From Bradyrhizobium sp. CCGB01 (GTDB taxonomy: Bacteria > Pseudomonadota > Alphaproteobacteria > Rhizobiales > Xanthobacteraceae): a stretch of 64,000 nt of DNA. Shown piece after piece: positions 1 through 64,000 of the stretch. Positions within the stretch are counted from its first letter, which is position 1. Each line of letters opens with the position of its first letter. The DNA is taken from NCBI RefSeq assembly GCF_024199795.1, contig NZ_JANADK010000001.1, positions 496,001 to 560,000 on the forward strand, given 5' to 3'. Below the pieces are notes generated by a model, which ran no database searches, was not told the DNA's origin, and was given only the letters and a program-made list of their open reading frames with translations. The position numbers and the translations under genes were made by a program.

Positions 1-1
1 A

Positions 2-199
2 CGCTTCGCGGTCGGCGAGAAGGTCGATGCCCGCGTGATCCAGTTCGACAAGAAGGCCCGCAAGGTCCAGGTGTCGATCAAGGCGCTCGAAGTCGCCGAA
101 GAGAAGGAAGCCATCGCGCAGTACGGCTCCTCCGATTCGGGAGCGACGCTCGGCGACATCCTCGGCACCGCGCTCAAGAACCGCGGCGACAACAAGTAA
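2..199 (+). CDS. rpsA: 30S ribosomal protein S1, C-terminal end (partial)
   Basis: The frame is open from the window edge and ends with TAA at 197-199, giving the last 65 residues. They contain the end of an S1 RNA-binding (OB-fold) repeat, with the run VGEKVDARVIQFD followed by KKARKVQVSIKALE, which is the usual closing strand of an S1 domain. A short acidic and glycine-rich tail follows, ending LKNRGDNK. S1 binds mRNA at the ribosome platform and helps start translation of structured messages. A strong intrinsic terminator lies 30 bp downstream, so this is the last gene of its transcript. The identification rests on a short fragment, but the sequence and its place before sppA and ihfB match the alphaproteobacterial order rpsA-sppA-ihfB. 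Confidence 0.9.
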   Translation, partial: RFAVGEKVDARVIQFDKKARKVQVSIKALEVAEEKEAIAQYGSSDSGATLGDILGTALKNRGDNK

Positions 200-228
200 G
201 CGGAACGCTTCGTTTCGCGAGACATCAA

Positions 229-255
229 AGCCCCGGCGCAAGCCGGGGCTTTTTT
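229..255 (+). terminator. Intrinsic terminator after rpsA
   Basis: A perfect 9-bp stem (AGCCCCGGC at 229-237 and GCCGGGGCT at 242-250) closes a GCAA tetraloop and is followed directly by a run of T. It begins 30 bp after the rpsA stop codon. This is a textbook rho-independent terminator. Confidence 0.93.
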
Positions 256-599
256 GTTGCGGCCTCCTCAACCGTCGTCCCGGACAAGCGCAGCGGAGCG
301 GAGCGCCGATCCGGCATCCATAGCCACAGGGCGTGGTTTGGCGAAGACAGGTCGTGCAAGAGCCTTCCCGCGGTGCTCACATCCGACGCTCACCGACGCA
401 TCACGCGGTATGGGTGCCCGCGCCCCGTGCGCAATTGCGCACTAGGCGGCGACGACAGCGAGGGTGTGGCGCGCCCCGCCTCTCAGCCGGCTCACAGCCT
501 TGTTTTCTTCAAAATGCGCCGCAATTGATGTATCCAGATAAGCCGATGGTCACGCTGTGACGGCACAACGCACCTGACCTTTTATTTGGAGATATTCCG
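256..599. other. Gene-free stretch between rpsA and sppA
   Basis: No convincing gene. The left part (274-330) is an interspersed GC-rich repeat. The right part must hold the sppA promoter. GGAG at about 585-588 is the likely ribosome binding site of sppA. Short open frames here are low-quality translations of the repeat. Confidence 0.6.
274..330. repeat. Interspersed genomic repeat, partial copy
   Basis: The motif GTCCCGGACAAGCGCAGCG at the start of this stretch recurs at 7773-7791 before the phosphoesterase gene. There it is one arm of a long inverted repeat; here only one arm is clear. It fits the intergenic repeat families abundant in Bradyrhizobium genomes (from general knowledge). Confidence 0.6.
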
Positions 600-1580
600 A
601 TGTCGCTCGATTCGGACATCATCGTCGATCGCCGCAGGATTCGCCGCAAGCTGACGTTCTGGCGCGTGATGGCCGCGCTGATCGCGATCGCGGCGATCGC
701 GGGCTTCGCGCTGGTCGCGACGCCCGGTGCGCGCGGCACGTTCGCATCCGCCGGCTCGATCGCGCGGGTCCAGATCGAGGGGCTGATCCGCAGCGACTCC
801 GATCGTACCCAGGCGCTGGAGCGGCTGGAGAATTCGCAGGCCGCCGCCGTCATCATTCACATCAACTCGCCGGGTGGCACCACCGCCGGCTCCGAGCAGC
901 TCTACGACTCGCTCGTCCGGCTGAAGGCGAAGAAGCCGCTCGTCGTCGTGGTCGAGGGCCTCGCCGCCTCCGGCGGCTACATCACGGCGATCGCCAGCGA
1001 CCACATCATCGCCCAGCAGAGCTCGCTGGTCGGCTCGATCGGCGTGCTGTTCCAGTATCCCAACGTCACCGAGCTGCTGAAGACCATCGGCGTCAAGGTC
1101 GAGGAGGTCAAATCCTCGCCGCTGAAGGCCGCACCGAATGGTTTTGAGCCGACCAGTCCTGAGGCGCGCGCCGCGCTCGATGCGCTGGTCAAGGATTCCT
1201 ATGCCTGGTTCAGGGGATTGGTGAAGGAACGGCGTGGCATGGATGACACGCAGCTGGAAAAAGTCGCCGATGGCCGCGTCTTCACCGGACGTCAGGCGAT
1301 CGATCTCAAGCTGATCGATCAGATCGGCGACGAGAAGACCGCAGTGACCTGGCTGGTCGAACAGAAGGGCGTCAAGAAGGGGCTCACCGTCCGCGATTAC
1401 AAGCTCCAGCCTCGCTTCGGCGACCTGCCGTTCCTCAAGACGGCGGCCGCCGTGACGCTGGAAGCGCTTGGTTTAGGCTCGATTGCGCATCAGATCGGGC
1501 AAACCGGCGTCGCACAGGCCGTCGATCGGTTCGGCATGGATGGAATGCTGGCCCTGTGGCAGCCGGCTGCGTCAAACTGA
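600..1580 (+). CDS. sppA: Signal peptide peptidase SppA (S49 family)
   Basis: Membrane-anchored serine protease of the ClpP/crotonase fold that degrades signal peptides left in the membrane after protein export. The 326-residue length is that of the short, single-domain SppA form. Residues 22-40 form one N-terminal membrane anchor. The catalytic serine is in EGLAASGGY (Ser124) and the general-base lysine is most likely Lys176 in SSPLKAAPN. The 52-residue spacing is the same as in Bacillus SppA, so the Ser/Lys dyad is intact. The start at 600 is preceded by a GGAG box and gives a basic N-terminus followed by the anchor, as expected for an inner-membrane protein with its active site outside the cytoplasm. 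It stands alone between the rpsA terminator and ihfB. Confidence 0.93.
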   Translation: MSLDSDIIVDRRRIRRKLTFWRVMAALIAIAAIAGFALVATPGARGTFASAGSIARVQIEGLIRSDSDRTQALERLENSQAAAVIIHINSPGGTTAGSEQLYDSLVRLKAKKPLVVVVEGLAASGGYITAIASDHIIAQQSSLVGSIGVLFQYPNVTELLKTIGVKVEEVKSSPLKAAPNGFEPTSPEARAALDALVKDSYAWFRGLVKERRGMDDTQLEKVADGRVFTGRQAIDLKLIDQIGDEKTAVTWLVEQKGVKKGLTVRDYKLQPRFGDLPFLKTAAAVTLEALGLGSIAHQIGQTGVAQAVDRFGMDGMLALWQPAASN

Positions 1581-1752
1581 GCGGAACCAGGCGAGTTTCC
1601 GACGCTTTTCCCGTCTGGCGGGTGGTGGGGCAGCCCGCTTTTTCGGCATTTGTCACGTATTTTCGCGACGCTCAACCTTCATTTAGCGTCTTGACAGATC
1701 ACGGTATTTTCACGGAAATGGTCATCCGCACGCTTCCGGGTCAATTCTCTCG

Positions 1753-2058
1753 ATGATCAAATCCGAACTTGTTCAGCGTATCGCCGAGCACAACCCGCAT
1801 CTGTACCAGCGGGATGTCGAGAACATTGTGAATGCGATTCTCGAAGAGATCGTAGCGGCTCTCGCGCGCGGTGATCGCGTCGAGTTGCGCGGCTTCGGTG
1901 CCTTCTCGGTCAAGCATCGCCCTGCACGCGCAGGGCGCAATCCGCGCACCGGCGCCCATGTGCCGGTCGATCAGAAGAGCGTTCCGTTCTTCAAGACCGG
2001 CAAGGAAATGCGCGAACGGCTGAATCGCGACCATCCGGATCCCGGCGCGCCGGACTGA
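1753..2058 (+). CDS. ihfB: Integration host factor subunit beta
   Basis: Small DNA-bending protein of the HU/IHF family that works as a heterodimer with IhfA in transcription, replication and site-specific recombination. The 101 residues show the full family pattern: an N-terminal helical pair beginning [18 protein letters not shown], the strand [14 protein letters not shown], the DNA-intercalating arm around [12 protein letters not shown] with its conserved proline near position 65, and the C-terminal [13 protein letters not shown] helix. A short charged tail follows. ATG at 1753 gives the canonical N-terminus. Distinguishing IHF beta from HU rests on the N-terminal SELVQRIA and on the position after rpsA-sppA, which is standard in this order. 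Confidence 0.93.
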
Positions 2059-2129
2059 GACCGGCGTCAGGGTTTCCCGCGGCCGCGAGAGATGCGGCCG
2101 GAAGCTTGATTCAAGGCGAGCGAAGCGAG

Positions 2130-2522
2130 ATGCGAAAGTTCCTGACCGCGCTGATCGTGATTCCGCTGGGCCTGATCCTGGTGACCTTCGCCGTCGCCAA
2201 CCGGCATTTCGTCACGGTCTCCTTCGATCCCTTCATGACGAACGATCCGTCACTGTCGGTGACGTTGCCGCTGTTCCTGCTCCTCATCCTGGTGGCCGCC
2301 CTCGGGGTCCTGGCCGGCGGTTGCGCGGTCTGGTTCGGCCAGCGGCGGTGGCGGCGGGCGGCGCGCCGGAATGATGCGGACGCGCGGGCGGCCCGGACCG
2401 AACTGGCCGACCTGCGGGCCCAGGCGGCCGCAGCAAAGCCCGCCTCCCAGCGCCTCCCCGTCCCCTCCGGGGTGGGCCTTTACGGGCCTATCGGGCGAGA
2501 CAAGCAGCGCGCGACGTTGTAG
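2130..2522 (+). CDS. LapA-domain (DUF1049-type) inner-membrane protein
   Basis: A 130-residue membrane protein with two transmembrane segments (about residues 5-22 and 45-68). Between them is the motif ANRHFVTVSFDPF, the signature of LapA/YciS-like (DUF1049) proteins. The E. coli relative forms a complex with LapB that controls lipopolysaccharide synthesis through LpxC turnover; whether this copy does the same is not shown by sequence. The C-terminus is an arginine- and alanine-rich cytoplasmic helix. I chose the ATG at 2130 rather than the upstream TTG at 2106 because it begins with the basic MRKF before the first membrane helix. In many Proteobacteria a LapA-like gene follows ihfB directly, which supports the call. 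Confidence 0.75.
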   Translation: MRKFLTALIVIPLGLILVTFAVANRHFVTVSFDPFMTNDPSLSVTLPLFLLLILVAALGVLAGGCAVWFGQRRWRRAARRNDADARAARTELADLRAQAAAAKPASQRLPVPSGVGLYGPIGRDKQRATL

Positions 2523-2588
2523 AAGCGGCCGCAACCGAAAACCCTGTTTTCCGGCCGCCGATCCGCGGCCTTCACCTGCTTTGAGACC

Positions 2589-3260
2589 ATGTCCCTGCTC
2601 GTCAAAATCTGCGGCCTGTCCACGCGCGAGACGCTCGAAACAGCGCTCGACGCCGGCGCCGACATGGTGGGGTTCGTGTTCTTTCCGCCGTCGCCCCGGC
2701 ATGTCTCGCTGGAAGTCGGCCGCGAGCTCGGCCGGCAGGTGAAACGGCGCGCGCTCAAGGTCGCGCTCACGGTCGATGCCGATGACGCGACGCTCGACAA
2801 CATCATGGACGCGCTGTCGCCGGACATTCTCCAGCTCCATGGCAAGGAGAGCGTGGCGCGGCTGCGCGACATCAAGCAGAAGTTCGGCCGCCCGGTGATG
2901 AAAGCGGTGCCGGTCGCAACCGCGGCCGATCTCGCCGTGTTGCCCGGCTACGCAGAGGTTGCCGATCGCATCCTGTTCGATGCGCGCGCACCGAAAGACG
3001 CGACCCGGCCCGGCGGCCTCGGTGCGGCCTTCGATTGGCATCTGCTCGAAAACCTGGAACTGAAGCTGCCATATATGGTCTCGGGTGGACTCGATGCCCG
3101 GAACGTCGCCGAGGCTCTTCGCGTCACGCGCGCCGGTGGCGTCGATGTCTCCTCCGGTGTCGAGCGCGCCTCCGGCGTCAAGGATCCCGAGATGATCAAG
3201 GCCTTCATTCGCGCCGCGCGCGCCACCCAGGATGCAAATCAAGAGTTGAGCGTTCGATGA
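2589..3260 (+). CDS. trpF: Phosphoribosylanthranilate isomerase
   Basis: Catalyses the Amadori rearrangement of phosphoribosylanthranilate to CdRP in tryptophan synthesis. The 223-residue (beta/alpha)8 barrel has the catalytic cysteine in VKICGL (Cys8) and the catalytic aspartate in LFDARAP (Asp131). Phosphate-binding loops are SGGLDARNV and DVSSGVE near the C-terminus. Length and motifs are complete. It opens the trpFBA operon: its TGA overlaps the ATG of trpB (ATGA at 3257-3260), which suggests translational coupling. In rhizobia the earlier trp genes are elsewhere, so a split pathway is expected. No attenuator-like leader is visible upstream. Confidence 0.96.
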
Positions 3261-4474
3261 ACATCGCCAAACCAAATTCCTATCGTAGCGGTCCCGACGA
3301 GCGCGGCCATTTCGGCAATTTCGGCGGGCGCTTCGTCGCCGAAACCCTGATGCCGCTGATCCTCGATCTGGAGAAGGCCTACGCCGCGGCCAAGGCCGAT
3401 CCCGCATTCCATGCGGAGATGAAGGGCTACCTGAGGGACTATGTCGGCCGCCCGTCTCCGCTCTATTTCGCGGAGCGTCTCACCGAGCATCTCGGTGGTG
3501 CCAAGATCTATCTCAAGCGGGAAGAGCTGAATCACACCGGTGCGCACAAGGTGAACAATGTGCTCGGCCAGATCATGGTCGCGCGGCGCATGGGCAAGAA
3601 GCGCATCATTGCCGAGACCGGCGCCGGCCAGCATGGCGTCGCCACCGCGACGCTGTGCGCGCGGTTCGGCCTGGAATGCATCGTCTATATGGGCGCGGTC
3701 GACGTCGCGCGGCAAGCGCCGAACGTATTCCGCATGGAGATGCTGGGCGCCAAGGTGGTTCCGGTGCAGTCGGGCACGCGCACGCTGAAAGACGCCATGA
3801 ACGAGGCGCTGCGTGACTGGGTCACCAACGTGCACAACACCTTCTATTGCATCGGCACGGTCGCAGGGCCGCATCCCTATCCGATGATGGTGCGCGACTT
3901 CCAGTGCATCATCGGCGAGGAGACCAGGACGCAGATGCAGGAGGCCGAAGGCCGCCTGCCGGATTCGCTGGTCGCCTGCATCGGCGGCGGCTCCAACGCG
4001 ATCGGGCTGTTTCATCCCTTCCTGGACGATCCCTCGGTCGAAATCTTCGGCGTCGAAGCGGCGGGTCACGGGCTGACGCAGCTGCATGCAGCCTCGATTG
4101 CCGGCGGCCGCCCAGGCGTGCTCCACGGCAACCGCACCTATCTGCTGATGGATGCCGATGGCCAGATCCAGGACGCGCATTCGATCTCGGCCGGTCTCGA
4201 CTATCCCGGCATCGGCCCCGAGCATTCCTGGCTGCACGAGATCGGCCGCGTGAACTATCTCTCTGCGACCGACGACGAGGCGCTTGATGCCTTCATGCTG
4301 CTGTCGCGCCTCGAGGGCATCCCGCCGGCGCTGGAATCCGCGCATGCCATCGCCAAGGTCATGGAGCTCGCGCCGAAGCGGCCTAGAGATCATCTGATGG
4401 TGGTCAACCTCTCCGGCCGCGGCGACAAGGACATTCCGCAGATCTCGGAAATTCTGAAGGGCAGGAAGCAGTGA
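3257..4474 (+). CDS. trpB: Tryptophan synthase beta chain
   Basis: PLP enzyme that joins indole and serine to make tryptophan, receiving indole through a tunnel from TrpA. The 405 residues include the Schiff-base lysine in the motif HTGAHKVNN (Lys98), the glycine loop GGGSNAIG (243-250) that holds the PLP phosphate, and the C-terminal NLSGRGDKD. The frame stays open far upstream, but the ATG at 3257 overlaps the trpF stop and gives the normal family N-terminus ([20 protein letters not shown]), so the longer reading is rejected. Its TGA overlaps the GTG start of trpA. Confidence 0.97.
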
Positions 4475-5307
4475 CCACCCGTATCGACACGCGTTTTGCC
4501 GAACTGAAGAAACAGGGCCGCGCGGCCTTCGTCACCTATGTGATGGCCGGCGATCCCGATCTCGCGACGTCGCTCGAGATCGTCAAGGCGCTGCCCAAGT
4601 CAGGCTCCGACGTCATCGAGCTCGGCATTCCCTTCACCGATCCGATGGCGGATGGTCCCTCGATCCAGGCTGCAGGTCTGCGCGCGCTCAAGGCCGGCAT
4701 GACCCTGAAGAAGACGCTGGACCTCGTGCGCGACTTCCGCAAGGACGACAACGCCACGCCGCTGGTGCTGATGGGCTATTACAATCCGATCTACATTTAC
4801 GGCGTCGACAAGTTCCTGGCTGATGCCAAGACGGCCGGCGTTGACGGCCTGATCATCGTCGATCTGCCGCCGGAGGAAGACGACGAGCTCTGCATTCCCG
4901 CGCTGAAGGCGGGCCTGAACTTCATTCGCTTGGCGACCCCGACCACCGACGACAAGCGCCTGCCCGCGGTGCTCGCGAACACGTCGGGCTTTGTCTATTA
5001 CGTCTCCATCGCCGGTATCACCGGTGCAGCGGCGGCGGATGCGAACGCCGTCGGCGCCGCCGTCGCGCGCATCAAGCGGCATACCAAGCTGCCGATCTGC
5101 GTCGGTTTCGGCATCCGCACGCCGGAGGCGGCGCGCGCCATCGCCGAGACGGCCGATGGTTCGGTGGTCGGCACCGCGCTGGTCGATGCGCTCAAGAACA
5201 GCCTCGATGCCGAAGGGCGGGCGACCGCCAAAACCGTTAACGCCATCGCCGAACTGACGGCGGCCCTGGCCCAGGGCGTCAAGGGCGCGCAACAGGCGGC
5301 GGAATAG
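4471..5307 (+). CDS. trpA: Tryptophan synthase alpha chain
   Basis: Cleaves indole-3-glycerol phosphate to indole and glyceraldehyde 3-phosphate, passing indole to TrpB. The 278-residue barrel has both catalytic acids: Glu50 in [10 protein letters not shown] and Asp61 in MADGPSIQ, matching Glu49 and Asp60 of the Salmonella enzyme. The phosphate loop GFGIRTPE and the C-terminal GSVVGTALV strand are also present. The GTG start overlaps the trpB stop (GTGA), the usual arrangement for one-to-one production of the two subunits. A palindromic repeat and then accD follow after 173 bp. Confidence 0.97.
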
Positions 5308-5336
5308 GCCATAATTCCGCTTTAGCTCTTTAGTTT

Positions 5337-5385
5337 GAGCATGATCTTGTCGGAAAACCGCTTCACACTTTTCCGGATCATGCTC
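5337..5385. repeat. Intergenic palindromic repeat
   Basis: GAGCATGATC (5337-5346) is mirrored by GATCATGCTC (5376-5385), and an inner pair CGGAAAA (5351-5357) with TTTTCCG (5369-5375) extends the hairpin. This structure is, from general knowledge, one of the most frequent intergenic palindromes in Bradyrhizobium. It may form a hairpin in the trpA-accD message. Confidence 0.8.
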
Positions 5386-5480
5386 TAACGCGGACGACAC
5401 GGCGGCTTGCCGGGCAAAGGTCCGGCCGCCATATATCCCTTCAGGCGATCCCTGCGCGGGGTCGCACATCGGAGCAAACC

Positions 5481-6422
5481 ATGAACTGGCTTACCAATGT
5501 GGTCCGGCCGAAGATCCGCAACATGCTGCGGCGGGAGACGCCGGAGAATCTGTGGATCAAATGCCCGGATTCCGGGCAGCTCGTGTTCTACAAGGACGTC
5601 GAAGCCAACCAGTTCGTCATCCCCGGCTCGAACTACCACATGCGCATGGGCGCGGTGGCGCGGCTGAAGTCGATCTTCGACAACGAGACCTGGTACGACG
5701 TCGCGCTGCCGGACGTCACGCCCGATCCGCTCAAGTTCCGCGACGAGAAGAAATACGTCGACCGCATCAAGGATGCGCGGGCGCGCACCAATCTGAACGA
5801 CGCGATCAAGGTCGGCTACGGCAAGCTCGAGGGCGCAGCCGTCGTCGTTGCCGTGCAGGATTTCGATTTCATGGGCGGCTCGCTCGGCATGGCCGCGGGC
5901 GAGGCCATCGTCCGCGGGCTCGAGCTCGCGGTCGAGAAGAAGTCGCCGTTCATCGTGTTCGCCGCCTCGGGCGGCGCGCGCATGCAGGAAGGCATTTTGT
6001 CGCTGATGCAGATGCCGCGCACCACCGTCGCGGTGCAGATGCTGCGTGAAGCGAAGCAGCCCTACATCGTCGTGCTGACCAACCCGACCACCGGCGGCGT
6101 CACCGCATCCTACGCGATGCTGGGCGACGTGCAGATCGCCGAACCCGGCGCGCTGATCGGCTTTGCCGGCGCGCGCGTCATCGAGCAGACCATCCGCGAG
6201 AAGCTGCCGGAAGGCTTCCAGCGTGCCGAATATCTGAAAGAGCACGGCATGGTCGATATGGTCGTGCATCGCCACGAGCTACGCCCGACGCTGGCGCGGC
6301 TCTGCCGCCTGCTGACCAAGGCGCCGGCGCAGGAAAGCGCATCGAAATCGGTGCAGCCCGTCGTCAGCCCGGCGCAGATCGTATCGGCGGCTGAGACGGC
6401 GCCGGCTGCGCCCCACGCGTGA
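5481..6422 (+). CDS. accD: Acetyl-CoA carboxylase carboxyltransferase subunit beta
   Basis: With AccA it transfers carboxyl from carboxybiotin-BCCP to acetyl-CoA, making malonyl-CoA, the first step of fatty-acid synthesis. The 313 residues show the crotonase-fold carboxyltransferase core ([50 protein letters not shown]). The N-terminal zinc-ribbon region aligns with the usual family but only the first of the four zinc cysteines remains (Cys28); the positions corresponding to the others are Ser31, Ile47 and Ser50. The C-terminal 40 residues are a low-complexity Ala/Pro tail. Its stop overlaps the folC start (GTGA), the common accD-folC pair. Confidence 0.95.
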
Positions 6423-7762
6423 ACGCGTCCCCTGACAGCGCAAAGCCGCCGCTCGGTGAACTGATCGGGCGGCTGTCGGCCCTGCACCAGAAGCGCATCG
6501 ATCTCGGGCTGGAGCGGATGCACCGCCTGCTCGAGCGGCTCGGCCACCCCGAACGCAAGCTGCCGCCGGTGATCCACATCGCCGGCACCAATGGCAAGGG
6601 CTCGACGCTCGCCTATCTGCGCGCGACGCTTGAAGCTGCCGGCCTGCGCGTCCACGCCTACACCTCACCTTATCTGGTCCGCATCAACGAATGTTTCCGG
6701 CTCGGCCGCGTCGGCGGTGGCGTGCTGGTCGATGACGACGAATTGCGCGCGGCACTGGAAGAGGTCGAGCGCGTCAATGCCGGCGAAGCCGCGACCGTGT
6801 TCGAGCTGAAGACCGCCGCCGCCTTCCATCTGTTCGCGCAGAATCCGGCAGATGTCGTGCTGCTCGAAGTCGGCCTCGGCGGCCGGCTGGATTCGACCAA
6901 CGTGATCGACGCGCCGGCGGCCTGCGTGATCACGCCTGTCAGCATGGACCATATGGACTTCCTCGGCGATACGCTGACGTCGATCGCCGGCGAGAAGGCC
7001 GCGATCATCAAGCGCGGCGTGCCCGTGATCTGCGCCGAGCAGTCACCGGAGGCCATGGCGGTGATCGAGGCGCAGGCCAAGCGCATGCGCGCGCCGCTGT
7101 TTGCCGCGAACGAGAGCTGGCACGTCAATGTCGAGCACGGGCGCCTGGTCTATTCCGACGAGCGCGGCCTGATGGACCTGACGGCGCCGCGCCTGTTCGG
7201 TCGCCACCAGTTCGACAATGCGGGTCTCGCGATCGCGACGCTGCGGGCGATCCCGACCTTCAAGATCAACCAGGCGGCGTTCGAGGCCGGCATCGTCGGT
7301 GCCGAATGGCCGGCGCGCATGCAGCGCATTACCTCGGGCGAATTGCTCGCTCTCGGACCGCAAGGCTCGGAGATATGGCTCGATGGCGGGCACAATGCCG
7401 AAGGCGGGCGCGTTGCGGCGGCCGCGCTCGGCGATCTCGAAGAGCGGGTGTCGCGGCCGCTGGTGGTGATCGCGGGCATGATGGCCAACAAGGACGCAGG
7501 TGGTTTCCTCGCCAATTTCGCTGGCCTCACCCGTCACATCATCGCGGTGCCGATCCCCGACACCGAGGCCGCGATGCCGGTCGATCGCCTCGCGGATGCC
7601 GCGCGCAGCCTCGGCATGCGCGTCGAGACCGCCCCCGGCATCGAAGCCGCGCTGCGCGCCTTGGCGAAGCTCGCCTATGAGGTGCCGCCGCGCATCCTGA
7701 TCACCGGCTCGCTCTATCTCGCCGGACATGTGCTCGGGCTCAACGGCACGCCTCCTGCATAG
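6419..7762 (+). CDS. folC: Folylpolyglutamate synthase / dihydrofolate synthase
   Basis: Mur-ligase family enzyme that adds glutamate to dihydropteroate and then further glutamates to folates, using ATP. The 447 residues contain the P-loop [11 protein letters not shown] (GTNGKGST at 56-63), the folate-site stretch [10 protein letters not shown], the ATPase motif [15 protein letters not shown], the SMDHMDFLG loop and the C-terminal-domain motif DGGHNAEG. The GTG start at 6419 overlaps the accD stop. Bifunctionality is typical of bacterial FolC and is inferred, not directly visible. A long palindromic repeat separates it from the next gene. Confidence 0.95.
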
Positions 7763-7772
7763 TCGGCCTCGT

Positions 7773-7880
7773 GTCCCGGACAAGCGCAGCGAAGCGGAGC
7801 GCTGAGCCGGGACCCAGAATGCCGCCACATGGGCCCCGGCTCAGCAGCGCACCGTTTCACGCTGCGCCGCGTCCGGGGCA
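7773..7880. repeat. Long inverted intergenic repeat
   Basis: The left arm (7773-7811) starts TCCCGGACAAGCGCAGCG and ends GAGCCGGGA; the right arm (7835-7880) reads the imperfect reverse complement, CCCGGCTCAGCAGCGCA to the closing CGTCCGGGG. Another copy of the left arm is at 274. It belongs to the GC-rich palindromic families of Bradyrhizobium and lies just ahead of the ribosome binding site of the next gene. Confidence 0.75.
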
Positions 7881-7893
7881 AGAGAGGATGCCA

Positions 7894-8634
7894 ATGCGTT
7901 TTGCCGCGATTGCTGACGTCCACGGAAACCACCTCGCGCTGGAGGCGGTGCTCGCCGATATCCGCTCCCTCGGCATTGCCGATATCGTCAATCTCGGCGA
8001 CATGCTGAGCGGCCCGCTCGATGCGCGGCGGACCATCGAGATCCTGATGGAGCTCGACGCCGTGCACGTGCTCGGCAATCACGACCGCTATCTGCTCGAC
8101 CGTCCCCCGGAGAAGATGGGCTCGTGGGACCGCCCCGCGCACGCACAGCTCGATGCCGCGCAGCTCGACTGGCTGCGTGCGCAGCCGATGACGCGCGTGT
8201 ATCGCGACAAGGTGTTTCTCTGTCACGCGACGCCTGAGAACGACGAAATCTACTGGCTCGACACCGTGCACCCAGACGGCACGGTCGCGCTATCGCCGCT
8301 CGGCCGCATCGAGCAGTTCGCGCAAAACGTCACGCAATCGCTGATCCTCTGCGCCCACACCCATCTCGCCCGCGCCGTGCGGCTTCGCGACGGCCGGCTG
8401 ATCGTCAATCCCGGCAGCGTCGGCAGCCCCGGCTATCGCGACACGCACCCGTTTCCCCATGTCGTCGAGGCCGGTACACCGCACGCGCGCTACGCGATTC
8501 TCGAACTGGCTGATGGTGAGTGGCAGGTGACGTTCCGCAACATCGCCTACGACCACGAGACCATGGCCGCGCTTGCCCGCCGCAATCATCAGCCGGAGCT
8601 GGCGAATGCGCTCGCGACGGGCTGGATCAAGTAG
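7894..8634 (+). CDS. Calcineurin-like metallophosphoesterase, YfcE type
   Basis: A 246-residue two-metal phosphoesterase. All metal-ligand motifs are visible: DVHGN (Asp8, His10), LGDMLSGP (Asp36), GNHD (Asn62-His63), CHATPEN and CAHTHLAR. The last motif and the closing NPGSVGSPGYRD are typical of the YfcE/MJ0936 branch. The natural substrate is unknown; family members hydrolyse phosphodiesters in vitro. I placed the start at 7894 because GAGAGG lies 6 bp upstream; the more distant starts would translate the palindromic repeat. It is convergent with trxA, and the hairpin between them points to trxA termination. Confidence 0.85.
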   Translation: MRFAAIADVHGNHLALEAVLADIRSLGIADIVNLGDMLSGPLDARRTIEILMELDAVHVLGNHDRYLLDRPPEKMGSWDRPAHAQLDAAQLDWLRAQPMTRVYRDKVFLCHATPENDEIYWLDTVHPDGTVALSPLGRIEQFAQNVTQSLILCAHTHLARAVRLRDGRLIVNPGSVGSPGYRDTHPFPHVVEAGTPHARYAILELADGEWQVTFRNIAYDHETMAALARRNHQPELANALATGWIK

Positions 8635-8636
8635 GG

Positions 8637-8667
8637 CAAAACAAAGCGGCCGGCGTTTCGCCGGCCG
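8637..8667 (-). terminator. Intrinsic terminator of trxA
   Basis: CGGCCGGCG (8647-8655) and CGCCGGCCG (8659-8667) form a 9-bp stem with a 3-nt loop. Read on the - strand it is followed by CTTTGTTTTG, so it serves the leftward trxA transcript. It lies between two convergent stop codons. Confidence 0.8.
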
Positions 8668-8699
8668 TTGCAGAATTCGCTAGTTCGTCGCGCCGCGGA

Positions 8700-9020
8700 T
8701 CAGACCGCCGACGTGATCCACTGCTGCAGCTTCGCCTTCGGCGCGGCGCCGACCTGGCGGGAGGCCATCTCGCCGCCCTTGAAGATCATCAGGGTCGGGA
8801 TCGACATCACGCCGTACTTGGACGCGGTCTTCGGGCTCTCGTCGACGTTGAGCTTCACGATCTTGACCTTGTCGCCCATCGCGCCGGCGATCTCGTCGAG
8901 GGCGGGCGCGATCATGCGGCAGGGGCCGCACCACTCGGCCCAGAAATCGACGACCACGGGGCCGTTCGCCTTGAGCACTTCGGCTTCGAAATCGGCGTCG
9001 GAAACCTTGCTAACGGCCAT
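8700..9020 (-). CDS. trxA: Thioredoxin 1
   Basis: A 106-residue cytoplasmic dithiol reductase. The redox site is WCGPC at residues 30-34, followed by the cis-proline motif [11 protein letters not shown] and a C-terminal helix, so the fold is complete and of standard length. It reduces disulfides in enzymes such as ribonucleotide reductase and is itself reduced by TrxB. It lies downstream of addA on the same strand, 67 bp away, as in other Hyphomicrobiales where trxA follows addBA. A clear terminator follows. Confidence 0.96.
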
Positions 9021-9087
9021 TGGAGTACCTCACTCGGTTGAAAGAATCGGCGCGGATGGGAATCGCGCCCGGGATCATGGCGTCAAC

Positions 9088-12000
9088 CTATGAACGGCCC
9101 CTTGCCGGGTCAAGGACGCTCACACCGAGATGAAGGGATGCCAGCGCCGCGTCCAGCGCGGGGGCTGAAATCTCCATATATTCAAGGGCCTCGGTCCAAA
9201 GCAGGACCGCGCGGATCGGCTTTTGGGGATAAAGCCGCGCCAGCACCGCCCGGTACAACGCAAGCTGCCGGACATAGGTGGCGGGCGCTGCGGCCGCGCT
9301 TCTGGGCGCCGCCTGGTTGGTCTTGAAATCGACGATCAGAACCTCGTCCGGACGAACGACCAGCCGGTCGATCTGCCCCGAGACCAGCGCCGGCGGCCGT
9401 CCCGGCCGGTCGAGTTTACCGACGATGGCGACCTCGGCCCGGCTGCCGGCGGCGAACACGGGCGCAAAGCGCGGCTCGGCGATCAGGGCGAGCACCTTGT
9501 CGGCCAGTGCGGTCCGGTCGGCCTCAGGCCAATCCGAGGCGTTGCGCGCCATGAAACCGAGGGCGGCCTCGCGCCGGCGCTCGGCGGCGATGTCGGGCAG
9601 GGATTGCAGCAGCCGGTGCACCAGCGTGCCGCGCTGGAGCGCCAGCGCGCGCGACTGGACCGATTCGCCGGTCCGCACGCTGCGGCCTTCCTCGGCCGCC
9701 TGGCCGGAGGGGCGCACCGGATCATCCTCGATCATTTCGCGCGGCGCCGGCATTCGCAGCCAGTCCGGCAGCGCGATCGATTGGTCCACGGACGCCGCCG
9801 GCGTGCCCAGCGCCGCGACATCCTCGGAACGGGCGAACCGGGTCACCTTGCCGAGTGGCGTCTCGATCGTCTCTTTGTCCAGACCCGAGCCGGTGAGGCC
9901 GGTGTCGACGAGGTCGTACCAGCTCAGCTTACGCACCGTCTTCATGTTGCCCGGCATGCAGCCGCCGATGATCAGGCGGTCGGCCGCACGCGTCATCGCG
10001 ACATAGAGCAGGCGGCGATACTCGTCCTCGGTCTCATCGATCATTGCCTTGCGTGCGTCGGCGACGGGCTTGGGATCGTCGGCCTTGCGCCCGGCCCAGA
10101 CCACGACCTCGCCGCCATTGCCGCGCGGTACATGGATCAGCCGCACCCGCTGCGAGTCCGCGGGCGAGGACGTCGTATCGACCATGAACACGACGGAGGC
10201 CTCGAGGCCCTTGGCGCCGTGCACGGTCATCACCCGCACCTCGTCGCGCGAGATCTCCATGTCGCGCTTCACCTCGGTGTCGGCCGAGCGCAGCCAGGCC
10301 ATGAAGCCTTGCAGCGAGGCCGGCGCCTTGCGCTCATAGTTCAGCGCCAGCTCCAGAAACTCGTCGAGCGCGTCATTGGCCTCGTGACCGAGCCGGCGCA
10401 GGATGCGCGCGCGTCCGCCGTCGCCGCCGAGCAGCCAGGCGTAGAACGCGAATGGCGTCTCCTCGCGCGCACGCATCTCGCAGGCTTCCAGGCGTCGCAG
10501 CACAGTCGCGAACTTCTCACTTCCAGCCGCATGCTCGCCGAGCGCACGGCGCAGCGATCCCTTGCGGCCATGGGCCAGCTGAAACAGATCGTCGTCATCG
10601 AGACCGAACAGCGGGCTCTTCAGCGCCACCGCGAGCGCGAGATCGTCCTGCGGCAGCAGCAGTGCGTCGGCGAGGTTCATCAGGTCGATGATGCCGATAT
10701 GCTCGGTCAGCTTGAGCCGGTCGGCGCCGGCGACGGGAACGTTGGCGTGCTTCAGCGCCTGGATCACGGCGTCGAACGCATTGCCGCGCCGGCGCACCAG
10801 GATCAGCATGTCACCATAGCGCAGGGGACGGCGTTCGCCTTCGTGCCCGGTCAGCGTGCCGCTCTCGACCAGCCGCTTGATCTCGGTCTGGATGCGACGC
10901 GCGAGCTTGACTTCAGGGCTGGTGGCGGCGACGCCGTCGAACGGCGCGCGCCAACCCTCGATCTCCTGCCTGTCGTCCGCGACGGCCAGATCCCACAGCT
11001 CGATCACGCTCGGACCTGCATCGGCGAGCGCATTGTGCAGGGGATGGCCGATCTCGACCGAATGGATGCTCTTGTAGATCTCCTGCTCGCGGAAGACGTG
11101 GTCGACGGAGTGCAGGATCGCCGCGCCCGAGCGGAACGAATAGGTGAAGGCGACCGGGTCGAATTTCAGGCCGGCCGCCGTGAACTTGCGATGCAGCTCC
11201 CGCTTGCGAGCGTCGAATTCATGGGGGTCGGCCCCCTGGAACGAGAAGATCGACTGCTTCTCGTCGCCGACCGCGAAGACGGTGCGGTTCAGCCCTTCGC
11301 GGGCTCCTTCTCCGGCCGTGAATTCCGAGATGATGTGCGCGACGATGTCCCATTGCCGCGGGCTGGTGTCCTGGGCCTCGTCGATCAGGACGTGATCGAC
11401 GCCGCGGTCGAGCTTGTAATGCACCCAGCCCGAGGCGACGCGGTTGAGCATCGCCAGGGTCTTGTCGATCAGGTCGTCATAGTCGAGCAGGCCGCGCTCC
11501 TGCTTCTCGCGGCGGTAGTTTGCCGCGGCGGCCGTCGCGATATGCAGCAGAGCCGCGGTGCGGTCGCGCATGGTCACCGCACGGCGCTTCTCGATCAGGC
11601 CACTGAGACGCTGCGCCTCGTTCTCGAACAGACGGGCGACGGATGGATTGTGCTCGCCAAATTTCTTGGTCAGCACCGCCTTGCGCGGCAGCTTTTCGTC
11701 GGTGAGGAAGACGCAGAGATAGGCATCGACCTGCGCGCCGCCGGAAAAGACTTTTGCCTCGCGGAGCCGGCTGGCCTGGTCGTTGTCGGACTTGCTGCCG
11801 TCCTCCAGCGCGAAGGCAATGTCGTCCCAGCGCGAGCGCGGCAGGAACGGGCCGTCGAGAATCTCCGTCTCGACGTCCTCGATGCGGTCGCTCGCATCGA
11901 CGCCCAGAACGGCCCCCATCTGCTCGGCCGCGGCGCCGGCGTTGCCGGCCTCGTCGGTCCAGGCCATGAAATGGTCGCGGCTGAGACAGGCCTCGCGCAC

Positions 12001-12597
12001 GACCTCCTTGAAGGTCACGTCGGCGGCGCTCGCCATCGCGGTCAGCAGCGCGCGGCCGGTGACGGTCTCCGGATCGCGCGCGGCCTCCAGCAGCACCTTC
12101 AGATTGGCGCGCTCCATCATGTCGGTCTGGTCGCGCTCGTCGATCACGGCAAAGCGCGCCGGCACGTTGGCTTCGAACGGAAATTGCTGGAGCAGGCGCG
12201 TGCACAGCGCGTGGATGGTCTGCACCTTCAGCCCGCCCGGCGTCTCCAGCGCGCACGCGAACAGCTTTCGCGCCTCGCGCCGCAGCTTTGCACTGGGGTG
12301 CGGGATGCCGACGGCGCGGATCGCTGCGTCGAGTCCGGTATCATCAAGCGTCACCCAATGGCCGAGCGTGGTGAACACGCGCTCGGCCATGTTGGCGGCA
12401 GCGGCCTTGGTGAAGGTGATGCAGAGGATCTTTTCCGGCGGCACGCCCGACAGCAGCAGGCGGATCACCCGCTGTACCAGCACATGCGTCTTGCCCGAGC
12501 CGGCGTTGGCCGACACGAAGGCCGACGCGGTCGGGTCCGATGCGCGCGCCTGCCTTGCGCGCACTTCATCCGGGATGGGGCGCGGCAGCTTCACCAT
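9088..12597 (-). CDS. addA: Double-strand break repair helicase AddA
   Basis: Helicase-nuclease subunit of AddAB, the alphaproteobacterial counterpart of RecBCD, which resects double-strand breaks for RecA. The 1169 residues contain UvrD-type motifs in order: Walker A ANAGSGKTHVLVQR near residue 30, LLDYDDLI, Walker B with DEAQDTSPRQW, GDEKQSIFSFQGADP, VMTVHGAKGLEA, and MTRAADRLIIGG. The C-terminal RecB-family nuclease motif is VDFKTNQAA, with the active Asp and Lys present. I set the start at 12597, since the ATG there overlaps the addB stop, rather than at the earlier in-frame start 33 bp upstream that lies inside addB. Confidence 0.95.
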   Translation of the reverse strand: MVKLPRPIPDEVRARQARASDPTASAFVSANAGSGKTHVLVQRVIRLLLSGVPPEKILCITFTKAAAANMAERVFTTLGHWVTLDDTGLDAAIRAVGIPHPSAKLRREARKLFACALETPGGLKVQTIHALCTRLLQQFPFEANVPARFAVIDERDQTDMMERANLKVLLEAARDPETVTGRALLTAMASAADVTFKEVVREACLSRDHFMAWTDEAGNAGAAAEQMGAVLGVDASDRIEDVETEILDGPFLPRSRWDDIAFALEDGSKSDNDQASRLREAKVFSGGAQVDAYLCVFLTDEKLPRKAVLTKKFGEHNPSVARLFENEAQRLSGLIEKRRAVTMRDRTAALLHIATAAAANYRREKQERGLLDYDDLIDKTLAMLNRVASGWVHYKLDRGVDHVLIDEAQDTSPRQWDIVAHIISEFTAGEGAREGLNRTVFAVGDEKQSIFSFQGADPHEFDARKRELHRKFTAAGLKFDPVAFTYSFRSGAAILHSVDHVFREQEIYKSIHSVEIGHPLHNALADAGPSVIELWDLAVADDRQEIEGWRAPFDGVAATSPEVKLARRIQTEIKRLVESGTLTGHEGERRPLRYGDMLILVRRRGNAFDAVIQALKHANVPVAGADRLKLTEHIGIIDLMNLADALLLPQDDLALAVALKSPLFGLDDDDLFQLAHGRKGSLRRALGEHAAGSEKFATVLRRLEACEMRAREETPFAFYAWLLGGDGGRARILRRLGHEANDALDEFLELALNYERKAPASLQGFMAWLRSADTEVKRDMEISRDEVRVMTVHGAKGLEASVVFMVDTTSSPADSQRVRLIHVPRGNGGEVVVWAGRKADDPKPVADARKAMIDETEDEYRRLLYVAMTRAADRLIIGGCMPGNMKTVRKLSWYDLVDTGLTGSGLDKETIETPLGKVTRFARSEDVAALGTPAASVDQSIALPDWLRMPAPREMIEDDPVRPSGQAAEEGRSVRTGESVQSRALALQRGTLVHRLLQSLPDIAAERRREAALGFMARNASDWPEADRTALADKVLALIAEPRFAPVFAAGSRAEVAIVGKLDRPGRPPALVSGQIDRLVVRPDEVLIVDFKTNQAAPRSAAAAPATYVRQLALYRAVLARLYPQKPIRAVLLWTEALEYMEISAPALDAALASLHLGVSVLDPARGRS

Positions 12598-15500
12598 TCC
12601 TCGATCCCCAGGCCGCCCGCGGCAGACCATTCCTTGATCCGGGCGAGGTCGTCATAGGTGCCGTAGCGGTTGGTCCACATCGGCAGGTTCAGCGAGGTGT
12701 ACGCCTGATTCTCGTCGTCGAAGGCGCGGATCAGGGCCTCGAGCTTGGCCCGTGCTTCGGCGGCGGCCGTGTCCGGCGGCTGTGGCTCGTCGCCCTGCTT
12801 GAACTTCAGTTCGAGGATGCGCTCCTCGCCCGGCGGATTGTTGCCGCTGAGGCGCACATAGACGAGCTGGCTGACGGACGCGCCGGCGTCGATATCGGGG
12901 AAGCCGCCCTCGCGCAGGATCGCCGCTTCCAGCGTGAGCTGCGGCGACAGGCCCATGCGGACCTGCTTGCCGGTCGGCGGCTGGCCGGTCTTGTAGTCGA
13001 GAATGGCGTAGCCGCCGCCCTGGCGCCGCTCGATGCGGTCGGCGCGGGCGGAGAGCTTAAAGCTGCGCTCAGGGTCGAGCATGATCGAAATCTCACCGCG
13101 GGTCTCCGCGGCGATCGACTCGATCGCATCGCGCCGCACCGTCTCCCATTCGCCGAACCAGCGCGCGATGCGCTGGAAGCGCGGCCACCACAGCGCGCGC
13201 GCTTCGGGCCGCTCCATCAGCGGCGCAAAATACTTTTCACCGATCGCGCGCAGCACGCGGGCGGGATCGTCGGGCAGACGCGAAGCATAGGTCTCCGTGA
13301 ACTCGCCGAGTGCATCGTGGATCGCCGAGCCGCGGTCGGCGGCGGACAGCGGCATGTCGACGGGATCGAGCGCGGCGAGCTTCAGGATGCGTTTGGCGTA
13401 GATTGTGTAGGGATCGCGCAGCCAGTCTTCGATCTCGGTGACCGACATTGTCAGTGGTCGCGTCGCGCGCGGCGGCCGCGGCTCGGGCTGCTTGATTGGC
13501 TTGACCTCGGCGGGCTGGTCGAGCGCGCCCGCGAACTGCACGTATTTTTCGCCGGCGCGGATGGCCGCCTTCCAGAGATCGGCGCCCGCAACCGCCTCCA
13601 GCCGGTGCAGGAAGCGCGAGGCCACCGCCGGCGCGCCGCCGGCCTTGGCGGAATGGGTGAGGATGACTTCGCCGCCGCCGAGCAGCTGCGCGAAGTCGTG
13701 CGCGGAGAGGCCGATACGGCGCTCCGGAAGATCGAGGCCGAGCTCGTGCCGCATCGGCCGGCTGAGCCAGGGATCGATGCGCGGCGCCGGCGGCCAGACG
13801 CCTTCGATCAGCCCGCCGACGATGATTCGGTCGGCCTGCATCAGACGCGATTCCAGCGGACCATAGATCTGCAGCCGCGCGCCGGGCTTGTCCCGCCGCC
13901 GCACCGCGCGGTCGCCGAATGCGGTCTGGAAGACGTCCGGGTAGTCCGGCAGCGGCACCATCAATCCGCTGGTGGTGCCACCGCGCAGCAGGTCGTCGAA
14001 CGCGGCAGCGAGTGCGAGGCCCTCGCGGTCCTCGAAGGCGAGCGGGATGCCCTGCTCGTCACGCGACAGCTCGATCATGATCTCGCGATGCCGATGCGCA
14101 AGCTCGGCGAAGTCGAATGGCCTTGACGATGCGAGGCTCTCGATCGGTGCCAACGCCTTCTGCAAGACGTCGACCAGCGCCTGGATGCGGTCGAGGTCCT
14201 CGGCCTTGAGACGCGCGCGCGGCTCGGCCTTGTGGAGCGCGGAGACCTCGCTGCGCCACAGCTTTGTCAGCTCCTCACGGAAACGATTGAATTCGCGCAG
14301 CAGGCCGCCCGTGCCCGCAGGCGGACGCGTGCCACGCAAGACCGCAAGCTCCAGCCCCTCGATCGCAGCCTTCCATGCGCCGGGCGGCCGGCCGAGCCGG
14401 CACAACGGATGTTTCAGCATGGCGAGCAGCGTCGGCGGTTCCAATCCCTTGGTCGCAGCTTCCGCGGCGAGCCGCGCGAAAACACCGGCGGATGTCTCCA
14501 TCAACACGTCGCCGCCGGAATCGTCGAAGGCGAGATCCCATCGCGTCAGCGCGGCCATCACCCGTCGCGCCAGTGCGCGATCCGGCGTCACCAGCGCTGC
14601 CGATTTGTCGAGATGCCGTGCCTCGCGCATCGCAATGGCAATCGCGAGCGCTTCCATTTCAGGGTTGGGCGCTTCGACGACAGCAAGGTTCCTCATGCCG
14701 CCGGCGATCTTCGCGGCGACGTCAGGCTGCTTCAGCCGGTCGTGCCAGACTTCCGTCTTGGCCGATGGCCGCATCGATTCGGATGCAAGCAGGTCGCGGC
14801 CGCCGTCCGCCGGCGGCTGGAGGATCTCGACGTCGCTACGCTTGATGCCGAAACGGTCCAGCAGCGAATGCATGGCATATTGCGGATGGTTCGAGGCCGG
14901 ATGCTCCGCGAACTTGCCGAGCGAATCGCGCACGCCGCCGATGGTGCGCCAGGCGTCGTCGTCGAGATCGGTGTCGAGCCCCGGCAGCACCACGGCGCCG
15001 TGTGGCAGCGATGCGACCGCATGCAGAAACTTTGCGGTGGCCGGCATCGAGCCGGTCGAGCCGGCCGCGATCACGGGGCCATGGGGATGCGCGGTCAGCC
15101 GTTTTGCTTCCGCGGCGATCAGGAGATCGCGCCGCGCCGCGGGCTCGATGCGGTTGATCTCCGCGAGATGACCGGGCCAGGCAATGCGCGCGATGCGCAA
15201 AAATTCCAGCGAGTGCTGCCAGTAGCGATCGAGGTTATCAGGCACGAGGCCGTCGAGCGCGCTCCAGTCGACGCCGCGCGTGACCATGTCGTCGATCAGG
15301 CGTGCGAGGTCGCCCGCCAGCGCCAGCGTCGAGGCGGGACCGCCGACCACCAGCGGCGACAGCACCGGGCCCTTGGCCCAGGCGGCGACGAGCTGCGCCA
15401 GCGTCAGCCGGCGTTCGAGCTCGCCGAGCCGCGGCGGAATGTCGAGCGGCGTTGTGCCGGAGAACTGCTCGCCTTCGTCGGCGAAAGCGAGCTCGTCCTC

Positions 15501-15737
15501 GTCGATGTCGCCGAGCGCGACGATGCGCGGCAGCACGACCGCGTCCGCCTTCATCTCGTCGAGAAAGATCTCGCGCACGACGCGCATGGCGCGGCGGGTT
15601 GGCAGGTACAGCGTCGCGTCGGCAAGGCGCGCCGGTTCCTTGCGCGCCTCGAATCCCTCGACCAGCCGGCCGTCCAGCAGGGCCGAGACGATCGTGCGCA
15701 GGAACGGAACTGAGAGGGGAACGCTGAAAACGCGCAT
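12591..15737 (-). CDS. addB: Double-strand break repair protein AddB
   Basis: Second subunit of the AddAB helicase-nuclease, 1048 residues. The N-terminal half is the inactivated helicase-like part that scans DNA for Chi-like sites in this family; I see no intact Walker A, which is usual for alphaproteobacterial AddB. The C-terminal third carries the RecB-type nuclease, with the motif YAILDYKTGQPP containing the catalytic Asp and Lys. The gene ends by overlapping addA by 7 bp, so the two are co-translated. The ATG at 15737 gives MRVFSVPLSVPFLRTIV, a normal family start. Confidence 0.93.
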   Translation of the reverse strand: MRVFSVPLSVPFLRTIVSALLDGRLVEGFEARKEPARLADATLYLPTRRAMRVVREIFLDEMKADAVVLPRIVALGDIDEDELAFADEGEQFSGTTPLDIPPRLGELERRLTLAQLVAAWAKGPVLSPLVVGGPASTLALAGDLARLIDDMVTRGVDWSALDGLVPDNLDRYWQHSLEFLRIARIAWPGHLAEINRIEPAARRDLLIAAEAKRLTAHPHGPVIAAGSTGSMPATAKFLHAVASLPHGAVVLPGLDTDLDDDAWRTIGGVRDSLGKFAEHPASNHPQYAMHSLLDRFGIKRSDVEILQPPADGGRDLLASESMRPSAKTEVWHDRLKQPDVAAKIAGGMRNLAVVEAPNPEMEALAIAIAMREARHLDKSAALVTPDRALARRVMAALTRWDLAFDDSGGDVLMETSAGVFARLAAEAATKGLEPPTLLAMLKHPLCRLGRPPGAWKAAIEGLELAVLRGTRPPAGTGGLLREFNRFREELTKLWRSEVSALHKAEPRARLKAEDLDRIQALVDVLQKALAPIESLASSRPFDFAELAHRHREIMIELSRDEQGIPLAFEDREGLALAAAFDDLLRGGTTSGLMVPLPDYPDVFQTAFGDRAVRRRDKPGARLQIYGPLESRLMQADRIIVGGLIEGVWPPAPRIDPWLSRPMRHELGLDLPERRIGLSAHDFAQLLGGGEVILTHSAKAGGAPAVASRFLHRLEAVAGADLWKAAIRAGEKYVQFAGALDQPAEVKPIKQPEPRPPRATRPLTMSVTEIEDWLRDPYTIYAKRILKLAALDPVDMPLSAADRGSAIHDALGEFTETYASRLPDDPARVLRAIGEKYFAPLMERPEARALWWPRFQRIARWFGEWETVRRDAIESIAAETRGEISIMLDPERSFKLSARADRIERRQGGGYAILDYKTGQPPTGKQVRMGLSPQLTLEAAILREGGFPDIDAGASVSQLVYVRLSGNNPPGEERILELKFKQGDEPQPPDTAAAEARAKLEALIRAFDDENQAYTSLNLPMWTNRYGTYDDLARIKEWSAAGGLGIEEW

Positions 15738-15835
15738 GGGCTGCCTGATTCGGGAATCACGGCAATATAGGGAGGCGGACGCGAATGGTCATGGGGAGGG
15801 GCGAAGTCGTCCCCGTTGTTTGCGGGGCGAAAACA

Positions 15836-15945
15836 GGTGCCGTAGGGTGGGCAAAGGCGCGAGAGCGCCGTGCCCACGACGTCTCTCAGTGAGTTCTTCA
15901 GCTTGATTTGGTGGGCACGCTTCGCTTTGCCCACCCTACGGCACC
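15836..15945. repeat. Long palindromic intergenic repeat
   Basis: GGTGCCGTAGGGTGGGCAAA (from 15836) is mirrored by TTTGCCCACCCTACGGCACC (ending 15945), with an inner GTGCCCAC / GTGGGCAC pair. From general knowledge this GTAGGGTGGGCAAAG element is a common Bradyrhizobium intergenic repeat. It fills most of the murU-addB gap. Confidence 0.8.
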
Positions 15946-15960
15946 GTCTTCGAGGCTAGC

Positions 15961-16683
15961 TTACGCCACGCTCTCCAGAAACGCCTCTTCCGCGGCGTGC
16001 ACCGCGTCGGGCGTGCCGACATGCATCCAGACGCCGTCGAGGCGGAGGCCGAACAGCCGCTCCTGCTCGTTGGCGCGGTCGAACATTTTCGTCAGCGAGA
16101 ACTCACCCTGCGGTGCGTCGGCAAAGATCGAGGGCGACAGGATCGCGGCGCCGGCATAGACGAACGGGACGACCTCTTTTTCCTTGCGCTTGCGCAGGGC
16201 GCCGTCGGGCAGCATGCCGTAATCGCCGCGGCCGCTATAGCCGATGCTGGTCGCCGTCGGCGCCATCAGCAGCAGGATGTCCATTCGCGCGGGGTCGAAG
16301 TTTTCGGCAAGCCGCGCCAGGTTCGAGCGTACCCCGTCGATCCACAGCGTGTCGGAATTGACATGGAAGAACGGCGCATCGCCGAGCAGCGGCAGCGCCT
16401 TGACCACGCCGCCACCGGTGCCGAGCACCTGGTCGCGCTCGTCCGAGATGGTCACGCGCGGATGCTGGCGGGATGCGGTGTGATTGATGATCTGGTCCGG
16501 CAGATAGTGCACATTGACGATCGCCTCGGTCACGCCGGCGTCGCCGAGCTTGTCGAGCACATGGTCCAGCAGCGGCTGGCCAGCCACCGGCACCAGCGGC
16601 TTCGGCATCTTCTCCGTCAACGGACGCATGCGCAGGCCGAACCCTGCGGCGAGCACCATGGCTTTGGTCGGATTGACGGACAT
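15961..16683 (-). CDS. murU: Nucleotidyltransferase, N-acetylmuramate-1-phosphate uridylyltransferase type
   Basis: A 240-residue sugar-phosphate nucleotidyltransferase. The N-terminus has the signature AMVLAAGFGLRMRPLTEKMPKPL, in which the glycine/arginine loop binds NTP and the PKPL lysine contacts the sugar phosphate. A metal-site motif HVNSDTLWIDG follows near residue 110. In Pseudomonas putida MurU makes UDP-MurNAc from MurNAc-1-phosphate in a peptidoglycan-recycling route together with the kinase AmgK. Here a TsaE-AmgK fusion lies just upstream on the same strand, separated only by a small PilZ gene, which is the main reason for choosing MurU over a general hexose-1-phosphate transferase. 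Confidence 0.8.
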   Translation of the reverse strand: MSVNPTKAMVLAAGFGLRMRPLTEKMPKPLVPVAGQPLLDHVLDKLGDAGVTEAIVNVHYLPDQIINHTASRQHPRVTISDERDQVLGTGGGVVKALPLLGDAPFFHVNSDTLWIDGVRSNLARLAENFDPARMDILLLMAPTATSIGYSGRGDYGMLPDGALRKRKEKEVVPFVYAGAAILSPSIFADAPQGEFSLTKMFDRANEQERLFGLRLDGVWMHVGTPDAVHAAEEAFLESVA

Positions 16684-16830
16684 CGTTCGCTTTCTCAGGC
16701 TCGTCTTTCTCGGAAGCTTGACTCAGAAGAAGTTCGCGTTGCAGCAAGCCTAGCACGGACCGCAATCAGCCGCACCGCGTCTTAACCGCCTTAATGACCT
16801 GCCGTGACGGTTGTACGACGGGTGTTGCCG

Positions 16831-17148
16831 TCACGCCCCGACGGATGTGGGACGCGCCTTTTTCTTCTTGTCGCCGAGCTTGAGGAAATTGACGCCGATC
16901 TGGTCACCATTGACCCAGGCCAGTTCGCAGCGCCGGTAAGCAAGTCCCGTCGACGACAGCAGGAGAAAAAATTCCTTCAGATGCAGGCCTTCGACCGAGC
17001 CGTCGATGGTCAGCTTGGCACCGCTTTCGGAAACGTCCTCCATGGTGCAGTCGCGCCGCCAGGTGCCGTCGATTCCCATCATCTGGGCCGGAATCCCGCG
17101 CTCGAAAACAACCCGGTTGTTGCCGCGCTGGTCCGTCTTCACCGCCAT
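16831..17148 (-). CDS. PilZ-domain protein (cyclic-di-GMP receptor type)
   Basis: A 105-residue protein consisting almost only of a PilZ domain. The c-di-GMP-binding motifs are both recognisable: RGNNR (RxxxR) near residue 9 and DVSESGAKL (D/NxSxxG) about 25 residues later, so ligand binding is plausible. I chose the start at 17148 because GGAGCAGGG precedes it; another ATG 45 bp upstream (17193) has no clear ribosome binding site. It sits between murU and tsaE-amgK on the same strand. The output function cannot be told from a lone PilZ domain. Confidence 0.8.
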   Translation of the reverse strand: MAVKTDQRGNNRVVFERGIPAQMMGIDGTWRRDCTMEDVSESGAKLTIDGSVEGLHLKEFFLLLSSTGLAYRRCELAWVNGDQIGVNFLKLGDKKKKARPTSVGA

Positions 17149-17236
17149 CTGCCCTGCTCCAGCCCCGTCATTGTCCGGCTGCCTGCGGGCCATGATACCA
17201 ATGCGATGGCTAACAGCCGGTAAATCGGGCCGCGAA

Positions 17237-18805
17237 TCAGGCTTGCAGAGGCGCTTGGGACGTTTCTTGGGGCGTTTCCTGGGGGGCCGCTTGGGGCGGC
17301 GGGACGTTGGCGAGATACCAGTCGCGCAAGGCGCCGAGCGCCGGATGCGCCAGCGAGCGCTGGAGGTAGGTCCAGATCCGTGGCTGGTGACGCAGATAAT
17401 GCGGCTTACCGTCGCGGCGGTTGAGGCGGGCGAAGGTGCCAAGCAGGCGCGTGTTCCGCTGCGCCGACATGATCGCATAGAGCTCGGCGAAGCCAGCCGG
17501 ATCGAAGCTCGCATCGTCCGCGCGGCGCGCCTTGATGTAGCGCGACAGCAGCGTCAGCTCGAGGTTTTCGGGTACGTCGATGCGGGCATCCTGGAGCAGC
17601 GAGACGACGTCGTAGGATCGCGGTCCGAGCACGGTGTCCTGGAAGTCGATCACGCCGACGCGCGCGATGCCGGCGCGGTCAGCGAGCCAGATCAGATTGG
17701 GCGAGTGGTAGTCGCGGATGATCCAGCTCTTCGGCGCGGCCAGCGGCTTCTTCAGCAGCTCGCGCCACATCGCGAAAAACTCTGCGCGCTTCTCCTCGCT
17801 CAGCGGCGCATTGCGGTCGGGCAGATACCATTCCGGCATCAGCCCGATCTCGATCAGCAGCGCCTCGGTGTCGAAGACCGGAATGGCGTAAGTCTGGTCC
17901 GCCAGCGGCAACGTCTCCGGCAGCGTCTTGCCATGCAGCGCGGCCAGTGCGTCGGTCGCGGCCTCGTAGCGCTCGGCGATCGGGCGCGGCGGATCGCCTT
18001 CGATCACGCCTTCGCTGCCAAAATCTTCGGTGATCAGGAAGCCGTGGTCGAGATCGGAGTGATGGATCGCGGGCGCGGAGATGCCTTGCGCGCGCAGGCC
18101 TTCGTCGATGGCGACGAACGGCTTTACGTTCTCGGCCAGATGCACGGCGGCGCTGTAGGATTTTCCGCCGTACATCGCCGCGCCGTCGGGCCGCTGCGGA
18201 AAGTTCATGAGGATGACGATCTCGTCGTCGCGCAGCAGTCGCGCGTAGGAGCGGGTCGAGGCATCGCCGGCCATGCGCTTGCGCGTTGCATCCATGTAGC
18301 CGGATGTATCGAGGAAGTCGCGCAGCGCCTTCAGCCGCGCAACAATGGCGGCGGCCTTGCCATGACCGGTGATGTCGGCGGCGCGTGCATTCGAGCCCAG
18401 CGCCGGCCGATGCGTCAGCGCGATGTCGATGCGGTCTTGCGGCATCGCCGACGGCGCGCGCTCCGGCCATTCGATCAGGACGAGCGTCGCATCGGGGAGC
18501 GGCGACAGGCCGATCTCCTCGAGCTCGCTCTCGTTCTCGACCCGGTAGAGATCGGCATGCACCACCGGAAACGGCGGCAGCTCGTAGCCCTGCACCAGGG
18601 TGAAGGTCGGGCTCGGGACTTCCAGCGCCTCGTCGCCCGCGAGATAGCGGATCATGGCGCGGGCGGCCGCGGTCTTGCCGGCACCGAGATCCCCGGTGAG
18701 GGTGATAACGTCGCCGGGGCCGGCCAGCAGGGCGAGATCGGCCATCAATTGCGCGGTCGCCGTCTCGTTGACAAGCGCGACGGAGAATGTGGTTGGTTCA
18801 GTCAT
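17237..18805 (-). CDS. TsaE-AmgK fusion: tRNA t6A ATPase plus amino-sugar kinase
   Basis: A 522-residue two-domain protein. Residues 1 to about 155 are TsaE, the ATPase of the t6A37 tRNA modification complex, with Walker A GDLGAGKT at 38-45 and the motif HADLYRVE near 83. Residues from about 170 are an aminoglycoside-phosphotransferase-fold kinase with the catalytic stretch IRDYHSPNLIWL (Asp365, His367, Asn370) and the metal aspartate in VIDFQD (Asp388). This half matches AmgK, the anomeric MurNAc/GlcNAc kinase that feeds MurU, encoded two genes downstream. The fused form is common in Alphaproteobacteria. The ATG overlaps the divL stop (ATGA at 18802-18805). Confidence 0.88.
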   Translation of the reverse strand: MTEPTTFSVALVNETATAQLMADLALLAGPGDVITLTGDLGAGKTAAARAMIRYLAGDEALEVPSPTFTLVQGYELPPFPVVHADLYRVENESELEEIGLSPLPDATLVLIEWPERAPSAMPQDRIDIALTHRPALGSNARAADITGHGKAAAIVARLKALRDFLDTSGYMDATRKRMAGDASTRSYARLLRDDEIVILMNFPQRPDGAAMYGGKSYSAAVHLAENVKPFVAIDEGLRAQGISAPAIHHSDLDHGFLITEDFGSEGVIEGDPPRPIAERYEAATDALAALHGKTLPETLPLADQTYAIPVFDTEALLIEIGLMPEWYLPDRNAPLSEEKRAEFFAMWRELLKKPLAAPKSWIIRDYHSPNLIWLADRAGIARVGVIDFQDTVLGPRSYDVVSLLQDARIDVPENLELTLLSRYIKARRADDASFDPAGFAELYAIMSAQRNTRLLGTFARLNRRDGKPHYLRHQPRIWTYLQRSLAHPALGALRDWYLANVPPPQAAPQETPQETSQAPLQA

Positions 18806-21306
18806 TCGGCGGCGTCGCGATGCGCCGCCTGGTCGGTCGGGAAATCGCAGATCACGACCGTGCCCCGGCCGACGATCGAATCCACCCGCACCTTGCCGCC
18901 ATGCAGCTCGACGAAGGAGCGCACCAGCGACAGGCCGAGCCCGGCGCCGCGATGACGCGACCCCTGCGAGCGGCTTTCGAACCAGTTGAACACCTTGTCC
19001 TTCATGTCGGCAGGTATTCCAGGCCCGGAATCTGTCACAGTGAAGACCACGCTGCGTTCGGTGCGCCGCGCGCTGATGCCGACGGTGGAATCCTGTGGAG
19101 AAAACCCGACGGCATTGGCGAGGAGGTTATAGAGCACCTGCACCACGCGCTTCTCGTCGCCGACGAAGCTGCCGACATCGGGCGCGATCTCGACCTTGAG
19201 GCGGATGCGGTCGGTGGCAAGACGGTCCTGGATGCCCTCGGCGGCGAGCTCGATGGTCTTGCTGACGTCGACCGGTCCGAGTTCCAGCTTCATGGCGCCA
19301 GCGTCGATGGTGGCGAGATCCAGGATGTTGTTGGTCAGCGCCAGCAGCGCATTGGTCGATTTGGTGACGTAGTCGAGATATTCGGCCTGTTTCGGCGTCA
19401 GCGGCCCGGTCGAGGGATCGCTGAGGAAATGCGCGAAGCCGATGATGGTGGTGAGCGGCGAGCGCAACTCGTAGGAGACGTGGTGGACGAAATCCACCTT
19501 CATCTGGTCGGCAGCCTCCAGCGCCTCGTTGCGCTCGCGCAGCGCACGCTCGACGTTCTCGGTGTCGGTGATGTCCTGGAACGTCAGCATGGTGGCGCCG
19601 TCATGCAGCGGCCGGATCATGCCGTCGAGCACGCTGCCGTCCTTGCGCTCCAGCTTCAGCGGCACGTCGGCGCGGCTCTCGATCGAGGTGACGGCCTCGC
19701 GGATCTGGCGCCAGACCACGGGGTCGTCGAACAGCTGATGGCACCAGCCTTCGACGGTCTGGATGTGCGGCTCGTCGCGCATGGCGTCGCTCGACAGCTT
19801 CCACATCCGGACAAAGGCCGGGTTGAACAGCTGCGCTTTGCCGTTGCTGCCGAACACCGCAACGCCCTCGGCGAGGCTGTCCAGCGTCTCGCGCTGAACG
19901 CGGATCATGCCGTCGAAGCGGCGGGCGAGCTCGAGGCTTTCGGTGACGTCGTCGAACAGATAGGTGACGCCGCCTTCCGGATTCGGCGTGGTGACGACGG
20001 AGAGTGCGCGGCCGTCGGGCAGGTACCAGGTGTCCTTGGCGGTCTCGACCGCGCGATAGGCGTCGTGCAGCTTGGCCTTCCAGGCGCGGAAGTCCGGCTG
20101 CTCCGGCAATTTGCGCGCGGCGCGGAGCTGGTCGAGCACGCTGGAATCGTCGGGATTGGCGTCGAGGAAGGTGCGATCGAGGTCCCACAGCCGGCGGTAG
20201 GAATCGTTGTAGAAGGCGAGCCGGCGATGGCCGTCGAATACGGCGACGCCCGACGAGAGCTGGTCCAGCGTGCGGCGATGCGCCTCCGCCATCCGCACCA
20301 GCGCCGAGCTCAGCGCATCCGCCTCGCTGGCGTCGATGGCGACGCCGACATTGCCGCTGCCGACCTTTACGGCGCGGACGTCGTACATGCGCCGCTCGCC
20401 GCCGATCACGATCGGCAGCCGCGAGCTGAAATTGGCCGCGTCCTTCAGGCCCCGCTCCATCGCGGTGCGGTCGGCGCTGTCGAGCAGCTCGAGCTTGCGC
20501 TCCTGGGCATCAATGACGCTGTTCGCCTCGGTCGCACGGACATAGGCCGGATTGGCGAAAGTCAGCGCGCCGTTCTCGGCCTTGGCCCAGATCGGCCAGG
20601 GCGCGGCGGCGGCAAAGCCGCGCAGCATCTCGGTCTCGTCGGCGAGCGCCTTGTAGCGCAGATTGGTCTCGGCCAGATCGCGCCGGAGTCCGGAGAGTTC
20701 GCGAATCCGGACAATGGCCTGGCCGCCGATGGCGCGGCCGATGGCCTCCAGCGTGTGGCCGTGCGCGGTGGTGAGCGTCAGCTGGAACCCGTCGCCGCGA
20801 TCACGCAACGCATCGACCGCGTGATCCATCTGGAGCGCGGGTTCTGGCGGCAGCCATGTTCCGAACGCGAGCACGCGCTGCGGGGAGGAATCGCGCGGCA
20901 GCACCATGGAGAAGTCGCCGGAAATCTGCGCGCGATTGTCGCCGGCCGGCCAGGAGATCAGGATCTGCGGCTCGGCGAACAGCAGCGCACCGAAGCGATC
21001 GGACTGGAGTTGCAGTTCCCCAATTCGCGCGCGCAGCCGCGCCTCGTTGTTCGCCGTGCGCACGCGTGTGCGCATCAACAGGATCGCGGCCACGACCGAG
21101 AAGCCGAGCAGCGCGAGCGCGGTGGCGAGCACCGCGAGTTCCTGCCGGTTGAAGTCCAGCATTATGGAGAGTGTGTCGACGAGGTCGGCAGCCTCAGCCG
21201 GCGCAGCCGGCAGCAGCGCCGCGAGGGCGCCTCCCAACAAGCCGTTGCGCACGAGCGATGTGCACGACAGCAGCGTCCGACGCATCGACACGATCACGCC
21301 TGACAT
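18802..21306 (-). CDS. divL: DivL-type sensor pseudokinase with tyrosine at the phospho-site
   Basis: An 834-residue multi-PAS sensor kinase. Order: an N-terminal leader and a membrane helix at about residues 55-78, several PAS-like modules between about 220 and 590, a HisKA dimerisation helix, and a HATPase with N-box NLLANAVGF and the G-boxes DSGPGIP and GAGLGLSLV. The H-box reads HHVSYELRSPL: the position normally taken by the phospho-accepting histidine is Tyr612. That substitution is the hallmark of Caulobacter DivL, which acts with CckA and DivK in the CtrA cell-cycle pathway. The neighbourhood (tsaE, murU, addAB, trxA) is also the one I recall for divL in other Alphaproteobacteria. I chose the start at 21306; a longer reading has no signal-like N-terminus. 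Confidence 0.85.
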   Translation of the reverse strand: MSGVIVSMRRTLLSCTSLVRNGLLGGALAALLPAAPAEAADLVDTLSIMLDFNRQELAVLATALALLGFSVVAAILLMRTRVRTANNEARLRARIGELQLQSDRFGALLFAEPQILISWPAGDNRAQISGDFSMVLPRDSSPQRVLAFGTWLPPEPALQMDHAVDALRDRGDGFQLTLTTAHGHTLEAIGRAIGGQAIVRIRELSGLRRDLAETNLRYKALADETEMLRGFAAAAPWPIWAKAENGALTFANPAYVRATEANSVIDAQERKLELLDSADRTAMERGLKDAANFSSRLPIVIGGERRMYDVRAVKVGSGNVGVAIDASEADALSSALVRMAEAHRRTLDQLSSGVAVFDGHRRLAFYNDSYRRLWDLDRTFLDANPDDSSVLDQLRAARKLPEQPDFRAWKAKLHDAYRAVETAKDTWYLPDGRALSVVTTPNPEGGVTYLFDDVTESLELARRFDGMIRVQRETLDSLAEGVAVFGSNGKAQLFNPAFVRMWKLSSDAMRDEPHIQTVEGWCHQLFDDPVVWRQIREAVTSIESRADVPLKLERKDGSVLDGMIRPLHDGATMLTFQDITDTENVERALRERNEALEAADQMKVDFVHHVSYELRSPLTTIIGFAHFLSDPSTGPLTPKQAEYLDYVTKSTNALLALTNNILDLATIDAGAMKLELGPVDVSKTIELAAEGIQDRLATDRIRLKVEIAPDVGSFVGDEKRVVQVLYNLLANAVGFSPQDSTVGISARRTERSVVFTVTDSGPGIPADMKDKVFNWFESRSQGSRHRGAGLGLSLVRSFVELHGGKVRVDSIVGRGTVVICDFPTDQAAHRDAAE

Positions 21307-21496
21307 AGTTGCCCCAAGATCGCACGGATTTGCACGCGGCGACCCCCGCCGCGCGCGAATCAAAAGACAATACCCCCACCGCGACTCCAGCGGTAAGAGT
21401 CCAGATCGTGAACGCAAAGGCGGTCCCACAAAAATGCCGGGGCGCGGTTCCAACCCACGTCGTTCTTCGGGATGATTCGGCTGGAATTATCGTGCG

Positions 21497-21955
21497 TTAG
21501 CGCCCGGTCGAGCCGAAGCCGCCGGCGCCGCGATCGGTTGCGGACAATGTCGCCACGGGAACCAGCGCGGCCTGCACCACCGGTGCAATCACCATCTGCG
21601 CGATGCGCTCGCCGCGCTTGACCACGAAGGGCGTTGCGCCGTGGTTGATCAGGATCACCTTGATCTCACCGCGATAGTCCGCATCGATCGTGCCGGGCGA
21701 GTTCAGCACGGTGACGCCGTGCTTGGCGGCAAGTCCCGAGCGCGGTCGCACCTGGGCCTCGTGCCCGGGCGGGAGCGCGATCGTGAGGCCCGTCGGCACC
21801 AGCGCATATTGGCCGGGGGCGAGCGTCATCGGCTCGCTGTCCGGCACCGCGGCCATCAGGTCGAGGCCTGCGGCCTCGGCGGTCTGATAAACCGGCAGCG
21901 GCAGGCCCTCGGCATGACCCAGGCGTTGCAGTTCGACCGTGACTTTCGTGCTCAA
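21497..21955 (-). CDS. dut: Deoxyuridine 5'-triphosphate nucleotidohydrolase
   Basis: Trimeric dUTPase that hydrolyses dUTP to dUMP, preventing uracil incorporation into DNA and supplying dTMP synthesis. The 152 residues contain all five family motifs: [29 protein letters not shown] (catalytic Asp), GERIAQMVI, and the C-terminal [10 protein letters not shown] arm that closes over the active site. The start ATG overlaps the end of coaBC by 4 bp (ATGA), the familiar coaBC-dut pairing. Confidence 0.97.
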
Positions 21956-23403
21956 GATGCCGGCTCCCGGGATTTGCCGGTCACGCTTCTAGCGACATGC
22001 GCGACCAGTTCGATGGCGACCTGTTCCTTGGTCATCACCGGCCAGGAATCAACTGCAATCTCGCCGTCCTCCTCACCCTTCTTGCGGGTTATCAGGTGCA
22101 CGGTGTTGCGGTCGCCGCCCATCACGCCGGTGGCCGGCGAGACGTCGTTGGCGACGATCCAGTCGCAGCCCTTGCGGGCAAGCTTGGATTTGGCGTTGTC
22201 GATGAGATGCTCGGTCTCGGCGGCAAAGCCGATCACCAGCGGCGGACGGTTGTCGGTCAGCTTCGAGATCGTGGCGAGGATATCGGGGTTTTCGACCAGC
22301 TGAAGCGGCGGCATGCCGGCCGAGGTCTTTTTCAGCTTCTGCTCGCCCTCACTGGCAACCCGCCAGTCGGCGACCGCGGCGGCGAAGATCGCGATGTCAG
22401 CCGGAAGCGCGGCCTGCACCTGCTCCAGCATCTGCCGCGCCGATTCCACATGCTTCACGGTCACGCCCTGGGGATCGCCGAGATCAACCGGGCCGCTCAC
22501 CAGGATCACCTCGGCGCCCGCGGCCTGCGCGGCGGCGGCGATGGCAAAGCCCTGCTTGCCGGAGGAGCGGTTGGCGATGTAGCGCACCGGGTCGATCGGC
22601 TCATGCGTCGGGCCTGCGGTGATCAGCACGCGCTTGCCGGCAAGCGGGCGCGGCACCGGCGGCCGCAGCAGCCGTTCGGCGGCGGTGGCGATCTCGATCG
22701 CCTCGGACATGCGGCCGATTCCGGCTTCGCCTGCCTCGGCCATCTCGCCGGAATTCGGGCCGATCAGCACCACGCCGTCACGCTGAAGCTGCGCGACGTT
22801 GCGTCGCGTCGCCGCGTTGTTCCACATCAGCGGATTCATCGCCGGCGCCAGCAGAACCTTGCGGTTGGTCGCGAGCAGGATGGCGCTGGCGAGATCGTCG
22901 GCATGGCCGTTGGCCATCTTCGCCATCAGGTCGGCGGTCGCGGGTGCCACCACGATCAGGTCGCAGTCGCGCGCGAGGCGGATATGGCCGGCGTCGAACT
23001 CGCTCTGGGGGTCGAACAGGTCGGTGTAGACGCGCTCATGCGACAGCGCGCTGACGGCCAGCGGCGTGACGAATTGTTGCGCCGCCTTGGTCAGCACGCA
23101 GCGGACCTCGACGCGGCGCTCCTTCAGCCTCCGGATCAGGTCGAGCGACTTGTAGGCCGCGATCCCGCCGCCGATGATCAGGGTGACGCTGGCCTCGGGG
23201 AGGGCGCCGGTGCGCTGGGAGACAGGGGCCGGAGCGTGATCCGGGGGCGCCGCCATCGGCGTCAGCGGCTCCTCGTGGCCCTGGATCAGCTCGCCCAGGA
23301 TGATGCGGACCTCTTCCTCGACCGACCTGCGGTTCTTGGCCGAACGCAGGCGCAGATAGGTTTTGACGCCCTCATCGAGCTTGCGGATGGTCAGGCTTGC
23401 CAC
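21952..23403 (-). CDS. coaBC: CoaBC with an N-terminal FitA-like ribbon-helix-helix domain
   Basis: Bifunctional coenzyme A enzyme: CoaB joins 4'-phosphopantothenate to cysteine and CoaC decarboxylates the product. The CoaC part starts near residue 72, with the flavin loop GGGIAAYKS (78-86), catalytic His140 in DAGHIRLAR, and PAMNPLMW (187-194). The CoaB part follows from about residue 235 with [16 protein letters not shown] and the NRSSGKQG loop. Residues 1-44 are extra: [20 protein letters not shown] followed by [10 protein letters not shown] closely follows the FitA antitoxin ribbon-helix-helix. A Pro/Ala-rich linker (about 47-70) joins the two. I chose GTG at 23403 over the ATG at 23418 because GGAGGG is correctly spaced before it and it yields the FitA-like MAS start. 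Palindromes just upstream resemble FitA sites. Confidence 0.92.
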
Positions 23404-23421
23404 GACGCCCTCCAGCACGGA

Positions 23422-23462
23422 ATGATAGCGATGCTATCATCCGTATGATTGCAATGCAATCA
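23422..23462 (-). promoter_or_regulatory. Two adjacent palindromes upstream of coaBC, putative RHH operator
   Basis: Two palindromes lie 19-59 bp before the coaBC GTG. The first is TGATAGCG-A-TGCTATCA (within 23422-23440; its 8-bp arms ATGATAGC and GCTATCAT are perfect). The second is TGATTGCA-A-TGCAATCA (23446-23462). Their centres are 23 bp apart, about two DNA turns. The half-site TGCTATCA is the sequence I recall as the Neisseria FitA target. Because CoaBC carries a FitA-like DNA-binding domain, autoregulation is a natural inference. The second palindrome overlaps the last codon of ubiB. Confidence 0.65.
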
Positions 23463-25034
23463 AAGATTCCGGACGGCGATCAGGATTCCGATGAAGGTGG
23501 CGGCGATGATCCAGAGCGCCACGGTGCGCCAGCGGTTCTTGCGGCCTTCGCTGCGGCCCATCGCGGCGATGCTCTCCGGCGACAACCGGAGGCCTTCCCG
23601 CGTCATGGTCTCGAGCTGCTCGAGCACCGCGACTGAACGCGCGGCAATATCCGGAAGACGCATCAGGATGCGCGCGAGATCGCCGCCGCCCGAAAGCGCG
23701 CCCTGGACGCGGCCGATCGGACCGAGATTACGCTCGATCCATTCGCGCACCACGGGATCGGCGACCTTCCAGATGTCGAGCTTGGGATCGAAGCCGCGCG
23801 CCACGCCCTCGACCACCACCATGGTCTTTTGGAGCAGGATCAGCTCGGGCCGCGTCGTCATGTCGAACAGGCCGGTGACCTCGAGCAGCAGCGTCAGCAG
23901 CCGCGCCATCGAGATCTCTTCGGCCGTGCGGTTGTGGATCGGCTCGCCGATGGCGCGGATGGCTTGCGCGAAATTCTCGACCGAGTGATGTGCCGGCACA
24001 TAGCCCGCCTCGAAATGCACCTCGGCGACGCGGCGATAATCGCGGGTGATGAAGCCGAGCAGGATCTCCGCGAGGAAGCGCCGCTCCTTCATCCCGAGCC
24101 GGCCCATGATGCCGAAATCGACCGCGACGAGACGGCCGGCGTCATCCAGGAACAAATTGCCCGGATGCATGTCGGCATGGAAGAAGCCGTCGCGCAGTGC
24201 GTGGCGCAGAAAGCTCTGGATCACCTTGCGGCCGAGATCGGGCAGGTCGACCTGCGCCTCTGCGAGGCGCTTGTGATCGTTCAGCGCGATGCCGTCGATC
24301 CACTCCATCGTCAGCACGTTGTGCGTGGTGCGGTCCCAGTCGACGGTCGGCACGCGAAAATCAGGATCGTCGCGCGTGTTCTCCGCCATCTCGGACAGCG
24401 CCGCAGCCTCGAGCCGCAGGTCCATCTCCATCGCGACCGAGCGCGACATGGTGTTGATGACCTCGATCAGGCGCAGGCGCCGCGCCTCGGATGAATAGGC
24501 CTCGGCCTTGTGCGCGACGAAGAAGAAATCGGAGAGATCGCGGCGGAAGCGCGCGGCAACGTTCGGCCGCAGCACCTTGATGGCGACCGGCTTGCGGATG
24601 CCGTCGCGCAAGACCTCGCCACGATGCACCTGCGCGATCGAGGCGGCCGCGACCGGCGCGCTGAAGCTTGCGAACACGTCCTTCAGGGGGCGTTCCAGCG
24701 ACGTCTCGATCGCGGCTTCCGCTTCGGCCTGCGAGAACGGCGGCAGGCGGTCCTGGAGGCTTTCGAGGTCGCGCGCGATCACGACGCCGACGACGTCGGG
24801 GCGCGTTGCCAAAAATTGCCCGAGCTTGAGATAGGCCGGGCCCATCCGGGTCAGTGCACGCGATATCCGCGGTCCGTGCTTCGGGCCGCGCCGCTCGACG
24901 ACGCGGGCAAGTTTCAGCGCCAGCTGTCCGGGCGGTGGCACCAGGCTCGGATCGACCGAGCCGAACACGCCCTCGCGCGCAAAGACGAACGCGGCGCGGA
25001 TCAGGCGCACAATGTGGGTGAAGGCAGAAATCAC
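23460..25034 (-). CDS. ubiB: UbiB-family atypical kinase/ATPase for ubiquinone synthesis
   Basis: A 524-residue ABC1/COQ8-family protein needed for coenzyme Q synthesis. The diagnostic KxGQ motif is in [14 protein letters not shown] (Lys70 to Gln73). Other kinase-fold elements are [20 protein letters not shown] (nucleotide-binding lysine), the catalytic-loop equivalent [13 protein letters not shown] and the metal motif [10 protein letters not shown]. The last 23 residues form a C-terminal membrane anchor (from WRTVALWII), so the protein sits at the inner membrane with the Coq enzymes. Its ATG overlaps the ubiE stop. The family was once called a hydroxylase; it is now seen as an ATPase. Confidence 0.95.
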
Positions 25035-25792
25035 AAACGCCAGCCCGAATGCAGTGCGACGATCCCGCCCGACAATGTCTGCCAGCTGACGCGGGCGAAG
25101 CCGGCGTCGCGGATCATGTCGGCGAAGGCGTTGGGTTTTGGAAACTTGCGGATCGATTCGACGAGATATTGGTAGGATTCGGCATCGCCCGTGACCATGC
25201 GGCCGAGCGGCGGGATCACCTTGAACGAGAACAGATCATAGATCCGGTCGAGCCCGGGCATCTCGACGGTGGAGAATTCCAGGCACAGGAAGCGGCTGCC
25301 GGGCTTGAGCACGCGGTAGGCCTCGTGCAGCGCCAGGTCGATCCGCGGCACATTGCGAATGCCGAAGGCGATCGTATATGCATCAAAGCTGCGGTCGGCG
25401 AAGGCGAGCGTTTCGGCGTTGCCCTCGACGAAATCGACCTGGGTCTCGAGATGCCGCTTCGCCGCGCGCTCGCGGCCCACGGCCAGCATCCCGGTGTTGA
25501 TGTCGCAGACCGTGGCATGGAAGCCCGGGCCCGCCGCCTTGGCGGCTCGGAACGAGATGTCGCCGGTGCCGCCGGCAACGTCGAGCAGCGCGAACGGCCG
25601 GTCACTCCGCGGCGGGTTGAGCGCGTTGATCATGATGTCCTTCCAGACCCGGTGCAGGCCACCGGACATCAGGTCGTTCATCAGGTCATAGCGCGACGCC
25701 ACGCTGTAAAACACATCGTTCACCAACGTCTGCTTGTCCCCCAGGGGAACGTCCCTGAAGCCAAAATGCGTGGTTTCGCCCGGCCGATCCAT
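25031..25792 (-). CDS. ubiE: Demethylmenaquinone/2-polyprenyl-benzoquinol methyltransferase
   Basis: SAM-dependent C-methyltransferase of ubiquinone (and, in some bacteria, menaquinone) synthesis. The 253 residues hold the N-terminal [14 protein letters not shown] signature, the SAM-binding motif [15 protein letters not shown], and the family motif [21 protein letters not shown]-terminal [12 protein letters not shown] is also typical. It opens the ubiE-ubiB pair and diverges from mutM across 81 bp that must contain both promoters. Confidence 0.96.
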
Positions 25793-25873
25793 TACTCTAC
25801 TCCACGAGGCGGACCATAGCCTGCCCGCCGCAATGGCGCTATCACACCGCCCTCATAAGGTGAATGCCTGACC

Positions 25874-26779
25874 ATGCCTGAATTGCCCGAAGTCGAGACC
25901 GTCCGCCGCGGCCTTCAGCCCGTCATGGAGGGTGCGAAAATCCTCAATGCGGAGGCCCGCCGGCCGGATTTGCGCTTTCCGTTCCAGCCGGATTTCGTGG
26001 CCCGGCTGAAGGGGCAGGTCGTCACCGGGCTCGGACGCCGTGCAAAATATCTCATGGCCGATCTCGCCTCCGGCGACGTGCTCCTGATGCATTTGGGCAT
26101 GTCGGGCTCGTTCCGCGTCATCAAGCCGGACAACGAGGCCGCGCCGGGCGAGTTTCACTATCCGAAGGGCAAAGACTCCACACACGACCACGTGCTGTTT
26201 CGGATGTCCTCGGGCGCCGACATCGTGTTCAACGACCCGCGCCGTTTCGGTTACATGAAAGTGATCGCGCGCAACGCGCTCGACGAGGAGCCGCTGCTGC
26301 GCGGGCTCGGTCCCGAGCCGCTCGGCAACGAATTCGACGCCGCGATGCTGGCGCGGTCCTGCAAAGACAAGGCCACGAGCCTGAAGGCCGCGCTGCTCGA
26401 CCAGCGCGTGGTCGCAGGGCTCGGCAACATCTATGTCTGCGAAGCCCTGCATCGCTCGCATCTGTCACCGCGCCGGATCGCCGCGACGCTGTCGACCAAG
26501 GCCGGACAACGCAAGGGCGTTGCCGGGGGCGAGCCGACGGATCATGCGAAGCGATTGGTCGGTGCGATCCACACCGTGCTGAACGACGCCATCAAGGCCG
26601 GCGGCTCGTCACTGCGCGACCATCGCCAGACCTCGGGCGAGCTCGGCTATTTCCAGCACTCGTTCAAGGTCTACGATCGCGAAGGCGAGAGATGCACCAC
26701 GCCGGGTTGCGGCGGCACGGTCAAGCGCTTCACCCAGAACGGCCGGTCGACGTTCTGGTGTCCGAAATGTCAGAAGTGA
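25874..26779 (+). CDS. mutM: Formamidopyrimidine-DNA glycosylase (Fpg)
   Basis: Base-excision repair enzyme that removes 8-oxoguanine and Fapy lesions and cuts the abasic site. The mature N-terminus after Met removal would be [13 protein letters not shown], so the catalytic Pro and Glu are intact. Further motifs are the intercalation region, the H2TH helix ([19 protein letters not shown]) and the C-terminal zinc finger with CTTPGCGG and WCPKCQK, four cysteines. At 301 residues it is a little longer than E. coli Fpg; the extra residues are around positions 205-222, before the [10 protein letters not shown] helix. It is the last recognisably core gene in the window: a serine recombinase abuts it on the other strand. 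Confidence 0.96.
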
Positions 26780-26798
26780 GAAGCAGGGTCGCAGTGCC

Positions 26799-26882
26799 GT
26801 AGCCCGGATGGAGCGAAACGAAATCCGGGAGTCTATCCGCGCGGCGAGACTCCCGGATTGCGCTTCGCTCCATCCGGGCTAC
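26799..26882. repeat. Palindromic intergenic repeat after mutM
   Basis: GTAGCCCGGATGGAGCG (26799-26815) and its exact reverse complement (26866-26882) enclose a second mirrored pair, ATCCGGGAGTCT and its partner GACTCCCGGAT. This GTAGCCCGGATGGAGCG element is, from general knowledge, abundant in Bradyrhizobium. It may form a hairpin behind mutM. Confidence 0.85.
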
Positions 26883-28666
26883 GAAAGCGAATTCGTTGCG
26901 CTCGCAATGACGGCGTGGATGCAGTCTCCCAAAACGCGAAGCGAAGCAATCCGGCCGGGCTGGTCGCCGGATTGCTTCGTCGCTTGGGCTGTTTCACCGG
27001 ACGGCGAAGAGCCCGTCTGACGCCTATCCGTACGTTCAAAACCCTTACGAAAGTCGGCTTTGTGTGACGAGTTGTCCGCCACCAATTGGGCAAGCTTGCC
27101 GAAGACTTCAACCGAAAAGCCGCGTCCCTCAGGATTCGGGCTAACCAGCACGTAGTCGATCATCGCCTCAAGGCACTCGGCGACTTCGATGTCCAGCGCA
27201 TCAGTCGGGCTCTTCGTCAGCCGATCGAGCATACCCTTGGCCATGTCCAAATAGCGTTCTACGGAAGCGGGCTCGATTTCGAATTCCACATCTTCGAAGT
27301 CCAAGTCCGCCAGTTGATCACTGAGCTTCTGCTTCTCGTTTTCGCGCTGTACGATGTGAGGAATGATTGCGGTATTGGGCGCACCATCGGCAATGGATGC
27401 GGCCAAGCGTTTGATTTGTGCTTCCAGTTTTTGCAGGTCGCGCGAGAGCTTTGCCCGGTGCGCACCTTTCTTCTTTCGATTGGTACGGCTCGCCAGGTTA
27501 TGCTCTTCCAAAAAGATGGCCACCGCCTCCGGCGTTTCCAACTGCTGCACTAGGCTTTGAAGGACGGCCGTCAGGACCTCATGGCGATAGTGGGTACGGT
27601 TATTACTGCACTTGTCTTTGTCGTCGCTGTAATACGAGCAACGAAGGCGCGTCGCTCGCCCGTCACCACCGCAGACACTCATCGTCCCGCCCCTCGGGAT
27701 GCCGTCCTCGTCGAGTTTAGTGCAGTGGGCGCATTTTAGCTTGCCGGAGAGAAACACGGCGGGCCCGGTCTTCTTCGTGATGGGCCGCGGCTTCTTGCGG
27801 CCGTTTCTTTTTGCCTGGACGCGGTCGATCTGGTCGGCGTCAATGATCGGGTCGTGCTGCCCCAGGCGCTTGAGCCATTGTTCTTCCGGCCTGGGTTCGC
27901 GTTTCAGCTTCTCGTCGTCCGCATCAAAGTATGTCTTGCATTTGTTCCAGACTAAATCTTTACGATAGACAGCGTTCGTCAAGATGTAAGCGACGGTCTT
28001 TCTGTGCCACCTGCCGCCGCCGGGCGCTGGGATGCGCTTGCGGTTCAACGTTCGGGTAATTGCTCGGTCGTCGAGGCCCCCCTCGTCCGCAAGGTTATAC
28101 ATCAGCTGCACGATCGCAGCTTCATCCTCGTTTTTTACGAGATGGCCCTTCTCGCCGTCGATTTCCACGTTGTCGTAGCCGAAGACTCTCCCGCCTGTTC
28201 GGAGTCCTTTGATTAGCCTCGCAACTAGTGCCTCTTTGATCTGGAGGGATAACACCTGCAACTGCATCTGCGCGACAATACCAACCGCCCAGATGTGCAT
28301 GTCGGTAATTTGTCCCATCTGCGTGTCGTAGACGAGCACCCCGTTCTCTGTACAGAGCTCCATCAGATGATAGAGATGTCTGATTCTGCGCCCAAAGCGA
28401 CTAAGGTCTCGAGCGACGATATGCGTTATCTTGCGCTCGCGAATCAGATTCAGGAGCTTCTGGTAGCCGGGACGGTTCTTGACGCGTGAGCCGGTTCCTA
28501 CGTCTGACAGCTCGTAGCGCAATGCGCCCTGCGCCGCGTCAACGTACCTTCTGTTGAGGTCACGCTGAACAATGTTGCTTTCGATCTGACCAGGGGTCGA
28601 TACTCGGCAATAGCTAGCCCACACACCACCCTTCGGGGGGACCTGATGCATCACGAACTCTTTCAT
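26879..28666 (-). CDS. Large serine recombinase
   Basis: A 595-residue site-specific recombinase. The N-terminal resolvase domain has the nucleophile in YCRVSTPGQ (Ser23) and the arginine-rich RDLSRFGRRIRH near residue 83. The Recombinase domain spans about residues 160-290 (GYDNVEIDGEKG to the repeated Arg/Lys-rich segment). A zinc ribbon follows (KCAHCTK and later C residues), then a coiled coil (about 395-470). Such enzymes integrate or excise mobile elements. Its position at the mutM edge suggests that it mobilised the accessory region to its right. The final 35-45 residues are translated repeat sequence rather than family sequence, so the natural C-terminus may have been replaced at the junction. 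Start choice is uncertain; an in-frame ATG 15 bp downstream (28651) is equally possible. Confidence 0.88.
   Translation of the reverse strand: MKEFVMHQVPPKGGVWASYCRVSTPGQIESNIVQRDLNRRYVDAAQGALRYELSDVGTGSRVKNRPGYQKLLNLIRERKITHIVARDLSRFGRRIRHLYHLMELCTENGVLVYDTQMGQITDMHIWAVGIVAQMQLQVLSLQIKEALVARLIKGLRTGGRVFGYDNVEIDGEKGHLVKNEDEAAIVQLMYNLADEGGLDDRAITRTLNRKRIPAPGGGRWHRKTVAYILTNAVYRKDLVWNKCKTYFDADDEKLKREPRPEEQWLKRLGQHDPIIDADQIDRVQAKRNGRKKPRPITKKTGPAVFLSGKLKCAHCTKLDEDGIPRGGTMSVCGGDGRATRLRCSYYSDDKDKCSNNRTHYRHEVLTAVLQSLVQQLETPEAVAIFLEEHNLASRTNRKKKGAHRAKLSRDLQKLEAQIKRLAASIADGAPNTAIIPHIVQRENEKQKLSDQLADLDFEDVEFEIEPASVERYLDMAKGMLDRLTKSPTDALDIEVAECLEAMIDYVLVSPNPEGRGFSVEVFGKLAQLVADNSSHKADFRKGFERTDRRQTGSSPSGETAQATKQSGDQPGRIASLRVLGDCIHAVIASATNSLS
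26900..26983. repeat. Second interspersed repeat, overlapping the recombinase 3' end
   Basis: GCGAAGCAATCCGG (26941-26954) is mirrored by CCGGATTGCTTCGTCGC (26967-26983), preceded by GCTCGCAATGACGGCG. The pairing of GATTGCTTCG with CGCAATGACG is typical of a widespread rhizobial intergenic repeat. The last 35-45 codons of the recombinase frame are translated from it, so this appears to be resident chromosomal DNA. Confidence 0.7.
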
Positions 28667-28785
28667 CGCGACGCCCGATCAAGAACACGAACTCCTTCTC
28701 GGGCGCCGACGCAGGTCGGGTACCGGGAGTGGAGGGCGTTGAGGTTGAGACGATGATGAGCCATGATGTCTTGTAGCCGATACAA

Positions 28786-28806
28786 TATAATATGTATCAT
28801 GATACA
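28786..28806 (+). promoter_or_regulatory. Promoter -10 box with overlapping 14-bp palindrome
   Basis: A consensus TATAAT lies at 28786-28791 and a perfect palindrome TGTATCATGATACA follows at 28793-28806, covering the expected transcription start. It is in the 0.18 kb divergent gap between the recombinase and the HTH regulator. A repressor bound there would block the rightward promoter; the adjacent HTH protein is the obvious candidate. No good -35 box is visible. Confidence 0.5.
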
Positions 28807-28845
28807 AGTAAATTTGCGCCGCGAATCACGGTTAACGAACCGCAA

Positions 28846-29925
28846 ATGATCGATCCTAAGAAAAATGCTCGTAAAACCAAGGACTTCGGAGATCCTCGGT
28901 TGGGCAAACTTCTGGCGGCGGCCCGCAAGAGGGCTGGGTTTTCGTCGGCCGCAGCTGCTGCGCTGGCCTATGGGTGGCCCGAAGCCTCTCTACGGGCGCA
29001 TGAGCGGGGAGGCCGAAAGATCGGGGCTTCCGACGCGGAAAAGTACGAAGCTGCTTTCGGCCTTCCAGCAGGAAGTCTCCAAGACCGGCACCTAGCGGGG
29101 TACCAACTCGGCGAGCTGACCCGGGCACAGCTTTCCAGGCTCAAAGATTCGCCTATCGAAGACAACAGCTCGTCGAACGAGCAGGTGGGACTTCGCCTGA
29201 AGATAGCACGCAAACTGCGTGGCTTCGAAACCGTCGCTGCTGCCGCTAAAGAATTCGGGTTTGCGCACCCCACCCTGGCCGCGCACGAGGCTGGCACCAA
29301 TCGGGTGAGCGAATTGATGGCGCTGGCGTACGCGTCAGCCTACGGCATCAGCTCGCTCTGGCTTCTAAAAGGCATTCAGCCATCCGGTCTCGGGGCGCGC
29401 GTTGACCAGCGTTTGGCCGTGCAGCCGAGCCTTGAGACCATAAGCTTTCGCGAGGTTCGGAGCCTCGCCGAAAGAGAGACTCCCCCCGATTACTTTGAGG
29501 TCCGTAAACTTGTTGAGGAGGCAATCCACAAACAGAGAGTCTCTGCATCAGACGCTGATGATATCCCTGAGGCGAATCCGGACCAGTTCGGGCCGTCGGG
29601 CCCGAACGAAGGAGCGATAGCCAGCACACGACGTTGGAGACTTCCCAAAGGATTCGTTTCGAATATGCTTTCGGCGAATCCCTCCCGAGTGGTGGCAGTA
29701 GCGGTCGATGTCCCGAATGAAGGCCTCAAAATTGGAGACCGAGTCTTCGTTGATACTGGACGCCGTGATGTTGGACTGGGAGGACAGTTCGCATACTCCT
29801 ATGGCAAGGGGCATCTCATCGTCCGAACTCATCCCATGGGGCAACATGCGATTCCGGTGGAACAAACCGGGGTGCTCATCGGAAGAGTCGTGGCAGTATT
29901 TGTGCGAATGCAAGTTCACGATTGA
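28846..29925 (+). CDS. Regulator with two XRE-like HTH domains and an S24/LexA-like tail
   Basis: A 359-residue protein. Two similar helix-turn-helix units are visible: about residues 15-75 (LGKLLAAARKRAGFSSAAAAA with SLRAHERGGR) and about 115-180 (LRLKIARKLRGFETVAAAAKEFG with LAAHEAGTNR). The C-terminus (about 275-355; VDVPNEGLKIGDRVFVDTG to FAYSYGKGHLIVRTHP) has the strand pattern of the S24/LexA peptidase fold, but I do not see the usual serine in a GxSM motif, so self-cleavage is doubtful. The likely start is ATG 28846, because a TATAAT box at 28786 would place transcription start within the earlier candidate ATG (28792). Divergent from the serine recombinase, it probably controls the element's own genes. 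Confidence 0.65.
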   Translation: MIDPKKNARKTKDFGDPRLGKLLAAARKRAGFSSAAAAALAYGWPEASLRAHERGGRKIGASDAEKYEAAFGLPAGSLQDRHLAGYQLGELTRAQLSRLKDSPIEDNSSSNEQVGLRLKIARKLRGFETVAAAAKEFGFAHPTLAAHEAGTNRVSELMALAYASAYGISSLWLLKGIQPSGLGARVDQRLAVQPSLETISFREVRSLAERETPPDYFEVRKLVEEAIHKQRVSASDADDIPEANPDQFGPSGPNEGAIASTRRWRLPKGFVSNMLSANPSRVVAVAVDVPNEGLKIGDRVFVDTGRRDVGLGGQFAYSYGKGHLIVRTHPMGQHAIPVEQTGVLIGRVVAVFVRMQVHD

Positions 29926-30373
29926 ACTGGGTCGATCCGCGCAGCACGACCTCAGGTCGAACCGCTCTCGTTTGAGGACTTGTTTGCGACGTCTTTGCAC
30001 AATTTGCGCCGCCGCTCGGCTCTATCGCCAAGTTGCCGCTCGACGTCGGCCTTGGCCATTACCGCCAGCAGGATACGCATCAGTTCTCTCCGCCTCACAT
30101 CCGAACTCGGCGTTTCGCTGAGGCGTGGATCGACCGCGTTCGAACTTGTGTATACTATTCGGACTCTTGAGGACGTCTGCAGCGTCTTGTTGGGAATCAT
30201 CGACCATTCCGGTGTGATTGTTGAGCCAGAATCTCAGCTCGCCCGTCCCCGAAAAAGTTTACGCTCTTGATCGCGCAGGTGAGATGCGTTCGACCGAACG
30301 GATATTATCAAAGTCAGTCGATTGATGAGGGGGCAGCCCCATAGCCGGCTTGTGCGTCGGCAAAGTCCCCATA
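29926..30373. other. Convergent gap with little content
   Basis: Between the HTH regulator and the FtsH-like gene. Apart from one doubtful small frame at 29952-30080 I see no gene, repeat or terminator with a clear U-tract. Confidence 0.5.
29952..30080 (-). CDS. Possible small ORF, 42 residues
   Basis: An ATG at 30080 is preceded by GGAGAG at suitable spacing and opens a 42-residue, highly charged frame (ADVERQLGDRAERRRKLC). A longer reading from 30200 lacks a ribosome binding site. The composition is protein-like, but there is no family match that I know and the frame is short, so it may be chance. Confidence 0.22.
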   Translation of the reverse strand: MRILLAVMAKADVERQLGDRAERRRKLCKDVANKSSNESGST

Positions 30374-32476
30374 CTAATCATACGAGCTTTCCCTCGTATC
30401 GTTCTTCAACGAACCGCTTTGCACGTGATGCCTTTTGAGGAGTTCGCCAATCGCAGCGCGATCGAGGTAGCCCGTCGCCTCCAATCGCCGTGCCACCGCT
30501 TCTACGGCTTCTCGGTTGTTTGCGATTAGTTCGCGCGCACGTATCAAGCAACGATCCAGGCGTTTCGTGATCAAAGCTACGATGGATGGATCGTGAAGAA
30601 GCATTTCGGTCGCTCGGTCCGCGAAATGCGCCACTCCGATCACTCCGAAGCCGAACTTGAGTTCAAGGTCGACTGCCGCTTGGGTAGCTCGCGAAAAATC
30701 ACTATCATCGCCAATGCCGGCGCCCGCAGTCGCCTCAGACGAGCCCAGTAAAATCTCTTCGGCGGCACGGCCGGCCAGAAGGGCTGTGATGTAGTTTTCG
30801 ATGCCTGCCCGGGTTTGGGAGTTAGCCCGCGAAAGCTCGACGCGCGTCGCCCCACCGTGATCTAGAATCGTCAACGCCTGCGGTTCGAAAACGGCCAGAG
30901 CCACGCCGGAGACAACGTGTCCGGCTTCGTGGATGGAACAGGATCGCCTGAGGTTTTGTGGCATTCCTTCGCGTCCAGATCTGACCTCGTGGAGGACATC
31001 TTCCAACATGAGCTCGCGCCTGCAGCGGCGAGCGCGCGACTTCGCCCGCCGGACCCATGCCTCGACGTCCGCGCCGGTTTTTCCGGCGGCGGCGAGCGCG
31101 GCAGGCATCAGATCGACATTGGGCAAAGCGTCTGGGCCGAGATGAAAGCGGAAGATCGCGGTGAGGCTCTCGGCGTCGGGCAGTTCGATCTCGATCGTGC
31201 GGTCGAGGCGCCCCGCGCGACGTACAGCCGCGTCGATGTGCTCGGGGTGATTTGTTGCGCCGATCACGACCACGCCGGGGCGCTCTTCGATGCCTGCTAA
31301 CAGCTCCAAGAGTAGATTGACGATCTGGGTCCAATACTCCTTGTACTCGGTCGTCAGGGTTGCGCGATCCGAGATTCCGTCCAATTCGTCGATAAATAGA
31401 ATGCACGGCGCAAGTTTGCGCGCCTGCGAGAATGCTTCCTTGATGGCCGCTAGTGTACCGGACAGATAGGCCGCTGCATTCCAGTCTGCGACTGACGTGG
31501 CCACAAGGGGGACACCTGCAGACTTCGCCACCGCGCGGGCGAATTGCGTCTTGCCTACGCCAGGCGGGCCGACCAGCAGAAGGCCCTTTTCGATACATTC
31601 CCAATCGAGCCATCCTGCTCGGTACTCGCGCAAGTCCGCGACGAGATTCAATCCCCATTCGCGTGCCGCACCGTAGCCCGCAAGTTCCTCCAACCCGGGA
31701 CCGCGATGGTCGAAGAACGATTTCGTCGAGACGATCTTTTCCAGGCGCTTCACGCAATCGTCAGCCGTGCGATCCGAGCGAACTGCGAGCGTTAGGTCTG
31801 CGATGTCCACTGCGCGGACAACTTGCTCGTCCACCGCTGCGTTCGGAAGCTTTCCGGTCACGGCTTCGATCACCAGCGCGATTGCGGAAGCGTCGAGCTG
31901 GCTGAGCGAAAGGTGATGTTCGGCTGCGCGGAGCAGATCGCGCGGCAGGTGTCGGCGGGGATCCGGTGCAGCACCGAAGATCGGCGCGCGAGCATGCAGA
32001 GCCTTCGCAATCGTGTCGTTCCCCCGCTCCGATTTGTGTTCGGTCGATGTTCCATCCCGCGCTAGCAACAATACCGGACGCGTATACCGATCCTCGTCGA
32101 AGGAGCGATCGTCGAGTACTTTCGCCTCGGAGCCGAAGGCGCACGTCTTTAGGACTTGCCGAACGAGAGAAACCACCTCAGCGCCGTGCGTGGCGAGCGC
32201 CACGACCGGGCAACCGCGGCGCAACTCGCGAGTGAGCCCGGCGAGCGGCTCGATTGCACGTGCGACTAGGACCGCCGCGGCCGCCAGGTCCGCCCGGATC
32301 GATGTCCTTCCCACCGACTCGGGGGCGGTCGACAAATCGTCGATCAGACGCTCGATCGGATCGTCGGGATCGCCGCTTCGCAGGAGCGGCCCACTGTTCG
32401 TGCCAGCCTCGGCGGCTAACATATCGAGGTAGGCACGTGCGAGAAGATCGCGCGGAGCCGTCAGTTGCAAGTTCAT
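30374..32476 (-). CDS. Soluble FtsH-like AAA+ zinc metalloprotease
   Basis: A 700-residue protein. Residues 1 to about 250 are an unrecognised helical region without membrane segments. An AAA+ module follows with Walker A GPPGVGKT (303-310), Walker B CILFIDELD (358-366) and the second-region motif AVRRAGRLDRTIEIELP. The C-terminal part is an M41-type peptidase with HEAGH (516-520) and a likely third zinc ligand in GIGDDSDFSRAT (Asp593). FtsH itself is membrane-bound; here the anchor is missing, so it is a cytoplasmic relative. The start at 32476 is fixed by GGAGGG 5 bp upstream; the much longer open frame before it is not coding-like. It is downstream of a TnsA-like gene on the same strand. 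The substrate is unknown. Confidence 0.82.
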   Translation of the reverse strand: MNLQLTAPRDLLARAYLDMLAAEAGTNSGPLLRSGDPDDPIERLIDDLSTAPESVGRTSIRADLAAAAVLVARAIEPLAGLTRELRRGCPVVALATHGAEVVSLVRQVLKTCAFGSEAKVLDDRSFDEDRYTRPVLLLARDGTSTEHKSERGNDTIAKALHARAPIFGAAPDPRRHLPRDLLRAAEHHLSLSQLDASAIALVIEAVTGKLPNAAVDEQVVRAVDIADLTLAVRSDRTADDCVKRLEKIVSTKSFFDHRGPGLEELAGYGAAREWGLNLVADLREYRAGWLDWECIEKGLLLVGPPGVGKTQFARAVAKSAGVPLVATSVADWNAAAYLSGTLAAIKEAFSQARKLAPCILFIDELDGISDRATLTTEYKEYWTQIVNLLLELLAGIEERPGVVVIGATNHPEHIDAAVRRAGRLDRTIEIELPDAESLTAIFRFHLGPDALPNVDLMPAALAAAGKTGADVEAWVRRAKSRARRCRRELMLEDVLHEVRSGREGMPQNLRRSCSIHEAGHVVSGVALAVFEPQALTILDHGGATRVELSRANSQTRAGIENYITALLAGRAAEEILLGSSEATAGAGIGDDSDFSRATQAAVDLELKFGFGVIGVAHFADRATEMLLHDPSIVALITKRLDRCLIRARELIANNREAVEAVARRLEATGYLDRAAIGELLKRHHVQSGSLKNDTRESSYD

Positions 32477-32735
32477 TAATTCCCTCCATCGAGAAAGCAT
32501 AGGTTGGGAGAGCTGAAGCCGATCGGGAACGATGCGCGACAACCGCACTTTGTGTGCGGTGCAGCTGTCATGTAGACGGCGCCCAGGCGGTAGGGTCTGC
32601 CTGCTTTGCTGTACTGGTCGCGCGTGGAGGCTGCTTTCGCGAGCGCGATGGGGCCTCAGATCGTCACAGTGGCCTCGGGCCAAAACTTCGCCCCCGCAGC
32701 GCAGATCATCTTCAGTGGCGACGGCAAACCACGTC

Positions 32736-33326
32736 CTAGCATGCGCGCACGATCGTACGTGGACCCAGAGGCATGTCGCAAATGCTGAGCTGTACCAGAT
32801 CCTCGCAGGCCAAGGCGCATACTGCCGCGAGGATGTCGTTACTCGGTCGGGCACGCTCCTCCAGTTCGAGTATCGATTGCGGACCATCTTCCGCGAGCGC
32901 CGCCGCAATCTTTAGTCGGTCAATTACACATACGTGGTAGCGCTCGTGCGACCAGACTGCGCGGGCGTTGGAGAATAGCGGTTCTCGTCTAATATCGAGT
33001 GCATCGCGTTCGAACAGACGCAGTCCGTTCGACTCAAGCACACCAGAAAGATGTGCTAACTCCCAGTCACTTCGCTGTGGTCGCGTTTCGCAAACCGCAA
33101 GCAGAAAATCGCCGTCCATTCGGTTTAGGACGATGCCGTTTAGCCTTTCTTGACGATCATGCAGGTCCGGAGTCTGCCGGTAGCCGATCGCGCGAACCGA
33201 AGGGTCAAGGCTCGCTTGCGCGAGTGCGTCGCGGACAAGGGTATGGTGAATGGGAATCGCAACTTTGCATTTCGGGCTGGTGAAGAAGGCGGGCGCGGCC
33301 CGTACATGGAGCTGATTGCTACGCAT
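32736..33326 (-). CDS. TnsA-like restriction-endonuclease-fold protein (tentative)
   Basis: A 196-residue protein. The central part (about 62-125) resembles the TnsA N-terminal nuclease: VLNRMDGDFLLAVCETRP could supply Asp71/Asp73 and Glu80, and LFERDALDIRREPLFSNARAVW resembles the TnsA stretch ending in ...NARxL. The usual catalytic lysine of the D-ExK site appears as Arg82, so activity is doubtful. Residues 135-196 look like a winged helix. No TnsB or TnsC gene is nearby, so a Tn7 transposon is not implied; such lone proteins occur in rhizobial accessory DNA. It lies 260 bp upstream of the FtsH-like gene. The ATG at 33326 was chosen because upstream sequence is not protein-like. Confidence 0.45.
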   Translation of the reverse strand: MRSNQLHVRAAPAFFTSPKCKVAIPIHHTLVRDALAQASLDPSVRAIGYRQTPDLHDRQERLNGIVLNRMDGDFLLAVCETRPQRSDWELAHLSGVLESNGLRLFERDALDIRREPLFSNARAVWSHERYHVCVIDRLKIAAALAEDGPQSILELEERARPSNDILAAVCALACEDLVQLSICDMPLGPRTIVRAC

Positions 33327-33767
33327 GGCACAGTGTCCTGAACACGTTGTCGGGAAGGGACGGTGTGACGAGGACGATCGTGGTCGATGAACATGGGCAG
33401 GTTCCTTTCGCTGTGTGATCGAATGCCTATATCGATCGCGAGAAAGGTCTGGAATTGCGACTGCGCCGCAGGGGGCGTTTCCGGAAAGGCCGGATTCGTG
33501 TGCTGAATCTGGTGGCACCTTGGAAAACGACGAGCGCGCGTCGAAGGGTGGACCACCCCTCGGCCACCTGTCACGGCAGTCGGTATTGCTGATCGATGTC
33601 GGCGAGAGCTCTAAGGTGCATTGGCACGTCTCCGCACAATGCTCGCAGGCGAAAAGGCGCCCGACACGTTATAGCGTATCAGATGATTGTGCCGAAGATA
33701 TGGCGGTTAACTCAATCGTGGCGATTTCGTCCGCCCGGTCGGGAACCGATGGGCCGGTATGCCAACC
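33327..33767. other. Gap without recognisable genes
   Basis: No frame here looks like protein, and no repeat or RNA is recognisable. It should contain the promoter of the TnsA-like / FtsH-like transcript. Confidence 0.5.
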
Positions 33768-34016
33768 TTACGAATGTCGCAACTCGAAGAGCTCGGCGAA
33801 GCTCACCTTCAGCGCAGTTGCGATCCTCATGATCGAATCGAGCGTCGGGTTCGCTTCTCCTCGCTCGATTTGACTGACAAGCGCCTGACGAATTCCGGCG
33901 CCCTCGGCCAGATCCCTCTGGGACATGTTCAGAGAAAGCCTTCGCTCTTTGACCTTGCGGCCGAAAGTGTCCCTGAGCTGCGTGCTGTCTGTTACAAAGG
34001 ACTCAGATTCCGTCAC
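33768..34016 (-). CDS. Small XRE-family transcriptional regulator
   Basis: An 82-residue protein that is almost entirely one HTH_3/XRE domain: FGRKVKERRLSLNMSQRDLA followed by IRQALVSQIERGEANPTLDS, with the recognition helix in RQALVSQIERGE. The GTG at 34016 is preceded by GGAGGG 4 bp away; I prefer it to a longer TTG reading from 34232. It is closely similar in the recognition helix and following turn (RQALVS, ANPTL) to the XRE gene at 34776, so the two may be duplicates. Phage- and island-type regulators of this size usually repress neighbouring genes. Confidence 0.82.
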   Translation of the reverse strand: MTESESFVTDSTQLRDTFGRKVKERRLSLNMSQRDLAEGAGIRQALVSQIERGEANPTLDSIMRIATALKVSFAELFELRHS

Positions 34017-34775
34017 GGATCCCTCCAGATAATCCTTCGCTCCGCGACCAAGACTCGAGAGAGGGTCTTGCTCAACTTGCCACGTTTCGGAGGCTGCCGC
34101 CACCGGGACAGAAGTCTGTCGGCAAGGATTATCGTTCGTGAGCAATCCGGCCAGCTCGACCGGCGCTATTCGACGAAAGCGAATCTCGGAAGGAATCGTC
34201 CGGTCGGAGGTGTGAGAGTAGCAGAGCAGCAATGGAGTGTTAGCGGGGCAGCCTAGATAAGATCCCGTCCAAGAGAACGAATCCTATATTCACGACAAGG
34301 GGCGGCTGCCTCTCAACGAGGAAAGCCCTGATGGCCGCTTCGCCTCCACCGTTGTGTCCGAGCGCCATGCGCTATTGCCGTGAAGTAGTATTCCTTTGTG
34401 TCCTTGGCAACCGCTGCCAATCCACTTCGTCAATCGTTCAGTAGGACGTGGCTGAAGATTACCAACCTCCACGGCCAAACGTCCAGCTGATGAGCGAATT
34501 TTTTTTCTGAGCGGCAAATTCATTTTCGCTTCTCGTGACGAGAAGCGCTAAGATGTGATGCATTCTGGGGGCCGGCGCCGAGTTTGCCCTGTTACGAGTG
34601 CCGCATTCTCTGCGGTGCTGGACACAAGTGCCGGCACGCGCTCTCGATGTTGATGTGGGCCACGGCCCGGGCAGCGCGTCGGCTATCCCGATAGTTTGGC
34701 GACACTATGCGCTGGACGCGTATTACACGGTAAAGCGTGTAGCGTAAATTCCGCGCAAATGCATCATCCTGACGG
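34017..34775. other. Divergent gap between two XRE genes
   Basis: About 760 bp between the leftward and rightward XRE genes. I see no convincing gene. It probably carries promoters and operators for the two regulators, though no clear palindrome stood out. Confidence 0.5.
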
Positions 34776-35000
34776 ATGAGGCGACGCAATCCTGCTCATA
34801 CTAAGCGGCTGCTTGCGCGCAACCTGAGGCGGTTGCGGGCCGAAAGATCGTGGTCGCAGCACGATCTCGCCAACGAGGCGAAGGTGCGTCAGGCGCTTGT
34901 CAGCGCACTCGAGCTTGCTCAAGCTAATCCTACGTTAGAGTCGCTGGACAAGATTGCCGCCGCTCTCCGTGTCGATGTTGCCGATCTTGTCGCTGGGTAG
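34776..35000 (+). CDS. Small XRE-family transcriptional regulator
   Basis: A 74-residue single-domain XRE regulator: LARNLRRLRAERSWSQHDLA, then VRQALVSALELAQANPTLES and a C-terminal helix AALRVDVADLVAG. The usual acidic residue after the recognition helix (IERGE in its neighbour at 33768) is replaced by LELAQ. No good ribosome binding site is seen before the ATG. It faces the 1.4 kb gene-poor stretch and then the four-gene conflict-type operon, which it might regulate; that is only positional inference. Confidence 0.78.
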   Translation: MRRRNPAHTKRLLARNLRRLRAERSWSQHDLANEAKVRQALVSALELAQANPTLESLDKIAAALRVDVADLVAG

Positions 35001-36398
35001 CATGGATCGTGCGGCGCAATAGACGGGATCTTGCCCCATACTTACTCGACCAGCTGCGGAGCGGTATTGTCGGACTCGCTCTTAGCCCGTGAGCCTGCTC
35101 AGCGACATCCGGGAGCGGGGCTACAGCGCAAGAAGGAGGACAAGAAAGGGGGGAGCACGCCGCCTGCCAGAAGACCTGTTCGCGGGCGAAGAAAGTCCGG
35201 CGGCGGATACGCTGCGGGACCCTTACACCTCGATCAATGGTTGCTTTACACTTTCGACAAAATGGCCGCAGTGAGCACTACCCGCATAGTGCTCTGCGAT
35301 TCCTGTCAGAGTAAGCAAAGACCCTGGAACTCGCGGCATTTCTGCTGCTGCCGATGGTCGCTTTGTAAGGAAAAGTTCTGTCAAGTTAGGTGACCGGCGG
35401 TGCCGGGTTATTCCGAACTTCTCCCGCGCCGCTACAGGGCTGGCGTTGAATTCGGTCCAGATCTCGTTTCTGGGCCAGAATGGATCCGCCGCGTTGCCTG
35501 ATTTGAGCTGCATTGGGACCTGGTCGCCGCCAAAGGTCGTGCCTACGGGCGCTTGCGCACCGCCGGGGATATTCATATCCGGTCACTTGCGATTTCGCTT
35601 CACTCGCAGGTCCCTCGACATTCCCTGCGTCTTCTCCCTTCGCCGACTTGTTCAATGCGTCTCAAAGGGCAAGCCATCGCGCCGATTCCCGCCGCAGAGG
35701 GGTGCCGCTCGCAGTCTGGCAAGTCGACGGCTGATGGCCGGTACCGGGTCTATCGTTTCGACGGCCATCGCGGTTCCCGGCCGCGGCGGGGACCGTGACG
35801 GTGACAAAGCCTCATCGTCACGCCACGAGGCATTGTATGCCCGCTGACGAGAAGCACGTGACCGCGCTGCACAAGCGAAAGGCGGTCGTGGATGCACGCG
35901 CGGACGGACCGGCTGCGCTCCGCACCGGCGGAAGCGGTCCAGGCGACGCCGCCCACGCCCGAGTTCAAGGTGGCTGATGCCACTCCCGTCCTCAAGACCC
36001 GAGCCGCAGTCTTCGTGCCGTCGTCGCCCGTCGTCCCCATGTCCGCGACGGATCAGCTTACGCCCGCCCCATCCCATCCCGGGCCGGGTCGAGTTGGGGA
36101 TACTTCTGGCGACCGCGGGCTGCCACCGTGTCGGTTGCCGCCTACGCGCCTCGGTCGCCTTTCCCATCGCCGATGACGGCGAGCTGGCTGGCTTGGCGTG
36201 CTGCTGATGGCGTTGGGGCTCGTCTTGGTTTTAGGCTCGAGCCCGACCGTTCGTGGGGCCGTGCTGTTGCGCAGCGCGAGATACGAAGCTGTCTTGCCAA
36301 TGGCCCTCGCTCCTGGGTAGCATGTTGAACCTCGCGTGAGCGAGCGGATATTGGCGTTGATTTGGCTTGGTGCTCACCCTTGGCGGCTCAGGACATCC
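35001..36398. other. 1.4 kb stretch without a convincing gene
   Basis: Many short overlapping frames occur on both strands, but none has good codon pattern, a ribosome binding site and family sequence together. On the + strand a Pro/Thr/Ala-rich frame (about 35892-36170) and a short hydrophobic frame with LLMALGLVLVLGSSP (about 36200-36320, different frame) look like pieces of a decayed exported or membrane protein. No terminator or inverted repeat is obvious. Confidence 0.45.
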
Positions 36399-37370
36399 AT
36401 GAAGCTCGGGCCCTTGGTAGATTTGTTTGTCAGTGTGATCCCATCTAGCGATGGTGCTGCTGCTTTCGCGAAGCGCGCCGGTATAAAGCTAGGGCATGTA
36501 AATCTAGGTGGCCCCGCCATCGATGCGTGGACCAGCCTATTGGACGAAGCTCGGTTAAGGAGCAAAATCGACTTAGTGCTAGAACGCGCGCGTTCCGAGT
36601 TTCCCGAAATAGACTGGTCAAGTGCGCTGAAGGCTGCGCAGTCTGGCGACTTAAGCCCAGTTGTGGGTCGGGATGTCGCTTGGCATGCGGGCGCAGGCGA
36701 GTTCGAAAAAGTAATAGGAGCGCAGCCCACCTTTCTTCCCATCGCCTTTCTGGATGTGGGCCTCCGCGTCTCACGAGCCGTCGGTCGGGTGGCCACTGCG
36801 AATGGTTTGGGCACCGGCTTCCTGATCGAAAACAATCTCCTAATGACGAATAATCACGTGGTCGCGTCAAGGGACAGTGCTGCGTCTGCGTTTGTTGAAT
36901 TCAATTTGCAAGAGACGGCAACGGGTTTGAGTGAGCGCTCGGAACGCTACTCTCTCGATCCGAGCAAAGGCTTTGCCACGTCACCCAAACGAGGCGGAGA
37001 CGATTGGACATTGGTCCGCTTGAAGGGAGATGCAAACAGCCGTTGGGGTGCAATCACGCTAGAGCCGATGCTCGTCCAAAAAGGTGATTACGTGAATATC
37101 ATCCAGCACCCTCTTGGAGGCCCGAAGCAGATTGCACTGTATCACAACGTCGTTGCCTACGTTGATTCTACAAGAATCCAATATCTTACAGATACAATGC
37201 CGGGCTCTTCGGGCTCGCCCGTTTTCGACAGTGAGTGGCGTTTGGTTGCCATGCACCACGCAGGCGGATGGCTAGCGGAGCCGAACGGGCCAGGAAAAAG
37301 CGTTCACTTCAGAAACCAGGGCATCGCGGTTGCCGTGCTTTACGAGGCGTACCTCGGATTCTCGAAATGA
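36399..37370 (+). CDS. EAD1-trypsin-like serine protease (conflict-system effector)
   Basis: A 323-residue protein. Residues 1-80 look like effector-associated domain 1 (EAD1): a helical unit with AAFAKRAGIKLGHVNLGG and AWTSLLDEARLRSKIDLVLE. Residues 125-320 are a trypsin-fold protease with the triad His153 in LMTNNHVVAS, Asp202 in GGDDWTLVRL and Ser271 in MPGSSGSPVF. It has no signal peptide, so it should act inside the cell. In conflict systems described by Aravind's group, EADs connect effectors such as trypsins and caspases to an activating partner through EAD-EAD contact; the next gene also begins with an EAD. I chose ATG 36399 (AGGA upstream) over GTG 36336. The following gene overlaps its stop (ATGA). 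Confidence 0.8.
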   Translation: MKLGPLVDLFVSVIPSSDGAAAFAKRAGIKLGHVNLGGPAIDAWTSLLDEARLRSKIDLVLERARSEFPEIDWSSALKAAQSGDLSPVVGRDVAWHAGAGEFEKVIGAQPTFLPIAFLDVGLRVSRAVGRVATANGLGTGFLIENNLLMTNNHVVASRDSAASAFVEFNLQETATGLSERSERYSLDPSKGFATSPKRGGDDWTLVRLKGDANSRWGAITLEPMLVQKGDYVNIIQHPLGGPKQIALYHNVVAYVDSTRIQYLTDTMPGSSGSPVFDSEWRLVAMHHAGGWLAEPNGPGKSVHFRNQGIAVAVLYEAYLGFSK

Positions 37371-40300
37371 CGATTCCGAATGGAAGAGTGCATCGACTTG
37401 CTGAATTGCTGGCGGAGCGCTTTTCCTCGCCGAGTTCCATCCGCGCATTCCTTATGCGGCTTTACGTTCCTAACTTGGTCTATCTTGACCTTGAGGGCGC
37501 TCCGGCAGACACCTGGGCATCAATTCTACCTAAGCTATTTTCCTGGGGAGTGCTAAGGCTTGTGGTGGATTGCGCTGCAGAAGAAGCGAGCGCATTGCCT
37601 CTACGAAAAGCTTACAATGATTTTGTTCGGATGCAGAAGATTCAACGTGGTGCCGTGCATCCAATTGGTGCATTAGATCGAGAGGAACTACCCGAATCGG
37701 CGTTTGATGATACGTCAATTCGACTTCGGCCGCTTGGGTCGTCGGATTCGCGAGAGTCACTGACACTGGCCGAATTGGCACGTCGATGGTGGGCGGAGTC
37801 TCCGGGGACGCCATTGCTGATATTGGCCCACTTTCGTCAGGATGCGGTCGTATTTGTAACTAGTGTCGCACGCCATCTCGGCCGGCTTGAGTCGGCAGAA
37901 TACATCCAGGAGCTTATTCTTGATGAACCGCTTGCGAATTCTATAGAGAGAGAGTCTGAATCCCTCCAGACGGCACAGACGTTTCTTCGATCGTTGCAGG
38001 TTGATCGTCACGGGCCAACCGTTGCTGGCATTCCCCGTTGGGTTCTCCTCGACCCGGAGATAGCCGCGAGCCTTCAGGCCTCGGAATGGTGTTGGGAAGT
38101 CCTTCCTCTCTTTGAGTTCACCGCGCCCAGTGTCAATGATGCATTCTGTTCAGAAGTTGAGGAGATTTACCGTCCATTTGTTGAAGTTAACAGTCCCATC
38201 GGACGCTGGATAGCTCGTGAGTTCCTCAGACGCCGGAGCGCTGATCCAGGGAGACGGCGAAGCGCAGATGATGCACTTCGGCTCGCGGCGAGCTTTGCTG
38301 CGCACGAGCTTTGGGAGCTCGCATTTCGCCTGGAGCTCATTTCTGTCTATAGTCAAGAAAATAAGCCTGTGCCTCGATGCGCGAATTTGTTCGAGATATC
38401 AGCCGACGACGAGCGTGCCAGTGGGATCGTCGGCTTTGTTGACGACTTAGTCGAGATTCCTCGTACAGTCCCACAAGGGATCTTGGTTAGTGATATAGGC
38501 CAAGGCATATCCGCATTGTTGCCGTCAATTGCTCATTCTTGGGCATTACCCCGAAAATATGTGGAAGGCATACGTCCGCCGGCATGGATTCCGATCACGA
38601 TTGATATTCACAAGCACCACGAGACCTTGGCGCACGCATTCGCAGAGCAGTTGAAAAGGAATGAGAACCCATTCCCTGCTGCTGCAACCGGAAGGCAAAT
38701 CCTCTACGCGCATAAGTTTTTTTCGGCAGTGACGCCTGATGACATGTCGGCGGTTCTCGGTTCATCATTGTATCTGTTGATCAACGCAACGCGGGTGTCA
38801 TTGGAGCACGGCGGTGCGATGATCCGCGAACTGCAAACGAACTTTATGGGGGCTGGTTATCTCATTGCTTGTCTCCCGTTCGCAGAACAGGATCTAACAG
38901 ATGCGTGCGTGCTTCGGGGTACCGTAACTGTGGTCCAATTGGAGGACCTAACACGTAAGCAATACGCCGAGTTGGCTGATGGGGATTCTGTTCATTCTGG
39001 AGATTTCGATAGATTGTTTGAAGCCCTGTTTGCAATTGAACCGACGATTCTTCCGCCCGTTGCGCGTAACCCATTTATAGTGAAGTGCTTGATTGAAGCT
39101 GGTCGTCTGGGGCAACTACCAGAACAAACAAGTGCCAGCGGATACATCGCACTACATCAAATCATACGTCTGCATGTTCAAATAAAGCTAAGAAGGGAGC
39201 GGGAGTCAGATCTCCGGCGCTACATTGAAGAGTTGCTTCCGAATCTTGCGTTAGATCTGAGAGCGGGCCGCACAATAAATGCTAATCAGCGCCAAATTGA
39301 GCGTCTGATCGGATTGAAAGTTCTGGTCCGCGCCGGCGATAGCATTTCATTTATGCATCAATGGTTAGAGGACTATTTCATTTCAGAAGCTCTCTGTCGG
39401 CTGAACAATGATCGTCTGCGCGAGGAGCGGCTAATCCAGCTGCAGATGGAACAACCACTGTTCTCGATAAGGGGCATACTCGTCATTTTGCTCGGTATGC
39501 TAAGAAAAGAATCCCAACAGAGGTTGGTCGAATGGATGGCGCGCAGCGACGAGCGGCTTGCTTGTGAATGCTTACTGCAAATTCCTGTTTCACGAGCAAA
39601 GGAGATCGACGTCGAGCTCAAGCTAACATGGCGCCTCATCGAGTCGAGCGCGGACAGCTTGCGGGAGCGGGTCGCAAATCTAGAGACGCTTTCTTTTTTG
39701 GATCCTCGGCTGAGTGAAGACAATTTCAGAAAGCTTACTGAGAAAGTCGATATATCTCGGTATCCCGTGACAAATCTGGAATTTTGGCATTTTGTTCGGG
39801 ACGGTGGATACTCGGATGCTGATCTCTGGGGAGACGCATGGGAGTGGGCTGCTCGACAGGAAAATCCGCGTCCCTCGACCTGGAGGGACCCAATGGTCTG
39901 CAAGGCCAATTACCCAGTTGGAGGGGTTACACTTTCCGAAGCCCGAGCCTTCTGTCGGTGGCTCACTAGAAAAGACAAAGAATACGACTTTCGGCTGCCG
40001 TTTCACTATGAATGGGATCGTGCATCGGGATTGATCGAGGCTGCCGATTCTGTAATTGCCATCATGCTTCGTTCGAAGTCCCGAAGACCCGCCCGATCCC
40101 ACGAGCAGATCCAGGAGCTGTTTGAGTGTGTCGCAGCAGCACTCGCGGCTGATGATACAACCTACCGACGTCAAATCGAGCATTCGATAGCGAGCGGCGG
40201 AGGAGGACTATTCACTCAGACTCCCGTTGGCGCATTCGATCCCAATGAGATCGGTCTTCATGACCTTATTGGCGGCGTTTGGGAATGGTGCTGCACTGAC

Positions 40301-40456
40301 TCGGAAGAGGTTGTTGTAAAGGGTGGTCCCGTGCGCGAGCAAAGTAGCGCGGTCTGGGCCGCAATAGGAACGGTGTTTGATTCGGCGATCCGCTTTGATC
40401 GCTTGGGTTTTCGCTTGTGCCGAACTCGCAAGGTCGCGCAACAAGTATTTCACTGA
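37367..40456 (+). CDS. EAD1 / degenerate STAND ATPase / FGE-like protein
   Basis: A 1029-residue protein with three parts. Residues 1-85 resemble EAD1 (HRLAELLAERFSSPSSIRAF, then DTWASILPKLFSWGVLRLVV), matching the upstream protease's N-terminus. The middle (about 340-720) has the layout of a NACHT/STAND NTPase with a C-terminal helical part, but at the Walker A position I read SDIGQGIS (375-382), without the lysine, and no clear Walker B. The C-terminus from Tyr799 is a formylglycine-generating-enzyme/SUMF1-like fold: YPVTNLEFWHFVRDGG, GGVTLSEARAFCRWL, LPFHYEWDRA, NEIGLHDLIGGVWEWC, LGFRLCRTRK. In conflict proteins FGE-like domains are thought to bind rather than modify. The ATG start overlaps the protease stop, and GC content is visibly lower than in the core genes. 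Confidence 0.75.
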   Translation: MTIPNGRVHRLAELLAERFSSPSSIRAFLMRLYVPNLVYLDLEGAPADTWASILPKLFSWGVLRLVVDCAAEEASALPLRKAYNDFVRMQKIQRGAVHPIGALDREELPESAFDDTSIRLRPLGSSDSRESLTLAELARRWWAESPGTPLLILAHFRQDAVVFVTSVARHLGRLESAEYIQELILDEPLANSIERESESLQTAQTFLRSLQVDRHGPTVAGIPRWVLLDPEIAASLQASEWCWEVLPLFEFTAPSVNDAFCSEVEEIYRPFVEVNSPIGRWIAREFLRRRSADPGRRRSADDALRLAASFAAHELWELAFRLELISVYSQENKPVPRCANLFEISADDERASGIVGFVDDLVEIPRTVPQGILVSDIGQGISALLPSIAHSWALPRKYVEGIRPPAWIPITIDIHKHHETLAHAFAEQLKRNENPFPAAATGRQILYAHKFFSAVTPDDMSAVLGSSLYLLINATRVSLEHGGAMIRELQTNFMGAGYLIACLPFAEQDLTDACVLRGTVTVVQLEDLTRKQYAELADGDSVHSGDFDRLFEALFAIEPTILPPVARNPFIVKCLIEAGRLGQLPEQTSASGYIALHQIIRLHVQIKLRRERESDLRRYIEELLPNLALDLRAGRTINANQRQIERLIGLKVLVRAGDSISFMHQWLEDYFISEALCRLNNDRLREERLIQLQMEQPLFSIRGILVILLGMLRKESQQRLVEWMARSDERLACECLLQIPVSRAKEIDVELKLTWRLIESSADSLRERVANLETLSFLDPRLSEDNFRKLTEKVDISRYPVTNLEFWHFVRDGGYSDADLWGDAWEWAARQENPRPSTWRDPMVCKANYPVGGVTLSEARAFCRWLTRKDKEYDFRLPFHYEWDRASGLIEAADSVIAIMLRSKSRRPARSHEQIQELFECVAAALAADDTTYRRQIEHSIASGGGGLFTQTPVGAFDPNEIGLHDLIGGVWEWCCTDSEEVVVKGGPVREQSSAVWAAIGTVFDSAIRFDRLGFRLCRTRKVAQQVFH

Positions 40457-40468
40457 GGAGATGGGCCC

Positions 40469-41386
40469 GTGAACGAATACGACGGTGAAGAACTAGGCGT
40501 ACGATTCCGACTCTCGCCACCATTTCATATACAGTCCCGCAAATTCATAGCTCGCTCTGCAGAACTTCAACAATGCTTTGCGTGTTGGGGCATCGATGGC
40601 GAGACCAAGATCATGATCGATGATCTGCCGCCGCTGAATTTCAGGCTTGAGGGGCCTCCGGGTGTCGGAAAGAATGAGATTGTGTATGAACTAGCGCGGC
40701 AACTGGACCGGCCACTCTACGTCATACAAGGTCATGAAGAATTGACTCCTGAAGACCTCGCGCTCGTATTGGTTCCCGATGCTGAGGAGAGTGCGTCGGG
40801 CGCGATGCGATTTTCCTATAACGCGAGTCCGCTGGTTACAGCCTTAAGGAAAGGAGCGCTTTTCTTTTTTGACGAGATCAACCGCGTGCCGGAGCGAACA
40901 CTTGCGCCACTAGCATCGGTTCTCGACGAACGAAGACGGATCTACTCGGCATTGGTGGCGCGCGACATTGCTCCACCGGATGAGCTGAAACGGGGTTCTT
41001 TTCGATTTTGTTGTGCCATGAATCCTGAGGGGGCGGCACGGGGAGCTCTGCCAGAGTACATTGACGAACGTACGCTGCCAGTAATTCGGATTGACTACTT
41101 GCCGGTGGAAGACCTCATTGCTGTGCTGGAGAACAAGCTGGTGCCTCCAAAGGAGCTCCTCGACGCGTTTCGCAAGTGGTATGAGGAAGAGGCTAAGACG
41201 CAGCTCTCTACGCGGCAGGCGACGACCCTCGTTCAGTACGCAATGGCCGTGTCAAGGCAAAAAAAGGCATCGTCCTTGGATACGATACGCACGGCGAGTG
41301 CTCAAGTCGGAGTAAAGCGGAAGGGAGACGAGGCCGCCGAGGATCCTGACGAAGAGCAATCTGATTTGGAAGAGTCTGCCCAATGA
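40469..41386 (+). CDS. MoxR/AAA_5-type AAA+ ATPase
   Basis: A 305-residue ATPase. Walker A is EGPPGVGKNE (62-69 region; Lys68 present, but Asn69 in place of Ser/Thr), Walker B is LFFFDEINRVP (Asp135, Glu136), and a sensor-like FCCAMNPEGAARG follows. The LFFFDEINRVPERTLAPLASVLDERR stretch is typical of MoxR and the McrB/dynein-like branch of helix-2-insert AAA+ proteins. MoxR ATPases normally work with vWA proteins as chaperones. In ternary conflict systems they are encoded with EAD-bearing effectors, as here. The last 30 residues are acidic. GTG at 40469 is the start, with GAGGAG upstream; a nearer ATG at 40461 is out of frame. Confidence 0.85.
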   Translation: MNEYDGEELGVRFRLSPPFHIQSRKFIARSAELQQCFACWGIDGETKIMIDDLPPLNFRLEGPPGVGKNEIVYELARQLDRPLYVIQGHEELTPEDLALVLVPDAEESASGAMRFSYNASPLVTALRKGALFFFDEINRVPERTLAPLASVLDERRRIYSALVARDIAPPDELKRGSFRFCCAMNPEGAARGALPEYIDERTLPVIRIDYLPVEDLIAVLENKLVPPKELLDAFRKWYEEEAKTQLSTRQATTLVQYAMAVSRQKKASSLDTIRTASAQVGVKRKGDEAAEDPDEEQSDLEESAQ

Positions 41387-43374
41387 AAACGGAAGCATTT
41401 TCAATTCGCTTCCAGAATCTCCATTTCGTACCGGTAGTCCGGCATCAATTGTCGTTTGCGGTTTGTGTCCGGAGTGCATTTTTTGAGCTGGCGCGCGATC
41501 GTCCGTGGACAGATGAGGACTTGGTGGCCATTGCACTGCCTATGTCCATCGGCAAAGAAAGCGAACGAATTCTGAGCGGCCAGAAAGAGGGGTGCTTGCC
41601 GGTAACGCTGCTGTATGCCTCGTGGGGCGCGGTAGCACCGAGAGAGGTGTTTGCAATTTCCCCCACCGATGCCTTTGCGGAGGCGATGCGCCTCGCAATC
41701 GAGCATCATGTTTCACTTTCCTACATCGATTCTGAAATCTCGCCGGATGATTTTTCACTTCGCCGGTGTGCGGATCATCCTTTCTATCCGGATAGTACGC
41801 TCGTTTTGGAGCCATTGATCGGCTGCAAAGGCTATATTGAGCTGATCCGACAGCTGTGCGCCGAACCGCCCGTCCGCTTTGAACCAACGGATACTTGGCG
41901 CGAACAATTCCTGGCAGCAAACCTGCGACGGTTGCATCGCAACTATCGGCGAGTGCTCGTGATCTGCGAGGCCCAGCACTACTTGGCGCTGCCGAAGCTT
42001 ATTGTAACTGCAACGGGCGCACCAAGTGTCTCAAGGGCTGTCGTTAGCCCGGACAAAATATATGAGATCGATAAGCCGACGACTCACGCTCTGCTCCAGT
42101 ATCTGGGGGAGTTTCCTAGGCTCACTGAAGAATTTCAGCGTTCAAGATCCAAGAGCAATGCGGTATTTCAGCCATATCAAGAGCTTCTAAATTTGGTCTG
42201 GCGGTTCGGCTATGCAGACTTGGATGATAAGCCCTCGTCGCGGCGGGTAAAAGTGTTCGCAGAATACCTACGTAGGCTCACGCTATCGAGACGTCGTGTT
42301 ATGCCAAATCCTAGTGATTTGGGCGAAGTGTGCCGTAGCTGTCTTGGGGACGATATAGCCAGCAAAGTGATTTACAGATTGGGGGAGTATCAAGACCAAC
42401 TAACTCTTGAGCGAATAAAGATTCGCAAGGGGGTTATGAAGGGTACGTTTGTTGTCAAGCCGCAGCCCGTCATGCGGGGCGTTGTTTCCCGGTCCTGCGG
42501 CGGCGAGACGAGTGGATACGTGCCAGAGCCTCGTCCAAAGCCTCCACCTAAACGCCGGCCAAAGTCGAAGTCGCTGACTGTCCAACGTTCGATTTGGGAC
42601 GATATGAGATCAAAAGCTGCATATATCGCGGCATCGCGTGAACGCGAAGCCCAAACGCGAGAATTTAGGGGCGCCATTGAGGGGGGAATCGATGTTCGTC
42701 GCACTTTGCGTGCGTCGCAAAACGTCGTGCCAAAAGTCTATGTCGTTTCTCGTCGGCTAAAGCGGACGAACATCGACTACAAGCACGAGCCGATAGTTTG
42801 GCTCCTTAGGCCCGACGTAGAGGCCGGACTCGAATGCACGCAGTCAGAACAGATGAGTATATCGGTTCCTTCCCAGTCCCGTGCCGTTGACCCTCAGGAA
42901 AAGATCCCGTTTCGGGCTCAAGATGGATCATTCAGGCTCCGCATGCAGAAGGTATATGGAGTGCTCGATTTGGAAGGAGTTTGGAAAGCCCCTGTACCAG
43001 CCAATGAGATGAAGAGTCGCCTGAAGAAGTGGGATCATGGTGCCTACTTTCATCAAACTGAGGCCGGATGCGTGTTCCACGAGCTTGAAACTTGCGCGGG
43101 TGATCTATCTTGGCCTGAAATTTTGATGCGAACCGCGGTGCTGGCAGCACGACGAGGGGTAATGGTCGTAAAGCCAGAGGACTACAATATACCTGCTTCG
43201 GTATGGCCCTTTGCGGCACATTGCGGAGTGAAGATCATTCCGATTGCCCTTTCTAGCTTCAGCTCCGTTGAACGCGCCAAGTTGTCATTCACCCTATCCG
43301 TCGAGCTGACTGTTCCGGTAGACCTAGTACGTAGTCGAATATTTGCGACGGTGAGTAAGTTGGGCTTAGGCTGA
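41383..43374 (+). CDS. Large conserved-type protein with ChaN/DUF5682-like N-terminus
   Basis: A 663-residue protein starting in the MoxR stop (ATGA). The N-terminus (about 1-215) resembles the TraB/ChaN-like DUF5682 fold found next to MoxR and vWA genes: VPVVRHQLSFAVCVRSAFF in place of the usual GVRHxSP motif, CLPVTLLYASWG, ISPTDAFAEAMRLAIEHHVSLSYIDSE. The middle contains a Pro/Lys-rich linker (about 385-405, PEPRPKPPPKRRPKSKS). The C-terminal 250 residues are unrecognised. I do not see a vWA metal site (DxSxS). The position after MoxR suggests it is the client or adaptor of that ATPase. The family assignment is from pattern resemblance and should be treated as tentative. Confidence 0.5.
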   Translation: MKTEAFSIRFQNLHFVPVVRHQLSFAVCVRSAFFELARDRPWTDEDLVAIALPMSIGKESERILSGQKEGCLPVTLLYASWGAVAPREVFAISPTDAFAEAMRLAIEHHVSLSYIDSEISPDDFSLRRCADHPFYPDSTLVLEPLIGCKGYIELIRQLCAEPPVRFEPTDTWREQFLAANLRRLHRNYRRVLVICEAQHYLALPKLIVTATGAPSVSRAVVSPDKIYEIDKPTTHALLQYLGEFPRLTEEFQRSRSKSNAVFQPYQELLNLVWRFGYADLDDKPSSRRVKVFAEYLRRLTLSRRRVMPNPSDLGEVCRSCLGDDIASKVIYRLGEYQDQLTLERIKIRKGVMKGTFVVKPQPVMRGVVSRSCGGETSGYVPEPRPKPPPKRRPKSKSLTVQRSIWDDMRSKAAYIAASREREAQTREFRGAIEGGIDVRRTLRASQNVVPKVYVVSRRLKRTNIDYKHEPIVWLLRPDVEAGLECTQSEQMSISVPSQSRAVDPQEKIPFRAQDGSFRLRMQKVYGVLDLEGVWKAPVPANEMKSRLKKWDHGAYFHQTEAGCVFHELETCAGDLSWPEILMRTAVLAARRGVMVVKPEDYNIPASVWPFAAHCGVKIIPIALSSFSSVERAKLSFTLSVELTVPVDLVRSRIFATVSKLGLG

Positions 43375-43573
43375 TCGACTAACTCAAATTTCATTGCATT
43401 TATGGCCGAACGTCCCTGCCTCGATCGTCGACTGCCCGTCTCGGGCAAGGATTTCAACGGAGCTGCGACCCATGCGCGCGGACGCCGACCCCGAGCGCCT
43501 ATCTTCTGTGGTCGACCGCTAGAGATGACCCAAAGCCAACGACCAGCGACGGAGCACCTTCCGCCGCGGTGAC

Positions 43574-44632
43574 TCAAGCGTACGAAGCGCTCCATTCTTC
43601 GAAATCGGCCTCGACCGCCGAAGCCGTCGATTTGGCCGTCTCGTAAAGCCAGCCTGGATCCCTCCGTTCGAGATCGTCAAGGATCGCCTGCCTAAGCCGC
43701 GACGTCGAAGCGTGAATCGATCCAATCTCAGAGCCCATTGCCCGCAATAGCTTCGTGTCCAGCTTTTGATCGAAGTCCGAGTCACGCTCGAGCTTTCGCG
43801 TGTCCGCGGCGATGCGGCGTACGATGAACCCGCGAGCCGTACGCAGGAAGGGATCAGGTGCGGAAGTGACCCCGTTCATGACGTCGTCCAGTTTGCTCGC
43901 GCGGTCGGGGTTTCCGGCCGCCCAGTCCCAGCCCGATGATATCAACGCCTTTGCCTCGCGAGCTATGCGACCGCCCCGCCATCGCGCGACCGCAACGAAA
44001 CGCGGTCTCCCGAGGCTGCCTCCTCCCTTGCTGGCGCGCGCGAACCGTTCGAGCTCGGACCCCGCGGGGAGGCTCGCGCGCAGCGCCGTTTTCGCCTCTG
44101 ACGACGGGCTTGCGTCGGGATATTCGTCGATCTCGTTCCAAAACGACTCGCGCTGCTTGTCCGTGACCGCGACATAGTCCCTCATCCACATTTCCTTTTG
44201 GTCGAGCAGGGTGGGACCGGGGTCGCGCAGTCCGTCGCCATAGCCTTCGAAGATTGCCTGCGCGGCTTCGCGATTTCCGACGCTGAAGTCGGCGAGACGT
44301 ACGCTGACCGTAAGCCTGAGGATGTCGGAGGCATACGGGATCTCGGCGGCATCGTCGTAGTCGTTGACGCCCCATACCAGCCTCGTTTCAGCATCCCGCC
44401 AGGTCCCGAAGTTCTCGACATGGACGTCGCCGACGGCGAGAGGAGCAGGCAGTCCCAAGATTTCGGGAGCGGTTGCCTTGACGGCGTGTGCCCACCGGAA
44501 GAACGTGGCCCTCAGGAACTTGAAGGCATTCTTGCTCATTCGGTCGTGCTTACGCTCGAGATCGTCCTCGACGACGTCGCAGACCGTTCTCATCCAATTC
44601 TCGTAGGCCGTGTTTTCCTCTACGAAAGACAT
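43574..44632 (-). CDS. DUF2252 family protein
   Basis: A 352-residue protein of the DUF2252 family, which has a protein-kinase/aminoglycoside-phosphotransferase-like fold and no assigned function. The key motif GDVHVENFG is at 68-76 and is followed by WGVNDYDDA (88-95), the likely catalytic and metal-binding aspartates. I chose ATG 44632, with GAGGG upstream; earlier ATGs lie 21 and 42 bp before it. It follows the trypsin-PLD gene on the same strand after 174 bp, so it could be the last gene of that leftward operon or have its own promoter. Confidence 0.75.
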   Translation of the reverse strand: MSFVEENTAYENWMRTVCDVVEDDLERKHDRMSKNAFKFLRATFFRWAHAVKATAPEILGLPAPLAVGDVHVENFGTWRDAETRLVWGVNDYDDAAEIPYASDILRLTVSVRLADFSVGNREAAQAIFEGYGDGLRDPGPTLLDQKEMWMRDYVAVTDKQRESFWNEIDEYPDASPSSEAKTALRASLPAGSELERFARASKGGGSLGRPRFVAVARWRGGRIAREAKALISSGWDWAAGNPDRASKLDDVMNGVTSAPDPFLRTARGFIVRRIAADTRKLERDSDFDQKLDTKLLRAMGSEIGSIHASTSRLRQAILDDLERRDPGWLYETAKSTASAVEADFEEWSASYA

Positions 44633-44806
44633 CCTTAGCCCTCTGTCCGACATCCGGAAGACGGTCAAAGCCAAGATCGCAGCGATTGGAAATTCGAACC
44701 CGACCGGAAGTGAGCGCCGCCTCGGTATAAGCGTACCCGGTCCTGACCAGAAGCCGACTGGTATCGGCGGAAAATTTCGTCAACCGCGCGGGCACCACGT
44801 ACACCT

Positions 44807-47800
44807 TTACCCTTCAAGAAACTCCTCCAACGTCGTGCGGCGAAAGCCTTGTGGGACCGCGCTTTCGGGATCGGCGATGCGCGGCGCTTCGGTGATCGCA
44901 GATTCCGGAATGACGGGCCGTGATGCACGATCCCAGTCGAGCTCGAATGCCTCGCGATAATACTGGGCGACGTCGCTGTCGTCGAACAGGAGACTCGCAT
45001 CGCGGTTTAGGGTAACCCCGTTGCCGCTCCAGTTATGGCTGCCGACCAGGCAGCGCTTGCCGTCGACGATCATGCCCTTGGTGTGCGTGCTTGGCAGGTG
45101 CCGAAGGCACTTGTTTAGGCTAAGGCCGCGCTTCTTGAGATCCTCAGCGCACGGGATCCAGGTACCGTGGTCCGAGCGCAGGATGACCCGCACGGTATCT
45201 ATCTCTTTCGACTTTCTGATGAGCGCCTTCACCAACTTCTCGAGGTTGCCTGCAGCACTTTCCTTAAAAGAGTTGATGTAGGGAATCTGGAACAACAGCT
45301 CGTCTTCCGCGGATTCGATGAGATCCAGCACGGCATCGGTATAGACCTTTCCCCTCCTGTCAGGTGTCAGCAGCGGCTTGACCTTGACGCGGCGGTTGAT
45401 CGTGATCGGATCGAAGATGCGCGATGCTGCACGCGCTTCCAGCTCAAATGCGATGGACTCCTCGATCGCAAGGGGAACGTCGACCAAGACATCCTCGATC
45501 ACCGCCTCCTCGGTCCCGCCGTTCTCCTTGGAGAACTCCAGATCGGCGAGGATGTGGCTGCGGTAGCGGGTGGCAAGCGACTTGTTCTTGATCACCACGT
45601 GCCATTCACGGTTTCCCTTCTTGGCCCTGATGGCCTGGAGATCGTTGAGGTCAGCGGGGTCGATATAAGGCTGGCTCGAATTCTTCCAGTTGCCGCTCGA
45701 CAGCCAGAATCGATCATCGTCATCCACCGTCACCTTGATGTGGTAGGAGTCGGCGATCAGACCGTTTGATCCCTCCGGCACGTAGATGCGATCAAAGTTG
45801 AAATTCCTTGCCCAATTTCGGAACACGGTCTTGCGATTGAAGTCGCCATCACCGACGCCTGCCCTGGTAACGCGCGTGGCGTTGTCGAGGGCCAGATCCA
45901 TCTTGATGCCGCTCTCAAGCCGCTCCTGAATGGCGTCAGCGATGTGCTCTGCATGGAATTCGTACATCGAGGACACCATGCGGCCCTTGGCCTTAGCGAT
46001 GTAGTCCGACAATACCGACCAGCTGCGTTCGGGACCGACACAGCAGGTCAGCTCCATCTCTTCATTGACCTGAGCAAAACTGAAATTGGCCCCAGTCCGG
46101 TCATCATCGTTGTAGGCAATCGAGGTGACCGCAGCCTCGCTGACGAGGTCCGCGCCGCCAAGCATGTCGACGATTCCGGCCATGCGAACGTCGACGGGGT
46201 GGCCGAGATACGCCGCGGGAACGCGCGCGCGCACCGCGGCGATCTTGTCGGGATGGGTGACAACATTGACGCAGGACGTTTCGGTGAACTCGCCGTTGCT
46301 GACGACAAGGCCGGAGCGGACGGTAAGGATGCCGTCGCCACGAAAGGCAGCCGCAAAGCGGCGCACCGCGTCCTCAATCGAGGCAGTCTCCGTTGCCGCT
46401 GCTGCCTGCGCGATTCCGCTCCCGGCGACCGGGGTGCCGATCGAGACGGTAATCGTGAGGGGAAGTGTGATCGAGACGGAGGCGGCCTGCCCCGTGGCTG
46501 CTGCCGCCGCCGGGGGTGGTGCCTGGGTTACGCCGGCAATTGCCTGACCGCTGCTGCGGTCGGTTACGATCGTTTCCGGGGTCTCCCACGGTCGCCGTTT
46601 CAGGTAGTTGCGGATGGTGGAGGCCGGCACGGCATAATTCTCCAGGACATAGGCGCCAGCGAAATGCAGCGCAACTGCTCTGCCGGTCGCTAGGTCGATG
46701 ACCGCCGAGCCTGAATTGCCGCCAAGCGTGGTGCAATCATGCGTCGCCCAGCCGCGCGAATTCGGCATCACGACTCCCGGCGCGGCGCGCTTGACGTCGT
46801 AGCGGCCGCCGAACACACGTTCCATCCAGGCCTGATCAGGGATGACATCTTCCCCCGCCCGTGCCGGATAGCCGATGACGGCCACCGATGTGCCCGCGGC
46901 AGCATCGGTGTCGGCAAGCAGGACGCGGTCCTGCTGTGCGCCATCGCTGCGGCGGCCGATCTTCAGGAACGCGATGTCGGCAACCTGTCGCGACTCGATG
47001 AAGATGATGCTTTCGACCGGACTGGCGATGCTCGAGTCGCTATCCATCTCGTGCTTCCAGTTCACGGTGGTGACGATCGGATCGCCGAACCGACCAGGCA
47101 GGAAGGTGAAGCGTCGGCCGTCGCGGCGGCCGATCAACTCGGCCACATGGCTATTGGTGACGACGATGTCAGGCGCGATCAGCCAACCGGTGCCGATGAA
47201 GCTCGTATTTCGTGGGAAATTGGCGACATCGATACGGCCTACGAGTGGAATGACCGGCTTGATTTTGTCGGCGGCAGCCAAGAGCCGCTGCACCATCATC
47301 ACCCCGTCCGGCGGTTCAATGAACGCCGGCGAGCCCACAACCGTGTCTGCCTTGATCGGCACCACCGGCCGACCAGGGCGCACCATCGTTTCGATCGTTA
47401 TCGGCACATCCAGCGAGGGCGCCGCTTCCGCGACGGCCGCCTCCAATCCCATCATTTGGCGCGCGGCCGGCTGCATGGCGGCAGCGCGGGCGTTGATCGA
47501 TTTGGCAAGATCCGGGTCGAAGCGCTCGAGGTTTTGCAGCCAGTTGCTGATCTTTTCCGGCGTCAAGCCGAATTGAATTGGATGAGCCATGTTCTTCCCC
47601 TTAACCGTCGTTGATCGTCCAGATGCAAAGGTGTCAGTCGTCGACGACACTCTTGCAAGCGGTCGCGGTCGGCGGCGATGTTCGCGCAACGAGGCATTAG
47701 TAACTGAGAACGGCACCCCGAGGCTTGCGGCCACATTTTCTTCATCCAGAAACTGCAACTTCAATGAAGAAGATTTGTCGCCCTCGCGCCGGCGAGAACC

Positions 47801-49111
47801 CAACATGGCAGGCGCTTCAGGATCGGCAGTTGCCGGCGGTCTGTAAGATATCTGACGGCGCAGCAACTCCTGCCAACTGTTTTCCCGCGGCTCCCATACA
47901 ATGTAGGGGCCCCAAGCCGCGGAACTTGCAATTGTATTCCATAACGTCGGATCCACCCAGATGCGTCCCTCGCGTCCCGCATGTTGGCAGAGATATTTCC
48001 AGCTAACCCAAAACATTGGCGGTTTGGTAATCGTTACAGTTTCCCGGGGCAGCAATCCTGCACGCGCCTTCAATGCAACGAGATCACTTGTCAGATCGGG
48101 TGACTCACCCACAAGCTTCATCAAATTAGCAACTACTTCGCGCGCGACGTCTTCCGGTTTATTCTTCGGGTCCACTTCCAGCTCGCGGCCCGTGGCCAAA
48201 TCTTCTTGAGGGTTATCTGAGCGTTCGGCGGCCTCGAGATAAAGGTGCAGCCCCGTAATTCCGGCGATTGGATTTTCGTATTTTCCCCAAAGCAGATTGT
48301 CGATCAGGTTCTGAGAGACGAAGATCGGCTGGGTCGTTTGCAGCGCATTGCGTGCCACCTCGATCGTTTCATAGTGGTCGAAATACACCACGGAACTCTT
48401 GGGGGGTGACATCTGGATCGATACGTCGATCCACTCGTGGCGCGCAGCGTCGCCTTCAGAGCTGGAGCGCGCGCTCAGCCAGTTGCGTCTACGCAGGAAT
48501 ATCCTGGTTTGCCATTTAGGTGCGATCGGAATGGTCTGCCTGACGGTTTGAGCTCCGTCGGATACTTCGAGCAGATAGCATCCGGGTATATAGGGGAGCC
48601 AGATAGCGCCCCACCGCTCCCGTCCTATCTGACTGACGGTGCTGTTGCTTTGCGCGATGTTGTAGGCCAGGTCATCGCGGCGCCATGGCATAACTCGCAG
48701 ACCGCTCAATGGATGAGCGCAGATCGCGCCTTCAGTGATGTGATGGCCCATGATCAGCAGGCCTGGTTCGTCGGCGCGGTCCGAAAACACGGCATCATGG
48801 CCAGGTTCGCTGGCCGTCCGAGTTGTGAAGGCCGCGGTCGCGAGCGCTTCGACCTTGCTACCGTCGGGGCCCAGCATTGGACCGATGGGCGCAATCGCCG
48901 GGAATTCGTTGACCGGGAGAGAGACACCCTGATCAGAGTCGAGGTCCAGCAGTTGCTCCACAGTGCCCCCGCCTCGCGCAACCTTGACCTTGTACAGCCC
49001 GCGGTTCAAGTCGACGCTTATGTCACCCACGCCGCGGTGAATGACTTGCAGTTTCGCATCCATGACGAGAATTTGTGCGTCGGCATGGCTTGATACGGTG
49101 AGTCTAGGCAA
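44807..49111 (-). CDS. Trypsin-like protease / two-HKD phospholipase D fusion, 1434 residues
   Basis: Order: an N-terminal beta domain (about 1-60), a long unrecognised region to about 500, a trypsin-fold domain with triad His655 (VVTNSHVAEL), Asp712 (QVADIAFLKI) and Ser800 (LGGNSGSAV), an Ala/Pro-rich linker (about 855-880), then a phospholipase-D-like domain with two HxK motifs: His1124/Lys1126 and the full HTKGMIVD (His1343, Lys1345, Asp1350). No signal peptide is evident. Start is TTG at 49111, with a perfect GGAGGTGA before it, overlapping the caspase stop. A second strong ribosome binding site (AAGGGGAAG) precedes an in-frame ATG at 47590 (residue 508), so a separate 927-residue protease-PLD protein may also be made. 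PLD-like domains may act as nucleases or lipases. Confidence 0.8.
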   Translation of the reverse strand: MPRLTVSSHADAQILVMDAKLQVIHRGVGDISVDLNRGLYKVKVARGGGTVEQLLDLDSDQGVSLPVNEFPAIAPIGPMLGPDGSKVEALATAAFTTRTASEPGHDAVFSDRADEPGLLIMGHHITEGAICAHPLSGLRVMPWRRDDLAYNIAQSNSTVSQIGRERWGAIWLPYIPGCYLLEVSDGAQTVRQTIPIAPKWQTRIFLRRRNWLSARSSSEGDAARHEWIDVSIQMSPPKSSVVYFDHYETIEVARNALQTTQPIFVSQNLIDNLLWGKYENPIAGITGLHLYLEAAERSDNPQEDLATGRELEVDPKNKPEDVAREVVANLMKLVGESPDLTSDLVALKARAGLLPRETVTITKPPMFWVSWKYLCQHAGREGRIWVDPTLWNTIASSAAWGPYIVWEPRENSWQELLRRQISYRPPATADPEAPAMLGSRRREGDKSSSLKLQFLDEENVAASLGVPFSVTNASLREHRRRPRPLARVSSTTDTFASGRSTTVKGKNMAHPIQFGLTPEKISNWLQNLERFDPDLAKSINARAAAMQPAARQMMGLEAAVAEAAPSLDVPITIETMVRPGRPVVPIKADTVVGSPAFIEPPDGVMMVQRLLAAADKIKPVIPLVGRIDVANFPRNTSFIGTGWLIAPDIVVTNSHVAELIGRRDGRRFTFLPGRFGDPIVTTVNWKHEMDSDSSIASPVESIIFIESRQVADIAFLKIGRRSDGAQQDRVLLADTDAAAGTSVAVIGYPARAGEDVIPDQAWMERVFGGRYDVKRAAPGVVMPNSRGWATHDCTTLGGNSGSAVIDLATGRAVALHFAGAYVLENYAVPASTIRNYLKRRPWETPETIVTDRSSGQAIAGVTQAPPPAAAAATGQAASVSITLPLTITVSIGTPVAGSGIAQAAAATETASIEDAVRRFAAAFRGDGILTVRSGLVVSNGEFTETSCVNVVTHPDKIAAVRARVPAAYLGHPVDVRMAGIVDMLGGADLVSEAAVTSIAYNDDDRTGANFSFAQVNEEMELTCCVGPERSWSVLSDYIAKAKGRMVSSMYEFHAEHIADAIQERLESGIKMDLALDNATRVTRAGVGDGDFNRKTVFRNWARNFNFDRIYVPEGSNGLIADSYHIKVTVDDDDRFWLSSGNWKNSSQPYIDPADLNDLQAIRAKKGNREWHVVIKNKSLATRYRSHILADLEFSKENGGTEEAVIEDVLVDVPLAIEESIAFELEARAASRIFDPITINRRVKVKPLLTPDRRGKVYTDAVLDLIESAEDELLFQIPYINSFKESAAGNLEKLVKALIRKSKEIDTVRVILRSDHGTWIPCAEDLKKRGLSLNKCLRHLPSTHTKGMIVDGKRCLVGSHNWSGNGVTLNRDASLLFDDSDVAQYYREAFELDWDRASRPVIPESAITEAPRIADPESAVPQGFRRTTLEEFLEG

Positions 49112-50132
49112 GAATCACCTCCGCAGCGATTCCTGAGGCAATTTCAAACAGCCGCGAGAAGCCTGGTGCCTGAGCCCGATAGATGCCAAGCCCGAGCGGC
49201 AGCGTCACGGCTCCATTCGCGATCGCTCCGCTTGCGATCCGCCGTCCGTCCGTATCCCAGATATCGAGAACGACGCCATCGGCGAGCGCAGCCTTGAAGA
49301 CATATTTGGGAAGCGGGACGCTGGCGAACTCAAGTTCTGCCCGCTCCGGAAACATGGGATCGACCGGATGCTCGTTGCCTGAGTCAGCGACCACGCTGCT
49401 ACCGACAACCCCATGCGGATTCTTGAAATACGAGATCAAACCCGAGGTGCGAACCACGCCGTCACCGTGCGCGGCCGCACCGCCAAGACCCCGCAAAAGC
49501 CTGTTGGTGAAAAGCCCCCCTATCTCGCCCTTGGGACCGATGGGGCCTTCGAAAGACTCGAGCGTCGGGCCAGCTGCGAATCCCATGACCACCTTGCCGC
49601 GGCCGTCCTGACGTGCGGCCGTCTTCTTCAGCAACGGCTTACCGCCATCGTAAAGAAACGTGCGCGTGGCGCAGCAATCCATGAAGAGCACGTACTCATC
49701 GAAGTAGAGCTGGTCGGCGAACCAATCGATCCAGGAGGTGGCCTGAATGTTCGGAATCCAGCTATCGCCAAGCGCATTGGCCGTAATGAGGGCCAAATTT
49801 CTGGGCTCGGGCATGAAACCGTGCCCGGCCATATAAACGTATAGTCTTCTGCCGAGCCGCTGAATTGGTTTGCCCTGCGATTCAGCAAGATAGCTTATAA
49901 AGCCCTGCGTCACGTCATCCGGCGTGGGGCGCATGTCGGAAACGGTCCACGAGTTGTTTCCGGTCCCGTCCGACGTAATCAGCGTTACGTGCGCCTTTGC
50001 AGACGTCACGAGCCAATCCGCCATCCGCTTGGCGTCCCAGACTGGTCCTAAAAGCGGCTTGAGGCCAAGCTTTGGATAACTCGCGATCCCCACTACCAGA
50101 GCGCGATCGGGATCGGTCGGGGTGGGGGGCAT
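49104..50132 (-). CDS. Caspase-like cysteine peptidase (C14 fold)
   Basis: A 342-residue protein. Residues 1 to about 245 form a caspase/metacaspase-like domain: ALVVGIASYPKLGLKPLLG at the first strand, the catalytic histidine in VYMAGHGFM (His104) and the catalytic cysteine in LFMDCCATR (Cys154). The C-terminal 70 residues form a small beta domain (VVLDIWDTDGRRIASG, LPLGLGIYRAQAPG) that resembles the first 60 residues of the downstream trypsin-PLD protein. Bacterial caspases often serve as activated effectors in defence or death systems. It is 9 bp downstream of the astacin-like gene and overlaps the trypsin-PLD start by 8 bp, so these are one transcript. Confidence 0.82.
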   Translation of the reverse strand: MPPTPTDPDRALVVGIASYPKLGLKPLLGPVWDAKRMADWLVTSAKAHVTLITSDGTGNNSWTVSDMRPTPDDVTQGFISYLAESQGKPIQRLGRRLYVYMAGHGFMPEPRNLALITANALGDSWIPNIQATSWIDWFADQLYFDEYVLFMDCCATRTFLYDGGKPLLKKTAARQDGRGKVVMGFAAGPTLESFEGPIGPKGEIGGLFTNRLLRGLGGAAAHGDGVVRTSGLISYFKNPHGVVGSSVVADSGNEHPVDPMFPERAELEFASVPLPKYVFKAALADGVVLDIWDTDGRRIASGAIANGAVTLPLGLGIYRAQAPGFSRLFEIASGIAAEVILA

Positions 50133-50141
50133 GTTACGGAT

Positions 50142-50870
50142 TCACGCGAAGGGCGAACGCGGACCATAGGCTTGAAGAATGAGTGCCTTGTCCTGTTCGG
50201 TCAAACGCGAGTTGAATGGCGTTGTAAATCCGTTGTTCGTCCATCGTGGCGGGATAGGGTACATCATGATGGAAAGCGGATCCACGTCGGTGGCAAATAT
50301 TTCGTCCGGTCGAAATTGAGCGAACATGTTGGCCTGGATGGTCGCATCATCCCAATTTTGAGTGCGTTTCAAATCGGAAACGACGTTGGGAACGTTCCAA
50401 TCGATTCTTTGGCTTGGATTGAGATGCTCATGGATCAGGCCAAGCGCGTGACCAAATTCGTGAAGCACCACGGATTGAGCTTTTTCCTCCTGAAGGTCGA
50501 CGGTCATCCAGCCAAGATTCATCGTTGCAGCGTTGCTATCGACGCCGCGCCCGTAGCTCCCCAAAACGGACCACGATCCCTTGTCCGGTCTGAAGGAAAT
50601 CCGGATGTTGGCTTGCTTAGGGTCGCGCGGTGTGTCGATCCAGAACTCGAACGTAAAATCGGCTTTACTTTCTGTCGGCCAGCGTTGCGCGATGGCTTCG
50701 ACCCGTCGATGTAACGCGATAGATCCTTCGAGGAAACCGACGGTCAGGCGAGCGCCCCGGCCCCAAAAAGCACGATTAAGCATTGCGGCGCGCGCATTGA
50801 ATCCGCGGCGAGCCGTTGGTGAAGCCTGCTCGACGTGATCGATGGTGGAGCAAAAATGCGTGTCGTCCAT
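50142..50870 (-). CDS. Astacin-like (M12A) zinc metallopeptidase
   Basis: A 242-residue peptidase with the full astacin motif VLHEFGHALGLIHEH: His137, Glu138, His141 and His147. The Met-turn is LSIMMYPIPP (Met202/203), with Tyr204 as the possible fifth ligand. The N-terminus has no signal peptide; most astacins are secreted, so a cytoplasmic one beside a caspase and a trypsin is unusual. Substrate unknown. It is the third gene of the leftward operon, 21 bp after the membrane cysteine-peptidase-like gene. Confidence 0.85.
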   Translation of the reverse strand: MDDTHFCSTIDHVEQASPTARRGFNARAAMLNRAFWGRGARLTVGFLEGSIALHRRVEAIAQRWPTESKADFTFEFWIDTPRDPKQANIRISFRPDKGSWSVLGSYGRGVDSNAATMNLGWMTVDLQEEKAQSVVLHEFGHALGLIHEHLNPSQRIDWNVPNVVSDLKRTQNWDDATIQANMFAQFRPDEIFATDVDPLSIMMYPIPPRWTNNGFTTPFNSRLTEQDKALILQAYGPRSPFA

Positions 50871-50891
50871 TGTCGGAACTCCGCTTGTGGC

Positions 50892-51830
50892 TCAAAAATT
50901 CCTCGACGCATAAACGATCTTGTCCTTGTCTTCCGCCCGGAAGCACTGGCTTATCGGGGCTCCGCTGCCGCCCTTACTCGCCACATTCGAATCGGTGCTT
51001 CCCCAATAGCCGGCCGGTGCCCAGCCTGCGGGGTTCAGTGCGCCTGCCACGACGACCGCGACGTGCCCTTCTAGACGCGGCTCGGTGAAGTCTCCCGATT
51101 TGATTCCGGCGATAACGAACTTCCCCTGCGTCGCCGCATCACGGGCAGCGGGACCGTTCGCAATGCTCGTCCAACCGGCGCCCTTGATCTCGTCAACGAT
51201 TTGATCGGCGGTACCACTCAATGTGATATTGAGCTGCCTGGCGACTTCGATGGCGAAGAAGTTGCAAGCGTCCTTCTTTTCCGGCCAAACTGCCTTGCAG
51301 GTATCGATGACCTTTTGGCTGTTCGGGTTTGGCGCTGCCATCGTCGGTGGGGCTGCCATCGCGGGCGGCGGGGCCAGCGCGGACGCCACCGGCTTGGCGG
51401 CGTCCGGGGCCAGATAAAAATTCTGCACCGTGCCCGGGTTTTGACCATGGAAGCGTGGCGAGTATCCCGGCGGCTCAATGTCCATCGCCGCTACGGTACC
51501 GCGCACATCCTGGCCATAGCCATAGTCGGGTCCTGGGTTGCGCCTACGCCCATCGAGAAACCAATCGGCGCTGAAGTTATCCGAGACGCCAACAAGAATG
51601 ATCAATACCAGGAAGTACAGGAAGAAGCCCACTGCAAGCCCGATCCCGTAGGCACCGAACAAGTCTGTACTTGAATCGAAAAGCTTGAGAACAGCAGCGC
51701 CACCAATGGTTCCTACGACAGTCGTAATGTCGCTAATCTGTACATCGCCTTTGCGATATCGATTGATGTAGTACAAGTACCAACCGAGTATCATCCCGAA
51801 AGCAAAAGCCCCGTAAGTCTTCAGATCCAT
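50892..51830 (-). CDS. Membrane protein with a C-terminal NlpC/CHAP-like domain
   Basis: A 312-residue protein. Two or three N-terminal membrane segments (about residues 7-21, 36-50 and 62-82) are followed by a Pro/Ala-rich linker (about 145-168). The C-terminal 140 residues look like a papain-fold amidase/peptidase: a cysteine at the start of a helix in KKDACNFFAIEVARQL and a histidine in LEGHVAVVVAG, with a later asparagine or aspartate possible. The fold assignment is by pattern only. It is the second gene of the leftward operon; its start is 1 bp from the stop of the upstream small membrane gene. Whether the domain faces the periplasm or cytoplasm cannot be decided from sequence. Confidence 0.55.
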   Translation of the reverse strand: MDLKTYGAFAFGMILGWYLYYINRYRKGDVQISDITTVVGTIGGAAVLKLFDSSTDLFGAYGIGLAVGFFLYFLVLIILVGVSDNFSADWFLDGRRRNPGPDYGYGQDVRGTVAAMDIEPPGYSPRFHGQNPGTVQNFYLAPDAAKPVASALAPPPAMAAPPTMAAPNPNSQKVIDTCKAVWPEKKDACNFFAIEVARQLNITLSGTADQIVDEIKGAGWTSIANGPAARDAATQGKFVIAGIKSGDFTEPRLEGHVAVVVAGALNPAGWAPAGYWGSTDSNVASKGGSGAPISQCFRAEDKDKIVYASRNF

Positions 51831-51831
51831 C

Positions 51832-52101
51832 TCATTCCCCCAGAAAAATACTTCGATTCGACATCCTGATTGAGTATCGCAACATCGTCAGCGCTGCGGC
51901 GCCTGTCATCAATCCGGCAATGCAGTGCAGCAGGCCCGGATAGCCGGTGTAATTCCAGGCGAGCAGAAGGGCCAACGTCCAGAAAAAGATCGCGAAAAAG
52001 AGCGCGCGCCAACGAAATCGCGAAGGGTCAGGCGGACAGTGTACGGACACAGTGAGCCACCCGACGACCAATCCCAGTGTGATCGCTCCCGCCAGCTCCA
52101 T
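51832..52101 (-). CDS. Small membrane protein, 89 residues
   Basis: Three hydrophobic segments (about residues 4-20, 32-49 and 57-76) suggest a small integral membrane protein. No family is recognised. It is the first gene of the leftward operon and abuts the next gene, and it reads away from the giant-protein gene across a 221-bp gap. The composition and tight spacing support it being real. Confidence 0.6.
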   Translation of the reverse strand: MELAGAITLGLVVGWLTVSVHCPPDPSRFRWRALFFAIFFWTLALLLAWNYTGYPGLLHCIAGLMTGAAALTMLRYSIRMSNRSIFLGE

Positions 52102-52246
52102 CGAATTCCAAATGGATGCGTGAAGACGAAGGTGTCGAACACCCGCCCTCGGTCCAGACCCAAGATTATCCGTCGAGACAGTCCAATTTTCTTGATTTCA
52201 ATGTAAGGTAGTCTAGGTCCGTTTGACTTCGGTTTGCAACGGAAAA

Positions 52247-52287
52247 TTGAACTGCGGCGATTTTTGTGCGTCAATGTCCGTCGGACA
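52247..52287 (+). promoter_or_regulatory. Putative promoter and palindrome before the giant gene
   Basis: TTGAAC at 52247-52252 could be a -35 box with a weak -10 (GTCAAT, 52270-52275) 17 bp later. A perfect palindrome TGTCCG-T-CGGACA follows at 52275-52287, where transcription would start. This is speculative; the gap is the only place for promoters of both divergent operons. Confidence 0.3.
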
Positions 52288-52322
52288 TATTGCGTCCGGC
52301 TCGCGTCTCGGGGGAGGAGGCG

Positions 52323-55300
52323 ATGGTTCTTGCTTTTCGTCTTTATGGGTTTTTCCAATGGCCACCGCTTCCAGATCCGCCCGACCACGACGTGCCACCG
52401 AAGCTGCAGGCGGGCATGGTCGAAATTCACTTCGATCAGCTCAAGACCAATCCGGTGAACCCGACGCCGGAAGATCTGGAATACAAGGCCTTCCTGCGGT
52501 GGCGGCCCGGCACCGTTCAGCCGGACAGCGGTCCGGCCGAGCTTCCGAAAAAAGCGGACAATGTCTATTCGATCCCCGAGCCGAGCTCGCGCTTCAATGA
52601 CGCGGACGAAACTCTATTGTGGATATTCGATCCGGCAAAAAAAGGAGAGCGAAAGCTGGCGTTCCGCGGCGCCTTCCTGTTTGAACAGTATCTCGATAGC
52701 GCGCCAAAAGCTCCCGAAACGGTTTGGCCTCTGGTGCGCGAATGCCGATACAACACCAATGAGCCGACGTATTTTTCCACGCTGATCATCGGCCAAAGCG
52801 GGAACGACAATTTTCGCTTCGACCTCCAATTGCCGGTGCCCTTCCCGCAAACGAGCCGATCCGCACCGGGAGAGCTCAACCCAGCAACTCTGCCGCTTTC
52901 GACGGTGTACCTGCCTAGGCGAAAAGAGCGGACCGCACTGACCCGCATCAACGTGCTGGTTATGGGGGCCTCGGGCCGAAAGCGGACCAGAACGTTCGAG
53001 CAGAACGAGTATTTCAATGTCAGTGCAGCCGATCGCCGGCTTGGCCTGTTTGGTTTCAGTTCGGGAGGGAATGAGAGCTCGAGAGGCTTTGCTGTTTGTC
53101 GCGGGAATTTCGTCAACGGTCATACGCCGGTCCTGGTCAAGCACTTCTGGCCAGATCCAAATCTCGGCAACAGGGTCATGGAGACCAACTTTGTTCTCCA
53201 GATCCTGCGGCGCTTCGGTTTCAGATTTCATCCCGAAGATTTCACGGGACTCGCTCTTGGCAGCCGCGATGAGAAAGACCTCAGCATACGATTTCCACGA
53301 CCGCTCGACGAAGCCGAAAAGAGCACGGAAGGAAACAGAAGGGGGAGTCTCGTCTATCGGCTCGCGGTCGCGACACGCTCGCACGGCGAATCCGACGACC
53401 TGAGCTGGGATGCCGATGGCTTCGGATTTAGGTTGCAGGAGGAGATTGGAGGAGTCCTGCGGATCGATTCCCCGAAGGTCTTCGCCGACGTTACACTGTC
53501 CTGGTCCATTCCAACCGATAAGATATGGGCGAAGGATCGCAGGTCCGACTGGACGCTACGACATACCCTGCGCTTTCACTGGACCGAGACGCTCGGTAGT
53601 GGACCGTTGGCCGCAAGGGCGGATCTTGATGAAAGCGGAGACTATCACCGGGGGACGCTGAGCGAGGCGGCCGCTGCAATGACGGCGCTGCAAGTTGCGC
53701 TTCGCCAGGCCGAGGGCGGGCAGCCGCAATCGCTTCTGCCGAATCTGTCGGTCGACGTGGACGACCAGACGGTGCGCTTCGGGCTGTCGCTTCCTGCGAT
53801 GGAGCTCCCGGATCGCACAAGCACAACTCCTTTCGATATCGAAGGTTTGTTGCTGGCGGGATCAGATGGCCCGCTGCGACGGCCGGCGCGTCTCTCGCTG
53901 GCCGACGCGCGGGATCTCTTACCCAGTGAGACATCATCCGATCTTCGGCTGTCTGCGACGTTTCCGGCGTTCTTTCTCGGCGAGGCTCAAAAGCGTCGCT
54001 TGCCGCTTCTTTTGTCCACGGACCGGGAATGGGTGAACTCCGATATCCAGTTCGATCCGAACCAGGTCCGATATTTCGCTTCCTTCAAAATGCGCTGGGG
54101 ACAGAAGCCGGCAAAGGCCAAGTTCGCCGGACGCCTTTCCTCTCTGCAGTTTGGCTTCGACACAGAAACGGTCTTGCATCAAAGCGATGGCGGGACCGAC
54201 GAGAGCAACAGGCCCGACAGGTTGAAAACCGGCGGACCGGGCGTACGATTCGCCGGCCGCACCGGCGGTGCGCGCCTCGTCAGCAAGACGCCGACGGCTG
54301 TCTCTTTGTCGGCCAAGCTCGGCGTCGAAGCGATCCAGCCAGTTGGCGTCGATATTCCCCGCAGCGACCGCACCGGACGACCGGGGCCATTGCTTATTCC
54401 GCTCGGGAGTGAGGATGAAGCCGCCGGTTTCGTGCTGGAGTTCGAGGAGCAACTCTCCGCCACTCATGACCGGTTGCTGACTGCAAGCATCTACGATCAG
54501 AACGCCGAAACGAGCGGACGAGACTACGTCCTGCTCTCTCAGGAGCCGTTTTCGGTATTGCGTTTCACCGAAGCACGCATCGGCGCGCGGGGGGATGCCG
54601 CCAATGCTGCCGTAGCGGCCTATTCCAGCGACGACCGCATCTGGACGTTGAAGCAGGTGGCGGAGCATTATCATTACACTTTGCCACCACAGGTGATCGG
54701 CGAAAGTGCCGACAAGCCGCGCAGATTGCATATCCACGATCTACCTGAGGGGACCGTTGCCGCCAGGCGCCCGGTACCACCGTTCGACGATGACGCTCCT
54801 GCCCGGGACATCAATCATCCGGAGTACGATCCGAAGCTCTGGCATGACCTTCATCGCAGGGCGGTTGAATTTCGGCTGACACCATCGACCGAGATATGGG
54901 TCCGCCCGAGTGACGTTGAACGCGGCTATTTCATGCCCGCGTGGGAAAGCTACGAATTGTTTCGTCAGCGCGGCGAAGCAGGGCTAGGCGTGCGCCTGGC
55001 TGCCTTGCGTGGCGAGTTCCTCTATGGCCTTGCCGTCGGCATTGACGTCGCGCGCGAGGGCGGCGTGGCGCGTCAGGCTCGGGTTGCCGAAATCCAGGCG
55101 CTGACCGGAAGCGTGCTGGGCGAACCGCGCCACGACTCCGCTGGAGCGCTCGCCAAGCGCTGGAATGCGCTGGCGAGTGCGGTCTCGCGAAGACCCGAGC
55201 GGCTCGAGGTCTGGGCCTTCGATCCGGGGTCGGCGGTCGATTTCGCGCCGGCGCGCTTCTCCGATGGCGTTACCTTTGCGCTTCGCAGCACCGCGTTGCA

Positions 55301-58300
55301 TCGCGCGCCGGTGAAAGGCCGTAATGACGAATTCGAAAGCCCCGCCGCTTATGTCAATGCGCCAGCGGATAAACCGATCCGCTTCCACCCCCAAGGTCTT
55401 AGCGGTGGCGCGCTCTGGCCGGTGGAGTCCGCCAATCTCTTCCGTGCACTGCTCGAACGGCCCGAGTCAAACGGTGGTTCTATCGAGGGGATCGCTTTGT
55501 CGCCGCTGGGCGGCGACGCGGTGCAGAAGGCGGAGTTCCTCAATGGCATCGTCTCCATAATCAGCGAAACCAAGAATGGGTTCGTGCAGCGTCAACAGGT
55601 CGAGGTCATAGGCCGTGTCGGAGCGCTTTGGCACCGCGCCAAACATGTCGTCATCTACGAACGAACGACAAACCCCACTGCGCAGTTTGCGCCACTCTAC
55701 GAGGACGATCCGAAGGGCAATCGATCGCGGCGCCCGATCCTTCGCAAGGTGCGCGAATACGTTGAGTTCATCGAATGGGATCGCGGCTATCCGGATTTTC
55801 CGGAGGCGGTATCGCGCAGCACCGGTTTCCTTGATCGCGTACGCTTCAACTCCCGAATCATCAACGTCGACAGTGCCTGGAGCCGCGATGTCGGCAAGTT
55901 CGGTTGGGAAATTCCGTTGTGGAATCGCGCGAGCGCGCGCCAGCGGCCGCAGGTCTATCCGATGCCTGACGTCGCGTTCGTCACTGCTGCGGAAGGTGAC
56001 GGCGAAAAGCCGGCAGTGGCCCAGGAAACCCGCGATCCCGAGAAGCTGTATTTCTTTGCCGATTTTTCCGCGCGCACCAGTGACACCAATGTGTGGCAGG
56101 TTCGGCAGGTGGTCGACTACAACAACGCGCCGTCGTCGACGAACCTGGCGGCAATCGTTGACGCGAAGTCGACGACCGATCCGCTCGATGCTTCCTCGCG
56201 CCGCCCCAGCGTCAGCCGAGTGCTGCCCGGCGTCAGCCGGTTCACTTGGCGACTGGCGCCTGCCGCCCGCAAGAGCGCGCTCAATGCTGGACGTTCAGCC
56301 AAGCCAGTCTACGTCGGGCTGGATTCCGTGACGTTCATGCGTAGCACGCAGAAGATCGCGGAGGTTCCGAACGACCTAAAGGACGTTCTCAAGGTCAAGT
56401 CCGCGATCGGCGATCCTGCCGCGTATGCTGCGATCATCGGCACTGGCTACTGGACGTCGGACGGTGGCGCAGGACCAGAGAACGTCGGCGCCTATACGGC
56501 CGCAATCAAGGACGTCATAGACGCAGCGAAAGCGATCAAGTCGCCCAAAGAGGCCGATCTGCCGCCAGATCTCGCGCCGGTGCGTACCGCCGTGCAGAAG
56601 CTGAGGGCTGAGATTACCGGCCAGTTTCAAAAGGAGATCGCCAAGAAGGTCGGCCCCGCATTTGAGGACGCCAAGAAGTTCAGCCAGTCCGTCAAGAACG
56701 TGAGCGCGCTGATCGGAAGCGGTCAGCAGCAATGCGAGAAGTTAAAGGAGGACGCCCTCGCGATGGTCCGCGGCAAGTCCGCGTTGATCGTCGAAAACAT
56801 TCGGGTCTGGGAAAATGACGCGGATACGGCGGTCGAGAACGCCTGGAGAAAATTGACGGGCCTGACCTCGGGTACTGAGCCAACCAAAACAAATCTCCTC
56901 CAGTTGCTTGCAGACGACGTCATCGATCTAGTTCGACCGGTTTTCACCGAGGCCAGTACGGACGTCGGGCGTGGCGAGGAAGCTGTGGAGACCGCACGCG
57001 CGATCATCGCTGACGTTGACGCGGAGTTCGAATCGATCGTCGCGCGAGCCCGCTCGCGGGTGCGAGAGTTTGCAGCTTCCTACGATCGCGGTAAGCCGTG
57101 GTCTCCCTCCCGACGCGCCTCATTTCAGGCTGGGCTGTATTCTGCCATCAGCAGCGTGGCTGACGATGTGCATGGCGCGATCGACGAGGCGCAACATCGT
57201 TTGGGAGTGGAACTCGGTAACGCCAGTCAGGCGATCGGCGGCCATCTCGCCAAGTTTCTGAGCGGCGTGGGAGGGGCCGAGGCCGCCGCGCTGGATCAAC
57301 TAAGTACAATCGAGAATTTGATCGACCATCTTCTGGCGCCTGTCGATTCCGGACTTGTGGAGCTTCTCAAGGGGAACGGCGTTCTCGATCAAGCTGGCCA
57401 GGATATTGCGAAAGCTCGCACGGAAGTTACGAACCAGATCGATGATCCTAAATTCCAGGAGTTGAAGGACGCGGCTCTAGGGGCGTTGCGGAGGGCCGAC
57501 GACGGGCTCGTTGCCGTCCGTTCCAAGGCTGATCAGGCCAAACAGTTGAGCGCCACGGCCAACAAGCTCAACAAGGACACCGCGGCATCGGCGGTTTCGG
57601 GCATCCGCGAGCTGGCGGTGAAACTGGACGAAATCGTCAAGAGCATCGAGCCGATCGTCACGGAACTGACCGAGGCTGCGAAAAAGCTGAGTGATGCTGG
57701 CTTTGAGCAAATCGATGGTCTCTTCCACGGCATCTTTGCAGGTATAGAGGTCCAAGTTGGCGTGTTCGGCCGCTGGCTGGCGCGGAAGATCGAGATCATC
57801 GGAGACAAAATCGACCTCCTGGTAAAGGAAGTCGTCGATTCGCTCGATCTGGCGTTGCGTACGATCCGCACCGAAGTGAAGGAAATTGGTGCGCGAGTAG
57901 GTCCCTTGGCCGATGACGCGGCCAAGGCACTGAAAGGCATTCAGGACGCGCTAGCGCCCAATTCCTTGATGGAAGCCGTTCTGCGTAAGAAGGTGATCGA
58001 GCCTGCGCTGGACGATCTTCTCAAGCCGCTTCCGGAGAGCTTGAAAGCCGATACGACGGCCTTGAAAGAACTAAGGCAGTCTGCGGCCGAACGTCTGACC
58101 CTGCTCAGCACGGAAGTAAAGGACATCGTCGCCGGTCTTAAAAGCGATGCCTTGGACGCCATAACCGAGATTTCTGCATTTTGTTCGGTGATTGTGGAAG
58201 ATGCGAATGCGGTGGCGAAGTATTTCGAGGATCTGAAAGGCGACGCCGAAACCTATGTAAAAAAGAAATTCGACGAACTCGTTGACCCGTTGGGGAAAGG

Positions 58301-59900
58301 GCTCGACGACTATGCCAAGGATTATAAAGGTCTCGAAAAACTGGTCTCTTCAGTCCAGGCCCTGGACTACACCGTCCGGGGCATCCAGAACGATCTAGGC
58401 CGCTCGGTGGAGAGCGCGCGGAGATATGGCGACCGAGTCATGGACGCTTTCTCGAAAGTCGATGTCTCCAATCCCCTTGCTGCACCGAGCAATATCCTCA
58501 AACTTTATTCGGCGGTTACCACGGCGCCCGAGATTGCGGCGCTCAAAGCCGATATCGATCGCATACGCGCCGGATTCGACGAAGCCAGCGACATCATCAA
58601 TACCACGCGCGCGACGGCTCTCTTCAACCATCTCGGCGACGAACTGAAGGCGCTTGGAATCGCGCTACCTTTCGACGCCATCGGCGACAAAATACGCGCC
58701 GTCACGGACATTTCCTCGTTCGACTTTCCAAGGGTGTTCTCAAACCTCGGCGGCTCCAGCTTCGGTAAGCTCGCCAAGGGCTTCAAGATGCCGGCCGGCG
58801 CCGGTGACTCGATTCGACTTACGCATGATTTCGACAAGACCCAGATGAAGGCATGGGTCCAGGTCGACATCAATCTGCCGGTTCCCGGACGGTGCAGCCT
58901 GTTCTCTCTCGAGGTGTTTCAGGCCGACCTCGTCGAGATGCGGGTGACGGGTCAGGTCAGGCTGGAGGCTTCCAAAGACAGCGAAACTGTGAGCCAAACC
59001 GGGTTCGGTCGCGTCGACGCAAATCTGGACATGGTCGTCGGCGGCCAGTCCATGGTGACGTTCCAGTCGCTTGCGTTTCATTTCACAAGGGAGAGCGGCC
59101 TCAAGGTCGAATTCGATCCATCGCGGATCAAGCTCAACCCGTCCTTCCAGTTCATCCAAGACTTGCTATCCAGTCTATTCCCCGATGAACTAGGTGGACT
59201 CAAGGTCATCAAGCGCGACGGGATTCCGGTAGGACTGGAGCACGAGTTCGCGCTGCCGGCGATAAGCCTGATGTTCGGCACGAGCGGCGTGTCGAACATT
59301 TCCATTTCCAACCGTTTCCAGCTTCTCGCCTATCCGGATTTCATCATCGCGGACCGCTTCAGCTTGTCGCGGCCGGAAATGCCATTCATTTTTTCGATAT
59401 TCGTCATTGGTGGGACTGGCTACATCCAGATCGAGGCCGAATACCAGCCCTTCCGTAACGATCTTATGGTCTCCGTCGAGGCGGCCGCCGGAGGATCGGC
59501 GACGCTCGGTCTTTCGTTTGGACCGTTCTCGGGATCCGTTTTCATCGCGCTCAGCATCAGCATTACCTACCGCAAGCATATCGGGCGGTCCGGTGGCGGA
59601 TTGACAATAGGGCTCGTGCTGGTCATCGCCGGCAGCGTAACCGTCTGCAGCATCGTCACGGTCGGCATCTATTTGTTGCTACGCATTAGCTACCGCGACA
59701 ACGGTCAGGCCGATGCCGACGGCACGCTGTCGGTCACGATCAGCATTTCGCGCTTCTTCAAAATCCACGCCAGGGCCGATGTTCACTACAAGCTCCGAGG
59801 CGGACGTTCCGAGACGACGGTCAGCACGAGCGTCAACGCAGAGGCGGAGGACAAAAGGCTGCAGCAAGCCGCCGACAAGCTCAAGAAGGCAAGGGGCTGA
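52323..59900 (+). CDS. Giant protein of unknown function, 2525 residues
   Basis: No family is recognised. Start ATG at 52323 is fixed by GGAGGAGG two bases upstream. Residues 1 to about 1330 are mixed, beta-rich sequence with many aromatic and acidic residues and no repeat that I can see. From about 1342 to 2135 the sequence becomes helical and Ala/Lys/Glu/Asp-rich with heptad-like runs, suggesting long coiled coils. From about 2140 to the end it is beta-rich again, with a glycine-rich patch (AAAGGSATLGLSFGPFSG) and one hydrophobic segment near 2427-2455 (LVLVIAGSVTVCSIV). No signal peptide, enzyme motif or Walker motif stands out. It diverges from the hydrolase operon and is followed 3 bp later by a second giant gene, so the two are co-translated. 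A structural or scaffold role is a guess. Confidence 0.8.
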   Translation: MVLAFRLYGFFQWPPLPDPPDHDVPPKLQAGMVEIHFDQLKTNPVNPTPEDLEYKAFLRWRPGTVQPDSGPAELPKKADNVYSIPEPSSRFNDADETLLWIFDPAKKGERKLAFRGAFLFEQYLDSAPKAPETVWPLVRECRYNTNEPTYFSTLIIGQSGNDNFRFDLQLPVPFPQTSRSAPGELNPATLPLSTVYLPRRKERTALTRINVLVMGASGRKRTRTFEQNEYFNVSAADRRLGLFGFSSGGNESSRGFAVCRGNFVNGHTPVLVKHFWPDPNLGNRVMETNFVLQILRRFGFRFHPEDFTGLALGSRDEKDLSIRFPRPLDEAEKSTEGNRRGSLVYRLAVATRSHGESDDLSWDADGFGFRLQEEIGGVLRIDSPKVFADVTLSWSIPTDKIWAKDRRSDWTLRHTLRFHWTETLGSGPLAARADLDESGDYHRGTLSEAAAAMTALQVALRQAEGGQPQSLLPNLSVDVDDQTVRFGLSLPAMELPDRTSTTPFDIEGLLLAGSDGPLRRPARLSLADARDLLPSETSSDLRLSATFPAFFLGEAQKRRLPLLLSTDREWVNSDIQFDPNQVRYFASFKMRWGQKPAKAKFAGRLSSLQFGFDTETVLHQSDGGTDESNRPDRLKTGGPGVRFAGRTGGARLVSKTPTAVSLSAKLGVEAIQPVGVDIPRSDRTGRPGPLLIPLGSEDEAAGFVLEFEEQLSATHDRLLTASIYDQNAETSGRDYVLLSQEPFSVLRFTEARIGARGDAANAAVAAYSSDDRIWTLKQVAEHYHYTLPPQVIGESADKPRRLHIHDLPEGTVAARRPVPPFDDDAPARDINHPEYDPKLWHDLHRRAVEFRLTPSTEIWVRPSDVERGYFMPAWESYELFRQRGEAGLGVRLAALRGEFLYGLAVGIDVAREGGVARQARVAEIQALTGSVLGEPRHDSAGALAKRWNALASAVSRRPERLEVWAFDPGSAVDFAPARFSDGVTFALRSTALHRAPVKGRNDEFESPAAYVNAPADKPIRFHPQGLSGGALWPVESANLFRALLERPESNGGSIEGIALSPLGGDAVQKAEFLNGIVSIISETKNGFVQRQQVEVIGRVGALWHRAKHVVIYERTTNPTAQFAPLYEDDPKGNRSRRPILRKVREYVEFIEWDRGYPDFPEAVSRSTGFLDRVRFNSRIINVDSAWSRDVGKFGWEIPLWNRASARQRPQVYPMPDVAFVTAAEGDGEKPAVAQETRDPEKLYFFADFSARTSDTNVWQVRQVVDYNNAPSSTNLAAIVDAKSTTDPLDASSRRPSVSRVLPGVSRFTWRLAPAARKSALNAGRSAKPVYVGLDSVTFMRSTQKIAEVPNDLKDVLKVKSAIGDPAAYAAIIGTGYWTSDGGAGPENVGAYTAAIKDVIDAAKAIKSPKEADLPPDLAPVRTAVQKLRAEITGQFQKEIAKKVGPAFEDAKKFSQSVKNVSALIGSGQQQCEKLKEDALAMVRGKSALIVENIRVWENDADTAVENAWRKLTGLTSGTEPTKTNLLQLLADDVIDLVRPVFTEASTDVGRGEEAVETARAIIADVDAEFESIVARARSRVREFAASYDRGKPWSPSRRASFQAGLYSAISSVADDVHGAIDEAQHRLGVELGNASQAIGGHLAKFLSGVGGAEAAALDQLSTIENLIDHLLAPVDSGLVELLKGNGVLDQAGQDIAKARTEVTNQIDDPKFQELKDAALGALRRADDGLVAVRSKADQAKQLSATANKLNKDTAASAVSGIRELAVKLDEIVKSIEPIVTELTEAAKKLSDAGFEQIDGLFHGIFAGIEVQVGVFGRWLARKIEIIGDKIDLLVKEVVDSLDLALRTIRTEVKEIGARVGPLADDAAKALKGIQDALAPNSLMEAVLRKKVIEPALDDLLKPLPESLKADTTALKELRQSAAERLTLLSTEVKDIVAGLKSDALDAITEISAFCSVIVEDANAVAKYFEDLKGDAETYVKKKFDELVDPLGKGLDDYAKDYKGLEKLVSSVQALDYTVRGIQNDLGRSVESARRYGDRVMDAFSKVDVSNPLAAPSNILKLYSAVTTAPEIAALKADIDRIRAGFDEASDIINTTRATALFNHLGDELKALGIALPFDAIGDKIRAVTDISSFDFPRVFSNLGGSSFGKLAKGFKMPAGAGDSIRLTHDFDKTQMKAWVQVDINLPVPGRCSLFSLEVFQADLVEMRVTGQVRLEASKDSETVSQTGFGRVDANLDMVVGGQSMVTFQSLAFHFTRESGLKVEFDPSRIKLNPSFQFIQDLLSSLFPDELGGLKVIKRDGIPVGLEHEFALPAISLMFGTSGVSNISISNRFQLLAYPDFIIADRFSLSRPEMPFIFSIFVIGGTGYIQIEAEYQPFRNDLMVSVEAAAGGSATLGLSFGPFSGSVFIALSISITYRKHIGRSGGGLTIGLVLVIAGSVTVCSIVTVGIYLLLRISYRDNGQADADGTLSVTISISRFFKIHARADVHYKLRGGRSETTVSTSVNAEAEDKRLQQAADKLKKARG

Positions 59901-59903
59901 GCG

Positions 59904-62900
59904 ATGACCGTTACCACGCGTATCCATTGTCTGACCGACGTCGAGCCGACCGCATTCCACGGAGCGGGCGGAGATAAGGCCTATGCCGTAAATCTCAACA
60001 TCGAGTGCGAGGCGGTGCTGCCGTTCGATGACACTGCAAGGAGTGAGGCTCGCGCGGCATTCGACCTGTTTCTTCAGAAAGCGGCTGCGGCCGAGTTCCA
60101 CTTATTCAAGGTCACGTTCGGCCAATTGCCGGCGCCACACACCGGCAAAACCGGAATCACGAAGCTGGATTGGCTCTACAAGATCGGTGAGGGAGGAGGG
60201 CGGGTTCTATCCGAATCCGCAATTGCAGATAACAAAATTTTGTTGGCCTGGCTCGAGGAGGGAGCAGCCGTCCGGCGCGCCGACGCATTGAAGAGAAGCA
60301 TCAAGACGACTGAGGCCGACAGGCAGGCCGAGGCGGCCGCAGCGGAAAGGAGCTATTGGCTCATTGCGTCCGGGGGCAATGGCAGCGACAAGATCGACCA
60401 AACCGAAATCGGCGCAACACATGAACTGCGCTCGGCACATGCGTGGAATGCTCCCGTCGCACACCGCTTCGGACTGACCAAGCTTCTGTTGCTGCCGTTT
60501 ACAGATGCGGACCTGAAAACCGACGGGATTTTCTACCTCGTTCTGCCGTCCTTCGACGGCAACCCTCCTGTACCCGACATATCGGCCACCGCTCCGTTCG
60601 ACGACGGCAGCCCGGCCGAGACGGTCGATATTCCCTACGATTTGAACGCAGGCTTCGTGCATCCGACCGTTTGCCGTGCCGCCCGACTGTTGCTCCCACA
60701 GGACGACTTCCCGGGCCTGGTTGGGGCGGACGGCTTTCTCAAGGTCGACCAGCAACCGGACCAAGTTCGCCGGCTGCTCAACTGGTTCGAACAGGGCGCC
60801 GCGTCGTTGATATCGCCTTTGCCCGGGCTCACGCGTGATCAGGCGAAGAATGGCGTCTCGGTGAGCCATCTGTTCGCACCTAGTTGGACCACGAGCGGAG
60901 TTGAGCCAAATCTGACGTTTGAGCTCAAAGCGTTCGGGACGGCATGGCGCCTAGTAGCATCGTTGTGCATTGCGCTCGATCCGATGATCATCGGCTTGAT
61001 GCGGCCGGCGCTGAAGCCTGCCTCGGCCGTTGAACTTGATCCGCGTCCAGAGGGACAAGTTCTATCGATGCTCGTGTCAGGCATCTTGCGTCAACTCGAT
61101 CAGGTTCGCCTCACCGATGCGGCCGTATTCCCCACCGGAAAATTGCCAGATGAGATGATCATCGCTGGCGCGGTGCGAGAGTTCCTTCAGAAAGGCGATC
61201 TGTTCGACACGGCCCCCGAGAAATTCGGCCAAGCGCTCAGATACATTCACGGCATCGGGCCGCCGGATGCAAGCTCGCCCGCTGAGGACGTCCTGCTGGA
61301 TGTCCTCTTCACGTGTTTTTTGGCGGGACCCGGGCAGCGTATCGCCCTCGATGCGACGCGGGTGAAAAAGATCGCGAGGTTCGATCCGAAAACGGGGAAC
61401 CCGGACGGCTTTGGCCCGGATCCTCTAGCGCTGGCGATTACCAGAAACAATGAGTTACATAAGGAGGCTGGGTTTGAAGCTGCCATCCTCCGCTTCTTTG
61501 AAGCGGCGGCAGTCAAACCTGCGACAGGACCACAACCGTCGATCTCTACGCTGGTTTCCGAACAACTCGCCAAATCCGTCGCCGACAAAGCGGGCCTTGA
61601 TGCAGGGAAGATAGTAACGCCGGTCGCAAAAGCCTGGCAGGAATTCCGTACCACGCTGGAAGGCGCCTTCAATGGCGCCGAAGCTGCACGACGCTCGGCA
61701 GGGGCCGACTTGTTGACGGCGCTCCTTGGTCCGCAAGGCGGACAGCCGTTAAAAGCGATGCAGGACACCGTTTCCTCACTCGCGACGTTGATTTTGGATG
61801 GCAGTAAATTTTCCGATTGTCTGTTCCGGAACGGCACCGGGTGTTTTGCGGACATCATCAAAAGCCTGCCGAGGCCGGAGGCTCCTGACGCCATCAAGGC
61901 CGACGATACGTTCCTGAAAATACTGGAGGAGGCCCATACCGACGCGATGGCACCGCTTTCGGATTTCGTTAGCGAGTCGGCTCAGTTGCCGATGCGCTTC
62001 GTCCCCGACAATGTTCCGCATCCACTGCCCGTACAGATCGGCGATAGCCTCGCGGCGGCGGACGTCGATCGCTTTGCACGCCATTTCAATGGCATTGCGG
62101 TAGCGATCCGTCGCGTGGACAACGACAATTCGCCCTTCGTGCATCTCAACCTTGCGAGCCTGACCTGGACCGGCGCCAAAGGCACGGACGGCAAGTTCAA
62201 GTTCGCGGAGGCTGCCGACGAAAATGGCGCCATTCATCCGATCTTGCCAGCGTTGGTCGATGGACGAAGTGCGCTGTTCTTGAACTATGAGGGCTTCCCC
62301 TTTGCCAGCACGGCGTTTTCCACGACGGTGCCATATACCGATGACGAAGAAACCCCGGCGCGACGTCCGCTCAATATACATGAAGTCGCCGATTACACAG
62401 GCGACTGGTTGAAAAAGATGCCGCCACGACTAGCCTACGGCCGTACGTTCGAGACCTTCGCTTTCGTTACGACCAATTCCGGGTCGCTGCCGCCGGCGCT
62501 ATTTAGCTCGGCCGATACTCCGTGGCGCTCGGCCAAGGACATCGTGGCGAAGAAAATCGACGAGGCGGTGAAATCAAAAGCCCCGTGTCATCGGCGGACT
62601 GCGGTTGGTCGCATTGCGATCACGGAACTAGCCGGCAACAAGGGAGGTGCGGGCAGTAAACGTATTGGCGGAAGCTTGCCCGGAGTTTATCCGCTGGCCA
62701 CCGATTATCCGCGGTTGATACTTTCCACTTGCGATCCAGCCACACCCGATGCGGTCGACCTCATGCGTCTCGCCGACGGCAGCGGCGGCTTCATTTTTCC
62801 GACCGAAATCGGCGAAGCCAAACGAAGCAAGCTTGGGCTGGCCGACCCAGACTGGCTTGGCGGCAAGGGCAGGTTGGACATAGGCATCTTCACGTTGCCG

Positions 62901-64000
62901 GCGCGCCTCGACACCGTCGCCGATGTTTCGATTTCGAACATTCCCGGCGGCGGCTCAGGCTTCAACGGGAGCGGCGAACTATTCCTGTCCGTCGAACGGA
63001 AGGCAAACGCCGTCGACACGTATACGGTTGCTCTTTACGTCGATGCGACGCCGCTTGGTCATACCGAACTGGTCACTCGCATAGACCGAGGATGGTTCCG
63101 CCTGACGCTGAGGGCGGAGGACGTGGGCAAGCCGGTCGTGTTCTCCTTCGCCGAGCCTGAGGGGCAAGGGGGCGCGGGCCACGGAATCCGGGATACTCCA
63201 TTGCTTTTGCTCGCACCCGCGCGCGAAGGATGGCAGTCCGGTCTGGCGGAACCAATCCACGCAAAAATCGATGCTCCACGCACGGGCTACCTCGATTTCG
63301 AACGCTGGTTTGCCAATGCCGACTTGCGGACAGACGTCTTCATGGGCGTCGACAAAGCAACGATGTTTTTCGACGCGTTGCTTACCGCCTATGTAATGCG
63401 GCACCGCGATAAAGATCTCGCCGAAAGTCTTTCCAATCTGCCCGATCCGTCGGTCGTCGCACTGCGCGTGACCCTCGCCGTTGCAGACCGGCTTGGGGAA
63501 CAGCCGGTAATTATGCTGCAGAAGGATATCGAACTGAAAGATCTGCTGGCGTTGGTCGTAAAAGCGATTCCCTCGGACGGTACCGAAGACGGTGTACCGG
63601 TGCGGAAGAAAGCCTGGAGCGTCAAGGATCTGAAATCTCAAATATTTGAACGGGTCCGTGACAAGTTTACCTTCGACCTTGCGGTGTCACCAGGTGCGTT
63701 GAGCCTGACGGTGAGCGTGGACCGCGCGCACGACGCCGGATCCGGCGGCAGGATCATCGTTCAAGTGCCGGCGGGTGTCGTTGCTCAGTTCTCGATCGCG
63801 CCAATGGTGGAAGCGAGGCATTTCTCCGAGAAAGTCCACGCGGGTATCACCTTCCCGAGCGTGTGTCACCCTGGCTTGCTACAGCATGTTGCAGCAAACT
63901 ATGGCTCTCTGCTGGTGTTCCCGGCGACCGCGCTTCGCATTGAAACGATGGCCGATGTTCTCGTCAGTCAAGACAGGGCGACCGAGCTTGCGCGTCGAAT
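59904..64000 (+). CDS. Second giant protein, at least 1365 residues (partial at window edge)
   Basis: An open frame begins with ATG at 59904 (AAGGGG at 59891-59896), 3 bp after the stop of the 2525-residue gene, and runs without a stop codon to the end of the window. The protein begins MTVTTRIHCLTDVEPTAFHG and continues with mixed alpha/beta sequence; I recognise no family, signal peptide or catalytic motif in the part visible. It has the same soluble, acidic and aromatic-rich character as the N-terminal half of the preceding giant. The tight junction indicates one operon. The C-terminus lies beyond the window. Confidence 0.8.
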   Translation, partial: MTVTTRIHCLTDVEPTAFHGAGGDKAYAVNLNIECEAVLPFDDTARSEARAAFDLFLQKAAAAEFHLFKVTFGQLPAPHTGKTGITKLDWLYKIGEGGGRVLSESAIADNKILLAWLEEGAAVRRADALKRSIKTTEADRQAEAAAAERSYWLIASGGNGSDKIDQTEIGATHELRSAHAWNAPVAHRFGLTKLLLLPFTDADLKTDGIFYLVLPSFDGNPPVPDISATAPFDDGSPAETVDIPYDLNAGFVHPTVCRAARLLLPQDDFPGLVGADGFLKVDQQPDQVRRLLNWFEQGAASLISPLPGLTRDQAKNGVSVSHLFAPSWTTSGVEPNLTFELKAFGTAWRLVASLCIALDPMIIGLMRPALKPASAVELDPRPEGQVLSMLVSGILRQLDQVRLTDAAVFPTGKLPDEMIIAGAVREFLQKGDLFDTAPEKFGQALRYIHGIGPPDASSPAEDVLLDVLFTCFLAGPGQRIALDATRVKKIARFDPKTGNPDGFGPDPLALAITRNNELHKEAGFEAAILRFFEAAAVKPATGPQPSISTLVSEQLAKSVADKAGLDAGKIVTPVAKAWQEFRTTLEGAFNGAEAARRSAGADLLTALLGPQGGQPLKAMQDTVSSLATLILDGSKFSDCLFRNGTGCFADIIKSLPRPEAPDAIKADDTFLKILEEAHTDAMAPLSDFVSESAQLPMRFVPDNVPHPLPVQIGDSLAAADVDRFARHFNGIAVAIRRVDNDNSPFVHLNLASLTWTGAKGTDGKFKFAEAADENGAIHPILPALVDGRSALFLNYEGFPFASTAFSTTVPYTDDEETPARRPLNIHEVADYTGDWLKKMPPRLAYGRTFETFAFVTTNSGSLPPALFSSADTPWRSAKDIVAKKIDEAVKSKAPCHRRTAVGRIAITELAGNKGGAGSKRIGGSLPGVYPLATDYPRLILSTCDPATPDAVDLMRLADGSGGFIFPTEIGEAKRSKLGLADPDWLGGKGRLDIGIFTLPARLDTVADVSISNIPGGGSGFNGSGELFLSVERKANAVDTYTVALYVDATPLGHTELVTRIDRGWFRLTLRAEDVGKPVVFSFAEPEGQGGAGHGIRDTPLLLLAPAREGWQSGLAEPIHAKIDAPRTGYLDFERWFANADLRTDVFMGVDKATMFFDALLTAYVMRHRDKDLAESLSNLPDPSVVALRVTLAVADRLGEQPVIMLQKDIELKDLLALVVKAIPSDGTEDGVPVRKKAWSVKDLKSQIFERVRDKFTFDLAVSPGALSLTVSVDRAHDAGSGGRIIVQVPAGVVAQFSIAPMVEARHFSEKVHAGITFPSVCHPGLLQHVAANYGSLLVFPATALRIETMADVLVSQDRATELARR

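What the first reader, a model, noticed from the sequence alone, without database searches (positions are those of the whole stretch)
43574..64000. Undescribed locus: hydrolase operon facing two giant proteins
One side encodes two membrane proteins (one with an amidase-like domain), an astacin-like peptidase, a caspase, a trypsin-PLD fusion and DUF2252. The other side encodes giants of 2525 and at least 1365 residues of unknown family, 3 bp apart. All hydrolases lack signal peptides. I know of no system with this set. Possible roles are an abortive-infection machine with several effectors held by a scaffold, or an envelope-associated proteolytic apparatus.
Basis: partly seen in the sequence, partly recalled or inferred. 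Interest (0 to 1): 0.9.

Follow-up and report, generated by a model that had tools for sequence, protein, structure and literature searches.

The report
Giant protein pair with swappable wall-breakers
Two enormous bacterial proteins of no recognised family are inherited together and sit beside an ever-changing set of enzymes that cut cell walls, membranes or proteins, which looks like an undescribed self-destruct or weapon system.

Summary
Six minus-strand genes (89-aa membrane protein, membrane-anchored papain-like protein, zinc metallopeptidase, caspase, trypsin-PLD fusion, DUF2252) face two giants, 2525 and 2239 aa, 3 bp apart, in a low-GC island. The giants match no Pfam or NCBIfam family above cut-off. 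Protein searches found 230 and 82 sequences, themselves included. Giant 2 follows giant 1 at 27 of 28 GTDB loci; the 28th reaches its contig end.

The window's exact hydrolase set is not conserved, and parts of it occur without giants. Yet 29 of 78 genes within 1 kb of giants have a homologue beside giants at another site, against 7 of 154 at 5-10 kb. Recurring neighbours include hedgehog-type peptidases, Tae4 and Amidase_6 amidases, patatin, PAP2 and subtilases. A syntenic locus (G154) pairs the same membrane protein, metallopeptidase and caspase with a second giant pair that has no detectable sequence relation.

My reading: an undescribed modular system with a giant-pair core and interchangeable lytic effectors. 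Cell suicide or conflict is most likely; toxin delivery is the main rival. Function is inferred, not shown.

The parts
43574..44674 (-). DUF2252 protein, 366 aa
   Evidence: PF10009 E 4.9e-23; membership of the same operon is inferred from order and strand
44807..49111 (-). 1434-aa fusion: N500 unit (about 47591-49111) and trypsin-PLD unit (the rest; trypsin about 46667-47194, C-terminal PLD about 44933-45328)
   Evidence: Pfam Trypsin_2 and PLDc_2; the units are separate proteins in G154 and G202
49104..50132 (-). caspase-like peptidase, 342 aa
   Evidence: NCBIfam and PADLOC caspase matches below or without cut-off; His and Cys motifs by eye
50142..50870 (-). zinc metallopeptidase, astacin/matrixin-like, 242 aa
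   Evidence: Astacin 2.7e-4, just under gathering score; HEFGHALGLIHEH
50892..51830 (-). membrane-anchored protein with papain-like (CHAP/NlpC-like) C-terminus, 312 aa
   Evidence: sequence read by eye; homologue beside giants in G154 and the R. brockwellii plasmid, TM module alone in L018; CHAP only 0.029 in the plasmid homologue
51832..52101 (-). small membrane protein, 89 aa
   Evidence: three hydrophobic segments; a 72-aa membrane protein lies at the like place in G154
52323..59900 (+). giant 1, 2525 aa (ORF open from 52266)
   Evidence: no Pfam or NCBIfam family above cut-off
59904..63998 (+). giant 2, first 1365 of 2239 aa; continues beyond the window
   Evidence: no Pfam or NCBIfam family

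Best explanation
The giant pair is the core of a horizontally spread conflict system of the cell-suicide type. Shown: the two giants are found together, and the genes touching them are drawn repeatedly from a pool rich in peptidoglycan, lipid and protein hydrolases that mostly lack export signals. Inferred: the giants are a cytosolic or membrane-docked sensor and scaffold. When triggered, probably by an invader, they release or assemble the partner lytic enzymes, which attack the cell's own envelope and proteins and stop the invader spreading. In this window the effectors would be the membrane-anchored papain-like protein and a protease group (metallopeptidase, caspase, trypsin-PLD), perhaps a cascade ending in the PLD and the papain-like domain. 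The trigger, the order of steps and the substrates are guesses.
Against: No activity, trigger or phage protection is shown. 15 of 38 sites had no lytic neighbour that I recognised, among them three Rhizobium loci where the giants sit between genes shared by all three. The window's effector set recurs only in part. The giants have no recognised sensor or NTPase domain. PADLOC, used only on nine left-side proteins, gave no defence system as a whole. Only 1 of 42 contig lengths over 20 kb typed from the membrane-protein list coincided with a listed giant contig. Some domain calls are weak.
Confidence: 0.45

Rival explanations
1. Toxin-delivery complex: the giants form a large carrier or pore particle that loads the adjacent lytic enzymes as cargo and delivers them into competing cells.
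For: Tae4, a family named for T6SS amidase effectors, lies beside giants in G134, G185 and G154. 24 of 27 lytic neighbours show no export signal. A constant membrane module carries different C-termini: the window module in L018 has a C-terminus that does not match the window's. A secreted small protein lies beside a wall-peptidase-like or CHAP-like gene in L021 and L112. The C-terminal model of giant 1 resembles outer-membrane barrels, at low confidence.
Against: A secreted, immunity-like partner was found in only 1 of 13 contexts scanned, L021, plus L112. No secretion or tail component was seen among the 65 flank proteins scanned with Pfam. The giants match no toxin family in Pfam.
Confidence: 0.24
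2. Coincidence in a hot spot: the island collects mobile cassettes, and the hydrolase operon and the giants are separate systems that happen to be neighbours.
For: The hydrolase cassettes occur without recognised giants in G161 and G350, the giants without them. Further protease cassettes flank the locus on both sides. The region is a low-GC stretch.
Against: Neighbour recurrence falls steeply with distance from giants, also after the window and G154 are dropped (28 of 74 against 5 of 146). The membrane protein or its module lies beside giants in the window, L018, G154 and the R. brockwellii plasmid.
Confidence: 0.15
3. Lysis or scavenging cassette: the enzymes serve to release the giants or to digest other cells and detritus.
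For: A paper on bacterial hedgehog proteins reports lysozyme, amidase, M23, trypsin and metalloprotease genes around them in Mesorhizobium and Bradyrhizobium and suggests feeding or scavenging (PMC8052667, section 14 read). G350 has lysozyme- and amidase-like genes near the membrane module, by eye.
Against: Feeding enzymes should be exported, and most here show no signal peptide. No holin or spanin family was reported among the flank proteins scanned.
Confidence: 0.09

Closest known systems
MoxR-vWA, VMAP and EAD-linked conflict systems (Kaur et al. 2020, PMC7159879; passages seen)
   Same: Trypsins, caspases and other peptidases as exchangeable effectors. The window's flanking cassettes (trypsin, FGE-type domain, AAA; trypsin, AAA, WD40) resemble such systems.
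   Different: No vWA or NTPase domain was found in the giants, and the passages seen do not mention giant proteins, hedgehog, patatin or DUF2252 ('find' gave 0 for these).
Nuclease-protease pairs and canu loci (PMC12799240; abstract and opening text seen)
   Same: Trypsin or caspase coupled to a nuclease-like effector; here trypsin is fused to PLD.
   Different: The published nuclease is of the metallo-beta-lactamase type; here it is PLD, and there are giants.
T6SS amidase effectors (Tae4) and polymorphic toxins (recalled; family names from Pfam)
   Same: Tae4 domains; a constant membrane module with differing C-termini; no signal peptides.
   Different: No delivery component found, and a secreted immunity-like partner at only 1 of 13 contexts.
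Bacterial hedgehog gene neighbourhoods (PMC8052667; passages and section 14 read)
   Same: Hedgehog-type peptidase among trypsin, metalloprotease and wall-hydrolase genes in Bradyrhizobium and Mesorhizobium.
   Different: Section 14 does not mention giant proteins; three loci here have the hedgehog domain on a membrane module directly beside giants.
Tc / ABC toxins (recalled)
   Same: Very large proteins encoded in tandem.
   Different: No Pfam family of these toxins matched the giants.

Membership tests
MoxR-vWA ternary conflict systems | vWA and MoxR-type proteins in the giant unit | tested here: inconclusive
   No vWA or AAA match in either giant or the divergent operon. AAA proteins occur in both flanking cassettes, with no vWA match there. 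Pfam can miss remote domains.
Nuclease-protease pair / canu | MBL-type nuclease beside trypsin or caspase | tested here: not met
   No MBL family matched the operon proteins; the nuclease-like part is PLD
Polymorphic toxin system | constant N-terminal module with swapped C-terminal domains | tested here: met
   The window's membrane module is shared with L018 (66% over 101 aa), whose C-terminus matches other proteins and not the window's. A second module carries the hedgehog domain in L029, L031, G134 and, by eye, another domain in G009.
Polymorphic toxin system | adjacent immunity gene | tested here: inconclusive
   A secreted small partner in 1 of 13 contexts plus L112; cytosolic immunity proteins were not sought
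Type VI secretion system | Hcp, VgrG or sheath components in the locus | tested here: inconclusive
   None among 65 flank proteins scanned with Pfam; rest of the genomes not searched
Tc / ABC toxin | Tc-type domains in the giant proteins | tested here: not met
   No such Pfam match in giant 1 or 2 at E up to 0.1
Apolipoprotein A1/A4/E family | match above the family cut-off | tested here: not met
   25.4 bits against 90
Anti-phage defence system | protection against phage | not testable with these tools
   needs phage challenge

The most novel reading that the evidence does not exclude
Several giant-protein cores with no detectable sequence relation (family I here; family II in G154 and R. brockwellii; a 3323-aa giant in G005) have convergently adopted one architecture: a very large cytosolic sensor-scaffold that licenses an inner-membrane-tethered wall or lipid hydrolase drawn from a shared pool. 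Crude topology puts some of these catalytic domains on the cytoplasmic face, so the effectors might attack lipid-linked wall precursors from inside the cell.
Probability: 0.2. Interest if true: 0.93.

Novelty: categorically new. Interest (0 to 1): 0.78.

Why it matters
If right, this is an unnamed bacterial system with over 200 giant 1 relatives, in alpha-, beta- and gammaproteobacteria and one planctomycete MAG. It would use hedgehog-type peptidases, caspases and Tae4-type amidases as plug-in effectors around two giant proteins. It would make giant scaffolds in bacterial immunity or warfare testable, and would place some bacterial hedgehog-type peptidases in a working system.

Tried and rejected
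Apolipoprotein relation: the Pfam hit (25.4 bits against a cut-off of 90) and the best PDB profile matches (ApoA-IV, tape measure proteins, designed bundles, ZorA) fall in the helical middle of giant 1; I read them as helix bias. Giant 2's profile matched only ribosomal S3 at E 0.2-0.29. Giants 1 and 2 are not detectably related to each other. Family II giants are not detectably related to family I (best probability 1.3%; two-sequence profiles, low power). Phage origin: no match in 50,697 phage records.

Clean empty site: two flanking genes were placed in 10 relatives. In the six with strong matches to both, the genes lie 86 kb apart (one), 380-397 kb (three) or megabases (two), against about 70 kb here; no simple insertion boundary was shown. 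No tRNA gene was found in the window or the next 31 kb. A uniform system of the window's exact gene set was rejected.
Full report
WHAT IS THERE. The window is bases 496001-560000 of a 9.3-Mb single-contig genome. GC is 64.5-68.3% over window 1-24 kb, 62.8% at 24-28 kb, 54-61% from 28 to 64 kb, 58-61% on to 579 kb of the contig, then 63-67%. A serine recombinase gene lies at 26879-28666, near the left edge of the low-GC stretch. The locus is therefore probably acquired, though comparison with relatives showed no clean empty site. Additions: a sixth operon gene of 89 aa at 51832-52101; giant 2 is 2239 aa; the 1434-aa ORF fuses an 'N500' unit to a trypsin-PLD protein that stands alone elsewhere. 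Active-site motifs were read by eye.

THE GIANTS. Neither giant matches Pfam or NCBIfam above cut-off. PDB profile matches to giant 1 among the 60 shown lie in its helical stretch, and giant 2 had only chance-level ones. Giant 1's search found 230 proteins at E 0.001 or better, itself included; only the 7993 candidates sharing most words were scored. Of the 120 listed, 112 cover 93% or more of it. Giant 2's found 82, itself included. Named sources include Bradyrhizobium, Rhizobium, Mesorhizobium, Methylosinus, Novosphingobium, Burkholderia, Cupriavidus, Variovorax and Pseudomonas. A scan of GTDB genomes gave 28 loci. With profiles, giant 2 is found directly after giant 1 in 27 of 28; L038 ends at its contig end. 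In some loci the genes are broken (L019, L028, L036). Occurrence is sporadic: 4 of 60 genomes with whole giant 1, and 15 of 265 of the genus with its last 966 residues, 8 of these at E below 1e-40. Both counts include the window's own genome. More distant pairs exist: Ib (G185, G243, G231/G272, L037, L039) and III (G123/G069, G277, G132). Their first giants share the C-terminal domain of giant 1; the second giants of Ib match giant 2's profile, those of III do not. No phage record matched. Six plasmid records matched giant 1, three on plasmids predicted conjugative, two of which come from near-identical records.

THE NEIGHBOURS. In the 28 named loci, BLAST found no homologue of the window's caspase, metallopeptidase, trypsin-PLD or DUF2252 in the flanks, and the membrane protein once, in L018. 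I then called genes with a simple codon-usage model trained on the giants. Blind to annotation, I asked whether genes close to giants have homologues within 2.5 kb of giants at another site. The set was 37 loci merged to 33 sites. L034, L036, L038 and the plasmid loci were left out, and in L013 an adjacent 1918-aa gene was wrongly absorbed into the giant span and not counted. Counts: 29 of 78 genes within 1 kb, 10 of 79 at 1-2.5 kb, 12 of 103 at 2.5-5 kb, 7 of 154 at 5-10 kb, 9 of 81 beyond; first against fourth p 3.7e-10. Dropping the window and G154 leaves 28 of 74 against 5 of 146. Shuffling distances within loci reached 29 in 0 of 2000 trials. 21 of 33 sites have at least one such gene within 1 kb. 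Sites are not phylogenetically independent, so p-values are only a guide.

The recurring genes I could name are mostly lytic. Hedgehog signalling domain on a membrane module: L029, L031, G134 (E 7e-53 to 8e-56). Tae4: G134, G154 (fused to SLOG), G185 by homology. Amidase_6: L024, L030, L017 by homology. C92 papain-like: L025 (below cut-off), L039 by homology. Patatin: L027, L030, G185, G009 by homology. Subtilase S8: L022, L024, G243, L037, L108 above cut-off, G231 below it. PAP2: L022, G231. Polysaccharide deacetylase: L018, L027 by homology. M10: G123, G069 by eye. Other recurring neighbours are uncharacterised: a ~200-aa family in L014, L016, L023/L035 (DUF3238 at 0.0013 in L035) and a 441-443-aa family in L020 and L023/L035.

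By my hand tally 23 of 38 sites (33 plus L108-L112) have a lytic or proteolytic gene within about 5 kb. Without: G132, G277, L012/L028/L036, L013, L014, L015, L016, L020, L023/L035, L026, L032, L033, L109, L110, L111. Not every flank gene was scanned with Pfam: 65 flank proteins were, and L109-L111 were judged from record annotation or ORF listings. Weak members of the 23 are L021 (M15_4 at 0.0087), L112 (CHAP at 0.029) and L019 (its caspase carries a signal peptide and may be unrelated). Of 27 lytic neighbours from other loci given to a crude hydropathy scan, two were flagged as exported (L019 caspase, G123 M10) and the G069 M10 looks so by eye; the called starts of the two G009 proteins are doubtful.

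THE WINDOW'S OWN SET. G154 is the key comparison. There the order is two giants (ORFs of 3664 and 2439 aa), SLOG-Tae4, a small membrane protein, the membrane protein, metallopeptidase, caspase, N500, then the cassette that follows giant 2 in the window (trypsin, second trypsin, AAA, membrane protein, WD40) with an added nuclease. By eye, the G154 membrane protein lacks the Cys and His of the window's papain-like domain, which argues against a purely enzymatic role for it there. The G154 giants are homologous to two giants (3953 and 2545 aa) on a predicted conjugative plasmid of Rhizobium brockwellii (31% over 3613 and 30% over 714 aligned columns); these again face a membrane protein with the same C-terminal domain. 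They are not detectably related to the window's giants. In G005 the trypsin-PLD protein neighbours a GDSL-lipase-like protein (below cut-off), a membrane-bound DUF6973 protein and another giant of 3323 aa; in G070 that ORF is 1910 aa. Against a fixed link: G161 has metallopeptidase, caspase and trypsin-PLD with no giant recognised in 60 kb. G350 has the membrane module and a metallopeptidase with lysozyme- and amidase-like genes by eye and no giant that I recognised. Of 42 contig lengths over 20 kb typed from the membrane protein's 120 listed relatives, 1 (344384, a Mesorhizobium contig) coincides with a listed giant contig. The effector cassettes are mobile, and giants are one recurrent partner.

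HOW IT MOST LIKELY WORKS. I commit to a conflict system of the cell-suicide kind: giant sensor-scaffold plus exchangeable envelope- and protein-degrading effectors (0.45). The step from recurrent neighbour to effector licensed by the giants is inference. The delivery rival (0.24) rests on Tae4, missing signal peptides and exchangeable C-termini. It is weakened by a secreted, immunity-like partner at only 1 of 13 contexts (L021) plus L112, and by the absence of secretion components among the proteins scanned; cytosolic immunity was not sought. Crude positive-inside counts put the C-terminus of the window's membrane module in the cytoplasm for the window (only one segment passed the threshold), G154 and G350 but not L018. 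The plasmid protein also came out cytoplasmic; the second module was inconsistent.

COMPARISON AND NOVELTY. In their listings no paper on these giants appeared; preprints and most subscription journals are not held. Papers opened: PMC7159879 (passages), PMC12799240 (abstract and opening text), PMC12419801 (passages), PMC8052667 (passages and section 14); the rest were seen only in listings. Section 14 of PMC8052667 records a protease and wall-hydrolase neighbourhood of bacterial hedgehog genes in Bradyrhizobium and Mesorhizobium, a partial precedent that does not mention giants. The core matches no family in the libraries used, and no known system that I considered has its defining parts all met here. 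I therefore rate it categorically new, with the caveats that the function is unproven, that several membership rows are inconclusive, and that its logic (core plus swappable effectors) is familiar.

Noticed in passing
window 36336-43374 (+): A four-gene cassette (trypsin, FGE-sulfatase-domain protein of 1073 aa, AAA_5 ATPase, 663-aa unknown) beside the operon; it resembles published protease/MoxR conflict systems.
   Followed up: partly
L005:8557-17044 (just right of giant 2): A five-gene cassette (trypsin, trypsin, AAA, 881-aa membrane protein, WD40) that recurs in G154 beside the other giant pair.
   Followed up: partly
L120 (G000:C1:2561304-2561986): A second caspase-like locus elsewhere in the same genome, matched in two pieces by the window's caspase.
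   Followed up: no
window 30374-32908 (-): AAA plus Peptidase_M41 (FtsH-like) protein of 844 aa inside the low-GC stretch.
   Followed up: no
window 21952-23418 (-): The coaBC-type flavoprotein ORF carries an N-terminal match to the FitA-like ribbon-helix-helix antitoxin family.
   Followed up: no
L029:6980-7951, L031:8691-9668, L058:14182-15126: Hedgehog amino-terminal signalling domains (E 7e-53 to 8e-56) on a membrane module in bacteria, next to giants.
   Followed up: yes
L101:8396-19999 and L116; L102 with L117: Another giant (3323 aa in G005) next to a membrane-bound DUF6973 protein, a GDSL-lipase-like protein and trypsin-PLD.
   Followed up: partly
L112:3064-3549 (-) and L021:9309-9797 (-): A secreted cysteine-rich protein of about 160 aa (36% identity between the two) lies beside a CHAP-like gene in one and an M15-like gene in the other.
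   Followed up: partly
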